In this document: positions 1 through 40,915 of the stretch, in pieces | Layout: every line of letters begins with the position of its first letter | Numbering within the stretch: the stretch's first letter is position 1 | Virus record (IMG/VR): IMGVR_UViG_3300031963_008639 | Location: 1-40,915 of that record | Length of the DNA: 40,915 nucleotides | Reading direction: 5' to 3' (one strand) | Origin: a virus | Translations under genes and position numbers: made by a program | Notes under the pieces: model-generated | The model's input: the letters and a program-made list of their open reading frames with translations, nothing else | What the model was told of the DNA's origin: nothing | Databases searched by the model: none

Positions 1-3000
1 TGTGCTTCCAGCAGAAACACCAATCAGTGAAGAACCATCTCCATAAAATTTGGTTGCACTGACAATTCCAGTTGTACCATAAATCGTTACACCAGATCCA
101 ACCTTAAGAACATCTGTTGTACCATCAAGGGTAATGCTTGAAGATCCAACAGTTAAAATACCAACAACTCTTACATCACCATTCACAAGAAGTGCTGTTG
201 ATCCAGATCCTACAATGTGAACTTTTGCTTGTGGATTTGTGGTTCCTATACCAACATTAGAAAGTGTATGAATTCCAGCAGAGTTTCCTACCCAATAATT
301 AATGTAAGCACCAGAGTTTGCATCAACCCACTGAGTTGAATCACCATCATCATAGTAAACTTTCAGAACACCAGATGTACTGTCCCACCAAAGAGTACCA
401 GAAGATGTGACACCATATCCAGAAGGTGAAGACTCACTGATGATTGCGAGTGCTTGTGATCCACCGTTGGCATCAATCCACTGAGCACTATCGCCATCAT
501 TATAGTAGATCTTAAGGTCACCATTGTTGCTGTCCCACCAAAGATTTCCAGCAGTTGTGGAAATTCCTGGTGGTGTCGTAGAGATTGAAACTGTTGTTCC
601 ACCAAGATTTCCAAGATCAACAATAATAGTGCTTCCGTATCCAGTGACACTTAATCCAGTTCCAACAAAGTTAATATCAGTGAATCCAACACCGATTCTT
701 GCTGCTGGTGTAATGAGACCTGACTGTGGATTTGTTGCGGTAGATCCAATACCAATACCAGCAGTAAAGAGTTGTCCATTCTGATAGAGATCGCCCTTGA
801 AGAAGAGATCGTCTCCAACATAAAGATCACCACCGGTCGTTGTGATTCCACCAGCAGAGGCAAGTGTTGTAATTCCAGTAACTGATAATCCACCACCAAC
901 AATAACATCACTTCTTGCTGTGATGATTCCAATAGAATCAATATTGGTTACATCCTCATAAGTCAGAGTTCCACCAATTGAAACATTACCACTGAATATC
1001 GCACTGGTTGCCGTTAAGAATCCAGAGATATTAACATTATCAAGTTCAGTGTGACCTGTTACATCCAGTCCACCATTAGAATCAATGAGTCCTGTAAATG
1101 TGGAGACTCCAGAAACCAGAAGACTTGAAGCAGTCGCAAATCCAAGAGAAGCATTGGAAGCATTGACCGTTCCAAAGGTTGGAGTATCTGAGAGTGTGAT
1201 GGTCGCAATGTTTCCACCAGCATATCCAGTGACTACAATATTAGAAGTTGGAGTACTTACAAAGTCAAGTGTCGTAATACTTCCTGAAGTTCCAACAACA
1301 CTACCATTATCTCTAACTTCAATACCGTCCAGAGTACCAGCACCAGCAGCAGTGACTGGTTGCCAACTCCATCCACCAGATCCATCAGCAACAACAACTT
1401 GATTAGTAAGTCCAGCAGAGTTGTTTGTATTATCATAGATTCCACCACGAAGGCGAACATCACCCAGAATATCCAGATCATATGCTGGATTTGTGGTGCC
1501 GATGCCAACATTTGAGAAGGTGTGAATTCCAGCACTTGTCTTGACCCAGTTAGAAGCAATGAACTCCTGACCATTTTGGAAGAGAAGACCATTAAAGTTT
1601 ATATCTCCATTAACATCCAATAGTCTTGAAGGATTGGCAGAATTAATTCCAACTCTTCCAGAATCGGTTGTATTGATGACAGTTCCACCAATACCAACAT
1701 TCAATCTGATTGTGGTTGTAATTCCAGAGACATACAGTTGAGTCGCTGTGACAATACCAAGAGTCGTGATGCCACTTGAATTGATGTTCGTCAGTGTGGC
1801 AGCAGTGCTGGTAAGATTGGTGATGATTCCAGTGTTTACAAATCCGTCTGTAGCAGTCAGATTTGTAAAGTTTCCATTCGTATAGAATAGATCTGTACCA
1901 GAAATTGTGGTTACAACACCAGTGAGAATGTTTCCAGTTGTCAGATTGCCCGTTGTATAAGTCAGATTTGAACCAGAGATTGTGGTTACAACACCTGTAA
2001 CAACATTCGCAGTTCCAAAATTACCAGTGGTATAAGTTACATTGGTGCCATTCAGGGTCGTGATCGTTCCGACACCAGCATTGACTTGACCATTGAATGT
2101 GGTTGCCGTAACAACTCCAGCAACATTTAGATTCGTCAGTGTGCCAACAGAAGTGAGTGAAGAGTTGACAACCGTTGGTCCAAGAGTTGTTCTGTTCAGT
2201 ACAGAATCTGTTCCTGCCTTAAAGTCTCCACCAGTAGTAACACCAAGACCGATTGAAGATTCTAAAGTATTCGCAGCATTATTATAAGTAAAGGTCTTGA
2301 CAATGTTTGCCGAACCAATCCCAATACCAGCACCATCTAGAAGCAGATTTGTTCCTACGGTGGTGGCAATACCGACTCTATAATCGGCAAGTTCAATCGT
2401 TGTGGAGTTGACAACAAACTGTGTACCATCTACATAGAAGTCACCTTTGATTCTGACTGCTCCAGTATTGTCTCCAACACCAGCAGGATCAATGACAATA
2501 CTAGAAGGTCCAGTAATTGTATTGTTGTTGATATTGATTCCAATTCCAGAATCACCAGTTGAGAAGTTCTGAGCATAGACAGTTCCTGTGACTGTGACAC
2601 CAGTTCCAAGAGTCTCAAACTTCTTGGCATTGTCATAGTACAGACTTACAGATCCATCACCAACAAAACTTGCGAAGGTCTCAGTTCCAGCGGCATTCTC
2701 AAAGAAGTGCTGACCAGATCTGTAGTACAGAATGCCAGTGTCATTATCAAGATATGCTGCTCCACCGTCGTGGAAGATACGCATATCATCATCAGTACCA
2801 AGATAAATCGCATCACCATCACCTAGGTGAATGTGATCTTGGAATGTTGATACACCAGATACAACCAGGCGAGTTGCGTTGAGGTTGGTGATGTTCGCTG
2901 TTGTATTCTGGATCGTTGTGATCGTGGCGACACCAGAAATTGAAACATCGTCAAGGTCAGTTTGACCATCTACACTGAAAGCATTACCAACATAAAGATC

Positions 3001-5307
3001 AGTCGTGAATGTTCCGATTCCAGCAAATGTAGAAACACCAGATACATTCAGATTATCTAACTCAGTGTGACCAGTAACATCTAGTCCACCATTGGAATCA
3101 ATGAGTCCAGCAAAGGTAGAGACTCCTGATACATTGATATTATCTATTTCGGTGTGACCAGTTACATTAAAGATATTTCCATCAAAGGTCAGATTAGCAT
3201 TGTCCTTGAGGCTACTACCAGCACCGACAAGAACAATTCTATTGTTTGTTAAGTTTTCAACCGTAACAGAGTTTGCTGTGAGTCCACCATTCGCATCAAT
3301 TACACCATCAAAGGTAGAGATACCAGCAACATAAAGTTGACTCAGAGTTGTAATGCCAAGAGTTGTGATTCCAGATGCCTGAATAGATGTAATATTCAGT
3401 AGTCTTCTGTCGTTTGATAGAACCTCATTCGTATCAACATAAAGTGATCCGACAGTAACGATTCCAGATACTGTAAGATTGGAAGCAGAAAGAATTCCAA
3501 TCGTAGAAATTCCAGTAACACTGATCCCAGTACCAACAAACTCACCATAGAATCTGGTTGCCGTTACAACTCCAGTTACAAGTTCATCACCTTGAACATG
3601 TAGTCTAGAAGTGGCATTTGAAAGTCCAATGCCAGTGTTTCCAGAAACATAGGCACCACCAGTAACTTGTAAATTTTGTTGAGAAACTCCCGAAGAAGTT
3701 TCCATATTGACCAACAAAACACCTTGATTATTAATCTTGACTCTGTTTGATCCAGATACGGATGGTTTTTGTTCGTAGTTAGAGGTTCCAGTCTGGAAGA
3801 TAATTTCACTATTTCCAGAACCCTGCTCTGCTCTAATATAAAGTGTTCCATTGTTATTCTCAAAAGCAGAGCTAGATTGTCCAGGATCTACAAGAGAAAT
3901 CCAAGATCCATTGGAATCATAGATTGCCAGGTTGGAGAATGGATCAGTGAATCCAATACCAAGATAGGATGAAATATATCCACCACCAGTGACTTGTAAT
4001 TTTTGATTCAGAGTTCCTGTTGAGGTTCCACTACCAATGAAAACTGGACCATTCGCAAAGGTAGAAACTCCAGAGACTCTGATTTGTTCAGCATCAAGAT
4101 AATCAAAGTCTGCTCTTCTAGCATTGATTTGAGTGTCGGTCAGTTGAATTTCACCAACCGCCAAACGAACACCATTAGGTACAAGTGTTGAACCTACACC
4201 TACAGCATAGTTAAACATCCAAGCATCAGTTGTACCAAATCCATAAGAGTTGGCGGCAACCCACATCAACTGCTTATAAGTTGGTGGTATAGTACTAAAA
4301 CCAGTGAGAGAAAGATCTACTAGTGGAGAACCTTCAGTTGACGCAATCGCAATACCACCGTGATTCGCAGTAATATCAGTTGAAATATCATTACCAAAAG
4401 CATCGGTAGTAACACCAAGAGTAATTTCTTTGTCAAGAACTTTTAAGTCTTGTGCGACAATAACGGTTGATGTTCCACCGATACTTAAGTTTCCTTCAAT
4501 ACGAACATTGCTATGGAAAGTTGCTGTAGTATCATAGACATCAAAATCAGTCAGAACATCTAAACTTGTAAGTGTAGATACTCCAGTAGCATTAATGTTA
4601 CGAACAGTAAGTTCATCAGCAGTGATATCATCTTTTACATAAAGATCACCACCAACATAAAGATCACTTCCAAAAGTTCCGATACCAACAAAAGTGGATA
4701 CTCCAGAAACATATAAAGTTGTTGCTGAAGAAATACCTAGAGTACTTACACCAGTTACATCAATATTACGAGCATTAATCTCATCAACGGTCAGATCATC
4801 TTTTACATAAAGATCACCGCCAACATAAAGATCATTATTAAAAGTTCCGACTCCAACAAAAGTGGATAATCCAGTTACATTAATATTACGAGAATTGATC
4901 TCATCAACAGTTAGATCATCTTTTACATATAAATCGGCATCAATATATACATCGTTTCCAAATGTACTTACACCAACGAATGTAGAGACACCAGTGGCAA
5001 GTAAATGTCTGGTTGTAATGTCCTGACCAATCGTTGCTCCACCAGAGACATTAACACCATTAACATAAAGTTGATTGTTTACATATAGATCGTTTCCAAA
5101 TGTCCCGACACCAACAAATGTAGATGCCCCACCTACATTAATATCTCCTGTAATGTTAGTTGATCCAACAACAAACAAGGAATGATTCTGAGCGTTTGTC
5201 GTCCCAATCCCAACTTTACCAACAACATCTAATGTTGTTTTATTTTCGGTAAAACTATTGATACCGACGCTTAAATTTCTTTGTCTGCCGCTGAGGAACT
5301 TTGCCAT
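1..5307 (-). CDS. Giant repetitive tail-fibre-like structural protein, 3' end outside window
   Basis: An open frame runs from an ATG at 5307 to the left edge (1769 codons, no stop in the stretches I translated), so the C-terminus is missing. It starts MAKFLSGRQRNL. The first ~250 residues hold near-repeats of about 50 residues built from STFVGVGTFGNDLYV, GGDLYVKDDLTVDEI and ARNINVTGVST. Later parts repeat SGVSTF and TGHTELDNVNISG units, and the edge reads ATKFYGDGSSLIG, a phrase I associate with cyanophage virion proteins. Such beta-rich repeats fit an elongated trimeric fibre; that role is inferred. Residues ~320-390 are nearly duplicated in the collagen-like fibre at 15351-19157. It is the last visible gene of the operon 7533 to 1. 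Confidence is high that it is coding, moderate that it is a fibre. Confidence 0.85.
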   Translation of the reverse strand, partial: MAKFLSGRQRNLSVGINSFTENKTTLDVVGKVGIGTTNAQNHSLFVVGSTNITGDINVGGASTFVGVGTFGNDLYVNNQLYVNGVNVSGGATIGQDITTRHLLATGVSTFVGVSTFGNDVYIDADLYVKDDLTVDEINSRNINVTGLSTFVGVGTFNNDLYVGGDLYVKDDLTVDEINARNIDVTGVSTLGISSATTLYVSGVSTFVGIGTFGSDLYVGGDLYVKDDITADELTVRNINATGVSTLTSLDVLTDFDVYDTTATFHSNVRIEGNLSIGGTSTVIVAQDLKVLDKEITLGVTTDAFGNDISTDITANHGGIAIASTEGSPLVDLSLTGFSTIPPTYKQLMWVAANSYGFGTTDAWMFNYAVGVGSTLVPNGVRLAVGEIQLTDTQINARRADFDYLDAEQIRVSGVSTFANGPVFIGSGTSTGTLNQKLQVTGGGYISSYLGIGFTDPFSNLAIYDSNGSWISLVDPGQSSSAFENNNGTLYIRAEQGSGNSEIIFQTGTSNYEQKPSVSGSNRVKINNQGVLLVNMETSSGVSQQNLQVTGGAYVSGNTGIGLSNATSRLHVQGDELVTGVVTATRFYGEFVGTGISVTGISTIGILSASNLTVSGIVTVGSLYVDTNEVLSNDRRLLNITSIQASGITTLGITTLSQLYVAGISTFDGVIDANGGLTANSVTVENLTNNRIVLVGAGSSLKDNANLTFDGNIFNVTGHTEIDNINVSGVSTFAGLIDSNGGLDVTGHTELDNLNVSGVSTFAGIGTFTTDLYVGNAFSVDGQTDLDDVSISGVATITTIQNTTANITNLNATRLVVSGVSTFQDHIHLGDGDAIYLGTDDDMRIFHDGGAAYLDNDTGILYYRSGQHFFENAAGTETFASFVGDGSVSLYYDNAKKFETLGTGVTVTGTVYAQNFSTGDSGIGININNNTITGPSSIVIDPAGVGDNTGAVRIKGDFYVDGTQFVVNSTTIELADYRVGIATTVGTNLLLDGAGIGIGSANIVKTFTYNNAANTLESSIGLGVTTGGDFKAGTDSVLNRTTLGPTVVNSSLTSVGTLTNLNVAGVVTATTFNGQVNAGVGTITTLNGTNVTYTTGNFGTANVVTGVVTTISGSNLTYTTGNLTTGNILTGVVTTISGTDLFYTNGNFTNLTATDGFVNTGIITNLTSTAATLTNINSSGITTLGIVTATQLYVSGITTTIRLNVGIGGTVINTTDSGRVGINSANPSRLLDVNGDINFNGLLFQNGQEFIASNWVKTSAGIHTFSNVGIGTTNPAYDLDILGDVRLRGGIYDNTNNSAGLTNQVVVADGSGGWSWQPVTAAGAGTLDGIEVRDNGSVVGTSGSITTLDFVSTPTSNIVVTGYAGGNIATITLSDTPTFGTVNASNASLGFATASSLLVSGVSTFTGLIDSNGGLDVTGHTELDNVNISGFLTATSAIFSGNVSIGGTLTYEDVTNIDSIGIITARSDVIVGGGLSVTGITTLASAGGITTTGGDLYVGDDLFFKGDLYQNGQLFTAGIGIGSTATNPQSGLITPAARIGVGFTDINFVGTGLSVTGYGSTIIVDLGNLGGTTVSISTTPPGISTTAGNLWWDSNNGDLKIYYNDGDSAQWIDANGGSQALAIISESSPSGYGVTSSGTLWWDSTSGVLKVYYDDGDSTQWVDANSGAYINYWVGNSAGIHTLSNVGIGTTNPQAKVHIVGSGSTALLVNGDVRVVGILTVGSSSITLDGTTDVLKVGSGVTIYGTTGIVSATKFYGDGSSLIGVSAGST

Positions 5308-5316
5308 TGTTGATTA

Positions 5317-5658
5317 TTAGTTGAGCGTTTCTAGAATGCTTCCGATAAACTTAATGTTGCTACCATTACTTGCGGATAAGACAAGTGCATCACCAGATTC
5401 AAGAACAAGTTTTCCACCTAAAAGAGTAGTAGTATCATTTCCTTCAATTGGAAAATCCTTAAGTATTTCAGTAGTCACAGCAATACCAGCCACACTTCTT
5501 TTGTGTGAAAAAGAAATCGTGTGTGTTACAGAATCAACATTCGCTGCCTGAGCCAACAGAACAACACCACTGTATCCAACTGGTGCTGTGTAGATTCCAA
5601 CAGGACTTGTTGGTGCCACAAAAGTAATTGTCTGATATACATTTAATGGTAATGCCAT
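5317..5658 (-). CDS. Small virion-type protein, 113 aa
   Basis: A 113-residue protein beginning MALPLNVYQTITF, with no signal peptide or membrane segment and a beta-strand-rich Val/Thr/Ser composition. A strong Shine-Dalgarno (AGGAGGAGAA) lies just before the ATG and fixes the start. It sits 9 bases upstream of the giant fibre gene and 3 bases downstream of the beta-helix gene, so the three are one operon. It looks like the small accessory structural proteins that accompany cyanophage fibre genes. No catalytic motif is visible. The structural role is inferred from position and composition. Confidence 0.7.
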   Translation of the reverse strand: MALPLNVYQTITFVAPTSPVGIYTAPVGYSGVVLLAQAANVDSVTHTISFSHKRSVAGIAVTTEILKDFPIEGNDTTTLLGGKLVLESGDALVLSASNGSNIKFIGSILETLN

Positions 5659-5661
5659 CTT

Positions 5662-7533
5662 TTATTCTCCTCCTAGTGCTAAAATGTATGGTGTGAGAGT
5701 GGCAAACAAACTCTTGGAATAGAAGGTTCCAGAAATAGTTCCTGTGACCTGATTAATTTGAACACCATCACCGATTCGGAAGTTTCCTGCCTGGTCAGTG
5801 CTTGTGAATACAACCAATCCACCATTTCTAGCATCAGTTTCATTATCTTGAATTGGAACTCCACCAGCAGAAGGAAGACAAGCAGTAATATCTGTTCCAG
5901 ATCCAATATATTCAAAAGAATGACCAGAGGCTAATACTCTACTTTGTTTAAAGAAAGGAACTGTTGAACCGACACCAACAGCATATGGAACATTTTCATT
6001 TAATGTAATAGTACAAATTCCTGTTGCTGTTGGTAATGTTGAACTTTGAATCGTATAATAAGTCGGTAGAATTTCTACAGTGGCTGTTGCTGTATTTATT
6101 CCTACATCAGGAGAGGAGAATGTGATGTTCGGAACAGAAGTATAACCTCTACCATTTGAAATAATTTCTACACCGACAACACTTCCATTACGAATTTCTG
6201 GTGTCGCTAAAGCAGTTACACCCCATTCTGCAGATGGATCATCAATCGTAATTGTTGGTGTTGAGGTATATCCAGTTCCACCAGAACCAACTACAATTTT
6301 GTTTACCGTATAATAGAGATCATCAAAGAAAACAACTTGACCATCAAAAGGACGAACAACATTAATCTTTACGGTTCCACCAGTTTCATAACTGTGTGGA
6401 AGTGTTGATGGTCCAACATAAGCAGAGAAACTATTTGCCGCTCCTACAGATTCAACATTAAACACATATCCAAAATTGCCACTTGGATATGTTACAATTC
6501 CAGGACCTGATGGACAACTGAATTCAAGTCCATTAATTGTCACACCCATACCAACACTTAAGTTGTGATTGGTGCTCGTCGTAACAGTAAGAATACCAGA
6601 CACATTATCATATGATGCTGTCTGAATTCCAAGAGTTGGTGTGCTTATATCTACGGTGAAAATAAAATCATTAACCTGTGATGCTTGAGTTAAGATCCCA
6701 GTGTATTGTCTTGGACCAACTCCATCGGCAACTAATCCATAATTACCAAATGAAGAGTTGGAGTTTGTAAGATCACACGCACCGCCAGTTCCACAAAATA
6801 CTGCTATGTCACTATTAATGGTGAACAGAGAAACTAACTGGGCATAACCTTGATTGGTAATAGAGACTCCAATACCATTTGGATTGTATTGTGTAAAGGA
6901 GTCTGTGACCATACTCTTGAATGGTCCGATTACATCATTACCATCAATCTTCATTCCAATACTATTTTGAATGAAGTTTGTACAGTTACGAATATATGGA
7001 GACTGTGAAGAATATCTTACAATGTTTGGATTAAAGGCAACGATTGCCTTTCCTGGATCCATTGTTCCAGAAAAAGATAATTCGGTAATGTAGTTTCCAG
7101 GAGCAACATGAAAGAGATCACTACCAGCATTCTGGGGTTGAACAGTAACCTCTCTTAAACTATCCCCAACAATACTCACCTGTGGTGGTAAAGCAATTGG
7201 ATTATTTTCAATATATGTTCCGGCACTGACTCTTATAACATCACCAGTTGCCGCAATAGAGACGGCACCAGCAATTGTTGCTTTTGCATCTCCAAGTTTT
7301 TTACCCGTATTATTATTGTTTCCGTCTTTGGTTACATACAAAACATTGCTGACTGTGGCACCAGCACCGAGACGAACGACTTCTGTGGCAATACCAGTTA
7401 CGGAGAATCTATCTCTTAAAGTATAGAGTTCAGCATCGTAAGTATTAAGAGCTATTTCTCCAGTTTGAAGATCTGTTACTGCAGGTCTTTTACCAGGTAC
7501 AGCAGATCGTTTAATCCTATATGGTGTTGCCAT
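5662..7533 (-). CDS. Beta-helix-like virion structural protein, 623 aa
   Basis: The N-terminus has the phrase TGEIALNTYDAELYT (residues ~25-40), typical of phage fibre proteins that start at the tail. Residues ~65-150 contain VTKDGNNNNTGKK, AATGDVIRVSAGTYIE and SIVGDS, the pattern of pectin-lyase-like right-handed beta-helix proteins. The remainder is Gly/Thr/Ser/Val-rich with repeated GTGYTSTPTITI and GRGYTSVPNITF phrases, suggesting two copies of a small beta unit near residues 415-470. No catalytic acidic cluster is obvious, so I read it as structural, not enzymatic. It is first in a three-gene structural operon. A late-type promoter box lies about 50 bases upstream. Confidence 0.75.
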   Translation of the reverse strand: MATPYRIKRSAVPGKRPAVTDLQTGEIALNTYDAELYTLRDRFSVTGIATEVVRLGAGATVSNVLYVTKDGNNNNTGKKLGDAKATIAGAVSIAATGDVIRVSAGTYIENNPIALPPQVSIVGDSLREVTVQPQNAGSDLFHVAPGNYITELSFSGTMDPGKAIVAFNPNIVRYSSQSPYIRNCTNFIQNSIGMKIDGNDVIGPFKSMVTDSFTQYNPNGIGVSITNQGYAQLVSLFTINSDIAVFCGTGGACDLTNSNSSFGNYGLVADGVGPRQYTGILTQASQVNDFIFTVDISTPTLGIQTASYDNVSGILTVTTSTNHNLSVGMGVTINGLEFSCPSGPGIVTYPSGNFGYVFNVESVGAANSFSAYVGPSTLPHSYETGGTVKINVVRPFDGQVVFFDDLYYTVNKIVVGSGGTGYTSTPTITIDDPSAEWGVTALATPEIRNGSVVGVEIISNGRGYTSVPNITFSSPDVGINTATATVEILPTYYTIQSSTLPTATGICTITLNENVPYAVGVGSTVPFFKQSRVLASGHSFEYIGSGTDITACLPSAGGVPIQDNETDARNGGLVVFTSTDQAGNFRIGDGVQINQVTGTISGTFYSKSLFATLTPYILALGGE

Positions 7534-7583
7534 TTATTCGCATTCGGTATGTACCAGAAGAAGCAGTATGTACTGCTTTCATT

Positions 7584-7591
7584 TATTTATT
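7584..7591 (-). promoter_or_regulatory. T4-late-like promoter box upstream of the 623-aa structural gene
   Basis: The minus strand reads AATAAATA in the context TTGAATAAATAAATG, one base from the T4 late consensus TATAAATA, about 50 bases before the ATG at 7533. It overlaps the end of the HNH gene. A short inverted repeat (AGCAGTA/TACTGCT) lies between it and the gene. A short AT-rich match can occur by chance. Confidence 0.35.
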
Positions 7592-7962
7592 CAAGTAGCA
7601 TTATTCCTTCTGGGACGATATTTAAATAGGTTCACTGGTGGATCTGGTTTCATCCACTCCTCTATTTTATTAAATTTTTCTTCACTATAAAAGTCTTGCT
7701 GAACATACCACAACTTCCAGTGCTCATGTCCCTTTGACTGGTTACAATCGTGACAACAGCAAACTACATTCTTTGTAAAGTCCATTCCACCTTTGGACTG
7801 TGGAACAATGTGGTCTATTGTAAGATTCTCTTCTGATCCACAATAGGCACATTGATGTTCCCATTGTTCCTTTATATGTTGCCTCCACATTCGTTTCGCC
7901 TCCCCAGAACTTGTTGCGTGTAAATGAAACAAGTATTCTTTTGGAGAGTGTAGAGGTCCCAT
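7591..7962 (-). CDS. HNH endonuclease, 123 aa
   Basis: It carries a textbook zinc-bound HNH core: CAYCGSEENLTIDHIVPQSK at residues ~38-57, then NVVCCCHDCNQSKG (~65-78). These give two CxxC-type pairs, the catalytic DH of the beta-beta-alpha-metal fold and the distal N/H region. The family cuts DNA; in T-even-like phages small stand-alone HNH proteins are usually mobile homing endonucleases, though some package or repair DNA. It lies between a structural operon and small unknown genes, so its target cannot be read from context. It ends 58 bases before the start of the beta-helix gene. Confidence 0.88.
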   Translation of the reverse strand: MGPLHSPKEYLFHLHATSSGEAKRMWRQHIKEQWEHQCAYCGSEENLTIDHIVPQSKGGMDFTKNVVCCCHDCNQSKGHEHWKLWYVQQDFYSEEKFNKIEEWMKPDPPVNLFKYRPRRNNAT

Positions 7963-7965
7963 AAG

Positions 7966-8166
7966 TTACTGCGACTTATGATTATTTATTCTCTTACATG
8001 CTCCTCGTGCCCATGCTCTTGCGAGACTATTGACATAAGAGCACGCTTTCTTTTTCTCCCCACAATAAGGACACTGTGCGTCTGGGGGATCTGTAATGTA
8101 TCCTTCAGGCGTATACATCCTTTTCTTTTTTAGGTTTTGTGTTTGTTTATGTTTACGATGGTTCAT
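7966..8166 (-). CDS. Small basic protein with one CxxC, 66 aa
   Basis: I do not recognise the family. The Lys/Arg-rich protein holds CPYCGEKKKAC (residues ~33-43), half of a zinc ribbon, and a basic tail ARAWARGACKRI. The start overlaps the stop of the upstream gene (ATGA), indicating translational coupling; a start at the internal Met17 is also possible. It ends 3 bases before the HNH gene. Nucleic-acid binding is a guess from the charge and cysteines. Confidence 0.6.
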   Translation of the reverse strand: MNHRKHKQTQNLKKKRMYTPEGYITDPPDAQCPYCGEKKKACSYVNSLARAWARGACKRINNHKSQ

Positions 8167-8462
8167 ACAATCACGGGATTACCTTCACCCTCTGGAAGTT
8201 TAATTTGTGGTAAGTCTTTAACTTCCCAAGAACCACCAACACCACCATCCATATTCACCACGATCTCATTGGTCGGTAGTGCCTTTGGAATCTCAACATC
8301 AATGACTGGACTCATCAGTGTTTTGTTTTTTACAATCTCACGATTTGGTCCGTCCATTCTCATCATCATTTTTGCGTCTTCAAAATCTGCACAGTCACAA
8401 ATTTTTCTTCCAGTTCTTCTTTCTCTGACTGTAAAATAATCTTCACTATTGTACTTGTTCAT
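8163..8462 (-). CDS. Unknown cyanophage-type protein, 99 aa
   Basis: The protein starts MNKYNSEDYFTVRERR, has a short Cys pair (CDC, residues ~22-24) and a Pro-rich tail (IKLPEGEGNPVIV). No membrane segment or enzyme motif is visible. It overlaps the upstream gene by 17 bases and the downstream gene by 4, so it belongs to the coupled run 9026 to 7591. I cannot suggest a function. Confidence 0.6.
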   Translation of the reverse strand: MNKYNSEDYFTVRERRTGRKICDCADFEDAKMMMRMDGPNREIVKNKTLMSPVIDVEIPKALPTNEIVVNMDGGVGGSWEVKDLPQIKLPEGEGNPVIV

Positions 8463-8772
8463 GATGTGCCTTAAGTTCTGGATTAGGTTGTGAAGGGACT
8501 ATGGGACTTCTGGTTTTATTTTTAATCACAATGAAGGCATCATTCTGATAGGAGACTGTGCCGAATGGTTTTGCCCATTTTGGATTCGCACTTTCGGTTT
8601 GTTGAATACCACTGAAAGCAACTCCACCGATTTCAACGACAATATTATCATCAGCAGTCCATTCTAATTTTTGAAGGGCAATAGAAAGTTGCCCCAACCA
8701 ATCATTGCTTCCCATCACATTCTCTTCTGGTTCCAGGTTTCCAATCATTAGGTTTGTTGAGTCTCTCATCAT
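8446..8772 (-). CDS. Unknown protein, 108 aa
   Basis: Acidic at the N-terminus, with a predicted mixed alpha/beta middle (WLGQLSIALQKLEW, then DNIVVEIGGVAFSG). The start codon shares a base with the stop of the preceding gene (TAATG). No known motif is visible. It is part of the run of small genes downstream of psbD. Confidence 0.6.
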   Translation of the reverse strand: MMRDSTNLMIGNLEPEENVMGSNDWLGQLSIALQKLEWTADDNIVVEIGGVAFSGIQQTESANPKWAKPFGTVSYQNDAFIVIKNKTRSPIVPSQPNPELKAHHEQVQ

Positions 8773-9026
8773 TATACTTCTTTTTTGGTGGTCTGTAAAG
8801 ATTCGGCCAAGTATCTCGTATGATTTCTGCTAGTTTGTATGGTGTTTCCGTTGTTATCATTCCAGTGTCTTATGACCCCCGCGATAATGAATAGATTAGT
8901 AATGAAATAAGTGAGAAGTATAATAGTCCGTATACCAGCAATGTGGTCTGATTCTTTGTCATTCCTACCTGCCTTTTCTCCAAGTGCTTTTGCCCAGATT
9001 CTCCAAAGTGTTTTTCGTTTCTTCAT
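8772..9026 (-). CDS. Small single-pass membrane protein, 84 aa
   Basis: A basic amphipathic N-terminus (WRIWAKALGEKAGRND) is followed by one clear transmembrane segment (RTIILLTYFITNLFIIAGVI, residues ~33-52) and a polar tail. It is the first gene after the psbD terminator and is coupled to the next gene by TAATG. No Shine-Dalgarno is obvious. Function unknown; the architecture fits a membrane-associated adaptor. Confidence 0.65.
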   Translation of the reverse strand: MKKRKTLWRIWAKALGEKAGRNDKESDHIAGIRTIILLTYFITNLFIIAGVIRHWNDNNGNTIQTSRNHTRYLAESLQTTKKEV

Positions 9027-9032
9027 AGAGTT

Positions 9033-9060
9033 AAAAAAAAGACCCCTTGTGAGGGGTCTT
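9033..9060 (-). terminator. psbD terminator
   Basis: A 9-bp GC-rich stem (AAGACCCCT/AGGGGTCTT, loop of 4) is followed on the minus strand by eight T. It lies just after the psbD stop. Unlike four other terminators in the window it has no convincing promoter embedded. Confidence 0.9.
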
Positions 9061-9077
9061 AATATTATACAACATAT

Positions 9078-10139
9078 TTAGAGAGCATTACCCCTCGGAA
9101 GAACTTCCTCAGGAAATACAAAATTTTCGTGGGGCTGGTCTACTGGTGCCATCCAAGCCCTTAACCCCTCATTCAAAAGTATGTTCTTTGTATAGAACGT
9201 CTCGAATTCCGGATCTTCTGCTGCTCTCACTTCCTGCGATACGAAATCATACGCTCGTAGGTTAAGAGCAAGACCAATAATACCAATACTACTAGTCCAG
9301 AGACCCATGACGGGAACAAAGAGCATAAAGAAGTGAAGCCAACGCTTATTACTAAAAGCAATTCCAAAAATTTGCGACCAGAAACGGTTAGCAGTAACCA
9401 TTGAATAGGTTTCTTCCTCTTGAGTCGGTTCAAATGCTTTGAATGTATTCGCTTTGTCCCCATCCTCATAAAGTGTATTCTCAACTGTTGCTCCGTGAAT
9501 CGCACAGAGAAGTGCTCCTCCCAGTATACCAGCAACTCCCATCATATGGAAGGGGTTGAGTGTCCAGTTGTGGAAACCCTGTAGGAATAGAAGGAACCTG
9601 AAGATAGCAGCAACACCAAAAGATGGTGCGAAGAACCAACTGGATTGCCCCAGAGGATACATCAGGAACACAGAAACGAATACTGCGATAGGACCAGAGA
9701 ATGCGATAGCATTGTACGGACGAATCCCTACAAGACGGGCAATCTCAAACTGCCTCAACATAAATCCTATGAGAGCAAAGGCACCGTGGAGCGCCACAAA
9801 AGTCCAGAGTCCCCCAAGTTGGAACCACCTGACGATATCCCCTTGAGCCTCAGGACCCCAAAGTAGAAGAAGAGAATGACCCATAGCATCTGCAGGCGTT
9901 GACACAGCAGCCGTAAGGAAATTAGCGCCTTCAAGGTAACTAGACGCCAACCCGTGGGTATACCAGCTTGTAACAAACGTTGTGCCAGTAAGCCAGCCAC
10001 CAAGGGCAAGATAAGCAGTGGGAAAAAGTAATAGTCCAGACCAACCCACAAATATGAAGCGATCTCGTTTAAGCCAGTCATCCAGGACATCGAACCACCC
10101 CCTTTGTGAAATTGGTTGTGAAAGAGTTGAAGAAGTCAT
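9078..10139 (-). CDS. psbD: Photosystem II reaction-centre protein D2
   Basis: Full-length D2, 353 residues from this start. D2 pairs with D1 in the PSII core and binds the redox cofactors and QA in the thylakoid membrane. Recognisable phrases include [15 protein letters not shown] near the start, [20 protein letters not shown] with the cofactor-binding His, and the C-terminus [13 protein letters not shown] prefer this ATG because it gives the usual Met-Thr D2 N-terminus; an ATG three codons earlier (10148) is equally open. The segment near residues 225-240 ([15 protein letters not shown]) is where phage and host copies commonly vary. It has its own promoter and terminator. The phage copy is expected to replenish D2 during infection. 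Confidence 0.97.
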
Positions 10140-10160
10140 AACCTCCATTATCGTTTCTCA

Positions 10161-10194
10161 TATTTATCTTAACATTCCTTAACATAGAAGTCAA
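10161..10194 (-). promoter_or_regulatory. psbD promoter: sigma70-type fused to a late-type box
   Basis: On the minus strand TTGACT (10189-10194), 17 bases, then TAAGAT (10166-10171) running directly into GATAAATA (10161-10168). The -10 and the T4-late-like box share three bases in the same register as at psbA and the collagen-like fibre gene. The start site would be about 20 bases before the ATG. Confidence 0.7.
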
Positions 10195-10207
10195 TGAGTG
10201 TTTATGC

Positions 10208-10831
10208 TCAAAGAAAAAGATTACGATGAATATGCCAAAGAACATTATAACGATTGGATTTACTGCGCTTACCTTCACGCTGAAAATGAAAGAGGGTTTT
10301 GTTGTTCAGTTTAAGATGAATTCCTCCGCGAAGAAATTTCCACTCGGCATTTTGAATCTTATCAATAATTTCTTGATATGTAATTTTATATTCAACATCT
10401 TTTTTGATATCTTTATAAATGACATGAGTAATATCATAACCATTACGAATAACCAAATCAATAACTCGTTCTTTGTTTTCATTAAGGAATCGTTGAAACT
10501 CATCAGTATATTCGGGATGAATTTCTTTAATAGTACGACGATCACGACCTTGATAATTATATCCATCATGACCACAGAAATGCTTAATAAACTCGGCAGC
10601 ATTACCACCAATGTTCAACACTTCCATAAAATGCTTTTGTGTAGTCAAATGAACCTGTGTTGAAGAACCACTGGCATTCTTGATACTGGCACGCTCATTC
10701 TCATTCTGACCATCAATCTTGGTGCGTGAACCACCGATCTGTTGAAGACCATGAGCATCACATACTGCTTTCTCTTTAATAGTAGAGTACTCTTCGCGGG
10801 TCTTGTAACCTTGTTCAGCAGTGAGAGGCAT
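10208..10831 (-). CDS. Unknown protein, possible nuclease paired with the adjacent methyltransferase
   Basis: A 207-residue protein (from the ATG at 10831) that I do not recognise with certainty. The most suggestive stretch is GGSRTKIDG followed by ASIKN and GSSTQVHLTTQKHF, which resembles the D-(x)n-(S/E)-x-K strand pair of PD-(D/E)xK nucleases with Ser in place of the usual acid. The frame stays open to 10921, overlapping the methyltransferase stop, but a terminator hairpin (10870-10887) and a TATAAT lie inside that extension, so I favour the later start. It lies between psbD and a DNA methyltransferase: a restriction enzyme or free-standing homing endonuclease are the leading ideas, both unproven. 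Confidence 0.6.
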   Translation of the reverse strand: MPLTAEQGYKTREEYSTIKEKAVCDAHGLQQIGGSRTKIDGQNENERASIKNASGSSTQVHLTTQKHFMEVLNIGGNAAEFIKHFCGHDGYNYQGRDRRTIKEIHPEYTDEFQRFLNENKERVIDLVIRNGYDITHVIYKDIKKDVEYKITYQEIIDKIQNAEWKFLRGGIHLKLNNKTLFHFQREGKRSKSNRYNVLWHIHRNLFL

Positions 10832-10864
10832 GAGTCTTTTGAGTATGCGATTATTATAGTCCAT

Positions 10865-10887
10865 AAAAAGGGGGCATTGCTGCCCCC
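10865..10887 (-). terminator. Terminator after the DNA methyltransferase
   Basis: Minus strand GGGGGCA, loop GCAA, TGCCCCC, then TTTTTA. It lies 27 bases after the methyltransferase stop. A TATAAT (10853-10858) follows at the position expected for a promoter, but the corresponding -35 (AGCAAT) is poor. Confidence 0.7.
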
Positions 10888-10913
10888 TGTGCCAGTTATT
10901 CAATTGTCTGGAA

Positions 10914-11639
10914 TCAAACAAAAAATTGATTCAGACCTTCATTTAATCTTTCTTCTGTAATCTTAATGTACTTTTCGTCAATGTCAAATCCTATCCAATT
11001 CCTATTAAGATCTTTGGCAACAATCGCAGTGGTGCCAGATCCCATGAAAGGATCAAGAACTAAATCACCTTCTTGTGTAGTTAATTGGATACAATTTCTT
11101 ACCAGTTGTGGTGGAAATGGTGCTGGATGTTGTTTTTGTCTTTCGGGATTAATCACCCAAACCTCACCACGATAATCAGGATCAACAGCATCACGAAATA
11201 CTTTTGGTTTGTCCTTACATAACCAATAGATATGCTCCGTACATGGTACAAGAACATCATTGCGAATGTTTGGAGAATTGCGCCTATCCCAAATAATCAA
11301 CTGATAGAGTTCAGCATCACTATGTTGAATGAAATCTGTTGGTAGATAGCAACGATTTTTATATCTTCTTGGTTTATGATTAAAAAAGATAGATCCATCA
11401 GGTTTAATCACACGATGGCATTCATTTAAAAGTGCTATCATCCATGCCTGATATTCTTCCTCTGGCATGTCGTCACCATAGGTATTATAATCAATATTAA
11501 ATTTACCCCAGATTTGATTGCCCTGCTTCACCTTTCCAAGTAATCCTTTTTTATTATATGGAGGTGAAGTTACTATACAATCAACTGAATCTGATGCGAG
11601 TTCTTTCAGTCCCTCAATACAATCTTTTTTGATCAGCAT
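10914..11639 (-). CDS. DNA methyltransferase, beta class (N4-cytosine or N6-adenine)
   Basis: A 241-residue SAM-dependent DNA methyltransferase. Catalytic motif IV TSPPYN (residues 24-29) precedes the SAM-binding motif I DPFMGSGTT (196-204); this order defines the beta class, and TSPPY is compatible with either amino-methyl product. Typical family length, no extra target domain. It transfers a methyl group to DNA, protecting it from restriction or marking phage DNA. It is third in the operon that starts at the psbA terminator/promoter. The next gene downstream is a candidate nuclease, so a restriction-modification pair is possible; many phage enzymes of this type are orphans. Confidence 0.9.
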   Translation of the reverse strand: MLIKKDCIEGLKELASDSVDCIVTSPPYNKKGLLGKVKQGNQIWGKFNIDYNTYGDDMPEEEYQAWMIALLNECHRVIKPDGSIFFNHKPRRYKNRCYLPTDFIQHSDAELYQLIIWDRRNSPNIRNDVLVPCTEHIYWLCKDKPKVFRDAVDPDYRGEVWVINPERQKQHPAPFPPQLVRNCIQLTTQEGDLVLDPFMGSGTTAIVAKDLNRNWIGFDIDEKYIKITEERLNEGLNQFFV

Positions 11640-11672
11640 AATATCAGTTCTCTTGTAGATATTCTAGCACAC

Positions 11673-11795
11673 TTATCCCCAATAGATTACTGAAAGAGTG
11701 AAGACGACAAACACAATAACTGTAAATCCCATCATACCTACTCCTGCCCAGATTACCCAGGGTTCCATAGGATGATGTTGATTATTATGAGACAT
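11673..11795 (-). CDS. 40-aa single-pass membrane protein between the nuclease and methyltransferase genes
   Basis: A 40-codon frame starting MSHNNQHHPMEPWVIWAG, with a His/Asn-rich N-terminus and one transmembrane helix (residues ~13-37), ending FTLSVIYWG. Its start overlaps the end of the endonuclease VII-like gene by 11 bases, as in other coupled pairs here. The C-terminal FTxS...WG faintly recalls PetN, the small cytochrome b6f subunit, but it is too short to rely on. A membrane peptide between two photosystem II genes is worth noting; function unknown. Confidence 0.6.
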   Translation of the reverse strand: MSHNNQHHPMEPWVIWAGVGMMGFTVIVFVVFTLSVIYWG

Positions 11796-12150
11796 TGAGA
11801 TACGCAATCATTTTATGTAATGTATCTATGTTGTCTCCAACAAGACCCAGTGCGGTGTTGCAGTTATTACAGAGAACTCCACGAATTTTATTTGTAGAGT
11901 GGCAGTGGTCAATACATTTCTTTGTTAGTTTCACATCACATATTTGGCAGTTCTCATTAGACATCAACTCATTATATTGGTCTTCTGTAAGTTTAAATCT
12001 GCGTCGGGCATATTCGTGGGTCTTATAATATTGCCTACGAACTTCTCTTTCACAATCCTTACACTTTGATTGAACCCCAGAAGGTCTACTGCTTCTTTTA
12101 GAGAAACCATCAAGTTCTTTTGTTTCTCCGCATCTGCTGCAAGTTTTCAT
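11785..12150 (-). CDS. Recombination endonuclease VII-like HNH nuclease
   Basis: From the ATG at 12150 the protein has 121 residues. Two zinc knuckles (CSRCGETKELDGF and SKCKDCER) precede the family core CQICDVKLTKKCIDHCHSTN, then RGVLCNNCNTALGLVGD. This is the zinc-bound His-Me finger of T4 endonuclease VII (gp49). The frame opens at 12195, but the first codons overlap the promoter and late box, so Met16 is the better start. Free-standing nucleases of this kind beside psbA in related cyanophages have been described as homing endonucleases acting on psbA; from memory I regard that as the likeliest role, with Holliday-junction cutting the alternative. Confidence 0.85.
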   Translation of the reverse strand: MKTCSRCGETKELDGFSKRSSRPSGVQSKCKDCEREVRRQYYKTHEYARRRFKLTEDQYNELMSNENCQICDVKLTKKCIDHCHSTNKIRGVLCNNCNTALGLVGDNIDTLHKMIAYLNVS

Positions 12151-12176
12151 TATGGTATGGAAGTTTGGTATGGAAC

Positions 12177-12214
12177 TATTTATATATAATACCATAAAAA
12201 AAGAGACCTGTAAA
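12177..12214 (-). promoter_or_regulatory. Promoter embedded in the psbA terminator, plus a perfect late box
   Basis: Minus strand TTTACA (12209-12214) lies in the terminator loop and 3' stem. A 17-base spacer made of the stem arm and T-tract leads to TATTAT (12186-12191). A perfect T4 late box TATAAATA follows at 12177-12184. It would drive the nuclease-membrane peptide-methyltransferase operon. Confidence 0.65.
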
Positions 12215-12223
12215 GGTCTCTTT
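12196..12223 (-). terminator. psbA terminator
   Basis: Stem AAAGAGACCT/AGGTCTCTTT (10 bp) with a 4-base loop, then a T-run on the minus strand, 25 bases after the psbA stop. Its loop and 3' arm double as a -35 box. Confidence 0.9.
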
Positions 12224-12248
12224 CAATCTTATTCAGTTTTTATGAAAC

Positions 12249-13328
12249 TCAACCGATTGCAGGTGCGGTCAGAGCAACAGGAGTTGCTTCGGCAGCTGCC
12301 AGGTCCAAAGGAAAATTATGTGCATTTCTTTCGTGCATTACCTCGAGCCCGAGTCCAGCACGGTTAAGAACATCAGCCCAAGTATTAATCACTTTGCCTT
12401 GAGAATCAACAATAGATTGGTTGAAATTAAAACCGTTGAGGTTAAATGCCATCGTGGAAACACCAAGAGCAGTGAACCAGATGCCTACAACGGGCCAGCT
12501 AGCGAGGAAGAAGTGCAGCGAACGTGAGTTATTAAAGGAAGCGTATTGGAAAATAAGGCGTCCGAAATAACCGTGAGCAGCAACGATGTTATAAGTCTCT
12601 TCTTCTTGACCGAACTTGTAACCATAGTTCTGTGACTCATTCTCGGTGGTTTCACGAACCAGCGAGGAAGTAACCAGAGAACCGTGCATAGCACTGAACA
12701 GAGAACCACCGAACACACCAGCAACTCCAAGCATATGGAAGGGGTGCATCAGGATGTTGTGCTCTGCCTGGAACACAAGCATGTAGTTGAAGGTGCCGCT
12801 GATACCCAGAGGCATCGCATCAGAGAAAGAACCTTGACCAAAAGGATAGACCAGGAACACTGCAGAAGCAGCAGCAACAGGTGCGCTGTAGGCAACACAA
12901 ATCCAAGGACGCATACCAAGACGGTAGGAGAGTTCCCATTCACGACCCATATAAGCATAGATGCCGATGAGGAAGTGGAAGACTACCAGTTGGAAAGGTC
13001 CACCGTTGTAAAGCCACTCATCTAGGGAAGCAGCTTCCCAGATGGGGTAAAAGTGCAGTCCAATAGCATTGGACGAAGGAATCACAGCACCAGAGATGAT
13101 GTTGTTTCCGTACATGAGTGAACCAGAAACGGGTTCACGGATTCCATCAATGTCCACAGGAGGAGCACCGATGAAGGCGATGATGAAACAAGTCGTAGCA
13201 GCAAGCAGGCAAGGAATCATCAGAACTCCAAACCAACCGACATAAAGACGATTATCGGTTGATGTAACCCAGTTGCAGAATTGTTCCCAAGTATTCGATT
13301 GTTGTTGACGTGAAATTGTAGCAGTCAT
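12249..13328 (-). CDS. psbA: Photosystem II reaction-centre protein D1
   Basis: Complete, uninterrupted 359-residue D1, the fast-turning-over PSII core subunit. The key residues are at their standard numbers: Tyr161 (YZ), Asp170, His190, His198 (P680), His215 and His272 (non-haem iron), Ser264 (QB), and His332, Glu333, His337, Asp342 and Ala344 of the Mn cluster and processing site. Residue 130 is Glu, the form found in high-light cyanobacterial D1. A C-terminal extension follows Ala344, as expected of precursor D1. No intron is present. It has its own strong promoter, a ~160-base structured leader and a terminator. The phage copy should sustain PSII repair during infection. Confidence 0.98.
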
Positions 13329-13376
13329 TTTTTAGCAAGTAGTAAGACCATCAGGGAAATGGTGGAGATACTATGC

Positions 13377-13481
13377 TCCCAGCACCCTTAGCTGGGATAT
13401 GAGAGACGTAATTTATACACCCATAGGTCTCGGTTAACGGGTGTTTAACAATGTTACGGAATGTTTAGGTTTCGTAACATT
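13377..13481 (-). promoter_or_regulatory. Structured 5' leader of psbA
   Basis: Three inverted repeats lie between promoter and ATG: AATGTTACG/CGTAACATT (13450-13458 with 13473-13481, 9 bp), ACACCC/GGGTGT (13417-13422 with 13439-13444) and TCCCAGC/GCTGGGA (13377-13383 with 13391-13397). None is followed by a T-run, so they look like RNA stability or translation-control elements and not terminators. Confidence 0.5.
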
Positions 13482-13489
13482 TGTTTACC

Positions 13490-13523
13490 TATTTATCATA
13501 CTACGGTCTGCTTCTGGTGTCAA
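13490..13523 (-). promoter_or_regulatory. psbA promoter: strong sigma70-type fused to a late-type box
   Basis: Minus strand TTGACA (13518-13523, perfect), 17 bases, TATGAT (13495-13500), running into GATAAATA (13490-13497). The predicted start site leaves a leader of ~160 bases. The -35 lies within 20 bases of the end of the upstream adhesin gene. Confidence 0.8.
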
Positions 13524-13537
13524 GGGGTTAGTCCAAA

Positions 13538-15346
13538 TCAATATCCGTAAGTCCCTTTATGAGTATTCCAATTTGATGTAATATCAGACGCTGACAATAC
13601 AGAACTCCAAATTTGTACTTGAGATATTGTTCCAGTAAAGTTATTTTGATTTGCATCACCAATTCTCAAAATAGATGATGCGGTTAATGAAGAAGTGTTT
13701 GTTCCTGTAGTAGAATCTTCTAAAGAACTATTAATATAAAGTTTTATGTTTCCTGTGCTTTTTTGCCTTGTTGCTGTAATATAAAACCAACTTCCAGTAT
13801 TACATAAAGTCGTTGATCTTATAGTAGTGTCTGGACTACCTATTCCAAAAAGAACTTTTCCACCACCAACAGACAAACCAAAATCAGTTGTACTCCCACC
13901 AACTTCAGCATCAACTAAAGCACCAGCACCCCACCATTGATTGTTTGGATCTCCACCTGACCAAGTAGTTTTAAACCAACAAGCAATAGTAAAGTCATCA
14001 GCAATTGGTCTGGTCATAGTAGCACGATCATCGCTACCATCAAATGAAAAAGACTTTGGTGCAGTGTTATTAAATGTTGGACCATTGAGTAAAGTAGCAT
14101 TATAAGTAGTTGGATTTCCTGCTACATCAAACCAAGTTGTTCCAGATCCACTGTAAGAACTAGAATTTGTTGCATCAAGTAATGTAACTAAATTTGTAGA
14201 AATAAATGTTGAATATGTGATAGTTGAATTGAGTGCATTATTACCTCTGTTACCAGCATTATATGATGCAGTACTTGATATACCTATAGTTACATTAGAA
14301 TTTGATGGACTTGGAGTAATTACTAATGTATATTGGGATGTGCTTATACCAGTGAAAGTTCCTTTTATCCCGTTTGTAACAGTAATATCTGAAGAGGTAA
14401 AATCAGCAACATTTTGACTAAATGTAAAAGTTGTAGTAAAAGCAATACCACTATGACCAGATGGAGATAACGTAAGAACAGAATCTGTAGGAGTTATTGG
14501 ACCAGTCCAAGAGGAATAATTGGTGCTTATTTCGGCATCAGAGAGTGCTCTATCATACATTCTTATACCTTTCACATATGCATTCACTGGCCAAGTAAAT
14601 GAAGCATTTGAAGGATCAAAAACCATCAAACGCATTGGTGCAGTATTACTATGAAATGCTTTTCCCGAAGCACTTGTAAAAACTAAAGAACCATCAATAT
14701 ACATTTTTGCAACACTACCATCATAGGTAAAACCATATTGATGATAAGAATTAAGATAGTTTGATGGAGTTGGTAATGTATAAGCATCTGTTGATTCTGA
14801 AAAATTACCTCCACCCTGAGTTCCTAAAACAAGTGTAACAACTCCACTACTTTCTTTAAATCCAAAACTACAACTTTGGTTATTTGGTGAAGTTTTACTC
14901 GTTAAAAATGCTATTTGACCTGTTCTCCAAGCATTCATTTTTACATAACATTCAAATGTCTTAGCACTTGTTCCTTCTGGAATCCACGCAGCATCATTTA
15001 TAAAGACATAATCATTTGTCCCATCAAATAAAAATTCTTTATTTGGATCAGAAAACGTTGGACTATTAACTAGTGTAAAATCACGATCATTAACTGTAGT
15101 ATCAAACCATGTTGTACCACTTCCAGAATATGAACTAGAATTTCTAGCATCTAATTCAAATAGTAGACCACTTGATGTTGGATTTGCAACTCCTGCAGAT
15201 TGTAAAAAGTTTGCTAATCCAATAGGACCGCTAGATGGGGCATTTCCTCTACCATAATATTCATTTAATCCAATAGGAGTAGATCCACCATACTCCAATT
15301 GAAGATTCATTAAACTAATTGAATTTGGAGAAATTGGTAATGTCAT
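13538..15346 (-). CDS. Fibre/adhesin with two LamG-like lectin domains and an Ig-like domain
   Basis: 602 residues. After a phage-type N-terminus (SPNSISLMNLQLEYGG) come two concanavalin-like/LamG modules (~60-280 and ~390-602). Each opens with a near-identical phrase (SSSYSGSGTTWFD), then the FDGTND or FDGSDD strand typical of the fold. Between them lies a bacterial Ig-like module (~285-385: TLSPSGHSG, FTFSQNVADFTSSDITVTNG). LamG folds usually bind carbohydrate, so this is probably a receptor-binding virion protein. The repeated module suggests an internal duplication. It follows the collagen-like fibre gene by 4 bases and must share its transcript. Binding specificity cannot be read from sequence. 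Confidence 0.82.
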   Translation of the reverse strand: MTLPISPNSISLMNLQLEYGGSTPIGLNEYYGRGNAPSSGPIGLANFLQSAGVANPTSSGLLFELDARNSSSYSGSGTTWFDTTVNDRDFTLVNSPTFSDPNKEFLFDGTNDYVFINDAAWIPEGTSAKTFECYVKMNAWRTGQIAFLTSKTSPNNQSCSFGFKESSGVVTLVLGTQGGGNFSESTDAYTLPTPSNYLNSYHQYGFTYDGSVAKMYIDGSLVFTSASGKAFHSNTAPMRLMVFDPSNASFTWPVNAYVKGIRMYDRALSDAEISTNYSSWTGPITPTDSVLTLSPSGHSGIAFTTTFTFSQNVADFTSSDITVTNGIKGTFTGISTSQYTLVITPSPSNSNVTIGISSTASYNAGNRGNNALNSTITYSTFISTNLVTLLDATNSSSYSGSGTTWFDVAGNPTTYNATLLNGPTFNNTAPKSFSFDGSDDRATMTRPIADDFTIACWFKTTWSGGDPNNQWWGAGALVDAEVGGSTTDFGLSVGGGKVLFGIGSPDTTIRSTTLCNTGSWFYITATRQKSTGNIKLYINSSLEDSTTGTNTSSLTASSILRIGDANQNNFTGTISQVQIWSSVLSASDITSNWNTHKGTYGY

Positions 15347-15350
15347 TAAT

Positions 15351-18300
15351 TCAAACCACCTTTTTCTTTAATTCATCAATTTGTTTTTGCTGTTCTTTAA
15401 TTGCTTCAATTAAAAGTGCTACTATGTTTCCATATGATACTGTTTTAATTCCATCTTCACTTTGCCCAACAACTTCTGGCAACACTTGTTCTATTTCTTG
15501 AGCAATTACACCAGCATGTCTCTTTTCCTTATCCGCTAAATCTTTTCTTACAAATGTTACTCCTCTAATTTTATTTAATTTTTCTATTGCGTTTTCAATA
15601 ACTTCAATATCATCTTTAATTGAAACATCAGAATAAGCAATTACATTTCCTGTAGCAGTTAAATCACCCGTACTAGCATTAAATGTAAATGCTGTTGCTG
15701 TTGTCCTTACACTTGCGGTTTGATTAGATCCTGCTGCAGCAACAAACACAGGATAAAAAGTAGTATTATCAGTAGTATTTGTTGCGTTAATTGTAGTAGA
15801 TGGTCCTGTTGAACCTTGGATTCCCTGTGTTCCTGTCGTACCCTGAGTTCCAGTAATCCCCTGAATACCTTGAGATCCTGTAGTTCCCTGAGCACCGGTA
15901 GTTCCTTGTGTTCCTGTCGTACCCTGAGTTCCAGTAATCCCCTGAATACCTTGAGTACCAGTAGTTCCTTGAGCACCGGTAGTTCCTTGTGTTCCTGTCG
16001 TACCCTGAGTTCCTGTGGCTCCTTGAGCACCAGTTATACCTTGAATACCTTGAGTACCAGTAGTTCCTTGAGCACCAGTTATACCTTGAATACCTTGAGT
16101 ACCAGTAGTTCCTTGAGTACCAGTGGTCCCTTGTATACCTTGAGTACCAGTAGTTCCTTGTGCTCCTGTTGTACCTTGAGTTCCAGTGGTCCCTTGTATA
16201 CCTTGAGTTCCAGTGGTCCCTTGTATACCTTGAGTACCAGTAGTTCCTTGCGATCCTACAGTTCCCTGAGCCCCTGTTGTACCTTGAGTACCAGTAGTTC
16301 CTTGAGCCCCTGTTGTACCTTGAATACCTTGAGTACCAGTAGTTCCTTGTGCTCCTGTTGTACCTTGAGTTCCAGTGGTCCCTTGTATACCTTGAGTACC
16401 AGTAGTTCCTTGCGATCCTACAGTTCCCTGAGCCCCTGTTGTACCTTGAGTACCAGTAGTTCCTTGAGCCCCTGTTGTACCTTGAGTACCAGTAGTTCCC
16501 TGAACACCCAATATACCTTGAATTCCCTGAATTCCAGCAGCGTAAGGAGCAGTCCAAGAAACACCAGTACCAATAGAAACAAGAATGCTACCAGCAACTC
16601 CAACAGTGTTATTAATATCCTTAATACTTGAATCTAGTTCAAGAACACCTGCGATAGTTGCGATGCCAGAAACATTAATACCTTGACTCAGATTAATTTG
16701 AGTTCCCTGAAGGTTTGATATTGTCAGTAAATTTTGACCTGGATTATAAAGTAAAGCAGTATCAATATAAAGAGAAGTATAACCAATTCCAGATTCAAAT
16801 GGAATGTAATAAACATTGTCATCACTAGCTTGTGGTAAAATATTAATGTATTCTGCGTTTGTTGAACTAGAAGAATTACCACTAAAAGATGTTGCGGTTA
16901 TAATTCCAGAAGCATTAATATTCCTAACAAATGCTAAATCATTTTGAGTAAATTGAACATTACCAGATGCCAATCTGGTTCCTACTGGAAACTGAGTTGA
17001 TCCAATACCAACACCATAATTAAACAACCAAGCATCAGTACCTAAACCTCCCCAAGTACCTTGCTTAACCCACATAATCTGCTTGTAGGTATCGGGAAGT
17101 GTATTAATACCTACAGCATTTAATGCTACTAAAGGGTTACCTTCTGTTGAAGCAATAGCGATACCACCATGATTCGCACTACTATCACTAGGTAGTGTAG
17201 TTGTACTAAATCCAAGAACAATATCTCTATCTTCTACTCTAAGTTCTGTAGCATTGATATAAACAGAAGTACCACCAATTGTTATATTATTTTGAACGTT
17301 TAAATCATAAACACTTAATTGAGTTCCATCAAAGGTAAAATTACTTGATCCAGTTGGTTCATTACTACCATTTTTGTAAACAACTTCATAAGATAATCCT
17401 GCTACTGGACCAGAAACACCTTGAGTGCCTTGAATTCCTTGAGTACCTTGAATTCCTTGAGTTCCTTGAGTTCCCTGAAGACCTTGTGTTCCTTGAGTTC
17501 CTTGAGTTCCCTGAAGACCTTGTGTTCCTTGTGTTCCTTGTAGTCCCTGAAGACCTTGAGTTCCTTGAGTTCCTTGAGTTCCCTGAAGACCTTGTGTTCC
17601 TTGTAGTCCCTGAAGACCTTGAGTTCCTTGAGTTCCTTGAGTTCCCTGAAGACCTTGTGTTCCTTGAGCACCAGTTATACCTTGAATACCTTGAGTACCA
17701 GTAGTTCCTTGAGCACCAGTTATACCTTGAATACCTTGAGTACCAGTAGTTCCTTGTGCTCCTGTTGTACCTTGAGTACCTTGAAGACCCTGTAAACCTT
17801 GAGTTCCTTGAGTACCTTGAGTACCTTGAAGACCCTGTAAACCTTGAAGTCCTTGAGTACCTTGAAGACCCTGTAAACCTTGAAGTCCTTGAGTACCTTG
17901 AAGACCCTGTAAACCTTGAGTTCCTTGAGTACCTTGAAGACCCTGTAAACCTTGAGTTCCTTGAGTTCCTTGAGTACCTTGTGTTCCTTGAACACCTTGA
18001 CTACCAGTAGTACCTTGTATACCTGTAACACCTTGAGAACCCGTAGTTCCTTGTGTACCAGCACCTGTAGCACCTTGAACACCTGTAGTTCCTTGAGTTC
18101 CAGTTGCTCCTTGTATACCAACAATCCCTTGTATTCCAATAGTTCCTTGTGTACCTTGAGCACCTGTAGCTCCAATAGGAGATCCATTAACATGGAAAGC
18201 AGTAGCACTAATAATGCCACTACTCCCATTAATTGTAACTCCAGTACCAACAATAATACGATTACTATTTCCATCTAAAGTAATAGAGGAAGATCCAATA

Positions 18301-19157
18301 GTAACAATACCAGTTACTCTAACATCACCTTCAACATATAACTTATATCCATCTTTAGCAGTTGTACCAATACCAACATTTTTAATGGTATTAATTCCAA
18401 CAGAGTCTACTGACCAAGTACCAGCAGATCCAACAACTCCACCTGATACCGTTTCAAATATGAACTTACCTACAGAATGATCGTACTTAAGAAATTTGCC
18501 GTCATATACAGAAGCATTCGTAGCAATACCAACAATATCGTCAAGATACTTTAACTGAGTTTCTCCGCCGCCGCCAAGTGTAGATAGTTGCTGCTGAATA
18601 CGATTAATGAATAAAGTGTAATGTTTATTCAAATCTTCAACACTCACAAGTGGTGTTAAAGGATCACTATTTTTTGTTTCGGGTGGTTCGTTTAAAAGAC
18701 CTTCTTGTATCTGATCATAGATTTTTAGAACCTTTGAAATCTTGTCTTTAATTTCTGGTAAATTTAGTAACGTAGATTCAGAAATTTCTTGGAAGACCTG
18801 ATCTCGTACTTCAATTAGTTCTTTATTACTTTGAGAAATATAACTCTCAACATTGTTTAAAGACTTGTGATATTGCTCTTCATCTTCTTCTAACTCTTCA
18901 ATTTTAACATCAGAGTCAGCAGCAAAAGATTTTCTCCAATGATATAAATTCTCTTCTTCTACTTGAACATCTACTTCTACTTCATCATATATTTTTGGTA
19001 ACTTTTCTACAACAGATTCCTTAACAACAAAAACTTCAGAGTCACTTTCACCTTCAAGGACTCCTGTGTTTTTAAGTTCTTCATCAAGTTCCTTTATCTT
19101 GTTATCTAAATCTTTTGAGGGTTTAGAATACTTGATAGTTTTCTTAAAAATTCCCAT
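15351..19157 (-). CDS. Collagen-like tail fibre with C-terminal S74 self-cleaving chaperone domain
   Basis: 1268 residues. The order is: acidic, coiled-coil-like N-terminus (1-205); beta repeats; collagen-like block 1 of G-x-Q triplets (~327-582); a beta module (~585-870) shared with the giant left-edge fibre; collagen-like block 2 (~873-1118); and an intramolecular chaperone (~1176-1268). The chaperone has the Ser-Lys dyad spacing of peptidase S74 (SDVSIK, Ser1176 and Lys1181) and HAGVIAQEIEQVLPE, so trimerisation followed by release of the last ~93 residues is expected. The final helix is a coiled coil. Glutamine fills nearly every third triplet position, unlike animal collagen. Role: long trimeric virion fibre, by family knowledge. 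Confidence 0.9.
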   Translation of the reverse strand: MGIFKKTIKYSKPSKDLDNKIKELDEELKNTGVLEGESDSEVFVVKESVVEKLPKIYDEVEVDVQVEEENLYHWRKSFAADSDVKIEELEEDEEQYHKSLNNVESYISQSNKELIEVRDQVFQEISESTLLNLPEIKDKISKVLKIYDQIQEGLLNEPPETKNSDPLTPLVSVEDLNKHYTLFINRIQQQLSTLGGGGETQLKYLDDIVGIATNASVYDGKFLKYDHSVGKFIFETVSGGVVGSAGTWSVDSVGINTIKNVGIGTTAKDGYKLYVEGDVRVTGIVTIGSSSITLDGNSNRIIVGTGVTINGSSGIISATAFHVNGSPIGATGAQGTQGTIGIQGIVGIQGATGTQGTTGVQGATGAGTQGTTGSQGVTGIQGTTGSQGVQGTQGTQGTQGTQGLQGLQGTQGTQGLQGLQGTQGLQGLQGLQGTQGLQGLQGLQGTQGTQGTQGLQGLQGTQGTTGAQGTTGTQGIQGITGAQGTTGTQGIQGITGAQGTQGLQGTQGTQGTQGLQGLQGTQGLQGTQGTQGTQGLQGLQGTQGTQGLQGTQGTQGTQGLQGTQGTQGIQGTQGIQGTQGVSGPVAGLSYEVVYKNGSNEPTGSSNFTFDGTQLSVYDLNVQNNITIGGTSVYINATELRVEDRDIVLGFSTTTLPSDSSANHGGIAIASTEGNPLVALNAVGINTLPDTYKQIMWVKQGTWGGLGTDAWLFNYGVGIGSTQFPVGTRLASGNVQFTQNDLAFVRNINASGIITATSFSGNSSSSTNAEYINILPQASDDNVYYIPFESGIGYTSLYIDTALLYNPGQNLLTISNLQGTQINLSQGINVSGIATIAGVLELDSSIKDINNTVGVAGSILVSIGTGVSWTAPYAAGIQGIQGILGVQGTTGTQGTTGAQGTTGTQGTTGAQGTVGSQGTTGTQGIQGTTGTQGTTGAQGTTGTQGIQGTTGAQGTTGTQGTTGAQGTVGSQGTTGTQGIQGTTGTQGIQGTTGTQGTTGAQGTTGTQGIQGTTGTQGTTGTQGIQGITGAQGTTGTQGIQGITGAQGATGTQGTTGTQGTTGAQGTTGTQGIQGITGTQGTTGTQGTTGAQGTTGSQGIQGITGTQGTTGTQGIQGSTGPSTTINATNTTDNTTFYPVFVAAAGSNQTASVRTTATAFTFNASTGDLTATGNVIAYSDVSIKDDIEVIENAIEKLNKIRGVTFVRKDLADKEKRHAGVIAQEIEQVLPEVVGQSEDGIKTVSYGNIVALLIEAIKEQQKQIDELKKKVV
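15803..16537 (-). repeat. Collagen-like coding repeat, block 2
   Basis: About 245 codons of Gly-(Thr/Ile/Ala/Ser)-(Gln/Gly) triplets, mainly GTQGTTG, GTQGIQG and GAQGTTG. Longer units recur with very similar DNA, so unequal recombination or slippage could change its length. Confidence 0.9.
17411..18178 (-). repeat. Collagen-like coding repeat, block 1
   Basis: About 256 codons of triplets dominated by GTQ and GLQ (GTQGLQGLQG units), with nearly identical 18-45 base DNA repeats inside. It differs from block 2 in being rich in Leu at the second triplet position. Confidence 0.9.
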
Positions 19158-19187
19158 TAATTATGAATAGTTTTTTTCCTTATCAAG

Positions 19188-19222
19188 TATTTATTATACC
19201 CTATATTCTTCTATTTTATCAA
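19188..19222 (-). promoter_or_regulatory. Promoter of the collagen-like fibre: sigma70-type fused to a late-type box
   Basis: Minus strand TTGATA (19217-19222), 18 bases, TATAAT (19193-19198) running into AATAAATA (19188-19195), 31 bases before the ATG. The overlap register equals that at psbA and psbD. It sits inside the 3' end of the preceding small gene. Confidence 0.6.
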
Positions 19223-19358
19223 GCACCTTGTTCAGGTATTGATGTGCTAACCACTTTGGATCATGTCCAGATTTATCCATCCACTCCTTATCCAAGTCTG
19301 CCTTTAATTTAATAACCTCACACTTTATAATATCCTTAGTCAGTTGTCCTCTGGGCAT
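19194..19358 (-). CDS. Small unknown protein, 54 aa
   Basis: A 54-codon frame starting MPRGQLTKDIIKCEVIK and ending LNKVLDKIEEYRV. It is charged and predicted mostly helical, with no membrane segment. The phrase MPRGQLT looks familiar from other cyanophage genomes, which I take as mild support. It lies just after the peroxiredoxin terminator, and its stop overlaps the fibre promoter. Function unknown. Confidence 0.6.
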   Translation of the reverse strand: MPRGQLTKDIIKCEVIKLKADLDKEWMDKSGHDPKWLAHQYLNKVLDKIEEYRV

Positions 19359-19362
19359 ATAC

Positions 19363-19396
19363 AAAAAAACTCTGCCTCTTATTTAGAGACAGAGTT
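19363..19396 (-). terminator. Terminator of the hli-ferredoxin-peroxiredoxin operon
   Basis: Stem AACTCTG/CAGAGTT (19368-19374 with 19390-19396) extended inward by CTCT/AGAG after one mismatch, then seven T on the minus strand. Confidence 0.85.
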
Positions 19397-19416
19397 GGGT
19401 ATTATTACTTATTCTA

Positions 19417-19944
19417 TCAAACTGGTGCGGTTTCCCTCACAGTTGACTTTACATATTCTAGAACATTTTCAGGTGTCGATACTTCGTATGGGTCGGTGTC
19501 TGCGTTGTCACGGAAACCGTCTTCAAGGAATAGTTTCTCGATGACTCCGTTATCCACAACCGCAGCATAACGCCAAGAACGCTGACCGAAACCAAGGTTA
19601 GACTTGTTGACCAGATAACCCATACTTCTGGTGAAATAGGCATTTCCATCGGGGATAAGTTTTACTTTTTCAATATTTTGATCTTGTGCCCAGGCATTCA
19701 TGACAAAGCCGTCATTAACAGAAAGGCAGTAAATAGCGTCAATGCCAAGAGCAGCAAATTCATCGTAGTTCTCCTCGAATCCTGGAAGTTGATAGGCACT
19801 ACAAGTAGGAGTGAATGCACCAGGCAGACTGAAAATTACTACTCGCTTATTATCAAACAGTTCGGAAGTGGTGCGAGTTACAAACTCACCATTCTCACGA
19901 AATACAAAAGATACTTGTGGGACTTGATATTGTTCTTTACGCAT
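19417..19944 (-). CDS. Type II peroxiredoxin
   Basis: 175 residues from the ATG at 19944, chosen because GGAGG lies 6 bases before it; the longer frame to 20034 would overlap the hli gene. The active site PGAFTPTCS places the peroxidatic Cys at residue 48. Further type II features are SVNDGFVMNAWAQ and the conserved MGYLVNK and GFGQRSWRYAAVV regions. It reduces hydrogen and organic peroxides, with thiol donors such as glutaredoxin or thioredoxin in this family. It is last in the operon with two hli genes and ferredoxin, so it fits protection against light-generated oxidants. Confidence 0.92.
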   Translation of the reverse strand: MRKEQYQVPQVSFVFRENGEFVTRTTSELFDNKRVVIFSLPGAFTPTCSAYQLPGFEENYDEFAALGIDAIYCLSVNDGFVMNAWAQDQNIEKVKLIPDGNAYFTRSMGYLVNKSNLGFGQRSWRYAAVVDNGVIEKLFLEDGFRDNADTDPYEVSTPENVLEYVKSTVRETAPV

Positions 19945-19955
19945 TTTAACCTCCA

Positions 19956-20063
19956 TCACCATACACCGGGAATTACTTGACCCGTCAGGGCATAAGATCC
20001 CATTGCGGCAACGATACCGATCATTGCTGCCCAACCATTAATGCGTTCTGCTCTTTCGTTCAT
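19956..20063 (-). CDS. hli: High-light-inducible protein, minimal 35 aa form
   Basis: A 35-codon gene: MNERAERINGWAAMIGIVAA then one further helix turn and a short Pro/Gly tail. It keeps the chlorophyll-binding ExxNGxxAM signature of the single-helix LHC-like family (Glu6, Asn9, Ala13, Met14). A clean Shine-Dalgarno (AGGAG) lies 7 bases before the ATG. Hli proteins sit in the thylakoid membrane and quench excess excitation or help PSII repair. It is little more than the helix itself, shorter than the 73-residue copy in the same operon. The peroxiredoxin ribosome site starts within 10 bases of its stop. Confidence 0.92.
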   Translation of the reverse strand: MNERAERINGWAAMIGIVAAMGSYALTGQVIPGVW

Positions 20064-20079
20064 TGTTTTTCTCCTAAAA

Positions 20080-20370
20080 TTAAAGGTTTTCTTCTTGTTC
20101 GGTAAGAATCACACAATCGCTAGTGGGATAAGCGGTACATGTAAGAATCCAACCGTCTGCTACTTGATCATCATCAAGGAATGACTGCTCTTCATTATCT
20201 ACGGTTCCTTCTACGAGTTTACCAGCACAGGCGGAGCAAGCACCAGCACGGCACGACGCAGGAAGGTCAATACCCGCCTCTTCTGCCGCTTCAAGAATAT
20301 ACTGATCGCTCGCACACTGAATGGTAGTCTCGGAACCGTCGGGAGAGCGGAGAGTAACATTATAGGTCAT
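20080..20370 (-). CDS. petF: Plant-type [2Fe-2S] ferredoxin
   Basis: 96 residues, normal for the family. The iron-sulphur ligands are Cys40, Cys45, Cys48 and Cys78 (Cx4Cx2Cx29C, with [15 protein letters not shown]). The protein is acidic with a DDD patch (67-69) suited to reductase docking. It carries electrons from photosystem I to acceptors such as ferredoxin-NADP reductase or phage bilin reductases. It lies between two hli genes, in an operon devoted to light and redox. No clear Shine-Dalgarno is visible, suggesting coupling to the upstream hli gene 12 bases away. Confidence 0.96.
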
Positions 20371-20382
20371 AGGTAAAAATAC

Positions 20383-20604
20383 TTAAAAAATACCAAAGAA
20401 CAGTTTACCAGTAAATGCGTAAGAAATCAAGGCTGCTACGAAACCCATCATCGCAGTGCGACCATTGAGACGCTCTGCTTTCTCGGCATATGGTTCAATA
20501 CCATAACGCTCAAGATCTTCCTTTGTCATGTACATGGAAGGTTCTTTAGCAAACATATTCATTTGCCCGAACTCATTTTTAGTTACAGTCATTGTTACAT
20601 TCAT
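20383..20604 (-). CDS. hli: High-light-inducible protein, 73 aa
   Basis: Long-N-terminus Hli. The polar first 40 residues (FAKEPSMYMTKEDLERYG) precede the chlorophyll-binding helix EKAERLNGRTAMMGFVAALI (43-60), with the ExxN and RxxM signature residues Glu44, Asn47, Arg49 and Met52. An in-frame Met5 (start 20592) is possible and would allow a longer untranslated leader; the predicted start site is only about 10 bases before the first ATG. It is first in the redox operon, directly downstream of a terminator with an embedded promoter. Confidence 0.94.
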   Translation of the reverse strand: MNVTMTVTKNEFGQMNMFAKEPSMYMTKEDLERYGIEPYAEKAERLNGRTAMMGFVAALISYAFTGKLFFGIF

Positions 20605-20620
20605 TAAGAATTGTTACACA

Positions 20621-20649
20621 ATTATATAGCAAAAATAAAGAGGGGTCAA
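20621..20649 (-). promoter_or_regulatory. Promoter embedded in a terminator, driving the hli-ferredoxin operon
   Basis: Minus strand TTGACC (20644-20649) lies in the hairpin loop and stem base. The 17-base spacer is the 3' arm and T-rich tail, then a perfect TATAAT (20621-20626). Confidence 0.75.
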
Positions 20650-20658
20650 GCCCCTCTT
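20631..20658 (-). terminator. Terminator of the 17-gene sugar operon
   Basis: Stem AAGAGGGG/CCCCTCTT (20638-20645 with 20651-20658), loop of 5, followed on the minus strand by TATTTTT. It lies 34 bases after the GT25 stop. Confidence 0.88.
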
Positions 20659-20691
20659 GTTACGGTTTTCACACAAGGTAAGTATAAATGC

Positions 20692-21483
20692 TTACTGATT
20701 GGGTTGAGAAGGTTCTGTAACTCTTCCCAGATAAGGATCATATGCCATCAAATCATCTATCTTCATGTTTGGTCCCTGCTGTTCCCAATAGTTTCTCAAT
20801 CCATCATGACTAGCACGGTGGAAAATATCAATGTGCTCTGGGTGAATTGAAGATCCCAACTGAATCTTATACAATAAAAGTGGTATGGCATAAGTGTTTC
20901 CAGAATTATAAATCAAATCATCGGCAACTGCTCTGGGTTTCACACCATTATCAAGTTTATATTTGCCATCTCTAATATGATGTTTAATAATTTTCTCTGC
21001 GTGATGCCGAGTAATCATATAACAAGCAGTAGAGAAGTCATTAATAAATCTACGATGAAGTTTTACATGAAGATCTCCTGTGCAGATAATTGCCAACTGA
21101 ACCACATCCCAATCATAAGGAAGTTTAGAGGCAAATTGTGTCCAGGTAAAATCCCAAAAACGAACAGTATCTAAATCAACATCATCCTCCATGAAAATAG
21201 CATAAGGACTATCCGAAGTATCCATCCAGTGTTTAATTGCCTTAAGATGAGAGGTTGTACATCCAATCTCTCCAGAAGTCATGTCTTCTGGATATCTACC
21301 TTTAATAATGTCGCTTAAATCATCATCTCTACCATCATAAGCAGAGATGCGTTCATAGTTTTCTACCTCCCAATACTTGAGTTGATCCTCCATATATTGT
21401 CTTCTCTCTGATTGTCCGTCCAGATTAAGATAATATACAGGTCCAAAGTTTTTGAGTTTATATGCTGATTTGTTTCTATCCAT
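20692..21483 (-). CDS. GT25-family glycosyltransferase
   Basis: 263 residues. The GT25 (LPS galactosyltransferase/procollagen galactosyltransferase) pattern is clear: VYYLNLDGQSERR at the start, GEIGCTTSHLKAIKHW (71-86) and the metal/nucleotide-binding acidic motif FMEDDV (97-102). Family members transfer galactose or related sugars from UDP-sugars. It is the last gene of the sugar operon; its ATG shares a base with the stop of the upstream GT11 gene. The acceptor is unknown: surface polysaccharide or virion protein are both possible. Confidence 0.85.
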   Translation of the reverse strand: MDRNKSAYKLKNFGPVYYLNLDGQSERRQYMEDQLKYWEVENYERISAYDGRDDDLSDIIKGRYPEDMTSGEIGCTTSHLKAIKHWMDTSDSPYAIFMEDDVDLDTVRFWDFTWTQFASKLPYDWDVVQLAIICTGDLHVKLHRRFINDFSTACYMITRHHAEKIIKHHIRDGKYKLDNGVKPRAVADDLIYNSGNTYAIPLLLYKIQLGSSIHPEHIDIFHRASHDGLRNYWEQQGPNMKIDDLMAYDPYLGRVTEPSQPNQ

Positions 21484-22274
21484 TAGATAATAGTCCAGGT
21501 TTCAGGAATTAAATCTTTTGTTTCTTTATCGGCGTTATTAGGACCAAACCACTTTGATGGTGCGATGACCTGTTCACTCTTTGCCAACCAGGCACCCCAC
21601 CAGGAGAACGATGAATTGGCAATGATGTGTGATGTACAAAAAGTCATCAGGCACAAATCAATCTTATTGTCTCCAGATTCTGATACAAGGAACCGATCGT
21701 CCGAGAACAGTTCTTGCTCCTGACACCATTCAGGATCATCAGAGAAGACAATGACTTGTCTTCCGTCAAAATGCTTTAGTGCTTCTTCATAGTATTCAAG
21801 AGACAGATTATGATGATTCGCATTATTTGTCAAGTAGTCCGTGCGACGAACATGAAGAGATACTGGATTGTCAAAACCTTCTGCGATCTCTTTACAAGGT
21901 TCTAGAATATGATCTCTGAATACAAAGTCTTCTCTAATAGAATCTTCTATATGTTTAAAGTATTTTTCTGATTGAAAATATCCAAACAATGAAATATCAT
22001 TTGGACACTGATCAAACAAGAGTTGATCAAAATGAAAGAATCGTTCTTGAGCAATAGGAGCATTGCCACCATCCAAATACTTGACATTTGATCTGGGTAG
22101 ATTTGGTAGATCAAAGAGTTCAAACAACTGATGAGATCTCCACTCATCCTCAAATTTAGAAGGTGGAATCCCAAAGTCATATCCTCTACGGGCAGCAATA
22201 CCACGCAGAGAAGCATACTGGAACATTTGATTGCCCAGTCTACCCAAATGTCCTAGATGATTAAATGCCAGCAT
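21483..22274 (-). CDS. GT11 alpha-1,2-fucosyltransferase-like, copy B
   Basis: 263 residues with the GT11 hallmarks: N-terminal GRLGNQMFQYASLRGIA (11-27), the donor-binding HVRRTDY (141-147), FSDDPEWC, and ANSSFSWWGAWL. The family uses GDP-L-fucose, and some members may accept GDP-L-galactose. It is a diverged paralogue of the gene at 23073-23906; the two flank a GT-A gene. It overlaps the upstream gene by 14 bases. With an epimerase that should make GDP-L-galactose in the same operon, the donor could be either sugar. Confidence 0.9.
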   Translation of the reverse strand: MLAFNHLGHLGRLGNQMFQYASLRGIAARRGYDFGIPPSKFEDEWRSHQLFELFDLPNLPRSNVKYLDGGNAPIAQERFFHFDQLLFDQCPNDISLFGYFQSEKYFKHIEDSIREDFVFRDHILEPCKEIAEGFDNPVSLHVRRTDYLTNNANHHNLSLEYYEEALKHFDGRQVIVFSDDPEWCQEQELFSDDRFLVSESGDNKIDLCLMTFCTSHIIANSSFSWWGAWLAKSEQVIAPSKWFGPNNADKETKDLIPETWTII

Positions 22275-23076
22275 CTTTAAATCTCCGTGCCAAGTATTCC
22301 TGTTGATTCATATATTGTACAATCGTTTCTTTGTTCTGTTCTCTCAACCATTGCCATAGATTATGATTATCCATAAACTTTGGATTGTGATAATGAGAGT
22401 TATGAGTTCTTCCGTGTTCAAAATGCCAGATCCAATCGTTCACTCTGCCGACTCTATATCCAAGAGCATTAAAACGGAAATAGAACTCACAGTCTTCGGC
22501 ACCCCATGATAGAAAATTTTCATTCCACATTCCACCAGCAATGACTTTTTCTCTGGAATAGAACTGTGTCCAACCAATCGTAGAAGATTCTGTTCTACAT
22601 CTGGTCTCAATGACCCTCATATCAAATCCACTTTCAAGAAATGATTGAAAGACTTCCATTGGATAGTCTACCTGATACTGATAAACTCCACAACCATAAG
22701 GATAGATTACATCTGCTTCACCATTTAGGATCGTCTGATATGCCTGTTGATGACTACTGACAGGATAGATTACATCAACATCATGGCTACAAACTACTTT
22801 TGTTTCTGCCAGAAGAATCAGATCATTGAGAATCCGAGTCTTATGAAACAAGTGAGCATCACTTTGTTCAAAAATATATTGAAGATTATCAGTGCTCACA
22901 TATTTTTTAATCTCTGGGATCGCACGAAACTTAAATGTTTCTCTCTCACTGACTTCCTTTACAATTACTTTTGCCTCTGGAAAGTTCTTAAGAAGATAAG
23001 TTACAGAAGTAATGATATTTTTTAAACGATCTTCTGATTCAATCCTTGTGGGAATAATATAAGTCAAATCTTTCAT
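22261..23076 (-). CDS. GT-A glycosyltransferase with GT7/GT27-like C-terminal domain
   Basis: 271 residues. The ATG at 23076 is preferred because it overlaps the upstream stop as ATGA. An N-terminal YIIPTR strand and a SHDVDVIYP acidic motif fit a GT-A nucleotide-sugar site. The distal GGMWNENFLSWGAEDCEFYF, then HFEHGR, matches the galactosyltransferase-family C-terminal domain, where the W-G-(x)-E-D loop binds acceptor. Probable role: adding a hexose to a glycan built by the operon. The sugar cannot be deduced. Confidence 0.82.
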   Translation of the reverse strand: MKDLTYIIPTRIESEDRLKNIITSVTYLLKNFPEAKVIVKEVSERETFKFRAIPEIKKYVSTDNLQYIFEQSDAHLFHKTRILNDLILLAETKVVCSHDVDVIYPVSSHQQAYQTILNGEADVIYPYGCGVYQYQVDYPMEVFQSFLESGFDMRVIETRCRTESSTIGWTQFYSREKVIAGGMWNENFLSWGAEDCEFYFRFNALGYRVGRVNDWIWHFEHGRTHNSHYHNPKFMDNHNLWQWLREQNKETIVQYMNQQEYLARRFKDAGI

Positions 23077-23906
23077 AGTTGAATCCATCCCTCTGGAATT
23101 AGATCTGACATATTATAATTGGCATATGCAGAACCAAACCAGGTCTTCGGTGCGATGACTTTTCCACGACCATTTTGTAGCCAGGCACCCCACCAACTCA
23201 TAGAACTGTTTGCGATGATTCCACCAGAAGACATACTCATCATACAGAGGTCATAGTAAGGAATAGGAGATCTAACTTTACCATCATTGGTATCTGATAG
23301 ATGATTGTAAAGAGGATTCTCATCAGGAATCAAGAACCTATCATCAGTAAAGTTTTCTCTACACCAATCAAGGTCATCGGAAAATACAAAGACAGGAACA
23401 TCGTCAGGAAACTCTGCCAATGCTTTCTGATAGTATTCAAGTGAACAAACAGGGTGGTATTGTGGTTGATTTAAATAATCACCCCGACGAACATGTAGGA
23501 AAATAAAATCCTTATATTGCTCGGTGATTTCTAAACAAGGTTCTTTGATGTCAGTCTTGAATTCAAAATCTTTACGAATAATATCTTCTGCGTTTTTGAA
23601 ATATTTTTCTGTCTGAAAATAATCATGAAGATTCACATTATCTGGGCAATCTTCAAAGAACTTTTCATTAAACTCAAAACATCCTGTGGCAATGCTTTGG
23701 TATGGTGTAATACCAAAGTTCTCTTCTGTCACTGTTGACATTTCAAAGCACTCAAAAAGTCCATAGTTCGCATCACCATAAGAATTTGGTGGAGGAACTA
23801 ACCAGGAATAATTGTGCTTTGCGGCAATACCACGAAGCCCAGCATATTGGAACATTTGATTTCCAAGTCTGCCATTTGATCCAAGACGATTATAACTAAT
23901 TGCCAT
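23073..23906 (-). CDS. GT11 alpha-1,2-fucosyltransferase-like, copy A
   Basis: 277 residues with NGRLGNQMFQYAGLRGIAAK at the start, HVRRGDY (138-144), FSDDLDWC and ANSSMSWWGAWL, the full GT11 signature set. Compared with copy B it has an insertion near NPLYNHLSDTNDGK. Its ATG shares a base with the cupin stop. As in copy B, L-fucose or L-galactose from a GDP donor is the likely transferred sugar. Confidence 0.9.
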   Translation of the reverse strand: MAISYNRLGSNGRLGNQMFQYAGLRGIAAKHNYSWLVPPPNSYGDANYGLFECFEMSTVTEENFGITPYQSIATGCFEFNEKFFEDCPDNVNLHDYFQTEKYFKNAEDIIRKDFEFKTDIKEPCLEITEQYKDFIFLHVRRGDYLNQPQYHPVCSLEYYQKALAEFPDDVPVFVFSDDLDWCRENFTDDRFLIPDENPLYNHLSDTNDGKVRSPIPYYDLCMMSMSSGGIIANSSMSWWGAWLQNGRGKVIAPKTWFGSAYANYNMSDLIPEGWIQL

Positions 23907-24262
23907 CAGTCTCCCCTCTCAATACGAATACTGTCTTCATCAAAGTGTTGTGTTGAAAATTCAAAAAGTTCTGTGTCCAATAAAGCAGTCATTTGATGTC
24001 TCAATCCCCTGTAAATATGAAACTTATCTCCAGGATTTAAAATGATTTCAATGGCATTACATATATCATCTTCATCACCATAAAGAAGTTTAATTTTTCC
24101 TGATTGAATATAAAAAACTTCGTCCTTAAGTTTGTGATAATGCCAAGAACACTTCTTTCCCTTTACAAAATAAAGGAGTTTCCCACAGTATTCTTCACAA
24201 TTCACAATCCACTTTTCAAATCCCCATCCTTTGGGAACAAACTTAATCTCCGAAGAACTCAT
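23906..24262 (-). CDS. Cupin, mannose-6-phosphate isomerase type II-like
   Basis: 118 residues, one double-stranded beta-helix domain. The metal-site pattern is KKCSWHYHKLKDEVFYI followed by LNPGDKFHIYRGLRHQMTAL, giving the HxH...E and distal H expected of cupins. Similar stand-alone cupins resemble the C-terminal isomerase part of type II PMI/GMP enzymes. That would fit an operon that consumes GDP-mannose, but sugar binding or epimerisation are equally possible. It overlaps the end of the HAD gene by 20 bases. An ATG two codons upstream (24268) could also serve. Confidence 0.75.
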   Translation of the reverse strand: MSSSEIKFVPKGWGFEKWIVNCEEYCGKLLYFVKGKKCSWHYHKLKDEVFYIQSGKIKLLYGDEDDICNAIEIILNPGDKFHIYRGLRHQMTALLDTELFEFSTQHFDEDSIRIERGD

Positions 24263-24575
24263 TAGCATTCATTCCTTTATCGTCAATGTAGTAATCACCA
24301 GAAGGTTTGCCTAGAACTAACTTGTGATACTTACAACCCCAACGGTCTAGTTGATGCTTTGTAAGTTCATAGAACATTCTTTTCGCTAGGTCAGCATTGT
24401 CGCCCGACCTACCCATACCTCTAGCGGTAAGATAAATGATTTGGTTTCCTTCATCATACAACTTATTTATTTTGGCAATCCTATCGGGTTTTGGAATACT
24501 GGTTTCATAATCACAATCATCTCTACACTCTGGTTTATCACAGATTGTACCGTCAATATCAACCACATACTTCAT
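24243..24575 (-). CDS. HAD-superfamily phosphatase
   Basis: 110 residues. The catalytic motif DIDGT (6-10, nucleophile Asp6 and Asp8), motif II in YLTARGMGRSGD and the late acidic DYYIDDKGMN (motif IV) make an active small HAD enzyme plausible. Related small phosphatases sit in capsule and LPS sugar clusters. In this operon a phosphatase is the missing middle step between heptose kinase and nucleotidyltransferase (GmhB role), an attractive but unproven assignment. The start overlaps the upstream stop (ATGA). Confidence 0.8.
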   Translation of the reverse strand: MKYVVDIDGTICDKPECRDDCDYETSIPKPDRIAKINKLYDEGNQIIYLTARGMGRSGDNADLAKRMFYELTKHQLDRWGCKYHKLVLGKPSGDYYIDDKGMNANEFFGD

Positions 24576-25483
24576 TCAAAACACCTCCGATAAGCATTCC
24601 AATAAGCAACAGTTTCTTTCGGAACAATAGATTCCCATTCAGACAAACTGCGAATCAGATCAGTCGTATACCTATATCCAATGATTTCCTTTTCCAAATT
24701 GGTTACCAGATCCTGAACATTTCGGTCCTGATAAACAGATGCCTTATTATAAACAACACTCTTGGGGAAATAATGCTGAAGAACATATCCACCCCAAATG
24801 TCATCCATCCTACCAACATGAGGAAACACAGAATAGTAAGGAATAACTTCTCGTGCCAAGAAAGTATTCTGACTATTAAATGGTGAGATAGAAAGAGATC
24901 CATAAGGACCTTGAATCTTATCAAACTTTACGATAGGACGAATAGACAGTCTTGCCATCGCATCAATATCAGGATCACCATCCCACAGATCTGCCTGAAC
25001 CAAAACTCTACGCTTGAGTTTGCCACCATAAGAAACCCTATCTCTGTAAGGAACCAGATCAATTGGATATCCACGATGCCAGACTTGATTGTGTTCTGTG
25101 ACTGACAGTGGATCAAAGACTCCAAGATCAGTGTTGTAGAAGTCAATCTCTACAGTTTCACCCACAACAACATTAGTTCCCCAGCCATCATAAGGAATAT
25201 TATCATCATCAACGGTCGCAACAATATCAGCACCACGATTGTATGCCTCAACAAATCCAATGTTACGGCGTTGAATAGATTTCCAACCAATTGTCTCACT
25301 CAACTCTGGATAGGTTTTCTCTTGATATTCTGGAGAGAGATAAATGCAGTTTAGATTTTCATACTCATAGTGTGGGGTTTTAGTATCCCCCACCACAATC
25401 AGAGTCCAATCCTCTTTTCTTGAATACTTGATCGTAGCAAGAGTAGGGGGATTGATAGTTGTCGTTACAATATACTTGTTCAC
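24572..25483 (-). CDS. STELLO/DUF288-like glycosyltransferase
   Basis: 303 residues. The family pattern is easy to see: VTTTINPPT at the N-terminus, WTLIVVGDTKTP, GWKSIQRRNIGFVEAYNRGA and the acidic nucleotide-sugar motif TVDDDN. DUF288 domains occur in plant STELLO proteins, which support cellulose synthase, and in bacterial and algal-virus glycan clusters. The chemistry in phages is not established; a GT-A type transfer is inferred. It is coupled to both neighbours by ATGA overlaps. Confidence 0.75.
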   Translation of the reverse strand: MNKYIVTTTINPPTLATIKYSRKEDWTLIVVGDTKTPHYEYENLNCIYLSPEYQEKTYPELSETIGWKSIQRRNIGFVEAYNRGADIVATVDDDNIPYDGWGTNVVVGETVEIDFYNTDLGVFDPLSVTEHNQVWHRGYPIDLVPYRDRVSYGGKLKRRVLVQADLWDGDPDIDAMARLSIRPIVKFDKIQGPYGSLSISPFNSQNTFLAREVIPYYSVFPHVGRMDDIWGGYVLQHYFPKSVVYNKASVYQDRNVQDLVTNLEKEIIGYRYTTDLIRSLSEWESIVPKETVAYWNAYRRCFE

Positions 25484-26358
25484 ATTAAATACTTTTCAAC
25501 GAAGTGTTTTGTCGTGTAGTTATTCACTGCCTTATTATAAGCGTTTTCTCTCATAGAGTCAAACATATCATAATTATCAATCACATATCTCAATTGCCTA
25601 TCAAGATCTGCCTCATCATCAAAATACATAAAGTCTTGATCTGGAGTAAAGAAGTGCTCAATCGGATTCCAAGGATCTCTCTGACACAGAATCACACATT
25701 TGGCAAATGCTGCTTCAAACATTCTTGATTTAATTTGAGGCATTGTTCCACGATCAATGTGCGTAAATGCTTTGTTCTCTTTACCTCTAGGAAAGTTGTA
25801 ATAATTTTCTGCTGTTGCTGGATTAATATTACAAAGACCATGAACAACTGCTACTTTAGTTTCAGAAAGCATCTTTATCTTATCAGCATAAGAGCATCTA
25901 GGAACATTACCCATACTGTAATGACCAAATCTAAAATTGTATTTGGTAAAGACATTCTGAATGTAATCTTGCCAGGGCACTGCGTTTGGTAGACTTCCAA
26001 AATAAGATACATCTATTGTCTTTTCCCGCTCTTCTGGAATCCAATCTTCACTAAAGGGGAAGAACACAAAGGTTCTATTCTCAAACAATTCGGCAGTGTA
26101 TGGGCACAGAGTCAAGATTTTATCTGCCTTTTCGTGAAGAACTGCTTTCGGTCCCTGAACTACACAAAAGTTTGGTTCTTCTAGCGTCAGAACAACCTTC
26201 TCCTTATCTTCATACTGACCAGAATATAAGTCACCATAAAAATCTGCCATAAACAAGTAGCAGTCTCTGGCAACATCCTCATACTTTTCAAAATTCAAAT
26301 AGTATAAAGGATCTTCAGTAAGTCCGTTCTCTGGTCTCACAAAATTTAAAACTTTCAT
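25480..26358 (-). CDS. CgeB-like GT-B glycosyltransferase
   Basis: 292 residues. The C-terminal half, QIKSRMFEAAFAKCVILCQR then IEHFFTPDQDFMYFDD, matches the donor-binding end of CgeB/GT1-like enzymes, where a Glu contacts the nucleotide sugar. The central VSYFGSLP strand fits the GT-B linker. The sugar and acceptor are unknown. It overlaps the kinase gene and the STELLO-like gene by four bases each. Confidence 0.7.
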   Translation of the reverse strand: MKVLNFVRPENGLTEDPLYYLNFEKYEDVARDCYLFMADFYGDLYSGQYEDKEKVVLTLEEPNFCVVQGPKAVLHEKADKILTLCPYTAELFENRTFVFFPFSEDWIPEEREKTIDVSYFGSLPNAVPWQDYIQNVFTKYNFRFGHYSMGNVPRCSYADKIKMLSETKVAVVHGLCNINPATAENYYNFPRGKENKAFTHIDRGTMPQIKSRMFEAAFAKCVILCQRDPWNPIEHFFTPDQDFMYFDDEADLDRQLRYVIDNYDMFDSMRENAYNKAVNNYTTKHFVEKYLM

Positions 26359-27158
26359 AGAACCTCATTAATATCTTCTTGAGTTAAAATATAAACTCCC
26401 ATATGCTGAACTGATTTGGAAGCCAGATAAACTGCCTTTGGTATGGCAACATTTAAATCTCTAGTATGTAGATAAAAGTAGCAAAGTGTTGCCAGGAAAA
26501 CATCTCCTGCTCCAGTCACATCAAACACATCCACTTGAGGAGAACGATAAACATAATCTTTCCACTTTGCTCCCAACTTACCCATTGTGACCACAAGTTC
26601 ACAATTCTCTGGGAGACTCTTCATCTTGTTCTCCTCATCATTATTAATCTTGATGATCGCGTTGTTGAAATGTTTGAGATCTGGATTCTTACTGTCAACA
26701 AAGACAGGACCACCAAACTTTTCACATAAGACACTGATAGAATCAAGATCAAGAATACCCTTACAATAATCAGATATGACTACGGCATCATACTTTTTAC
26801 AATCAGGTATTTCTACAGGATCTACTTGATGCCCAAGATCTTCTCTCAAAAGAAGTTGATTTGATTTTGTATCCACAAATCTTCTTTTGATTAATTGGTC
26901 TGGATCGTTGGTAACAAAATCAACATCCAAACCATAGGAAAGCAGATTCTCTCTGACATTTGCTGCCATTCCTGGACGAGTCTCTTCTGCTCTGTAATCA
27001 AACACAGGAACAGGTGCCTCCGCACATAACCTGTCGCAGACACCATAATGATAAATGTCCTTACAAGACTCACCGATAAGTAAGACCTTGTAATGTTCTT
27101 GTTGTTGAGTATTCTCCAACTCTGTCAAAAAACCGAACTGCCTTGGCATACTGTTCAC
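26355..27158 (-). CDS. PfkB-family sugar kinase, HldE N-domain-like (heptose-7-phosphate kinase)
   Basis: 267 residues. The order matches the kinase half of HldE/RfaE: VLLIGESCKDIYHYG, then LCAEAPVPVFDYRAEE (44-59), RPGMAANVRENLLSYG and the catalytic anion hole/base DVTGAGD (213-219). HldE-N phosphorylates D-glycero-D-manno-heptose 7-phosphate at C1. The sugar preference here is inferred from the APVPV segment and the neighbouring nucleotidyltransferase. The gene overlaps the end of that neighbour by 89 bases, unusually long; an ATG at 27149 would shorten this only slightly. Confidence 0.85.
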   Translation of the reverse strand: MNSMPRQFGFLTELENTQQQEHYKVLLIGESCKDIYHYGVCDRLCAEAPVPVFDYRAEETRPGMAANVRENLLSYGLDVDFVTNDPDQLIKRRFVDTKSNQLLLREDLGHQVDPVEIPDCKKYDAVVISDYCKGILDLDSISVLCEKFGGPVFVDSKNPDLKHFNNAIIKINNDEENKMKSLPENCELVVTMGKLGAKWKDYVYRSPQVDVFDVTGAGDVFLATLCYFYLHTRDLNVAIPKAVYLASKSVQHMGVYILTQEDINEVL

Positions 27159-27468
27159 CTACGACTTCTTTACCTTTCCAATCAGATCCTACAATCATTA
27201 TATCAGGATTAATTGTTTTTATCAAATCCTCAAGTTCTTCTTTACTATTAAAGATGTGAACAACATCAATATAACGAATTGCTTGTAAAGTTTTAGCACG
27301 ATCATCCTGACAAAAGATTGGTCTACCTTCTCCTTTCATTTGTGAGACTTTTTCATCAGAGTCAATCGCAACAATCAAATAATCACCTAGAGATCTGGCA
27401 TACTCAAACAGTTGAATATGTCCTGGATGAAGAACATCAAAGCAACCATTCACAAAAATGATTTTCAT
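27070..27468 (-). CDS. HldE C-domain-like sugar-phosphate nucleotidyltransferase
   Basis: 132 residues. The cytidylyltransferase-fold signature FVNGCFDVLHPGHI (5-18) contains the HxGH motif (His14, Gly16, His17). VGSDWKGKEVVG and STTRTL are the RfaE/TagD substrate and C-terminal elements. HldE-C adds AMP to heptose-1-phosphate, making ADP-heptose. In most bacteria the two domains are fused; here they are separate overlapping genes in the order nucleotidyltransferase then kinase, the reverse of the fusion. Confidence 0.88.
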   Translation of the reverse strand: MKIIFVNGCFDVLHPGHIQLFEYARSLGDYLIVAIDSDEKVSQMKGEGRPIFCQDDRAKTLQAIRYIDVVHIFNSKEELEDLIKTINPDIMIVGSDWKGKEVVGEQYAKAVRFFDRVGEYSTTRTLQGLTYR

Positions 27469-27956
27469 TTCTCCCCCATCACCATAAATGAGTTATTCAG
27501 ATCAACTCCAGAAACAAACACATTCTTATACCCACGGTCAACCATATAATCACGAATCATCTCTGGAACAAATACATGCTTATGCTTTCTGTTGTTCCAG
27601 GGTCTCCAATACTTCTGACTATAATCTGGAAGATAGAGGAAGAGAACTCCTCCATCTATAAGGCGTTCATACCAGTAGTTCATTGTCTCAACCCAATCGT
27701 CAACATGCTCAAGACAATGGCTAGAGAAAATATAATCAGGATCTCTTTCTGGAAGATGATTGGCATCCCAGTCATCATCAAAACTCAAATCAATAGGGGT
27801 AGATCCAGGAAAAGACCATTCGGGTTTCATACAACCAATATCATATCCAAATCCAGAACAAACATGTTTGGCAAATGGAATCGCAAATTGAGAGGCATTA
27901 CCAATGGTCTGGAAATGAGGATATGTAGTTTCTTGATAGTTGATTGTTTTAATCAT
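27465..27956 (-). CDS. Class I SAM methyltransferase-like protein
   Basis: 163 residues. A compact Rossmann-type core is visible: YDIGCMKPEW (degenerate motif I), IFSSHCLEHVDDW (the type 11 motif) and GGVLFLYLPDYSQKY. The glycine-rich SAM loop is weakly conserved. In glycan operons such proteins usually methylate sugars. Coupled to both neighbours by ATGA overlaps. Confidence 0.72.
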   Translation of the reverse strand: MIKTINYQETTYPHFQTIGNASQFAIPFAKHVCSGFGYDIGCMKPEWSFPGSTPIDLSFDDDWDANHLPERDPDYIFSSHCLEHVDDWVETMNYWYERLIDGGVLFLYLPDYSQKYWRPWNNRKHKHVFVPEMIRDYMVDRGYKNVFVSGVDLNNSFMVMGEK

Positions 27957-28705
27957 TGATATTGCCAGGGAAGATTAAATAAGTATCTTGTTTGCGACCA
28001 GTCACCCCAACGGTGATGAAGGAACATTGGTTTGTCTTTTACCTTGTCAAAGAGTTCAGAAGTCTCAAAAAGATAGTTCCAGGATGTTTCAATAAAGTTA
28101 TATGCTGCTGCCTTTTCAATTACTTTACACCAGTCAAACAAAGAGTATCCTTCAATATGCTTTGCTTCAACGACTTGTGCTCCACCATAGTCAGCAGGAT
28201 TCACAGATATTCTATCACAGATTTCAACTTGTGGTCTCGTACACCAGTAACGATTTACAAGAACATATACATCATCATCTTTGAGTCCTAGAACATCATA
28301 GAACAGTTTATCTTCTTTCTCTTTGTTACGGACAAACTTAATATAATCTCTCCAGTCTTTCCAATCCATTCCAATACTGTCATACTTACCTGCCATAATC
28401 GGTTGGTAGTTTCCAAAACCTTGAAAATAAAACAGGTCATCTGTAATTTCAGTTTGTTTCTCTGGAAGATAATGTTCAATTCCAGGAAACTGAATGTAAT
28501 CTGGTAGAGGTGGGCGAGTCAGTTTTACTTCATTATCACCCCAAGAAATAAAATTAAAGTCTGGAATATAATCATTTAACCATTCAAACTCTGATACAAC
28601 TGGCCAGTAGACTTCATATCCTAGACTTTTAATATGATGTGCTAGTTTTTGAAGAAATAAAATATCTCCAAGACCACAGGGTTGATAAATTAATCCTAGT
28701 TTCAT
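27953..28705 (-). CDS. GT9 (heptosyltransferase)-like protein, copy 2
   Basis: 250 residues from the ATG at 28705, which has GGAGGT just upstream and overlaps the upstream stop as ATGA. The N-terminus LIYQPCGLGDILFLQKLAHH has the GxGD loop of GT-B heptosyltransferases, and the C-terminus has NFIETSWNYLFET, comparable to the donor-side loop. It is a tandem paralogue of the next upstream gene: both share DWxDYxKFxRN and SLFDWCxVxE phrases. With HldE-like genes adjacent, heptose transfer is a coherent guess; the sequence alone shows only the fold. Confidence 0.7.
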   Translation of the reverse strand: MKLGLIYQPCGLGDILFLQKLAHHIKSLGYEVYWPVVSEFEWLNDYIPDFNFISWGDNEVKLTRPPLPDYIQFPGIEHYLPEKQTEITDDLFYFQGFGNYQPIMAGKYDSIGMDWKDWRDYIKFVRNKEKEDKLFYDVLGLKDDDVYVLVNRYWCTRPQVEICDRISVNPADYGGAQVVEAKHIEGYSLFDWCKVIEKAAAYNFIETSWNYLFETSELFDKVKDKPMFLHHRWGDWSQTRYLFNLPWQYQ

Positions 28706-29424
28706 TCTACCTCCATTGGAGTCATCTCTCTCCATTCATCTCTTGTATACTCAATCCATTGCCAAGGTTTCTTAAGAATCCCATCATAGACTCTTTCAGA
28801 ATACTTATAGTGTCTGGGATGAATCGTAAGTCGTGTTGCTTTGAGGTCCAGTGTCTCCATCACATAATGAAGTGATGTGTCAACGGAGTGCATTTCTTCA
28901 GCATTCTCAAAAACCCAACACCAGTCAAAGACTTTACCACCAGGAATATTCGGATCCATCTCAACAACCTTCCCATCATATCCTTCTGGGATTTGCTGAT
29001 AAACTCCATTCATTGGTTTGTAGACACTATAATATGGATTGATAAAGATAAACGGATCACCTTTCTCTAATCCAAGTCTTTTACGAAGATTCTCTTCCCG
29101 TTCAAGATTACGCTCATACTTGAAATAATCTTGCCAGTCATCATAAGAGATTCCTACGGCATCATACTTTGTACCCATTACATCCCAAGATCCTCTTGAT
29201 TTGGGAACATTAGACAAATCAAGAACTCCAACCTCACCAGAAGGAAGTTGGAGTTGTCCTTGAGCACCAATATGAGAACTAGTAATCATCTGATCCACAC
29301 CAGCAGACCAGCAAGAAGGAGTGACTGGATGATAAACAGTATGCTCTTGAGATAAAACTGTTGCGATCTTCTGAATAAAGAAGATGTCTCCCAGTCCTCC
29401 TGCCTGATCAATAATGATGTTCAT
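28702..29424 (-). CDS. GT9 (heptosyltransferase)-like protein, copy 1
   Basis: 240 residues. It starts IIDQAGGLGDIFFIQKIATV, the GT9-type N-terminal loop, and carries GISYDDWQDYFKYERN and VFDWCWVFENAEEMHSVDTS, shared with copy 2. It is shorter than cellular heptosyltransferases (~320-350), so the fold is trimmed. The pair looks like a tandem duplication. The start overlaps the dehydratase stop by one base. Confidence 0.7.
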   Translation of the reverse strand: MNIIIDQAGGLGDIFFIQKIATVLSQEHTVYHPVTPSCWSAGVDQMITSSHIGAQGQLQLPSGEVGVLDLSNVPKSRGSWDVMGTKYDAVGISYDDWQDYFKYERNLEREENLRKRLGLEKGDPFIFINPYYSVYKPMNGVYQQIPEGYDGKVVEMDPNIPGGKVFDWCWVFENAEEMHSVDTSLHYVMETLDLKATRLTIHPRHYKYSERVYDGILKKPWQWIEYTRDEWREMTPMEVE

Positions 29425-30401
29425 CAGTTAATCTTGTCGTACCAATACTTGAGAAGATCATTCAGAGTCGTATCAATATCATACTCTTCCTTGAATCCAG
29501 TCAGTTCTACAAGATTAGTAGAGTCACCGTGCTGATAATAGATCTCATGAGGACGCCAGAAGGGTTCATGAATCCTTTGCTCCACATGATCCAAACCAGA
29601 CAGTTCAATCAATTTATCTGTAAAAAACTGCATCTTACGAGGAGTATCTCCACAAATATTAAAGATGTGGTTGGTAACTTCTGGGTTAATCATTGCCAGA
29701 TAATAAGCTCTTACGGTGTCACGAACATCCATCACAACACGAGTTGTGCTTAAGTTGCCAACAAGAAGAACAGGATCCTGAAGACCCTTCATCATTCTAG
29801 CAATCTGGTAAGCATCAGATGAGATAGAGAAGATCTTACCTCGGCGGGGACCAGTATGGGAGAAAGCACGAGTAATGAATCCCTTAATGAATCCATTCTG
29901 CATACGCTCCTGAAGATAAACATCAGTTGCTGCCTTTGATGCTCCATAAGGATTGGCAGGAAGAATCGTATCTTCCCAGTGAATCTTACGACCGTCTTGT
30001 CCCACATTACCATAGACTTCAGATGTAGAGCAGAACATCAACTTACAGTCTGGTTGATGATCCACAATTACTTGAATTAGATTAGCACTGCCCATCACAT
30101 TGGTTTCCATCGTACCAATGGGATCAGTAAAGCTGGATGGAGGATGTGATTGAGCAGCAAGATGAAAGACACCATCAAACTGATACTTCTCAAAGATATT
30201 TCTCAAAGAACGATAGTTACACAAATCAGCATACAAAAAAGTAATAGAGTTGTATACTTCATCAGGAACTACATCATGAATGTCAGTCTCCATCCCATTG
30301 GTACGACGAATCAATCCATAGATTTCATGACCTTCAGCATGAAGAAGATTTGCTAGGTGAGGTCCAGCAAATCCAGTGATTCCAGTAATTAAAAACTTCA
30401 T
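29424..30401 (-). CDS. GDP-mannose 4,6-dehydratase-like SDR enzyme
   Basis: 325 residues, typical family length. The NAD(P)-binding loop TGITGFAG (6-13), the catalytic SxSxxYG region CSTSEVYG (124-131) and Tyr152-xxx-Lys156 are intact. The RRTNGME segment and RAFSHTGPRRG favour the GDP-mannose dehydratase/RMD group over UDP-glucose enzymes. A dehydratase would make GDP-4-keto-6-deoxymannose; RMD would reduce it to GDP-rhamnose, and no separate fucose synthase is seen in the operon. Its product probably feeds the GT10/GT11 enzymes. Confidence 0.85.
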   Translation of the reverse strand: MKFLITGITGFAGPHLANLLHAEGHEIYGLIRRTNGMETDIHDVVPDEVYNSITFLYADLCNYRSLRNIFEKYQFDGVFHLAAQSHPPSSFTDPIGTMETNVMGSANLIQVIVDHQPDCKLMFCSTSEVYGNVGQDGRKIHWEDTILPANPYGASKAATDVYLQERMQNGFIKGFITRAFSHTGPRRGKIFSISSDAYQIARMMKGLQDPVLLVGNLSTTRVVMDVRDTVRAYYLAMINPEVTNHIFNICGDTPRKMQFFTDKLIELSGLDHVEQRIHEPFWRPHEIYYQHGDSTNLVELTGFKEEYDIDTTLNDLLKYWYDKIN

Positions 30402-31051
30402 TAATTTACAACTCCTTCAATAAGATCTTTACACACTTCAAGGTCAGCATCAACAGGGAATAGAATCAAGAATCCTTGTGCGACATACGATTCAATTATA
30501 ACATGAGTTTCGTCAAACAACTCATAGACAAAATCAATACCATCGGCCCCAGCAACTTTCCTTAAGTCCCAGTTGCCACCTTCATAGGGACCATCCTTAT
30601 AAACTCTCAAATCATCCAGAATGAATACATCTTTTGAAATATCTCTACCACTTTCTTTAATGACTCTTAATTCAGATTCAAGTGGAATTCTTTTTGTAGG
30701 GTCTTTTTCACTTGTATAGGTGGCACCATTGATATTAAAATCAGCACCTGGAAAATGAGCATCGTGCCAGAACAGAGTTGGTTCTGGTGACAGAGTTTCC
30801 AGAATAGTTTTCATCTCAACATGACTATACCCTTTGATTAGATGAAGATTAGGTGTTCCCTCAAACTTCTCTACCAATTTAGTATGAAGTTCATCCATTA
30901 ACTCAATAGTATAAACATTGAGATCATCTGGACGCACATTGAGAATATAAGAAAGACTGTCGGCAATTCCAGTGCCAGTCTCCACAAAGTTCTTAATACC
31001 AAAAGTCTCAATGACTTCTTTCGGTTTTACTGCTTGATAAATTTGTCCCAT
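30401..31051 (-). CDS. SAM methyltransferase-like protein, FkbM/TylF type
   Basis: 216 residues. FVETGTGIADSLSYIL (22-37) is a plausible SAM loop. It is followed by VYTIELMDELHTKLVEKF, HLIKGYSH and the acidic LFWHDAHFPGAD, a pattern of class I methyltransferases that act on sugars or antibiotics. The start shares a base with the upstream gap and the stop overlaps the dehydratase start by one base. Substrate unknown. Confidence 0.7.
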   Translation of the reverse strand: MGQIYQAVKPKEVIETFGIKNFVETGTGIADSLSYILNVRPDDLNVYTIELMDELHTKLVEKFEGTPNLHLIKGYSHVEMKTILETLSPEPTLFWHDAHFPGADFNINGATYTSEKDPTKRIPLESELRVIKESGRDISKDVFILDDLRVYKDGPYEGGNWDLRKVAGADGIDFVYELFDETHVIIESYVAQGFLILFPVDADLEVCKDLIEGVVN

Positions 31052-31052
31052 G

Positions 31053-31856
31053 TTAATTAAAGTAATTAAGGTAAATAAAGTCTTCTAAAACTTCCATCTC
31101 TTTTGCTTTTTCCAGATTTTCTTGAATGGCATCCATTTTAGAATAGTAAATGTCTTCAGATACATCGAATTCATCTGTCAAATCAATTATACCATCTTTA
31201 TTGAAATACTTTCCAATATCTGGTGCTCCAAGATAAACAGGAATGGTTCCTGTGGCAAAGCAATCTAAAAGTTTTTCTGTAAAGTAAGTCTCATATTGAC
31301 CATTCTCAATCGCAACCGAGAACATGTAATCACAAAGACCTTCTTCCTTTAAGGCGATTTCATTAAATCCACGACCATAAAGATCAACCTGATCTCCAAT
31401 TCTTTCAACCCACTGAAGGCGAAGTCTATGCCCTTCACACATTCTTTTGTTTGAGGCAATCATAGAAATCATCTTTGATTTCTCATAGATCTTTGGTTCC
31501 TTGATCCAGAATCCTTGAGCAGGACACCACTTAAACTTTGGATCAATTTTTAAAAGTTCTTGATTATGTGTGAAGATGGCATCAAATGTTTCCAAATATT
31601 TTTCTGGAAACATTTTGACTTGATCTACAATTTGTGGAGTGATGTATTTTGATTCCAATAACCAGGCATATTTTGGTCCTTTTGGAGCATCATCCATCCA
31701 GGCATAAGGGAGAGTGCTGTCAATATAAAAAGAGCACTCTCCTCCCTCTTTGACCCATTCAATATACTTTGACTCTTTACCATGAACGGAATATCCTTTG
31801 TTTCCATTTGTAAGATGAGTAAAAGTATCTCCGATTAAATTAAACTTTCTTCGCAT
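31053..31856 (-). CDS. GT10 alpha-1,3-fucosyltransferase-like
   Basis: 267 residues from Met at 31856; the frame is open further upstream but that part overlaps the epimerase. The GT10 C-terminal donor domain is clear: FSVAIENGQYETYFTEKLLD, then CFATGTIPVYLGAP and YFNKDGIIDL. The N-terminal half contains LPYAWMDDAPKGPKYAWLLE. The family transfers L-fucose from GDP-fucose in alpha-1,3/4 linkage. It is second in the operon, right after an epimerase that should supply GDP-L-galactose. Confidence 0.85.
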   Translation of the reverse strand: MRRKFNLIGDTFTHLTNGNKGYSVHGKESKYIEWVKEGGECSFYIDSTLPYAWMDDAPKGPKYAWLLESKYITPQIVDQVKMFPEKYLETFDAIFTHNQELLKIDPKFKWCPAQGFWIKEPKIYEKSKMISMIASNKRMCEGHRLRLQWVERIGDQVDLYGRGFNEIALKEEGLCDYMFSVAIENGQYETYFTEKLLDCFATGTIPVYLGAPDIGKYFNKDGIIDLTDEFDVSEDIYYSKMDAIQENLEKAKEMEVLEDFIYLNYFN

Positions 31857-32880
31857 TGATTTGCTCACTAATCCATGAATAAGTCTTACGAATACCTTCT
31901 TCAAGAGATTGAGAGTAATCCCAACCAAGTTCTCTACGGATCACATCGTTATTTGAGTTACGACCACGAACGCCTAGAGGACCAGGAATATGATTCTTCT
32001 CAACGGTTTTACCAGAAACTTTAGCGGCAGTATCAACCAGTTGATCAATCGTCACCATCTCTTCAGACCCAATATTTACAGGACCAATAAAGTTAGAATC
32101 CATCATACGGCGAGTTGCTTCAATACACTCATCAATATAAAGGAATGAACGAGTTTGTTTTCCGTCACCCCAGACATCAATGGTGCCGCCGTCTTCTGGA
32201 AGATATGCTACTTTACGGCAGATTGCTGCTGGTGCTTTTTCTCTTCCACCGTCCCAAGTTCCTTCTGGTCCAAAGATATTATGATACCTAGCAACCCGAA
32301 CAGGGATCCCGTAATTACGATGATAAGCGAAAAAAAGTCGCTCTGAAAAAAGTTTCTCCCAACCATATTCCGAATCTGGGTTAGCAGGATAGGCGGATTC
32401 TTCACGGCAGTCAGGATTGTCAGGATCGAGTTGATTGTGCTCTGGATACATACATGCCGATCCAGAATAGAAAATCTTGGTGCTATTCTTACCCAGACGC
32501 TCATTCATCTGGTGTTGCATTTCCAAAACATTCAAGTTAATTGTTGCCGAATTGTGCATGATGTCGGCATCATTATCACCAGTGAATACAAATCCTGCAC
32601 CACCCATGTCAGCAGCAAATTGATAGATCTCATCAAATGCCTGAATATAACGATAAGGAACTGAATTATAAAAATTACCTCTATCTCCTTTGTACTCAAG
32701 AACACGACGAACAAAATCTACATCACGAAGATCCCCAAGAACAAATTCATTCGCTTCGTGTTCTGAATATTCTGGATACTTAAGGTCTACACCACGAACC
32801 CAATATCCTTCGGAACGCAGTCTGCGAACCATATGACTTCCAATGAAACCACCAGCACCTAGCACCAGTGCTTTCTTCAT
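31840..32880 (-). CDS. GDP-mannose 3,5-epimerase
   Basis: 346 residues, very close to plant GME. Diagnostic phrases are AADMGGAGFV, SACMYPE, YPANPDSEYGWEKL, GREKAPAAICRK, GDGKQTRSF and GPLGVRGRNSNN. The catalytic residues are Cys143, Tyr172 and Lys176, matching plant Cys145/Tyr174/Lys178. It converts GDP-D-mannose to GDP-L-galactose (and GDP-L-gulose). The first ATG of the frame (32976) lies upstream of the terminator/promoter; the ATG at 32880 is the sensible start (32892 possible). First gene of the 17-gene sugar operon. Phage GME is uncommon to my knowledge; GDP-fucose synthase is excluded by the motifs. Confidence 0.92.
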   Translation of the reverse strand: MKKALVLGAGGFIGSHMVRRLRSEGYWVRGVDLKYPEYSEHEANEFVLGDLRDVDFVRRVLEYKGDRGNFYNSVPYRYIQAFDEIYQFAADMGGAGFVFTGDNDADIMHNSATINLNVLEMQHQMNERLGKNSTKIFYSGSACMYPEHNQLDPDNPDCREESAYPANPDSEYGWEKLFSERLFFAYHRNYGIPVRVARYHNIFGPEGTWDGGREKAPAAICRKVAYLPEDGGTIDVWGDGKQTRSFLYIDECIEATRRMMDSNFIGPVNIGSEEMVTIDQLVDTAAKVSGKTVEKNHIPGPLGVRGRNSNNDVIRRELGWDYSQSLEEGIRKTYSWISEQINAKKV

Positions 32881-32916
32881 ATACTGACTCATAAAATCAT
32901 AAACTCTATAGTATGT

Positions 32917-32945
32917 ATTATACAAAAAAAGAGGGGTCTTGTAAA
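32917..32945 (-). promoter_or_regulatory. Promoter embedded in a terminator, driving the 17-gene sugar operon
   Basis: Minus strand TTTACA (32940-32945) overlaps the hairpin loop and 3' stem. The 17-base spacer is the stem arm and T-tract, then a perfect TATAAT (32917-32922). The GME ATG follows about 37 bases later. Confidence 0.75.
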
Positions 32946-32952
32946 CCCCTCT
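32924..32952 (-). terminator. Terminator upstream of the sugar operon
   Basis: Stem AGAGGGGT/ACCCCTCT (32930-32937 with 32945-32952), loop CTTGTAA, then seven T on the minus strand. It ends transcripts coming from the 33078-33819 genes. Confidence 0.88.
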
Positions 32953-33077
32953 CGTTAAGCTCAGGCTCGCCACCAATTCTTTGACTGGAAATTGGAAACC
33001 AGGCGGGAGAGAGTCCCATCCGCACCAGGGTTGTTAGCGTGTCTCCATCACGGGCATAAGGGGATTGACTCCACCAC

Positions 33078-33311
33078 CTAGTTTGCCTTAACTAGGAAAA
33101 GTTGAACTAGTTTTGGTATCTCAATAGCGGCATAAAAACCACATAAGAAAAGAATGTCCCAAAACTTATATTTGATGGCAAAGGGAACGACAAAGACATT
33201 CCCAATACACTTCACAAATAAACCGATTTTCATATCTCCCCATAACAGGAAAAAGTAACCTGATAGGAGGAGGATATTACCAATGTATCGGAATACATTA
33301 GACTTTGACAT
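33078..33311 (-). CDS. Small polytopic membrane protein, 77 aa
   Basis: Two to three hydrophobic segments (IGNILLLSGYFFLLWGD, GLFVKCIGNVFVVPFAI, WDILFLCGFYAAIE) in 77 residues and a short charged tail. The spacing loosely recalls a SWEET/MtN3 half-unit but no motif confirms it. It is followed by ~125 bases without a convincing gene and then a terminator. Function unknown. Confidence 0.65.
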   Translation of the reverse strand: MSKSNVFRYIGNILLLSGYFFLLWGDMKIGLFVKCIGNVFVVPFAIKYKFWDILFLCGFYAAIEIPKLVQLFLVKAN

Positions 33312-33337
33312 AAGGGGTTTGCTCCCGACCAGTACTT

Positions 33338-33604
33338 TTAAAGACTCTCCGTGTCTTCTTCATCGTCCTTCACATAAGCAGGCACCATATCGGGGTCTAA
33401 CCAGCAGGTATAGTCGTGGTCTTCCATAGCAGTAATGAGTTGCATCTCATTATCGCAAAGGTACATATCACGATAACGCCCAGTATATGCGTCTACTTTT
33501 TGAATACGGCAATCAGGTTTGCCGTTGATTTCAAGAGTGCCGACTTGAACATACCGATAAGGAAAACGCTCAAGCAGAACAGTAGGTTTCCTAACGACTT
33601 TCAT
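33338..33604 (-). CDS. Unknown protein, 88 aa
   Basis: It starts MKVVRKPTVLLERFPYRYV and ends in an acidic stretch (VKDDEEDTESL). No motif is recognised. The ATG at 33604 overlaps the upstream stop by one base, with GAGG seven bases before it, so this start is preferred over a TTG one codon earlier. Coupled to the 71-aa gene. Confidence 0.6.
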   Translation of the reverse strand: MKVVRKPTVLLERFPYRYVQVGTLEINGKPDCRIQKVDAYTGRYRDMYLCDNEMQLITAMEDHDYTCWLDPDMVPAYVKDDEEDTESL

Positions 33605-33819
33605 CAACCAACCTCAACAGACTGAAGATCTTGGTCAATATACTCCATAAGCATTTCGTAGTCGTCAAGGGGGTCACCAGAAAATACGACGCCCTCATTT
33701 TCGTAGAAGCGACGGACCTTTTTATAAAGTTTCGGATTCTTTACATCAAGGTAGATTTCCCCGTTAGCAGCAAGTTGAAGAGTGCTAACATCCTTTTTGA
33801 ACTTTTGAATCAGAGACAT
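33604..33819 (-). CDS. Unknown protein, 71 aa
   Basis: Charged, probably alpha/beta protein (LQLAANGEIYLDVKNPKLYK, then acidic DDYEMLMEYIDQDL). No family recognised. It is the first gene after a very good promoter and is coupled to the 88-aa gene. Confidence 0.6.
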   Translation of the reverse strand: MSLIQKFKKDVSTLQLAANGEIYLDVKNPKLYKKVRRFYENEGVVFSGDPLDDYEMLMEYIDQDLQSVEVG

Positions 33820-33841
33820 TGTTGTGTTTGAATACCTGAAT

Positions 33842-33870
33842 ATTATAAGTGTTTGACTTTATGTAGTCAA
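33842..33870 (-). promoter_or_regulatory. Promoter of the 33604-33819 operon
   Basis: Minus strand TTGACT (33865-33870), 17 bases, perfect TATAAT (33842-33847), ~20 bases before the ATG and 26 bases after the tRNA-Pro. Confidence 0.75.
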
Positions 33871-33895
33871 GTGTGCCAGTCAGGAAACTGGCGAG

Positions 33896-33971
33896 TCCGG
33901 ATATTCAGATTTGAACTGAAATTATTCCTGCTCCCAAAGCAGGTGCCATGACCAAGTTAGGCGATATCCGG
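33896..33971 (-). tRNA. tRNA-Pro (anticodon UGG)
   Basis: A full cloverleaf: acceptor CCGGATA/TATCCGG, D stem GCC/GGC, anticodon stem CCTGC/GCAGG with loop TTTGGGA, T arm TTCAG-TTCAAAT-CTGAA, discriminator A. CCA is not encoded. It lies between the tiny-gene operon and the 33842 promoter. Confidence 0.93.
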
Positions 33972-34011
33972 TTGCGTTGAGTGGTTTTGCCTCCCAACAG
34001 AACTAATTATA

Positions 34012-34164
34012 CTACTTCTTGTGCCCCTTGTCAAATGGAGCCCAGTGCTGCCAGTTGTATTTGTGGACTGCCCACATACCCATAATGGGCACAACAATCA
34101 AGGCATAACACATAATGCCTAATACTACTTGATTGTTAAGTGCTGCTGCTGCGAAGTGTCCCAT
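34012..34164 (-). CDS. Tiny membrane protein, 50 aa
   Basis: MGHFAAAALNNQVVLGIMCY, then one hydrophobic helix (~13-33) and a His/Trp/Lys-rich tail (WAVHKYNWQHWAP). The ATG shares a base with the stop of the 24-aa gene (TAATG). Last gene of the tiny-gene operon. Function unknown. Confidence 0.6.
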   Translation of the reverse strand: MGHFAAAALNNQVVLGIMCYALIVVPIMGMWAVHKYNWQHWAPFDKGHKK

Positions 34165-34238
34165 TAGATTATAGACATAAAGAACAAGAAAAACCCAAAT
34201 GCTATAAAGAACCCAAGAATTAAGAATTGTGATCCCAT
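34164..34238 (-). CDS. 24-aa transmembrane peptide
   Basis: The peptide is MGSQFLILGFFIAFG followed by FFLFFMSII: a single helix with no charged residue. It is supported as a gene mainly by its position: it starts 1 base after the stop of one gene and its stop overlaps the next ATG. It could instead be a coupling leader for the 50-aa gene. Confidence 0.5.
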   Translation of the reverse strand: MGSQFLILGFFIAFGFFLFFMSII

Positions 34239-34239
34239 A

Positions 34240-34446
34240 TCAATTCCATTCCTCATAGTATCTTCTAAAATATGAATCAACCTTTTTTAGGTCATCCAAA
34301 TGAATATCACAGGTGTAATTATTATCATCACACCATTGTAGTGCCATCCAATGAAAATTTTCTTCTCTCATCACTCTCTCAATGCCATAACTTCTGGCAA
34401 AGGAAGACATAACAAAATTCCAACACTGACTAGTGTGCTGTTCCAT
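34240..34446 (-). CDS. Small soluble protein, 68 aa
   Basis: From Met at 34446, which has AAGGGA just before it. The sequence MEQHTSQCWNFVMSSFARSY continues to a charged tail (LKKVDSYFRRYYEEWN). Helical, Trp/Cys-containing, no membrane segment, the only clearly soluble member of this run besides the first gene. The frame opens earlier (34509) but that part overlaps the preceding gene. Function unknown. Confidence 0.55.
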   Translation of the reverse strand: MEQHTSQCWNFVMSSFARSYGIERVMREENFHWMALQWCDDNNYTCDIHLDDLKKVDSYFRRYYEEWN

Positions 34447-34561
34447 TTCCCTTATAGTCGTCACTATCGTAATAACTTCCTTTCTTTGACCCAACATAAA
34501 GAGTAGCAACCACGAATGGAATTGCTAATACAATCAAAAATCTACCAAGCAAATGTGCCAT
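34430..34561 (-). CDS. Tiny membrane protein, 43 aa
   Basis: MAHLLGRFLIVLAIPFVVA gives an N-terminal helix, then a polar tail SKKGSYYDSDDYKGNG. The ATG shares a base with the upstream stop (TAATG). Function unknown. Confidence 0.55.
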   Translation of the reverse strand: MAHLLGRFLIVLAIPFVVATLYVGSKKGSYYDSDDYKGNGTAH

Positions 34562-34686
34562 TACATTCCTCCTCCGTTTTTAAATCCAATTAAGTAACCA
34601 ATAATAAGTCCACACATAAATGCCACAAACATATAGAGCATATGTGAAAAGAAGTCAATAAAGATAAACCATTCTTCAGTCGTCAT
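34561..34686 (-). CDS. Tiny membrane protein, 41 aa
   Basis: It starts MTTEEWFIFIDFFSHMLYMF, with one hydrophobic helix to residue ~34 and the tail FKNGGGM. Upstream GGAGGA coding for the Gly run doubles as a Shine-Dalgarno for the next gene. It overlaps the preceding gene by 11 bases. Function unknown. Confidence 0.55.
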   Translation of the reverse strand: MTTEEWFIFIDFFSHMLYMFVAFMCGLIIGYLIGFKNGGGM

Positions 34687-34861
34687 TTTCTTTCATTAAC
34701 TCCTCTATACGCCTTCTCATATCAGTCATTTTTTTATTCTCACGCTCACAATGGCGATAACCACGCTGCCCCCTGAATATCATTGTGCCTTGATAAAACA
34801 TTGTGGCAGCAAAAACCAATAGTAGGACTATGCCTATTATTTCAGGGTAATGTTGAGCCAT
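34676..34861 (-). CDS. Small membrane protein with charged helical tail, 61 aa
   Basis: N-terminal transmembrane helix (IIGIVLLLVFAATMFYQGTM, residues ~8-27), then a strongly charged coiled-coil-like tail (ERENKKMTDMRRRIEELMKE). This anchor-plus-coil design resembles inner-membrane scaffolds or spanin-like proteins, without further proof. It overlaps the upstream gene by 25 bases. Confidence 0.6.
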   Translation of the reverse strand: MAQHYPEIIGIVLLLVFAATMFYQGTMIFRGQRGYRHCERENKKMTDMRRRIEELMKENDD

Positions 34862-35043
34862 GGCAGTAATGGTGGAATGACGCCTATGAGTCTTAAAAGT
34901 CCTTCAGCAAATAAAGCAAGAACCACCCAACCGACGCACATACTAATGATACTAGCATTACGGTTGTGTCGTCGTATTGCTGCATCTATCATCTCCTTTA
35001 CTTCACTGCGAGTTACATAATCGTCATCAAAGGGTTCCATCAT
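34837..35043 (-). CDS. Small membrane protein, 68 aa
   Basis: An acidic/basic amphipathic N-terminus (FDDDYVTRSEVKEMIDAAIR) then one or two hydrophobic segments (SIISMCVGWVVLALFAEGLL, RLIGVIPPLLPWL). Start fixed by an ATGA overlap with the upstream stop. Function unknown. Confidence 0.62.
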   Translation of the reverse strand: MMEPFDDDYVTRSEVKEMIDAAIRRHNRNASIISMCVGWVVLALFAEGLLRLIGVIPPLLPWLNITLK

Positions 35044-35189
35044 TTCTCGTCTCCAAGAAACTTTGCCAGAGGGTCTCTTCTGGTCTTTACGATTTCAACT
35101 GCTCTCTTATAGAACATATTATCCATGTTCCCAGAGGCTTCAAAAGTCTCCTTGATCTTCACCCAGTTCTCGTAGGTGTGCTGATCCAT
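35040..35189 (-). CDS. Small soluble protein, 49 aa, first gene of the tiny-gene operon
   Basis: It starts MDQHTYENWVKIKETFEASG and ends RRDPLAKFLGDEK; charged and helical, no membrane segment. Its stop and the next ATG overlap as ATGA. It follows a plausible promoter by ~27 bases. Confidence 0.58.
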   Translation of the reverse strand: MDQHTYENWVKIKETFEASGNMDNMFYKRAVEIVKTRRDPLAKFLGDEK

Positions 35190-35215
35190 AGGGTTACGGT
35201 TGAATACTACTAGTT

Positions 35216-35243
35216 ATGCTAGTCGGTAGTTTCAACTTGTCAA
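35216..35243 (-). promoter_or_regulatory. Probable promoter of the tiny-gene operon
   Basis: Minus strand TTGACA (35238-35243, perfect), 16 bases, TAGCAT (35216-35221, 4 of 6). It lies between the tRNA-Ser and the 49-aa gene. Confidence 0.5.
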
Positions 35244-35296
35244 GTTTGTTAGGGTTTGATGATAGTGTTTAAGGAAATGTTAAATCTTAAATAAAA

Positions 35297-35381
35297 CGGA
35301 GAGAGTAGGATTCGAACCAACGGAAGCTTTCACTTCGGCAGTTTTCAAGACTGCTGCCTTAAACCACTCGGCCATCTCTCC
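35297..35381 (-). tRNA. tRNA-Ser (anticodon UGA)
   Basis: Class II tRNA of 85 bases: acceptor GGAGAGA/TCTCTCC, anticodon stem GCAGT/ACTGC with loop CTTGAAA, a long variable arm (AAGTGAAAGCTTC region) and T arm with GGTTCGAATCC. No encoded CCA. Confidence 0.95.
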
Positions 35382-35408
35382 AATAAGAACATTATAATAC
35401 AAAATGAA

Positions 35409-35891
35409 TCAAATGTCAACTACACAATCTTTTTTTACATCTATAAAAAGAAACTTCATCGGAGCATCAGAAAGATTTGCCCCTTCGTGTATATAGTCCA
35501 TCACTTCATAGACCTTTGGAACTCCTTCTTCCCAAAAGACCTTTTCACCCTGCCAAATCATATAACACTTTTCTCTATCAGGTATCTCCAAAGGAATCTG
35601 AATTCTCTTATAAGGTTCCCGATAAATGTTTGGGTCTCTATGAGGTTTTAAAATTGTTCCCGAATCAAAAGAAGAATATCCCGAATAAAGAATATCAGTA
35701 TTTTGATGAACCTTTACAACTTCATCCGTCATCAATTTTTTTCTAATCGTTACTGCCTTACCAACACCCTTCAACCAATAGTGGTGAATATCAGTATTAC
35801 AGTATCCTTCTGTCGTTGGTGCTTTTTTAGTTGGAAATTCAGTTTGTTTTGCCCATTCATAAAGAGATTGTAACTCAACTTTAGTGATCAT
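35409..35891 (-). CDS. 2OG-Fe(II) oxygenase, aspartyl/asparaginyl beta-hydroxylase-like
   Basis: 160 residues. Iron ligands of the double-stranded beta-helix are visible as His84-x-Asp86 (LKPHRDPNIY) and His135 (DYIHEGANLSDAP). KRIQIPLEI and WQGEKVFWEEG before it match the Asp/Asn hydroxylase pattern. Such enzymes hydroxylate protein side chains or small molecules using 2-oxoglutarate, which accumulates in cyanobacteria under nitrogen limitation. It is transcribed divergently from the plus-strand cassette with a 59-base gap. Substrate unknown; the virion fibre is one speculative option. Confidence 0.82.
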   Translation of the reverse strand: MITKVELQSLYEWAKQTEFPTKKAPTTEGYCNTDIHHYWLKGVGKAVTIRKKLMTDEVVKVHQNTDILYSGYSSFDSGTILKPHRDPNIYREPYKRIQIPLEIPDREKCYMIWQGEKVFWEEGVPKVYEVMDYIHEGANLSDAPMKFLFIDVKKDCVVDI

Positions 35892-35919
35892 TTACTTAAC
35901 AATAATAGTGAGTTATAAT
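35891..35919 (+). promoter_or_regulatory. Plus-strand promoter of the paralogue cassette
   Basis: TTTACT (35891-35896), 17 bases, perfect TATAAT (35914-35919), then AAAT, one base short of the fused late box seen elsewhere. The GTG start follows 31 bases later, with AGGA about 8 bases before it. Confidence 0.7.
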
Positions 35920-35950
35920 AAATCATAATATAGAATAAAAGGAAAGTCAA

Positions 35951-36565
35951 GTGATTCTTCTGCCTCCAAAGAAAAGAACAGAATTTGAAAGACTTCTAAA
36001 AGAACTTGGATATAAAGATAGATCTCCAGTTCTACCAAAAGAAAAAAAGATAATGAAGCAAATCAATTATATGTGTAATGATGGTGCGATGGCAATCTAT
36101 CTTTTCTTCATTCCGTATTATACCAAAAAAAGTTATCTTTGGTTAGAATATTTAGATTACCATAATTCACCAGACATAAAAGAAAGAATTGAATCTCTTG
36201 CCCAAAGAATTCATTATGATGAAAAAACAAAACTTGCGGAAATTGGTTGGGAAGCAAAGTACACAAAACAACCTTATGACTTTTCTCTGGAAGATAGAAA
36301 GAAAGTATTTTTTAGTTTTCTTAAAGAAGCACAATACTCATTACACAATGGATTTGATTCACTGAATATTAAACCAAATCCAGGAGACATACTTGTAGGT
36401 AAACCACAAGGAGTCAAGATCAATCAAGGTTTTACAGATTCATCAATTGAACTTGGCACAAGGCAAAGAGCACTTGTCGGAAAACGATTCGGTCTTGGAA
36501 ATGTTTATGAAGATGGATTTCAATATGGTAAATATGATGAGAACCTGAACATCATACCAATATGA
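35951..36565 (+). CDS. Unknown protein of the plus-strand cassette, 204 aa (paralogue A)
   Basis: Starts with GTG after AGGAAAG. Lys-rich and soluble (LLKELGYKDRSPVLPKEKK), with aromatic-rich central strands. The C-terminal third, GDILVGKPQG, then RQRALVGKRFGLGNVYEDG and YGKYDENLNIIPI, matches the second gene of the pair, so they are diverged tandem paralogues. I know no family for this module. It overlaps gene B as ATGA, so the two are co-translated. These are the only complete plus-strand genes in the window, which suggests a separately acquired cassette. Confidence 0.8.
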   Translation: MILLPPKKRTEFERLLKELGYKDRSPVLPKEKKIMKQINYMCNDGAMAIYLFFIPYYTKKSYLWLEYLDYHNSPDIKERIESLAQRIHYDEKTKLAEIGWEAKYTKQPYDFSLEDRKKVFFSFLKEAQYSLHNGFDSLNIKPNPGDILVGKPQGVKINQGFTDSSIELGTRQRALVGKRFGLGNVYEDGFQYGKYDENLNIIPI

Positions 36566-37125
36566 AAAAAGAATTTAAATCTATAATAACAGAACTGGGT
36601 ATTGAATCATCTCAAAGAATATATGAATCACCAGACAAAATAACTGTTCGGATTCCAACAGATTATGATCACATCCTATTCTTGGGAGTTGTCTGTGTCA
36701 TATACAAAAATAAGATGAGTTTTTTGTACAAAGACTTTGAGACTCATAGTGATTCAGAAAGAGTTTTAAACATCGCAAACAAACTTAACTTAAATACTTC
36801 TGGAAGAGCAATACGACCTGATTGGCAGATTCAACATTCAACAGACCCAAGATTCTTTACGACAGAAGACAATAAAAAAGTTTTGTCTTACTTCATAAAT
36901 GGTATTAATAATGTTATTAGAAATGGTGATGGAATAATTACACCAAAACCAAATGATATTTTGATTGGTCTTCCTTGGGATGGATCTTTATTTACTAACA
37001 TTCACCATCCAAATAATGCCAGAAAAAGATCTGCCCTAAACAAAAAGTTAGGATTTGGTGAAGTTGATCAATATAACTATCAATATGCAGTCTATGATAA
37101 GGACCTTAACCTAAACCCTATCTAA
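36562..37125 (+). CDS. Unknown protein of the plus-strand cassette, 187 aa (paralogue B)
   Basis: The N-terminal half differs from paralogue A (IITELGIESSQRIYESPDK, FLGVVCVIYKNKMSFLY), but both share a layout of short helix, beta strands, a helix with N(A)(A/N)xL and the C-terminal module: PKPNDILIGLPWDG, then RKRSALNKKLGFGEVD and YAVYDKDLNLNPI. The stop overlaps the convergent zinc-ribbon gene by 8 bases. No enzyme motif or membrane segment is visible. Confidence 0.8.
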   Translation: MKKEFKSIITELGIESSQRIYESPDKITVRIPTDYDHILFLGVVCVIYKNKMSFLYKDFETHSDSERVLNIANKLNLNTSGRAIRPDWQIQHSTDPRFFTTEDNKKVLSYFINGINNVIRNGDGIITPKPNDILIGLPWDGSLFTNIHHPNNARKRSALNKKLGFGEVDQYNYQYAVYDKDLNLNPI

Positions 37126-37375
37126 TTTCAAAATCAAGTCTTCTAACTTTTCTTTGGCGTCTTTCTTCCTGCCACATAATATCTTCTTGTGATAGGATAT
37201 TCTTTTTATTTTTAGACTGATAAGAATTCAACATAACGACCTGTGATAAGTCAACTGCCGAAACCTTATCACCACGAATTGTTGCCATGTTGGGACAACC
37301 ACATGTCACCGTTTTATTCTGATGCCCTTCTAACTCCTTACCACAGGAGCGGCATCTTATTTTAATGTTTTCCAT
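37118..37375 (-). CDS. Zinc-ribbon protein, 85 aa
   Basis: N-terminal CRSCGKELEGHQNKTVTCGC gives four cysteines spaced as a zinc ribbon (CxxC...CxC). The rest is polar with a basic, Arg-rich tail (ERRQRKVRRL). Probably binds nucleic acid or another protein. It lies 13 bases downstream of the dps gene and converges on the plus-strand cassette. Confidence 0.7.
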   Translation of the reverse strand: MENIKIRCRSCGKELEGHQNKTVTCGCPNMATIRGDKVSAVDLSQVVMLNSYQSKNKKNILSQEDIMWQEERRQRKVRRLDFEIR

Positions 37376-37388
37376 TTTCTATTAATAA

Positions 37389-37823
37389 TTATTCAGTAAA
37401 TGATCTCAACATCCAAACAAACTTTCCATGTGCTTCGTTTAAATCATCAAGTAGATTAACAGTTCCTCTTGACTTTTGATTATCTGCTTCTACTGCAGCA
37501 GCATCAAGCATACTAATAATCTTCTTATGATCCTCAAGGAGATCACGAATCATTTCCATTTCGGAAAGATTGGATTTTGCTTCGGAGACACCAGAAACTT
37601 CTAGAACTCTTGACAATGAACTAATGGGTTTAATTGACAAGAATCTCATGTGCTCTGATACACGATCAACCTCTTCTTGTATTTCCTGGTATTGCTCACC
37701 AAACAAATCATGGATCTGTTTAAAATCAGGTCCAACAATGTGCCAGTGATAAACCCAAGTTTTTTGGAACAGCAAGAAAAGAGATGCTTGTGTATCAGAA
37801 AGTAGTTTATATAGAGTTTCCAT
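37389..37823 (-). CDS. Dps-like ferritin-family protein
   Basis: 144 residues from the ATG at 37823; the longer frame to 37898 would cover the tRNA-Val. Four-helix ferritin-like layout with the Dps ferroxidase pattern YHWHIVGPDFKQIH and then EEVDRVSEHMR. Aligned by eye to E. coli Dps, His51, His63, Asp78 and Glu82 correspond to His26, His38, Asp53 and Glu57; the Asp67 position is Gly42 with Glu43 beside it. Dps oxidises iron with peroxide and protects DNA. In this phage it fits with the peroxiredoxin as oxidative-stress defence. An inverted repeat precedes the ATG. Confidence 0.85.
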   Translation of the reverse strand: METLYKLLSDTQASLFLLFQKTWVYHWHIVGPDFKQIHDLFGEQYQEIQEEVDRVSEHMRFLSIKPISSLSRVLEVSGVSEAKSNLSEMEMIRDLLEDHKKIISMLDAAAVEADNQKSRGTVNLLDDLNEAHGKFVWMLRSFTE

Positions 37824-37824
37824 T

Positions 37825-37842
37825 ATACTCTTTTTTGAGTAT
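37825..37842 (-). promoter_or_regulatory. Hairpin directly upstream of the dps start
   Basis: A perfect 6-bp inverted repeat ATACTC/GAGTAT with a six-base A loop (minus strand) sits between the tRNA-Val 3' end and the ATG and includes the only GAG that could act as ribosome site. It may control translation or mark the tRNA processing boundary. Confidence 0.45.
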
Positions 37843-37848
37843 TTATAA

Positions 37849-37920
37849 TGGGCGATACTGGAATCGAACCAGTGACTTACCACTTGTAAGGAGGCCACTC
37901 TACCGCTGAGTTAATCGCCC
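37849..37920 (-). tRNA. tRNA-Val (anticodon UAC)
   Basis: Acceptor GGGCGAT/ATCGCCC, D arm ACTC/GAGT, T arm ACTGG-TTCGATT-CCAGT, anticodon loop CTTACAA. The anticodon stem (GCCTC/GTGGT) has a G-T and a T-T mismatch, so it is weaker than usual. Its first ten bases also encode the end of the upstream 58-aa gene. Confidence 0.88.
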
Positions 37921-38087
37921 TTATGTACACATTGTAGCATATACTCTACGGTTTTGGCAACATCTTCCATTGCTAACCGCAGGTCTTCTCTTTGTCCAGA
38001 TTCTTGCCTACAAACAGGGCGTCGGTCATCAACAAGAGTCCAACGCCACTGGTTCATATCAGCACAATACCAGAGATTAATTTTCAT
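37911..38087 (-). CDS. Small protein, 58 aa, ending inside the tRNA-Val gene
   Basis: It begins MKINLWYCADMNQWRWTLVD and continues with RRPVC and REDLRLAMEDVAKTVEYMLQ. I recall similar short Trp-rich proteins in other cyanophages, moderate support. The last codons (GGC GAT TAA) are the 5' acceptor of the tRNA-Val. It overlaps the upstream gene by 11 bases. Function unknown. Confidence 0.62.
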   Translation of the reverse strand: MKINLWYCADMNQWRWTLVDDRRPVCRQESGQREDLRLAMEDVAKTVEYMLQCVHKGD

Positions 38088-38280
38088 TCTTGTAATATTC
38101 CAGTTTGATCCAGTTTAAAAGAGCATAAGTTTCTGGTAGTTCTGACTTATGATCTTGGTAGTCAGTATCAGTTAACATATTCTCTTTTTCATAAAACTCA
38201 ATTTCACTAGAAAGATAATCAATATAATGATTAATAGCAGTGATCGCAAGTTGCCTATCCCGTTGCGAAATAAGAGACAT
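38077..38280 (-). CDS. Unknown helical protein, 67 aa
   Basis: Charged and helical (LAITAINHYIDYLSSEIEFY, then LLNWIKLEYYKNEN), no motif recognised. It is the first gene after a terminator with an embedded TTGACA promoter, followed by the 58-aa gene, tRNA-Val, dps and the zinc-ribbon gene, which probably share its transcript. Confidence 0.62.
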   Translation of the reverse strand: MSLISQRDRQLAITAINHYIDYLSSEIEFYEKENMLTDTDYQDHKSELPETYALLNWIKLEYYKNEN

Positions 38281-38301
38281 AAAACTCCTAACTCGTTAAT
38301 G

Positions 38302-38331
38302 ATACTACAATAAAAAAGGGGGTTTTGTCAA
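38302..38331 (-). promoter_or_regulatory. Promoter embedded in a terminator, driving the tRNA-Val/dps transcript
   Basis: Minus strand TTGACA (38326-38331, perfect) falls in the hairpin loop, an 18-base spacer is the 3' arm plus T-tract, then TAGTAT (38302-38307, 4 of 6). Confidence 0.6.
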
Positions 38332-38336
38332 CCCCC
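38312..38336 (-). terminator. Terminator of the exported barrel-like protein gene
   Basis: Stem GGGGGTT/AACCCCC (38318-38324 with 38330-38336), 5-base loop, then six T on the minus strand, 25 bases after the stop. Confidence 0.9.
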
Positions 38337-38361
38337 ATTGTTATATTATGTAGTTAAGTTA

Positions 38362-38736
38362 TCAGAAGGAATAACGGACCTTCAGTTCACCACCGAGAGC
38401 GAACACTTCACTATCAAAACCATACTCACCAGCAACTTTTGCTTTGCCAGTCAGGTTTCCAGCGATGGGGAAGTTCACACCAACTTCACCAACACCAACA
38501 GCTTCGTTGGTGCCACCATTGTTCCACTCATAACCAGGACCGATTTCACCGAATACGGTTACACCACCAGTCTTCTGCTCATAACCAGCACGAAGTTCGG
38601 TTTGAGCACCGGTGAAATCACCACCATCGCTGATAGTACCAGCAGCAGTGGTCTTGCTTTCAACATAAGGGCCAGCGAACGCAGCGGTGGCAAGGAAAGG
38701 AGCAGCAGCAACAGCTGCGATTGCGGATTTAAACAT
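38362..38736 (-). CDS. Exported, probably outer-membrane beta-barrel-like protein, 124 aa
   Basis: Start at 38736, fixed by GAGGT six bases before it. A clear signal peptide (MFKSAIAAVAAAPFLATAAFA) ends at an AxA cleavage site. The mature ~100 residues alternate polar and hydrophobic positions with Gly-rich turns and end in Phe (ELKVRYSF), the usual signature of a barrel strand recognised by the BAM machinery. Small phage-encoded outer-membrane proteins may block superinfection or change permeability; this is inference. It has its own promoter, a ~110-base leader with a hairpin and a terminator. Confidence 0.78.
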   Translation of the reverse strand: MFKSAIAAVAAAPFLATAAFAGPYVESKTTAAGTISDGGDFTGAQTELRAGYEQKTGGVTVFGEIGPGYEWNNGGTNEAVGVGEVGVNFPIAGNLTGKAKVAGEYGFDSEVFALGGELKVRYSF

Positions 38737-38853
38737 AATAGTACCTCTATATTTTCTCGCAGAGTTATACCTGCGGATGTAAGGAGAACCGACATTCTCC
38801 GTTTGATTCAGTGACTCAACGAGTATTTGAGGTCTTATCACCTGAATGTATGT

Positions 38854-38883
38854 ATTTTAACATTCTCTTTAGATTTTTGTCAA
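38854..38883 (-). promoter_or_regulatory. Promoter of the exported barrel-like protein gene
   Basis: Minus strand TTGACA (38878-38883, perfect), 18 bases, TAAAAT (38854-38859). The leader carries a hairpin GGAGAA/TTCTCC at 38781-38798. Confidence 0.7.
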
Positions 38884-38907
38884 GGGGGTGGAAAACCGAA
38901 CTTTATA

Positions 38908-38979
38908 AGCGAAAGACGAGATTCGAACTCGCAACAACCTGCTTGGAAGGCAGGGACTCTACCGTTGAGTTACTTTCGC
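38908..38979 (-). tRNA. tRNA-Gly (anticodon UCC)
   Basis: Acceptor GCGAAAG/CTTTCGC, D arm ACTC/GAGT, anticodon stem CCTGC/GCAGG with loop CTTCCAA, T arm GCGAG-TTCGAAT-CTCGT. No encoded CCA. Confidence 0.94.
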
Positions 38980-38985
38980 AGGCGG

Positions 38986-39003
38986 TGGGAGATTTCTCTC
39001 CCA
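38986..39003 (-). other. GAAA-tetraloop hairpin upstream of tRNA-Gly
   Basis: A perfect 7-bp stem TGGGAGA/TCTCCCA closed by a GAAA loop on the minus strand, seven bases before the tRNA. Probably a processing or stability element in the precursor. Confidence 0.55.
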
Positions 39004-39024
39004 AACACTACCCACACGGAAGGG

Positions 39025-39053
39025 ATTATAAGACGGAGTTTTATTTCCGTCAA
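39025..39053 (-). promoter_or_regulatory. Internal promoter between tRNA-Thr and tRNA-Gly
   Basis: Minus strand TTGACG (39048-39053), 17 bases, perfect TATAAT (39025-39030). The first base of the -35 is the discriminator base of tRNA-Thr. Confidence 0.7.
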
Positions 39054-39124
39054 GCCCCCGACTGGATTTGAACCAGCGACCAATGGTTTACAAAACCATT
39101 GCTCTACCACTGAGCTACAAGGGC
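39053..39124 (-). tRNA. tRNA-Thr (anticodon UGU)
   Basis: Acceptor GCCCTTG/CGGGGGC (two G-T pairs), D arm GCTC/GAGC, anticodon stem ATGGT/ACCAT with loop TTTGTAA, T arm GCTGG-TTCAAAT-CCAGT. Only four bases separate it from tRNA-Asn. Confidence 0.94.
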
Positions 39125-39128
39125 GTGG

Positions 39129-39200
39129 CTCCGAGTGTCAGAATCGAACTGACCTATAACAAATTAACAGTTTGCTCCCGCACCTTGCGGGCTACTCGGA
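39129..39200 (-). tRNA. tRNA-Asn (anticodon GUU)
   Basis: Acceptor TCCGAGT/ACTCGGA, anticodon stem GCAAA/TTTGT with loop CTGTTAA, T arm GTCAG-TTCGATT-CTGAC. A small hairpin (GGAAAC/GTTTCC) separates it from tRNA-Arg. Confidence 0.93.
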
Positions 39201-39223
39201 ATAAGGAAACATAAAGTTTCCAA

Positions 39224-39295
39224 CAGGCTCACTAGGAATCGAACCTAGAACAAGTGCTTAGAAGGCACGGGTTATATCCATTTAACTATGAGCCC
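39224..39295 (-). tRNA. tRNA-Arg (anticodon UCU)
   Basis: Acceptor GGGCTCA/TGAGCCT (one terminal G-T), anticodon stem CGTGC/GCACT with loop CTTCTAA, T arm CTAGG-TTCGATT-CCTAG. First tRNA after the array promoter. Confidence 0.92.
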
Positions 39296-39309
39296 CTGTT
39301 GACCTTCTT

Positions 39310-39338
39310 ATTATACTACTCCTTTGGGCAGTCGTCAA
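39310..39338 (-). promoter_or_regulatory. Promoter of the tRNA array
   Basis: Minus strand TTGACG (39333-39338), 17 bases, perfect TATAAT (39310-39315), start site about 8 bases before tRNA-Arg. The same hexamers as the internal tRNA promoter. It overlaps the end of the 134-aa gene. Confidence 0.75.
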
Positions 39339-39720
39339 CCCATACGGCACAGATTCTCATTTCTCCACCAAGCAGTCTCTGTGCCTCACTGCCGTCTGGT
39401 GGTTTCTCAACATACTTTTGTTTGTATTTTCTATCATAATCGGAAATAATCCGATCATACTCGGGTGTGACCTCATCAATTGCTCTGGTTACATCTCTAA
39501 TGACTCTTCTTTCAGTCTTCTCTGGGTCTTGGATAATGAGTTCGTTGAGAATACCAAGTGGGAAATATTTTCTTTGTAACTCATCCAACATATCCCAGAG
39601 TTTTGTTTCACTGATTCCAGTAAATGTTGAAAGTGCTGCGATAAGAAGTGAAACGATAATACTGACTTTTATTATCTCTCGTTTATCTGGTTTTTTCTTA
39701 CCAAACTGAAAGTTAATCAT
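39316..39720 (-). CDS. Membrane-anchored protein, 134 aa
   Basis: A basic N-terminus (FGKKKPDKREIIK), one transmembrane helix (VSIIVSLLIAALSTFTG, ~19-35), then a ~95-residue, mostly helical charged domain. With positive residues inside, the C-terminal part should lie in the periplasm. It follows an exported lysozyme-like gene, so an inner-membrane spanin-type lysis role is possible, but the coil is short and no outer-membrane partner is identified. A 9-bp hairpin ends two bases before its ATG. Confidence 0.68.
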   Translation of the reverse strand: MINFQFGKKKPDKREIIKVSIIVSLLIAALSTFTGISETKLWDMLDELQRKYFPLGILNELIIQDPEKTERRVIRDVTRAIDEVTPEYDRIISDYDRKYKQKYVEKPPDGSEAQRLLGGEMRICAVWVDDCPKE

Positions 39721-39721
39721 A

Positions 39722-39746
39722 AGGGAGAGTAAGCAGCACTCTCCCT
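39722..39746 (-). promoter_or_regulatory. Hairpin abutting the start of the 134-aa membrane protein
   Basis: Perfect stem AGGGAGAGT/ACTCTCCCT, 7-base loop, just before the ATG and without a T-run. The only GGGAG-type ribosome site lies in its 5' arm. Translation control is a reasonable guess; a weak terminator is the alternative. Confidence 0.45.
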
Positions 39747-39761
39747 ATTTATTCTATTGTA

Positions 39762-40403
39762 TCAAACCTCTACCTTGATCAGTCGGTTGGCATAATCATG
39801 AGCATACGAAGTGCGAGCACCATGATGCCCCCAACCAATCCAACTATACGCATAGTCCATGTAACGATTGATAGACTTACCAGGAGTTTTCATCCTGTCT
39901 TCAATTCGTTGCCATTGAACTTCAGTCGTCAGATAACGAAGTTGCGTGTGTAAGTCTGATGGTTTCCCACCATACTTATTAGCAAAAGCACCCAATCCAT
40001 AATAACGGTTGGCAGATGTCCATTGAATCAGTCCGTAACCGCCGCCGCAGTTACTCCAACTGGTTCTACTACCACCTTCACAAATGTTAGGAACAAAAGT
40101 TGATTCCTGTCTAATATTGCCCATGATGGTAGCAAGGGCGTTTCTGTCTTTAATACCACGATCCTGGAAGTATGCCAGGGTAGCATTCTCTTGTTCATTA
40201 CACCCTTTACAAATTAACCTTGTCTCTTTAGGTTTTTCGGGAGCAACCTCTTTGGTCGCTGTCTTCTCATCTACAAGATTCAATTGTTCTGTTGTAAAAG
40301 GCGGGGGAGGTCCCTGCATCTTGTAGTTGACGAATGGCAGTGTTGCCGCATTGGTTGTAACCGTTGCCAGGAGAGGCAGGGCTACTGTAAAGAAATTTTG
40401 CAT
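39762..40403 (-). CDS. Exported phage lysozyme-like cell-wall hydrolase
   Basis: 213 residues from the ATG at 40403, chosen for the upstream GGAG and the immediate signal peptide (MQNFFTVALPLLATVTTNA). After a Pro/Lys-rich linker with a Cys pair (CKGC, 65-68) comes the hydrolase domain (~75-213): IMGNIRQESTFVPN with probable catalytic Glu100, then CGGGYGLIQWTSANRYYGLG and LRYLTTEVQWQR. This matches the phage tail lysozyme family that cleaves the glycan strands of peptidoglycan. The signal peptide suggests release to the periplasm for lysis, or assembly into the virion; sequence does not decide. Confidence 0.85.
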   Translation of the reverse strand: MQNFFTVALPLLATVTTNAATLPFVNYKMQGPPPPFTTEQLNLVDEKTATKEVAPEKPKETRLICKGCNEQENATLAYFQDRGIKDRNALATIMGNIRQESTFVPNICEGGSRTSWSNCGGGYGLIQWTSANRYYGLGAFANKYGGKPSDLHTQLRYLTTEVQWQRIEDRMKTPGKSINRYMDYAYSWIGWGHHGARTSYAHDYANRLIKVEV

Positions 40404-40505
40404 TAACTCCGATTGAACTCTACATCCGAATAGAAGGGGGGTATACCACAACCATCTCTGGGGGCACCTTCCTCGGCTCTAAATGTCACTTCAATGACTC
40501 ATAAT

Positions 40506-40529
40506 AAAAAACCCAACTTTTGGTTGGGT
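40506..40529 (-). terminator. Terminator-like hairpin just downstream of a promoter
   Basis: Minus strand ACCCAAC, loop CAAAA, GTTGGGT, then six T (40506-40511). It begins where the promoter at 40536-40564 should start RNA. No minus-strand gene ends nearby. Confidence 0.7.
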
Positions 40530-40535
40530 CTAAAC

Positions 40536-40564
40536 ATAATAAGTTACTATTTAGATTTTGTCAA
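40536..40564 (-). promoter_or_regulatory. Minus-strand promoter upstream of the lysozyme gene
   Basis: Minus strand TTGACA (40559-40564, perfect), 17 bases, TATTAT (40536-40541). It lies in the 217-base divergent gap 40404-40620, which also holds the hairpin and an open frame without an ATG. Confidence 0.65.
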
Positions 40565-40620
40565 GGATTCAATTTTAAAAGTGGTCTCGCTAAATACTTT
40601 TAGTGTTTATCACAATTCAA

Positions 40621-40915
40621 ATGAAAAGACTATTTCTAGCCTTTTCGTTATTCCTAACAAGTCCAGTCTTTGCAGGGGAAATCACCCATAAGATTGTTGA
40701 TTCGGTACAACTGACTGTTGACGGTGCTGCTTCTGCCGCCACCAGAATCGGTTCTTCATATGCCGTAACTGGAAGCAACATTTCCGCCACAACTTTCGGT
40801 GGTCTTACTGCCCCCGCAAGTGCCACTGCTGCTGCGACTCAAATTCAAGGTGCTTATGATGTAAACACCGCTGGTCAAGCATTCAGTTTCTCTGAATCCT
40901 TTACTGTTGGAGATG
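40621..40915 (+). CDS. Exported protein, 3' end outside window
   Basis: 98 codons are visible on the plus strand. Signal peptide MKRLFLAFSLFLTSPVFA, then GEITHKIVDSVQLTVDGAAS and Ser/Thr/Ala-rich sequence with SGSNI-like turns (YAVTGSNISATTFGGLTAP). The mature part looks beta-rich. I recall proteins opening this way in cyanophage genomes near lysis or tRNA regions, with no known function. It is divergent from the lysozyme gene. A CTAAATAC (40592-40599 region) could be a late-type box. Confidence 0.75.
   Translation, partial: MKRLFLAFSLFLTSPVFAGEITHKIVDSVQLTVDGAASAATRIGSSYAVTGSNISATTFGGLTAPASATAAATQIQGAYDVNTAGQAFSFSESFTVGD

Follow-up and report, generated by a model that had tools for sequence, protein, structure and literature searches.

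Interlocked elements in the window

The window, by which we mean the whole analysed stretch of 40,915 nucleotides (IMG/VR virus record IMGVR_UViG_3300031963_008639), carries four short minus-strand elements, S1 to S4, in which a terminator-like hairpin and a promoter-like sequence share the same bases. The first-pass annotation had reported them, and all four were recovered where it had placed them: each pairs a GC-rich hairpin and its T-tract with two promoter-like hexamers, the -35 located in or at the loop and the -10 past the T-tract. S1 (12186-12224, minus strand) lies at the boundary between psbA, upstream, and an endonuclease VII gene, downstream (matches to Photo_RC and Endonuclease_7). 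Its hairpin spans 12199-12224, the -35 hexamer TTTACA 12209-12214 and the -10 hexamer TATTAT 12186-12191, the latter preceded by TG and hence an extended -10. Immediately downstream of it, by reading the sequence, we noted TATAAATA (12177-12184, minus strand), a match to the T4 late promoter, which is given as TATAAAT in PMC3037559.

S2 (20621-20658, minus strand) separates the end of a sugar/glycosyltransferase operon from the start of an hli-ferredoxin-redoxin operon, with the hairpin at 20638-20658, TTGACC at 20644-20649 and TATAAT at 20621-20626. The genes around it match Glyco_transf_25, Fer2 and Redoxin, while hli has only a weak match to Chloroa_b-bind. S3 (32917-32953, minus strand) is situated between the ORF at 33078 with the wcaG RNA, on one side, and a sugar operon starting with an epimerase (Epimerase match), on the other; its hairpin occupies 32929-32953, TTTACA 32940-32945 and TATAAT 32917-32922. 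At S4 (38302-38336, minus strand) a phrog_417 gene ends and a unit of the 38077 ORF, tRNA-Val and dps (Ferritin match) starts; here the hairpin is at 38318-38336, TTGACA at 38326-38331 and TAGTAT at 38302-38307. The spacer between the two hexamers is 17 nt at S1, S2 and S3, and 18 nt at S4.

The folding energies of the four hairpins range from -12.9 to -16.1 kcal/mol and were matched by only 0-3 of 200 shuffles. As the first-pass annotation had stated, the arms have no common sequence; a copied repeat is ruled out, as the arms are unlike each other within the window and covary across orthologs. By eye, the flanking genes are co-directional at every site, and the start codon of the next gene is 10-29 nt past the expected RNA start, set at 7 nt after the -10. 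The listed gene starts after S1 (12195) and S3 (32976) sit upstream of the expected RNA start, and the in-frame ATGs at 12150 and 32892, respectively, also picked by eye, fit better. At the sequence level, the elements, read in the sense of the upstream gene, have the stable GC-rich hairpin and following T-tract of an intrinsic terminator. They also have the -35 and -10 hexamers of a sigma-70 promoter before a gene, at a spacing of 16-18 bp and above chance, as scored with the E. coli consensus.

A fifth site, S5 (10853-10888, minus strand), has a hairpin (10869-10888) and TATAAT (10853-10858), but, in agreement with the first-pass annotation, no usable -35, there being none at the right spacing. 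It overlaps the opening codons of an ORF (237 aa, read from TTG), and the PHROG match of this ORF sets in only at residue 31. For comparison, the terminator at 9039-9060 (minus strand), which follows the photosystem II reaction-centre gene at 9078-10148, is an ordinary one with no embedded promoter.

Enrichment over random expectation

We scanned both strands of the window with one rule, using 100 local dinucleotide shuffles as a control. The window contained 16 terminator-like hairpins, four of them with an interlocked promoter; shuffled windows contained on average 1.97 hairpins, and an interlocked promoter occurred in none of the 100. The layout recurs, as the first-pass annotation had proposed, and clearly exceeds both shuffled and permuted expectations.

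For a wider sample, 320 stretches of cyanophage contigs in IMG/VR were fetched using proteins of this window. The set includes near-copies of the window and yielded 345 non-redundant terminators. The coupled layout (spacing 16-18) was found in 41 of these terminators, with exactly 17 bp in 35, against a permutation expectation of 6.5 ± 2.3 (maximum 17 in 5000) and four in the antisense control. TTGACA ranked first among 180 permuted hexamers (42 occurrences, mean 2.4), the runners-up, with 33 and 29, being its shifted near-copies, and TATAAT ranked first among 20 (42, next 17, mean 8.4). The register of the hairpin shifts, yet the -35 and -10 offsets co-vary so that 17 is preserved, as in the pairs (-15,+8), (-14,+9), (-13,+10), (-12,+11) and (-10,+13). 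In 16 of 57 cases a -35-like hexamer in the hairpin lacked a coupled -10. The 41 elements, 40 of which have a downstream ORF, precede 17 gene families with a median leader of 18 nt, and their hairpins are not weaker than those of other terminators (median -11.5 vs. -10.6 kcal/mol).

Conservation at orthologous loci

With near-copies counted, the layout is present in 57 of 80 regions orthologous to S2 and in 50 of 70 orthologous to S4; many loci orthologous to S3 have it as well. S1 is poorly conserved, the layout being found in two of 78 psbA-downstream regions. We then searched for ortholog promoters without a hairpin filter, retained distinct ones and scored the presence of a hairpin over the -35. 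A terminator hairpin was found in 37/47 promoters for S2, 32/33 for S3 and 20/24 for S4, compared to means of 1.7, 1.2 and 1.5, respectively, when shuffling was confined to the 25 bases preceding the -35. A lenient hairpin test (6/7 pairs, best of 26 registers) passes 3.5-6.7 shuffled sequences per set, and the scoring was repeated with the standard rule. In 19 of 34 distinct S3 orthologs the -35 position reads TTGCAT, which matches the -35 consensus at only three of six positions. As for TTGCATAA, a candidate general activator box, its hairpin-bearing versions resemble one another and S3, and matches without a hairpin also stand before a -10 (e.g., in loci L017 and L023).

Both sides had changed in five of nine hairpin pairs at S3 and in three of seven at S2, and at both loci the covariation score was higher than in any slid version or any of the 500 shuffles. 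The count of pairs with both-side changes was not clearly above shuffles (29/500 and 306/500 as high at the S3 and S2 loci, respectively), nor was that of further pair types (173/500 and 89/500, same order). Judged from the orthologs, the arms of S2 and S3 change by compensatory substitution, with the promoter and the spacing kept. At S4, compensatory change was noticed by eye only.

Occurrence in hosts and other phages

None of 124 non-redundant terminators from 78 cyanobacterial loci had the interlocked layout, and a host-derived design was rejected on this basis; two loci set apart (Gammaproteobacteria, Euryarchaeota) yielded none among six. A hairpin-free pattern (TTGAC, a T-tract in the spacer, TATAAT) had no matches in 11 Synechococcus/Cyanobium genomes, a set without WH7803, WH8102 and Prochlorococcus. 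The same pattern had 21 matches in 14 of 27 phage records, 14 of these 27 having been chosen from loci already met in this analysis, and was absent from RB49, KVP40, T4, Aeh1 and HTVC008M.

Among the non-cyanobacterial T4-like phages RB49, KVP40, T4 and Aeh1, none of 176 terminators was interlocked, and neither was any of 71 in five of a further seven loci, which rejects a general T4-like design. The layout is not universal in cyanophages either: it is missing from four of eight isolates under a looser rule and from five under a stricter one (S-PM2, Syn9, S-CRM01, S-RIM8 and P-HM2, with S-RIM8 having one element under the looser rule). S-SKS1, by contrast, carries an exact counterpart of the -35 to -10 part of S2 (33244-33272, minus strand) and, under the looser rule, five other elements.

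Proposed function and alternative explanations

We consider it likely that each site is one bifunctional element, a terminator and a sigma-70-type promoter for host-type RNA polymerase. In the RNA of the upstream unit, the hairpin and the U-tract would form an intrinsic terminator. As double-stranded DNA, the same bases would constitute a sigma-70-type promoter, with the -35 provided by the loop and adjoining stem bases, the 17-bp spacer by the 3' arm and the T-tract, and the -10 following directly. One operon would be ended and the next begun within ~45 bp, leaving a leader of ~10-30 nt. The elements may be used early in infection by the host's RNA polymerase carrying its primary sigma factor, and the benefit may be a compact, indivisible operon boundary; they may also, as the first-pass annotation proposed, insulate adjoining operons from each other. 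Going by the sequence evidence, one transcript is probably terminated, and the next initiated, at this ~45-base stretch.

The first-pass annotation knew of no described class of this kind, which is partly incorrect. Composite motifs made of a promoter and a terminator, the PeSLs (promoter-early stem-loops), are on record for T4-like phages, reportedly described by Arbiol in 2010 and Comeau in 2014. In a PeSL, an early promoter of sigma-70-like type and a terminator formed by a stem-loop are packed into a single short stretch between genes. The sites could be ordinary PeSLs, significant chiefly because cassettes recombine with one another, a reading that we hold to be possible though rather unlikely. 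They come from the same phage supergroup, would have the same two functions, have the same placement between operons, and in sequence combine the same two parts in one short intergenic unit. Moreover, serial composites, with the promoter after the terminator, occur in cyanophage contigs as well: under the stricter rule, we found 18 serial and 41 interlocked composites among the 345 IMG/VR terminators. At the hli locus, relatives L248, L296 and L299 have an ordinary-loop hairpin separate from the promoter, so that either layout may be able to substitute for the other. However, the cyanophage elements described here are not serial, an order that we took as characteristic of PeSLs from our own measurements in RB49 and Aeh1 and not from the PeSL papers. 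Under the looser rule, RB49 had 13 serial and no interlocked composites among 40 terminators, and Aeh1 11 and none among 68 (9/0 and 2/0, respectively, under the stricter rule), while serial matches at random places amounted to only 2.1% and 1.2%; the eight cyanophage isolates had three serial and 12 interlocked. The absence of a common arm sequence among the four sites also argues against this reading. Recombination between PeSL cassettes is said to reshuffle genes, but the same source finds it unlikely that one S-PM2 region was acquired through PeSLs (PMC4503421).

Less probable is a coupled restart, in which polymerase does not leave the DNA after terminating in the T-tract but initiates again at the promoter beneath it. 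Single-molecule assays have shown that bacterial RNA polymerase usually remains DNA-bound once it has terminated at an intrinsic terminator and is capable of reinitiating close by (PMC6978322, PMC6978380). At our sites, the -10 adjoins the T-tract, the expected location of RNA 3' ends. However, such restarts are usually in the reverse direction (PMC6978322), and sigma would have to be kept or rebound. The broader version is similarly doubtful: interlocking would be a mechanism and not mere economy, termination would seat polymerase on a restartable promoter without its leaving the DNA, and polymerase would be handed from operon to operon. Several promoter types would be used (in the loop, either a sigma-70 -35 or the TTGCAT box; joined to the T-tract, the late TATAAATA), and wcaG would be a 3'-end RNA before such an element, not a sugar-operon leader.

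Slightly less probable still is that the wcaG RNA (RF01761; 32959-33059, minus strand; 72.2 bits, cut-off 42) uses the S3 hairpin as its expression platform and would govern read-through into the sugar operon, the embedded promoter being secondary. The wcaG match ends only 5 nt before the S3 hairpin, and the arrangement of wcaG followed by an S3-like element recurs in relatives: we found 18 wcaG matches in 17 of 27 records, 15 of them with a hairpin 3-11 nt on. In L561, wcaG, the terminator and the gene are present and the embedded promoter is absent, and wcaG has been treated as a riboswitch candidate (PMC2864571). Against this, no specific alternative pairing of the terminator arm with upstream RNA was found at S3. 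The longest pairing of S3-type 5' arms with their own 130 upstream bases was 7.82, compared to 7.72 for swapped arms, so a wcaG-controlled attenuator was rejected, although mechanisms other than antitermination could operate. Besides, transcripts from the embedded promoter would not contain wcaG, and the explanation accounts for one of the four sites.

Finally, it is highly improbable that only the terminators are functional and that the loop and -10 matches reflect AT-rich composition and chance: -10-like hexamers do follow the T-tract in 123 of 345 terminators, but the peak at exactly 17, the decoy hexamers, permutation, the antisense control, shuffles and ortholog comparisons all oppose it.

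If bifunctional, the elements are natural sequences where terminator and promoter use identical bases, an arrangement that compensatory evolution has maintained in many cyanophage contigs. They allow a direct test of whether RNA polymerase is recycled at operon borders, may serve as a compact two-function part for cyanobacterial genetics, and offer a simple rule to mark operon borders in some cyanophage genomes. They also put in question the reading of wcaG RNA as a sugar-operon leader.

Comparison with known systems

With intrinsic (Rho-independent) terminators the elements share a GC-rich hairpin followed by a T-tract, of a strength like that of other cyanophage terminators; additionally, they hold a promoter-like sequence spread over the loop, arm and T-tract. 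With sigma-70-type phage early promoters they share TTGACA or TTTACA, 17 bp and TATAAT, but their spacer also has to encode a hairpin arm and a T-tract; for T4 early promoters, the -35 is given as GTTTAC (PMC1524935). The wcaG RNA is a separate motif directly before S3 and similar elements, and the embedded promoter would start transcription downstream of it.

A literature search, which did not cover the PeSL papers themselves, yielded no paper that we recognised as describing a -35 inside a cyanophage terminator loop. The composites of RB49 and Aeh1 have a different hairpin loop (in many cases TTCG or GAAA), and their promoter lies entirely downstream of the hairpin, with the -35 starting 7-34 nt past the stem. 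In the cyanophage element, by contrast, the -35 is inside the hairpin, and only the -10 lies beyond it, starting 8-14 nt past the stem. Since the cyanophage form interlocks and that of RB49 and Aeh1 is serial, the novelty is confined to a variant of PeSL-like composites: combined stop and start signals were already known in related viruses, and what appears to be new is the interlocked geometry.

Interlocked elements in the window

The window, an IMG/VR virus record of 40,915 bases, resembles T4-like cyanophages such as S-SKS1. It carries psbA and a second reaction-centre gene of photosystem II, together with hli, ferredoxin, and dps; a sugar operon and seven tRNAs are also present. We read the second reaction-centre gene as psbD, its PHROG name being D1. 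A PhotoRC-II RNA (RF01717) lies upstream of psbA (13363-13456, minus strand). Between psbA and the redoxin gene, beside a 602-aa ORF, there is a 1268-aa ORF (15351-19157, minus strand) with long short-period repeats, perhaps collagen-like, as read by eye from the nucleotide sequence.

The first-pass annotation had described four minus-strand elements (12186-12223, 20621-20658, 32917-32952, and 38302-38336) with the -35 hexamer inside a terminator hairpin and the -10 hexamer after the T-tract, here called interlocked: S1 after psbA, S2 before the hli operon, S3 before the sugar operon, and S4 before the dps unit. Direct reading, a consensus scanner and a separate hairpin finder all returned the same coordinates, hexamers, and spacings, while the fifth site, S5 (10853-10888, minus strand), has the hairpin and the -10 only, as had been stated.

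We defined hairpins by a stem of at least six pairs, including at least four G-C, followed by five T in eight bases, and interlocked promoters by at least 10 of 12 matches, a spacing of 16-18 bp, and a -35 within the hairpin. Under these rules the window has 16 hairpins, four of them with an interlocked promoter. In contrast, 100 local dinucleotide shuffles of the window yielded a mean of 1.97 hairpins and no interlocked promoters. The same rule yielded six interlocked promoters in S-SKS1, two in P-SSM2, and four in S-SSM5, and none in 20 shuffles of each. Because shuffling destroys hairpins, such a comparison is only a weak check on the coupling.

Coupling of the two hexamers

We collected 320 IMG/VR loci (4.15 Mb), 80 each fetched via psbA, hli, the 33078 ORF upstream of S3, and dps; a number of them share a contig, and others nearly duplicate the window. 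They contain 873 terminators, or 345 once near-copies are removed. Of these 345, 57 carry a -35-like hexamer (5/6) in the hairpin, and in 123 a -10-like hexamer lies between +3 and +24 past the stem. Both are present in 45, and in 41 they are 16-18 bp apart. The spacing is 17 bp in 35 cases, 16 bp in two, and 18 bp in four, any other value occurring 0 to 2 times. Permuting the downstream sequences among terminators gave 6.5 ± 2.3 coupled elements (maximum 17 in 5000 permutations) versus the observed 41, and the antisense strand gave four. The register of the hairpin against the promoter is not fixed, and the -35 and -10 offsets shift together. TTGACA ranked first of 180 permuted hexamers (42 vs. 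a mean of 2.4) and TATAAT first of 20 (42 vs. 8.4). An earlier run on psbA loci alone gave 23 coupled elements, compared with 6.6 ± 2.2 when downstream sequences were swapped and 9.1 ± 2.6 when loops were. Forty of the 41 elements have a downstream ORF; these belong to 17 gene families, the largest with 10 and 9 members, and hence the sample is not one gene repeatedly copied, though not fully independent. In 69 of the 345 terminators, a -10-like hexamer soon follows the T-tract without a coupled -35.

Conservation and compensatory changes

With near-identical contigs included, the S2 place upstream of hli has an interlocked element in 57 of its 80 regions and any hairpin in 61. At S3, 65 of 80 regions have a hairpin, and 28 have an element that passes the standard rule. 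Interlocked elements were found in 50 of 70 S4 regions and in only 2 of 78 S1 regions. Searching without the hairpin filter, we found promoters in 70/80 S2, 52/80 S3, and 48/70 S4 regions, the S3 pattern admitting TTGCA and omitting some -10 variants seen in S3 orthologs. Among the 47, 33, and 24 distinct promoter sequences, respectively, a terminator hairpin covers the -35 in 37, 32, and 20. When the 25 bases preceding the -35 were shuffled (200 runs), the averages fell to 1.7, 1.2, and 1.5 (maximum 7, 5, and 6). Three hli regions (L248, L296, and L299) have an ordinary-loop hairpin upstream; L248 and L296 retain the promoter without pairing over it and are thus a natural version of the same boundary in serial layout, with the whole promoter after the terminator.

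The S3 alignment (34 sequences) is 98.0% paired and the S2 alignment (30 sequences, one register) 94.3%, both percentages being biased upward by a loose pairing filter, which picked the S2 alignment, leaving out other registers and L260, and admitted one S3 row (L382). Both-side changes occur in 5/9 pairs (41 cells) in S3 and 3/7 pairs (26 cells) in S2; the covariation scores are 0.458 and 0.373, with slid versions at most 0.188 and 0.246. Cells, percentage paired, and covariation score exceed all 500 shuffles at both sites. Pairs that changed on both sides are not clearly more numerous than in shuffles (29/500 as high for S3, 306/500 for S2), nor are further pair types (173/500 and 89/500).

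By eye, the loop reads GCATA, which puts TTGCAT at the -35 place, in 19 of 24 distinct S3 hairpins lacking a standard promoter. S3 orthologs (e.g., L312:5274-5322 and L325:6650-6698) and S-SKS1 at 48573 (minus strand) carry TTGCATAA in the loop instead of TTGACA, and one S3-type element (L550) has TTGTAT. The listed copies have covarying arms and place TTGCAT 16-17 bases ahead of the -10, though this hexamer matches the -35 consensus at only 3/6 positions. A wcaG RNA (RF01761; 32959-33059, minus strand) directly precedes the S3 terminator, as in L545 and L549-L561. In 12 of 18 wcaG matches, a hairpin with an embedded promoter lies 7-11 nt past the RNA; 11 of these promoters are TTGCAT, which the script was instructed to accept, and one is TTGACA. 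Sugar-operon transcripts started there would therefore be without wcaG.

Distribution and other arrangements

Under the strict rule, with near-copies removed, 41/345 terminators in IMG/VR cyanophage loci and 9/144 in cyanophage isolates are interlocked (S-SKS1 5/26, P-SSM2 2/19, S-SSM5 2/23). None were found in S-PM2 (15 terminators), Syn9 (14), S-CRM01 (21), S-RIM8 (15), or P-HM2 (11), among 176 terminators of the non-cyanobacterial T4-like phages RB49, KVP40, T4, and Aeh1, among three in HTVC008M (140 of 147 kb scanned), or among 124 in cyanobacterial loci. Under this rule, serial composites number 18 in IMG/VR, nine in RB49, two in Aeh1, and one each in S-PM2, P-SSM2, and S-SSM5. With a looser rule, by which the -35 may lie clear of the loop, eight cyanophage isolates have 12 interlocked and three serial elements, and RB49, Aeh1, KVP40, and T4 have no interlocked and 26 serial ones (13, 11, 1, and 1). 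Random positions satisfy the serial rule in 2.1% (RB49) and 1.2% (Aeh1) of cases, so that about one would be expected in each. The TTGAC..TATAAT promoters of RB49 (NC_005066) at 115005, 117381, 121708, and 134521 (minus strand) seem, by eye, to hold an inverted repeat in the 17-base spacer.

The exact T4 late promoter TATAAATA stands at the T-tract end, +5 to +8, in 15 of 345 terminators (background 9.1e-5 per position and strand). It is fused to or just past the T-tract in L013, L071, L074, L231, L242, L247, and other loci, and occurs in the window at 12177-12184 (minus strand). Since T4 has two such terminators and KVP40 one, cyanophages are not alone in having this fusion.

In several phages, the order after psbA is promoter first and hairpin second (L004:2469, L049:2130, L050:4084, and others): the -35 (TTGACA or TTGATA) overlaps the stop codon of psbA, a TATAAT-like hexamer comes next, and then the hairpin. 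The next mRNA would thus begin with this hairpin, and TTTTTTTATG is often seen after it.

Proposed working and relation to PeSLs

In an interlocked element, the transcript of the upstream unit would fold the hairpin and leave in the U-tract, while a sigma-70-type holoenzyme would bind the same duplex, its -35 sitting where the RNA loop would be. RNA would start about seven bases past the -10, with the next start codon 10-29 nt further on (window, by eye). Termination and initiation would be compatible, because reading the promoter in DNA needs no hairpin; the sole clash would be that a passing polymerase briefly covers the promoter. The terminating polymerase might itself restart at the element, a coupled restart that single-molecule studies would allow (PMC6978322, PMC6978380). 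For a terminator and a promoter sharing one duplex, the simplest benefit would be a short boundary with two functions inseparable by recombination.

The closest known class is PeSLs, the composite promoter-terminator motifs of T4-like phages. In RB49, phi1, PST, and nt-1, they reportedly combine a strong sigma-70-like promoter with an effective stem-loop terminator. PeSLs are described as mediating gene shuffling in T4-like phages, and S-PM2, with a host-like promoter and stem-loops, is called a distinct case there, PeSLs being much denser elsewhere (PMC4503421). The interlocked cyanophage element would work the same way as a PeSL, but it departs from the serial layout that we measured in RB49 and Aeh1, and because of this difference we do not file it as one.

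Follow-up and report, generated by a model that had tools for sequence, protein, structure and literature searches.

A conserved chain of eight small genes with an NdhP-like member in a T4-like cyanophage: a candidate operon acting on host electron transport

The locus examined in the present study raises two questions: whether eight very short reading frames packed end to end between two tRNA genes of a virus are genes, and on which part of the infected cell their products may act. The window, i.e., the whole stretch of DNA that was analyzed, is a 40.9-kb virus record from a T4-like cyanophage. Over this stretch, its nearest annotated relatives are the Synechococcus phages S-SRM01, S-SKS1, and DSL-LC03; the sources of S-SRM01 and DSL-LC03 are a reservoir and a lake. 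An earlier note on this DNA, which was made from the letters alone, described frames of 49, 68, 61, 41, 43, 68, 24, and 50 residues, and their positions, lengths, and linkage were all correct, on the minus strand. The placement of the chain between tRNA-Ser and tRNA-Pro was also accurate, as shown by the features below.

35296-35382: tRNA-Ser, upstream of the chain
35216..35243, minus strand: sigma-70-like promoter TTGACA-16-TAGCAT of the chain, conserved
35040..35189, minus strand: s1, 49 aa, soluble; opens the chain; new family
34837..35043, minus strand: s2, 68 aa, one membrane helix, PHROG 1096
34676..34861, minus strand: s3, 61 aa, one membrane helix and a charged coil, PHROG 1953
34561..34686, minus strand: s4, 41 aa, one membrane helix, new family
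34430..34561, minus strand: s5, 43 aa, NdhP-like small subunit of NDH-1, PHROG 2173
34240..34446, minus strand: s6, 68 aa, soluble, predicted to be all-helical, PHROG 593
34164..34238, minus strand: s7, 24 aa, a single uncharged membrane helix, new family
34012..34164, minus strand: s8, 50 aa, one membrane helix, conserved C-terminal AVHKYNWQHWAPFDKGHKK, PHROG 1184
34006..34034, minus strand: perfect TTGACA-17-TATAAT promoter inside the 3' end (last codons) of s8
33895-33971: tRNA-Pro, downstream of the chain
12249-13328, minus strand: psbA
10914-11639: DNA methyltransferase gene, between psbD and psbA
9078-10148, minus strand: psbD

The maximum Kyte-Doolittle hydropathy over 19 residues exceeded 1.6 in six of the eight proteins and in 99-100% of the members of their families, which bears out the six single-helix members noted previously. 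The maxima of s1 and s6 were not above 1.6, and we regard these two proteins as soluble. The 24-residue uncharged helix of the earlier description is s7, and the anchor with a charged coil is s3. The chain genes abut or overlap in this window, which leaves no space for inserted genes, and zwf, gnd, petE, and PTOX were all absent from the inside of the chain. Elsewhere, the window carries a sugar-nucleotide/glycosyltransferase cluster. GDP-mannose dehydratase/epimerase genes occupy 29424-32976 (minus strand) together with a family 10 (fucosyltransferase-like) glycosyltransferase (31053-31928); these genes possibly form a phage-encoded fucosylation module.

Homologs were gathered from 220 loci in IMG/VR and annotated phages. 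These loci were found via similarity to s2, s6, and s8, and the frequencies given here describe those relatives, not cyanophages at large. Homologs of s4 and s7 were traced via neighboring chain genes. Loci were counted as distinct if their chain coding sequences differed, and such loci are only partly independent. Median dN/dS was 0.06, 0.13, 0.21, and 0.14 for s1 to s4 and 0.14, 0.35, 0.22, and 0.17 for s5 to s8, with 151 loci contributing for s1, 78 for s4, and 54 (27 distinct coding sequences) for s7. The frame was open in 74% of aligned relatives for s3 and in 96-100% for the other seven, the value for s7 being based on 13 usable relatives only. Third codon positions took 56-75% of substitutions in the eight frames. 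None of the decoy frames in the same DNA was both open and third-position-biased: in the sole open decoy (34893-34985), position 2 accounted for 59% of the changes, and the decoy whose excess at third positions was largest was open in only 38% of relatives. We concluded that all eight frames are genes under purifying selection. Selection appears to act even on the 24-residue s7 because the open-frame, third-position, and decoy comparisons favor the chain frames. The medians of 0.06-0.35, the third-position excess, and the absence of a matching decoy answer the coding-potential and dN/dS check proposed in the earlier note. Phage records numbered 267 for s2, which is the most conserved membrane member, 130 for s3, at least 375 for s5, and 296 for s8, with psbA present in 512 for scale. 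Eleven phage records contained s1, which is unannotated in S-SRM01, and only one annotated record contained s4. S-SRM01 and DSL-LC03 both have s1 as well as s2. Gene callers overlook some of these families.

The arrangement of the chain was also conserved. At least two chain families were present in 146 of 162 distinct loci; all 146 carried them on a single strand, and 133 had the order of the window. Overlaps between neighbors were nearly fixed: 4 or 1 bases for s1/s2 (95 of 106 distinct loci), 25 bases for s2/s3 (65/68), 11 bases for s3/s4 (10 of 13 adjacent pairs), 1 base for s4/s5 (19/19 adjacent pairs), 17 bases for s5/s6 (45 of 46 adjacent pairs), and 1 base for s7/s8 (23/25). This repetition of order and overlap across many distinct virus loci answers the call for a synteny and conservation check. 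tRNA-Ser was located upstream of the chain in 64 of the 95 distinct loci with enough sequence, and tRNA-Pro was downstream in 50 of 76. Two conserved small soluble genes, n71 and n89, follow tRNA-Pro (33604-33819 and 33338-33607, minus strand); they belong to PHROGs 552 and 481 (unknown function), have dN/dS of 0.11 and 0.14, and often accompany the chain in relatives. An aspartyl/asparaginyl beta-hydroxylase-like gene (35409-35891, minus strand) lies directly upstream of tRNA-Ser. A long variant of s3 (approximately 95-103 aa; loci L117, L042, L204, L058, and L028) has an added acidic tail with EEPSTYEDE, and this tail is similar to a small gene that stands on its own close to PTOX/petE in WH25-B and S-RIM4.

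The TTGACA promoter previously proposed ahead of the chain was present and conserved. Among 97 distinct regions upstream of s1, 90 had a site scoring at least 9/12 versus 23% of shuffles, and a TTGACA-16-TAnnnT site ended approximately 24-28 bases upstream of s1 in most relatives. No T4-type late-promoter motif was detected near the chain, and the count of this motif was at the level of chance. We propose that the chain is a single operon of a T4-like cyanophage transcribed from this conserved host-type promoter, and, judging from the promoter type, that it may be expressed early. The dyad ACTAGCATAACTAGT (35204-35223, minus strand) overlaps the -10 element ahead of s1, as does a dyad, ACTAGYATAACTAGT, in many upstream regions of relatives. 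A conserved dyad at this position suggests that an operator lies here or that the promoter belongs to a special class. The second promoter, which is embedded in s8, presumably drives tRNA-Pro, and scored at least 11/12 in 61 of 76 distinct loci. When up to one mismatch is allowed, TTGACA-17-TATAAT occurs at 12 sites in the window versus 0.6 expected, and every one is on the minus strand.

Among the eight proteins, s5 is the one for which a function may be proposed. A profile of 17 phage s5 sequences matched NdhP in the PDB (6khi_P, E 5.8e-11; 6hum_P, E 1.6e-9), and s5 of the window alone matched NdhP at E 7.8e-5, with a common C-terminal Y-D-x-D-x-Y-x-G-N-G-x-A-H. The hydropathy maximum of s5 was 2.19, from residue 5, and its AlphaFold model consists of a helix at residues 2-30 followed by a tail; Foldseek gave no match with this model, as expected of one helix. 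The homology to NdhP extends over the helix and the C-terminal tail of a protein of approximately 40-45 residues with one transmembrane helix. On sequence grounds, s5 belongs to the NdhP family, a small membrane subunit of cyanobacterial NDH-1L that is specific to oxygenic photosynthesis. In a small set of 14 control genomes, Synechococcus elongatus was the sole match to PHROG 2173 at 1e-5. The annotations seen reflect neither this identity, nor the number of phage records with s5, nor its place in the chain; PHROG 2173 is labeled as unknown function and P-SSM2 lists its member as a hypothetical protein (T4-GC 248); the label of PHROG 2173 should read NdhP-like. The earlier note assigned no function to any frame, which may now be improved for s5, while the other seven families are without a relative of known function.

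Searches with these seven families gave no match among solved structures (PDB), Pfam, and NCBIfam. No NCBIfam family was near the cut-off for any of the chain proteins, and s1 had no Pfam or NCBIfam family. The PHROGs of s2, s3, s5, s6, and s8 are all labeled as unknown function; s1, s4, and s7 are without a PHROG, with no PHROG match below E 0.29 for s4. We considered s2, s3, s4, s7, and s8 as NdhQ, NdhL, or small subunits of PSI, PSII, or b6f, and rejected these assignments (no PDB chain to E 10, no Pfam). The families of s2, s3, and s8 were absent from Synechococcus elongatus and the 13 other control genomes. A host origin of s2 was also rejected: genome contigs gave just two matches, both MAG contigs named as non-cyanobacteria. 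These s2 homologs are in L221 and L222, which were assigned to Rhodopirellula and Euryarchaeota MAGs and are probably misbinned phage contigs. Candidate relatives of s6 (Dmd, Cas2, and GhoS [yjdK]) were discarded; their E values were weak (0.18, 0.52, and 0.82) and the AlphaFold model of s6 (pLDDT 84.9) is all-helical. No fold matched this model.

As the phage is lytic and five of its small single-helix proteins have no known function, these may control lysis timing or superinfection exclusion, in the manner of holin/antiholin or Imm/Sp-like proteins, and s1 had a sub-threshold Holin_LLH score (E 0.14). However, s1 does not have a membrane helix, none of the chain proteins fell into a holin, endolysin, or exclusion family, and NdhP and the metabolic neighbors described below do not fit this role, which we consider very unlikely. 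The membrane-remodeling complex suggested in the earlier note fared no better, as nothing indicated membrane remodeling or lysis.

The neighborhood of the chain in relatives is informative for its role. Inserted genes were clustered by blastp at 1e-6, and representatives of gnd, talC, psbD, and PTOX were checked against families. In 25 distinct loci, gnd interrupts the chain on the strand of the chain genes, and in 24 of these, it lies in the interval upstream of s5. Twelve distinct loci have a talC-like aldolase/transaldolase inserted on that strand and 6 have PTOX, while zwf, petE, and psbD were each inserted within the chain in a single case. The psbD gene (L119:3794-4861) falls in the chain after the s5 position and before that of s7. 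In S-RIM4, the order is petE-petF-...-s2-s3-...-s5-s6-s7-s8, with petE and petF at the upstream end, and in WH25-B, it is petE, two small genes, PTOX, s2, s3, gnd, s5, zwf, and s8. In S-WAM2, petE, gnd, s5, and s8 are between the terminase genes gp16 and gp17, and s2 and s3 are apart, downstream of gp23. This position between terminase genes, which part of the chain has in several marine cyanophages, and that of a chain part ahead of gp17 in S-RIM4 and Syn33, would suit minor virion or assembly factors. However, in the window and in many retrieved relatives, the chain adjoins tRNAs and n71/n89, not structural genes, and six of its members are membrane peptides; we regard a virion or assembly role as extremely unlikely.

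The chains of relatives are often broken by enzyme genes or are without some members. Therefore, a strict complex of all eight proteins in fixed stoichiometry is unlikely. The matched production of small subunits proposed in the earlier note holds in part: s5 is in the family of a known small subunit, whereas the seven others are not tied to one complex. The same gain and loss of members between loci may indicate that s5 alone is bioenergetic and that the rest are unrelated host-takeover genes, which share a promoter and a hotspot beside tRNAs. The seven families without homology to known proteins are consistent with this explanation. In addition, PMC2984593 and PMC3037559 describe a hypervariable hotspot in this region, of which the gp16-gp17 stretch of S-WAM2 is part, and the neighborhood may reflect recombination in this known insertion hotspot rather than a shared function. 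However, order and overlaps were more rigid than random assortment predicts, and the identifiable inserted enzymes were mostly redox, photosynthesis, or pentose-phosphate genes. We consider such an unrelated assortment to be possible, but not probable.

We slightly favor, as a reading that is just on the probable side, that the chain is a membrane-microprotein operon acting on host electron transport, with its NdhP favoring NDH-1L. The presence of psbA and psbD elsewhere in the window is supporting context; that only one of the eight families has a relative of known function counts against a shared role. The operon would supply eight products, six of them membrane microproteins with a single helix and two of them small and soluble. 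According to PMC4131877, NdhP is exclusive to NDH-1L, is essential for its stability, and was undetected in the CO2-uptake forms; PMC6992706 describes its contacts with NdhD and NdhF. Phage NdhP may insert into host NDH-1 and favor or stabilize NDH-1L, the form that serves cyclic electron flow and respiration, and thereby supply ATP. That supplied phage NdhP would favor NDH-1L over the CO2-uptake forms is fairly probable in our judgment; as far as its sequence shows, it may also poison rather than support NDH-1L. Pentose-phosphate enzymes, where present, would provide NADPH. Transcriptomics of infected cells in PMC5082946 favors cyclic photophosphorylation with NADPH from the pentose-phosphate pathway. 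Based on co-localization only, s2, s3, s4, s7, and s8 might also be located in the photosynthetic membrane, where they would adjust electron-transport complexes, and s1 and s6 might be their soluble partners; we infer these roles with less confidence than that of NdhP. A more specific version, in which NdhP and four or five new single-helix peptides dock on NDH-1L and neighboring thylakoid complexes and switch them to cyclic flow, is doubtful. If true, it would represent a viral microprotein toolkit that rewires photosynthesis without carrying enzymes.

Electron and ATP flow in infected cells with carbon fixation shut down is presented as an open question in PMC5082946. An NdhP-like subunit that occurs in at least 375 phage records and lies in a conserved operon offers a direct test of NDH-1L assembly and cyclic flow on infection. 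Moreover, eight small phage families, three of which are without a PHROG, gain a concrete hypothesis from their neighborhood.

Two parts of this picture are already known, namely, viral ndhP in metagenomes and the enzyme cassette of cyanophages. Viral NdhP is not new because ndhP in cyanophages was previously reported from metagenomes, as cited in PMC10452541 and PMC3877843. Our finding resembles those metagenomic viral NDH-1 genes (ndhI, ndhD, and ndhP) in the presence of ndhP in cyanophages, and differs in the microprotein chain, on which the citing passages are silent. We found no description of a fixed microprotein chain with 24- and 41-residue members. Compared with the NdhP proteins of known structure (6khi_P and 6hum_P), s5 is similar in length (43 versus 44 aa), in its single helix, and in ending with GNG-x-AH; in contrast, it is encoded by a phage, its helix is divergent, and its YD motif is preceded by one additional residue. 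The cyanophage cassette for carbon metabolism and electron transport is listed in PMC3037559 (Sullivan 2010, citing Millard 2009) as zwf, gnd, petE, PTOX, T4-GC119, and an endonuclease. In isolates, the small-gene families of the chain flank or separate gnd, zwf, PTOX, petE, and petF. In contrast, the chain of the window is enzyme-free and stands alone, with tRNA-Ser and tRNA-Pro on either side, and includes three members without a PHROG (s1, s4, and s7). Since relatives hold cassette enzymes between or beside chain members, we concluded that the chain forms the microprotein backbone of this known cassette, with the enzymes missing from the chain in the window.
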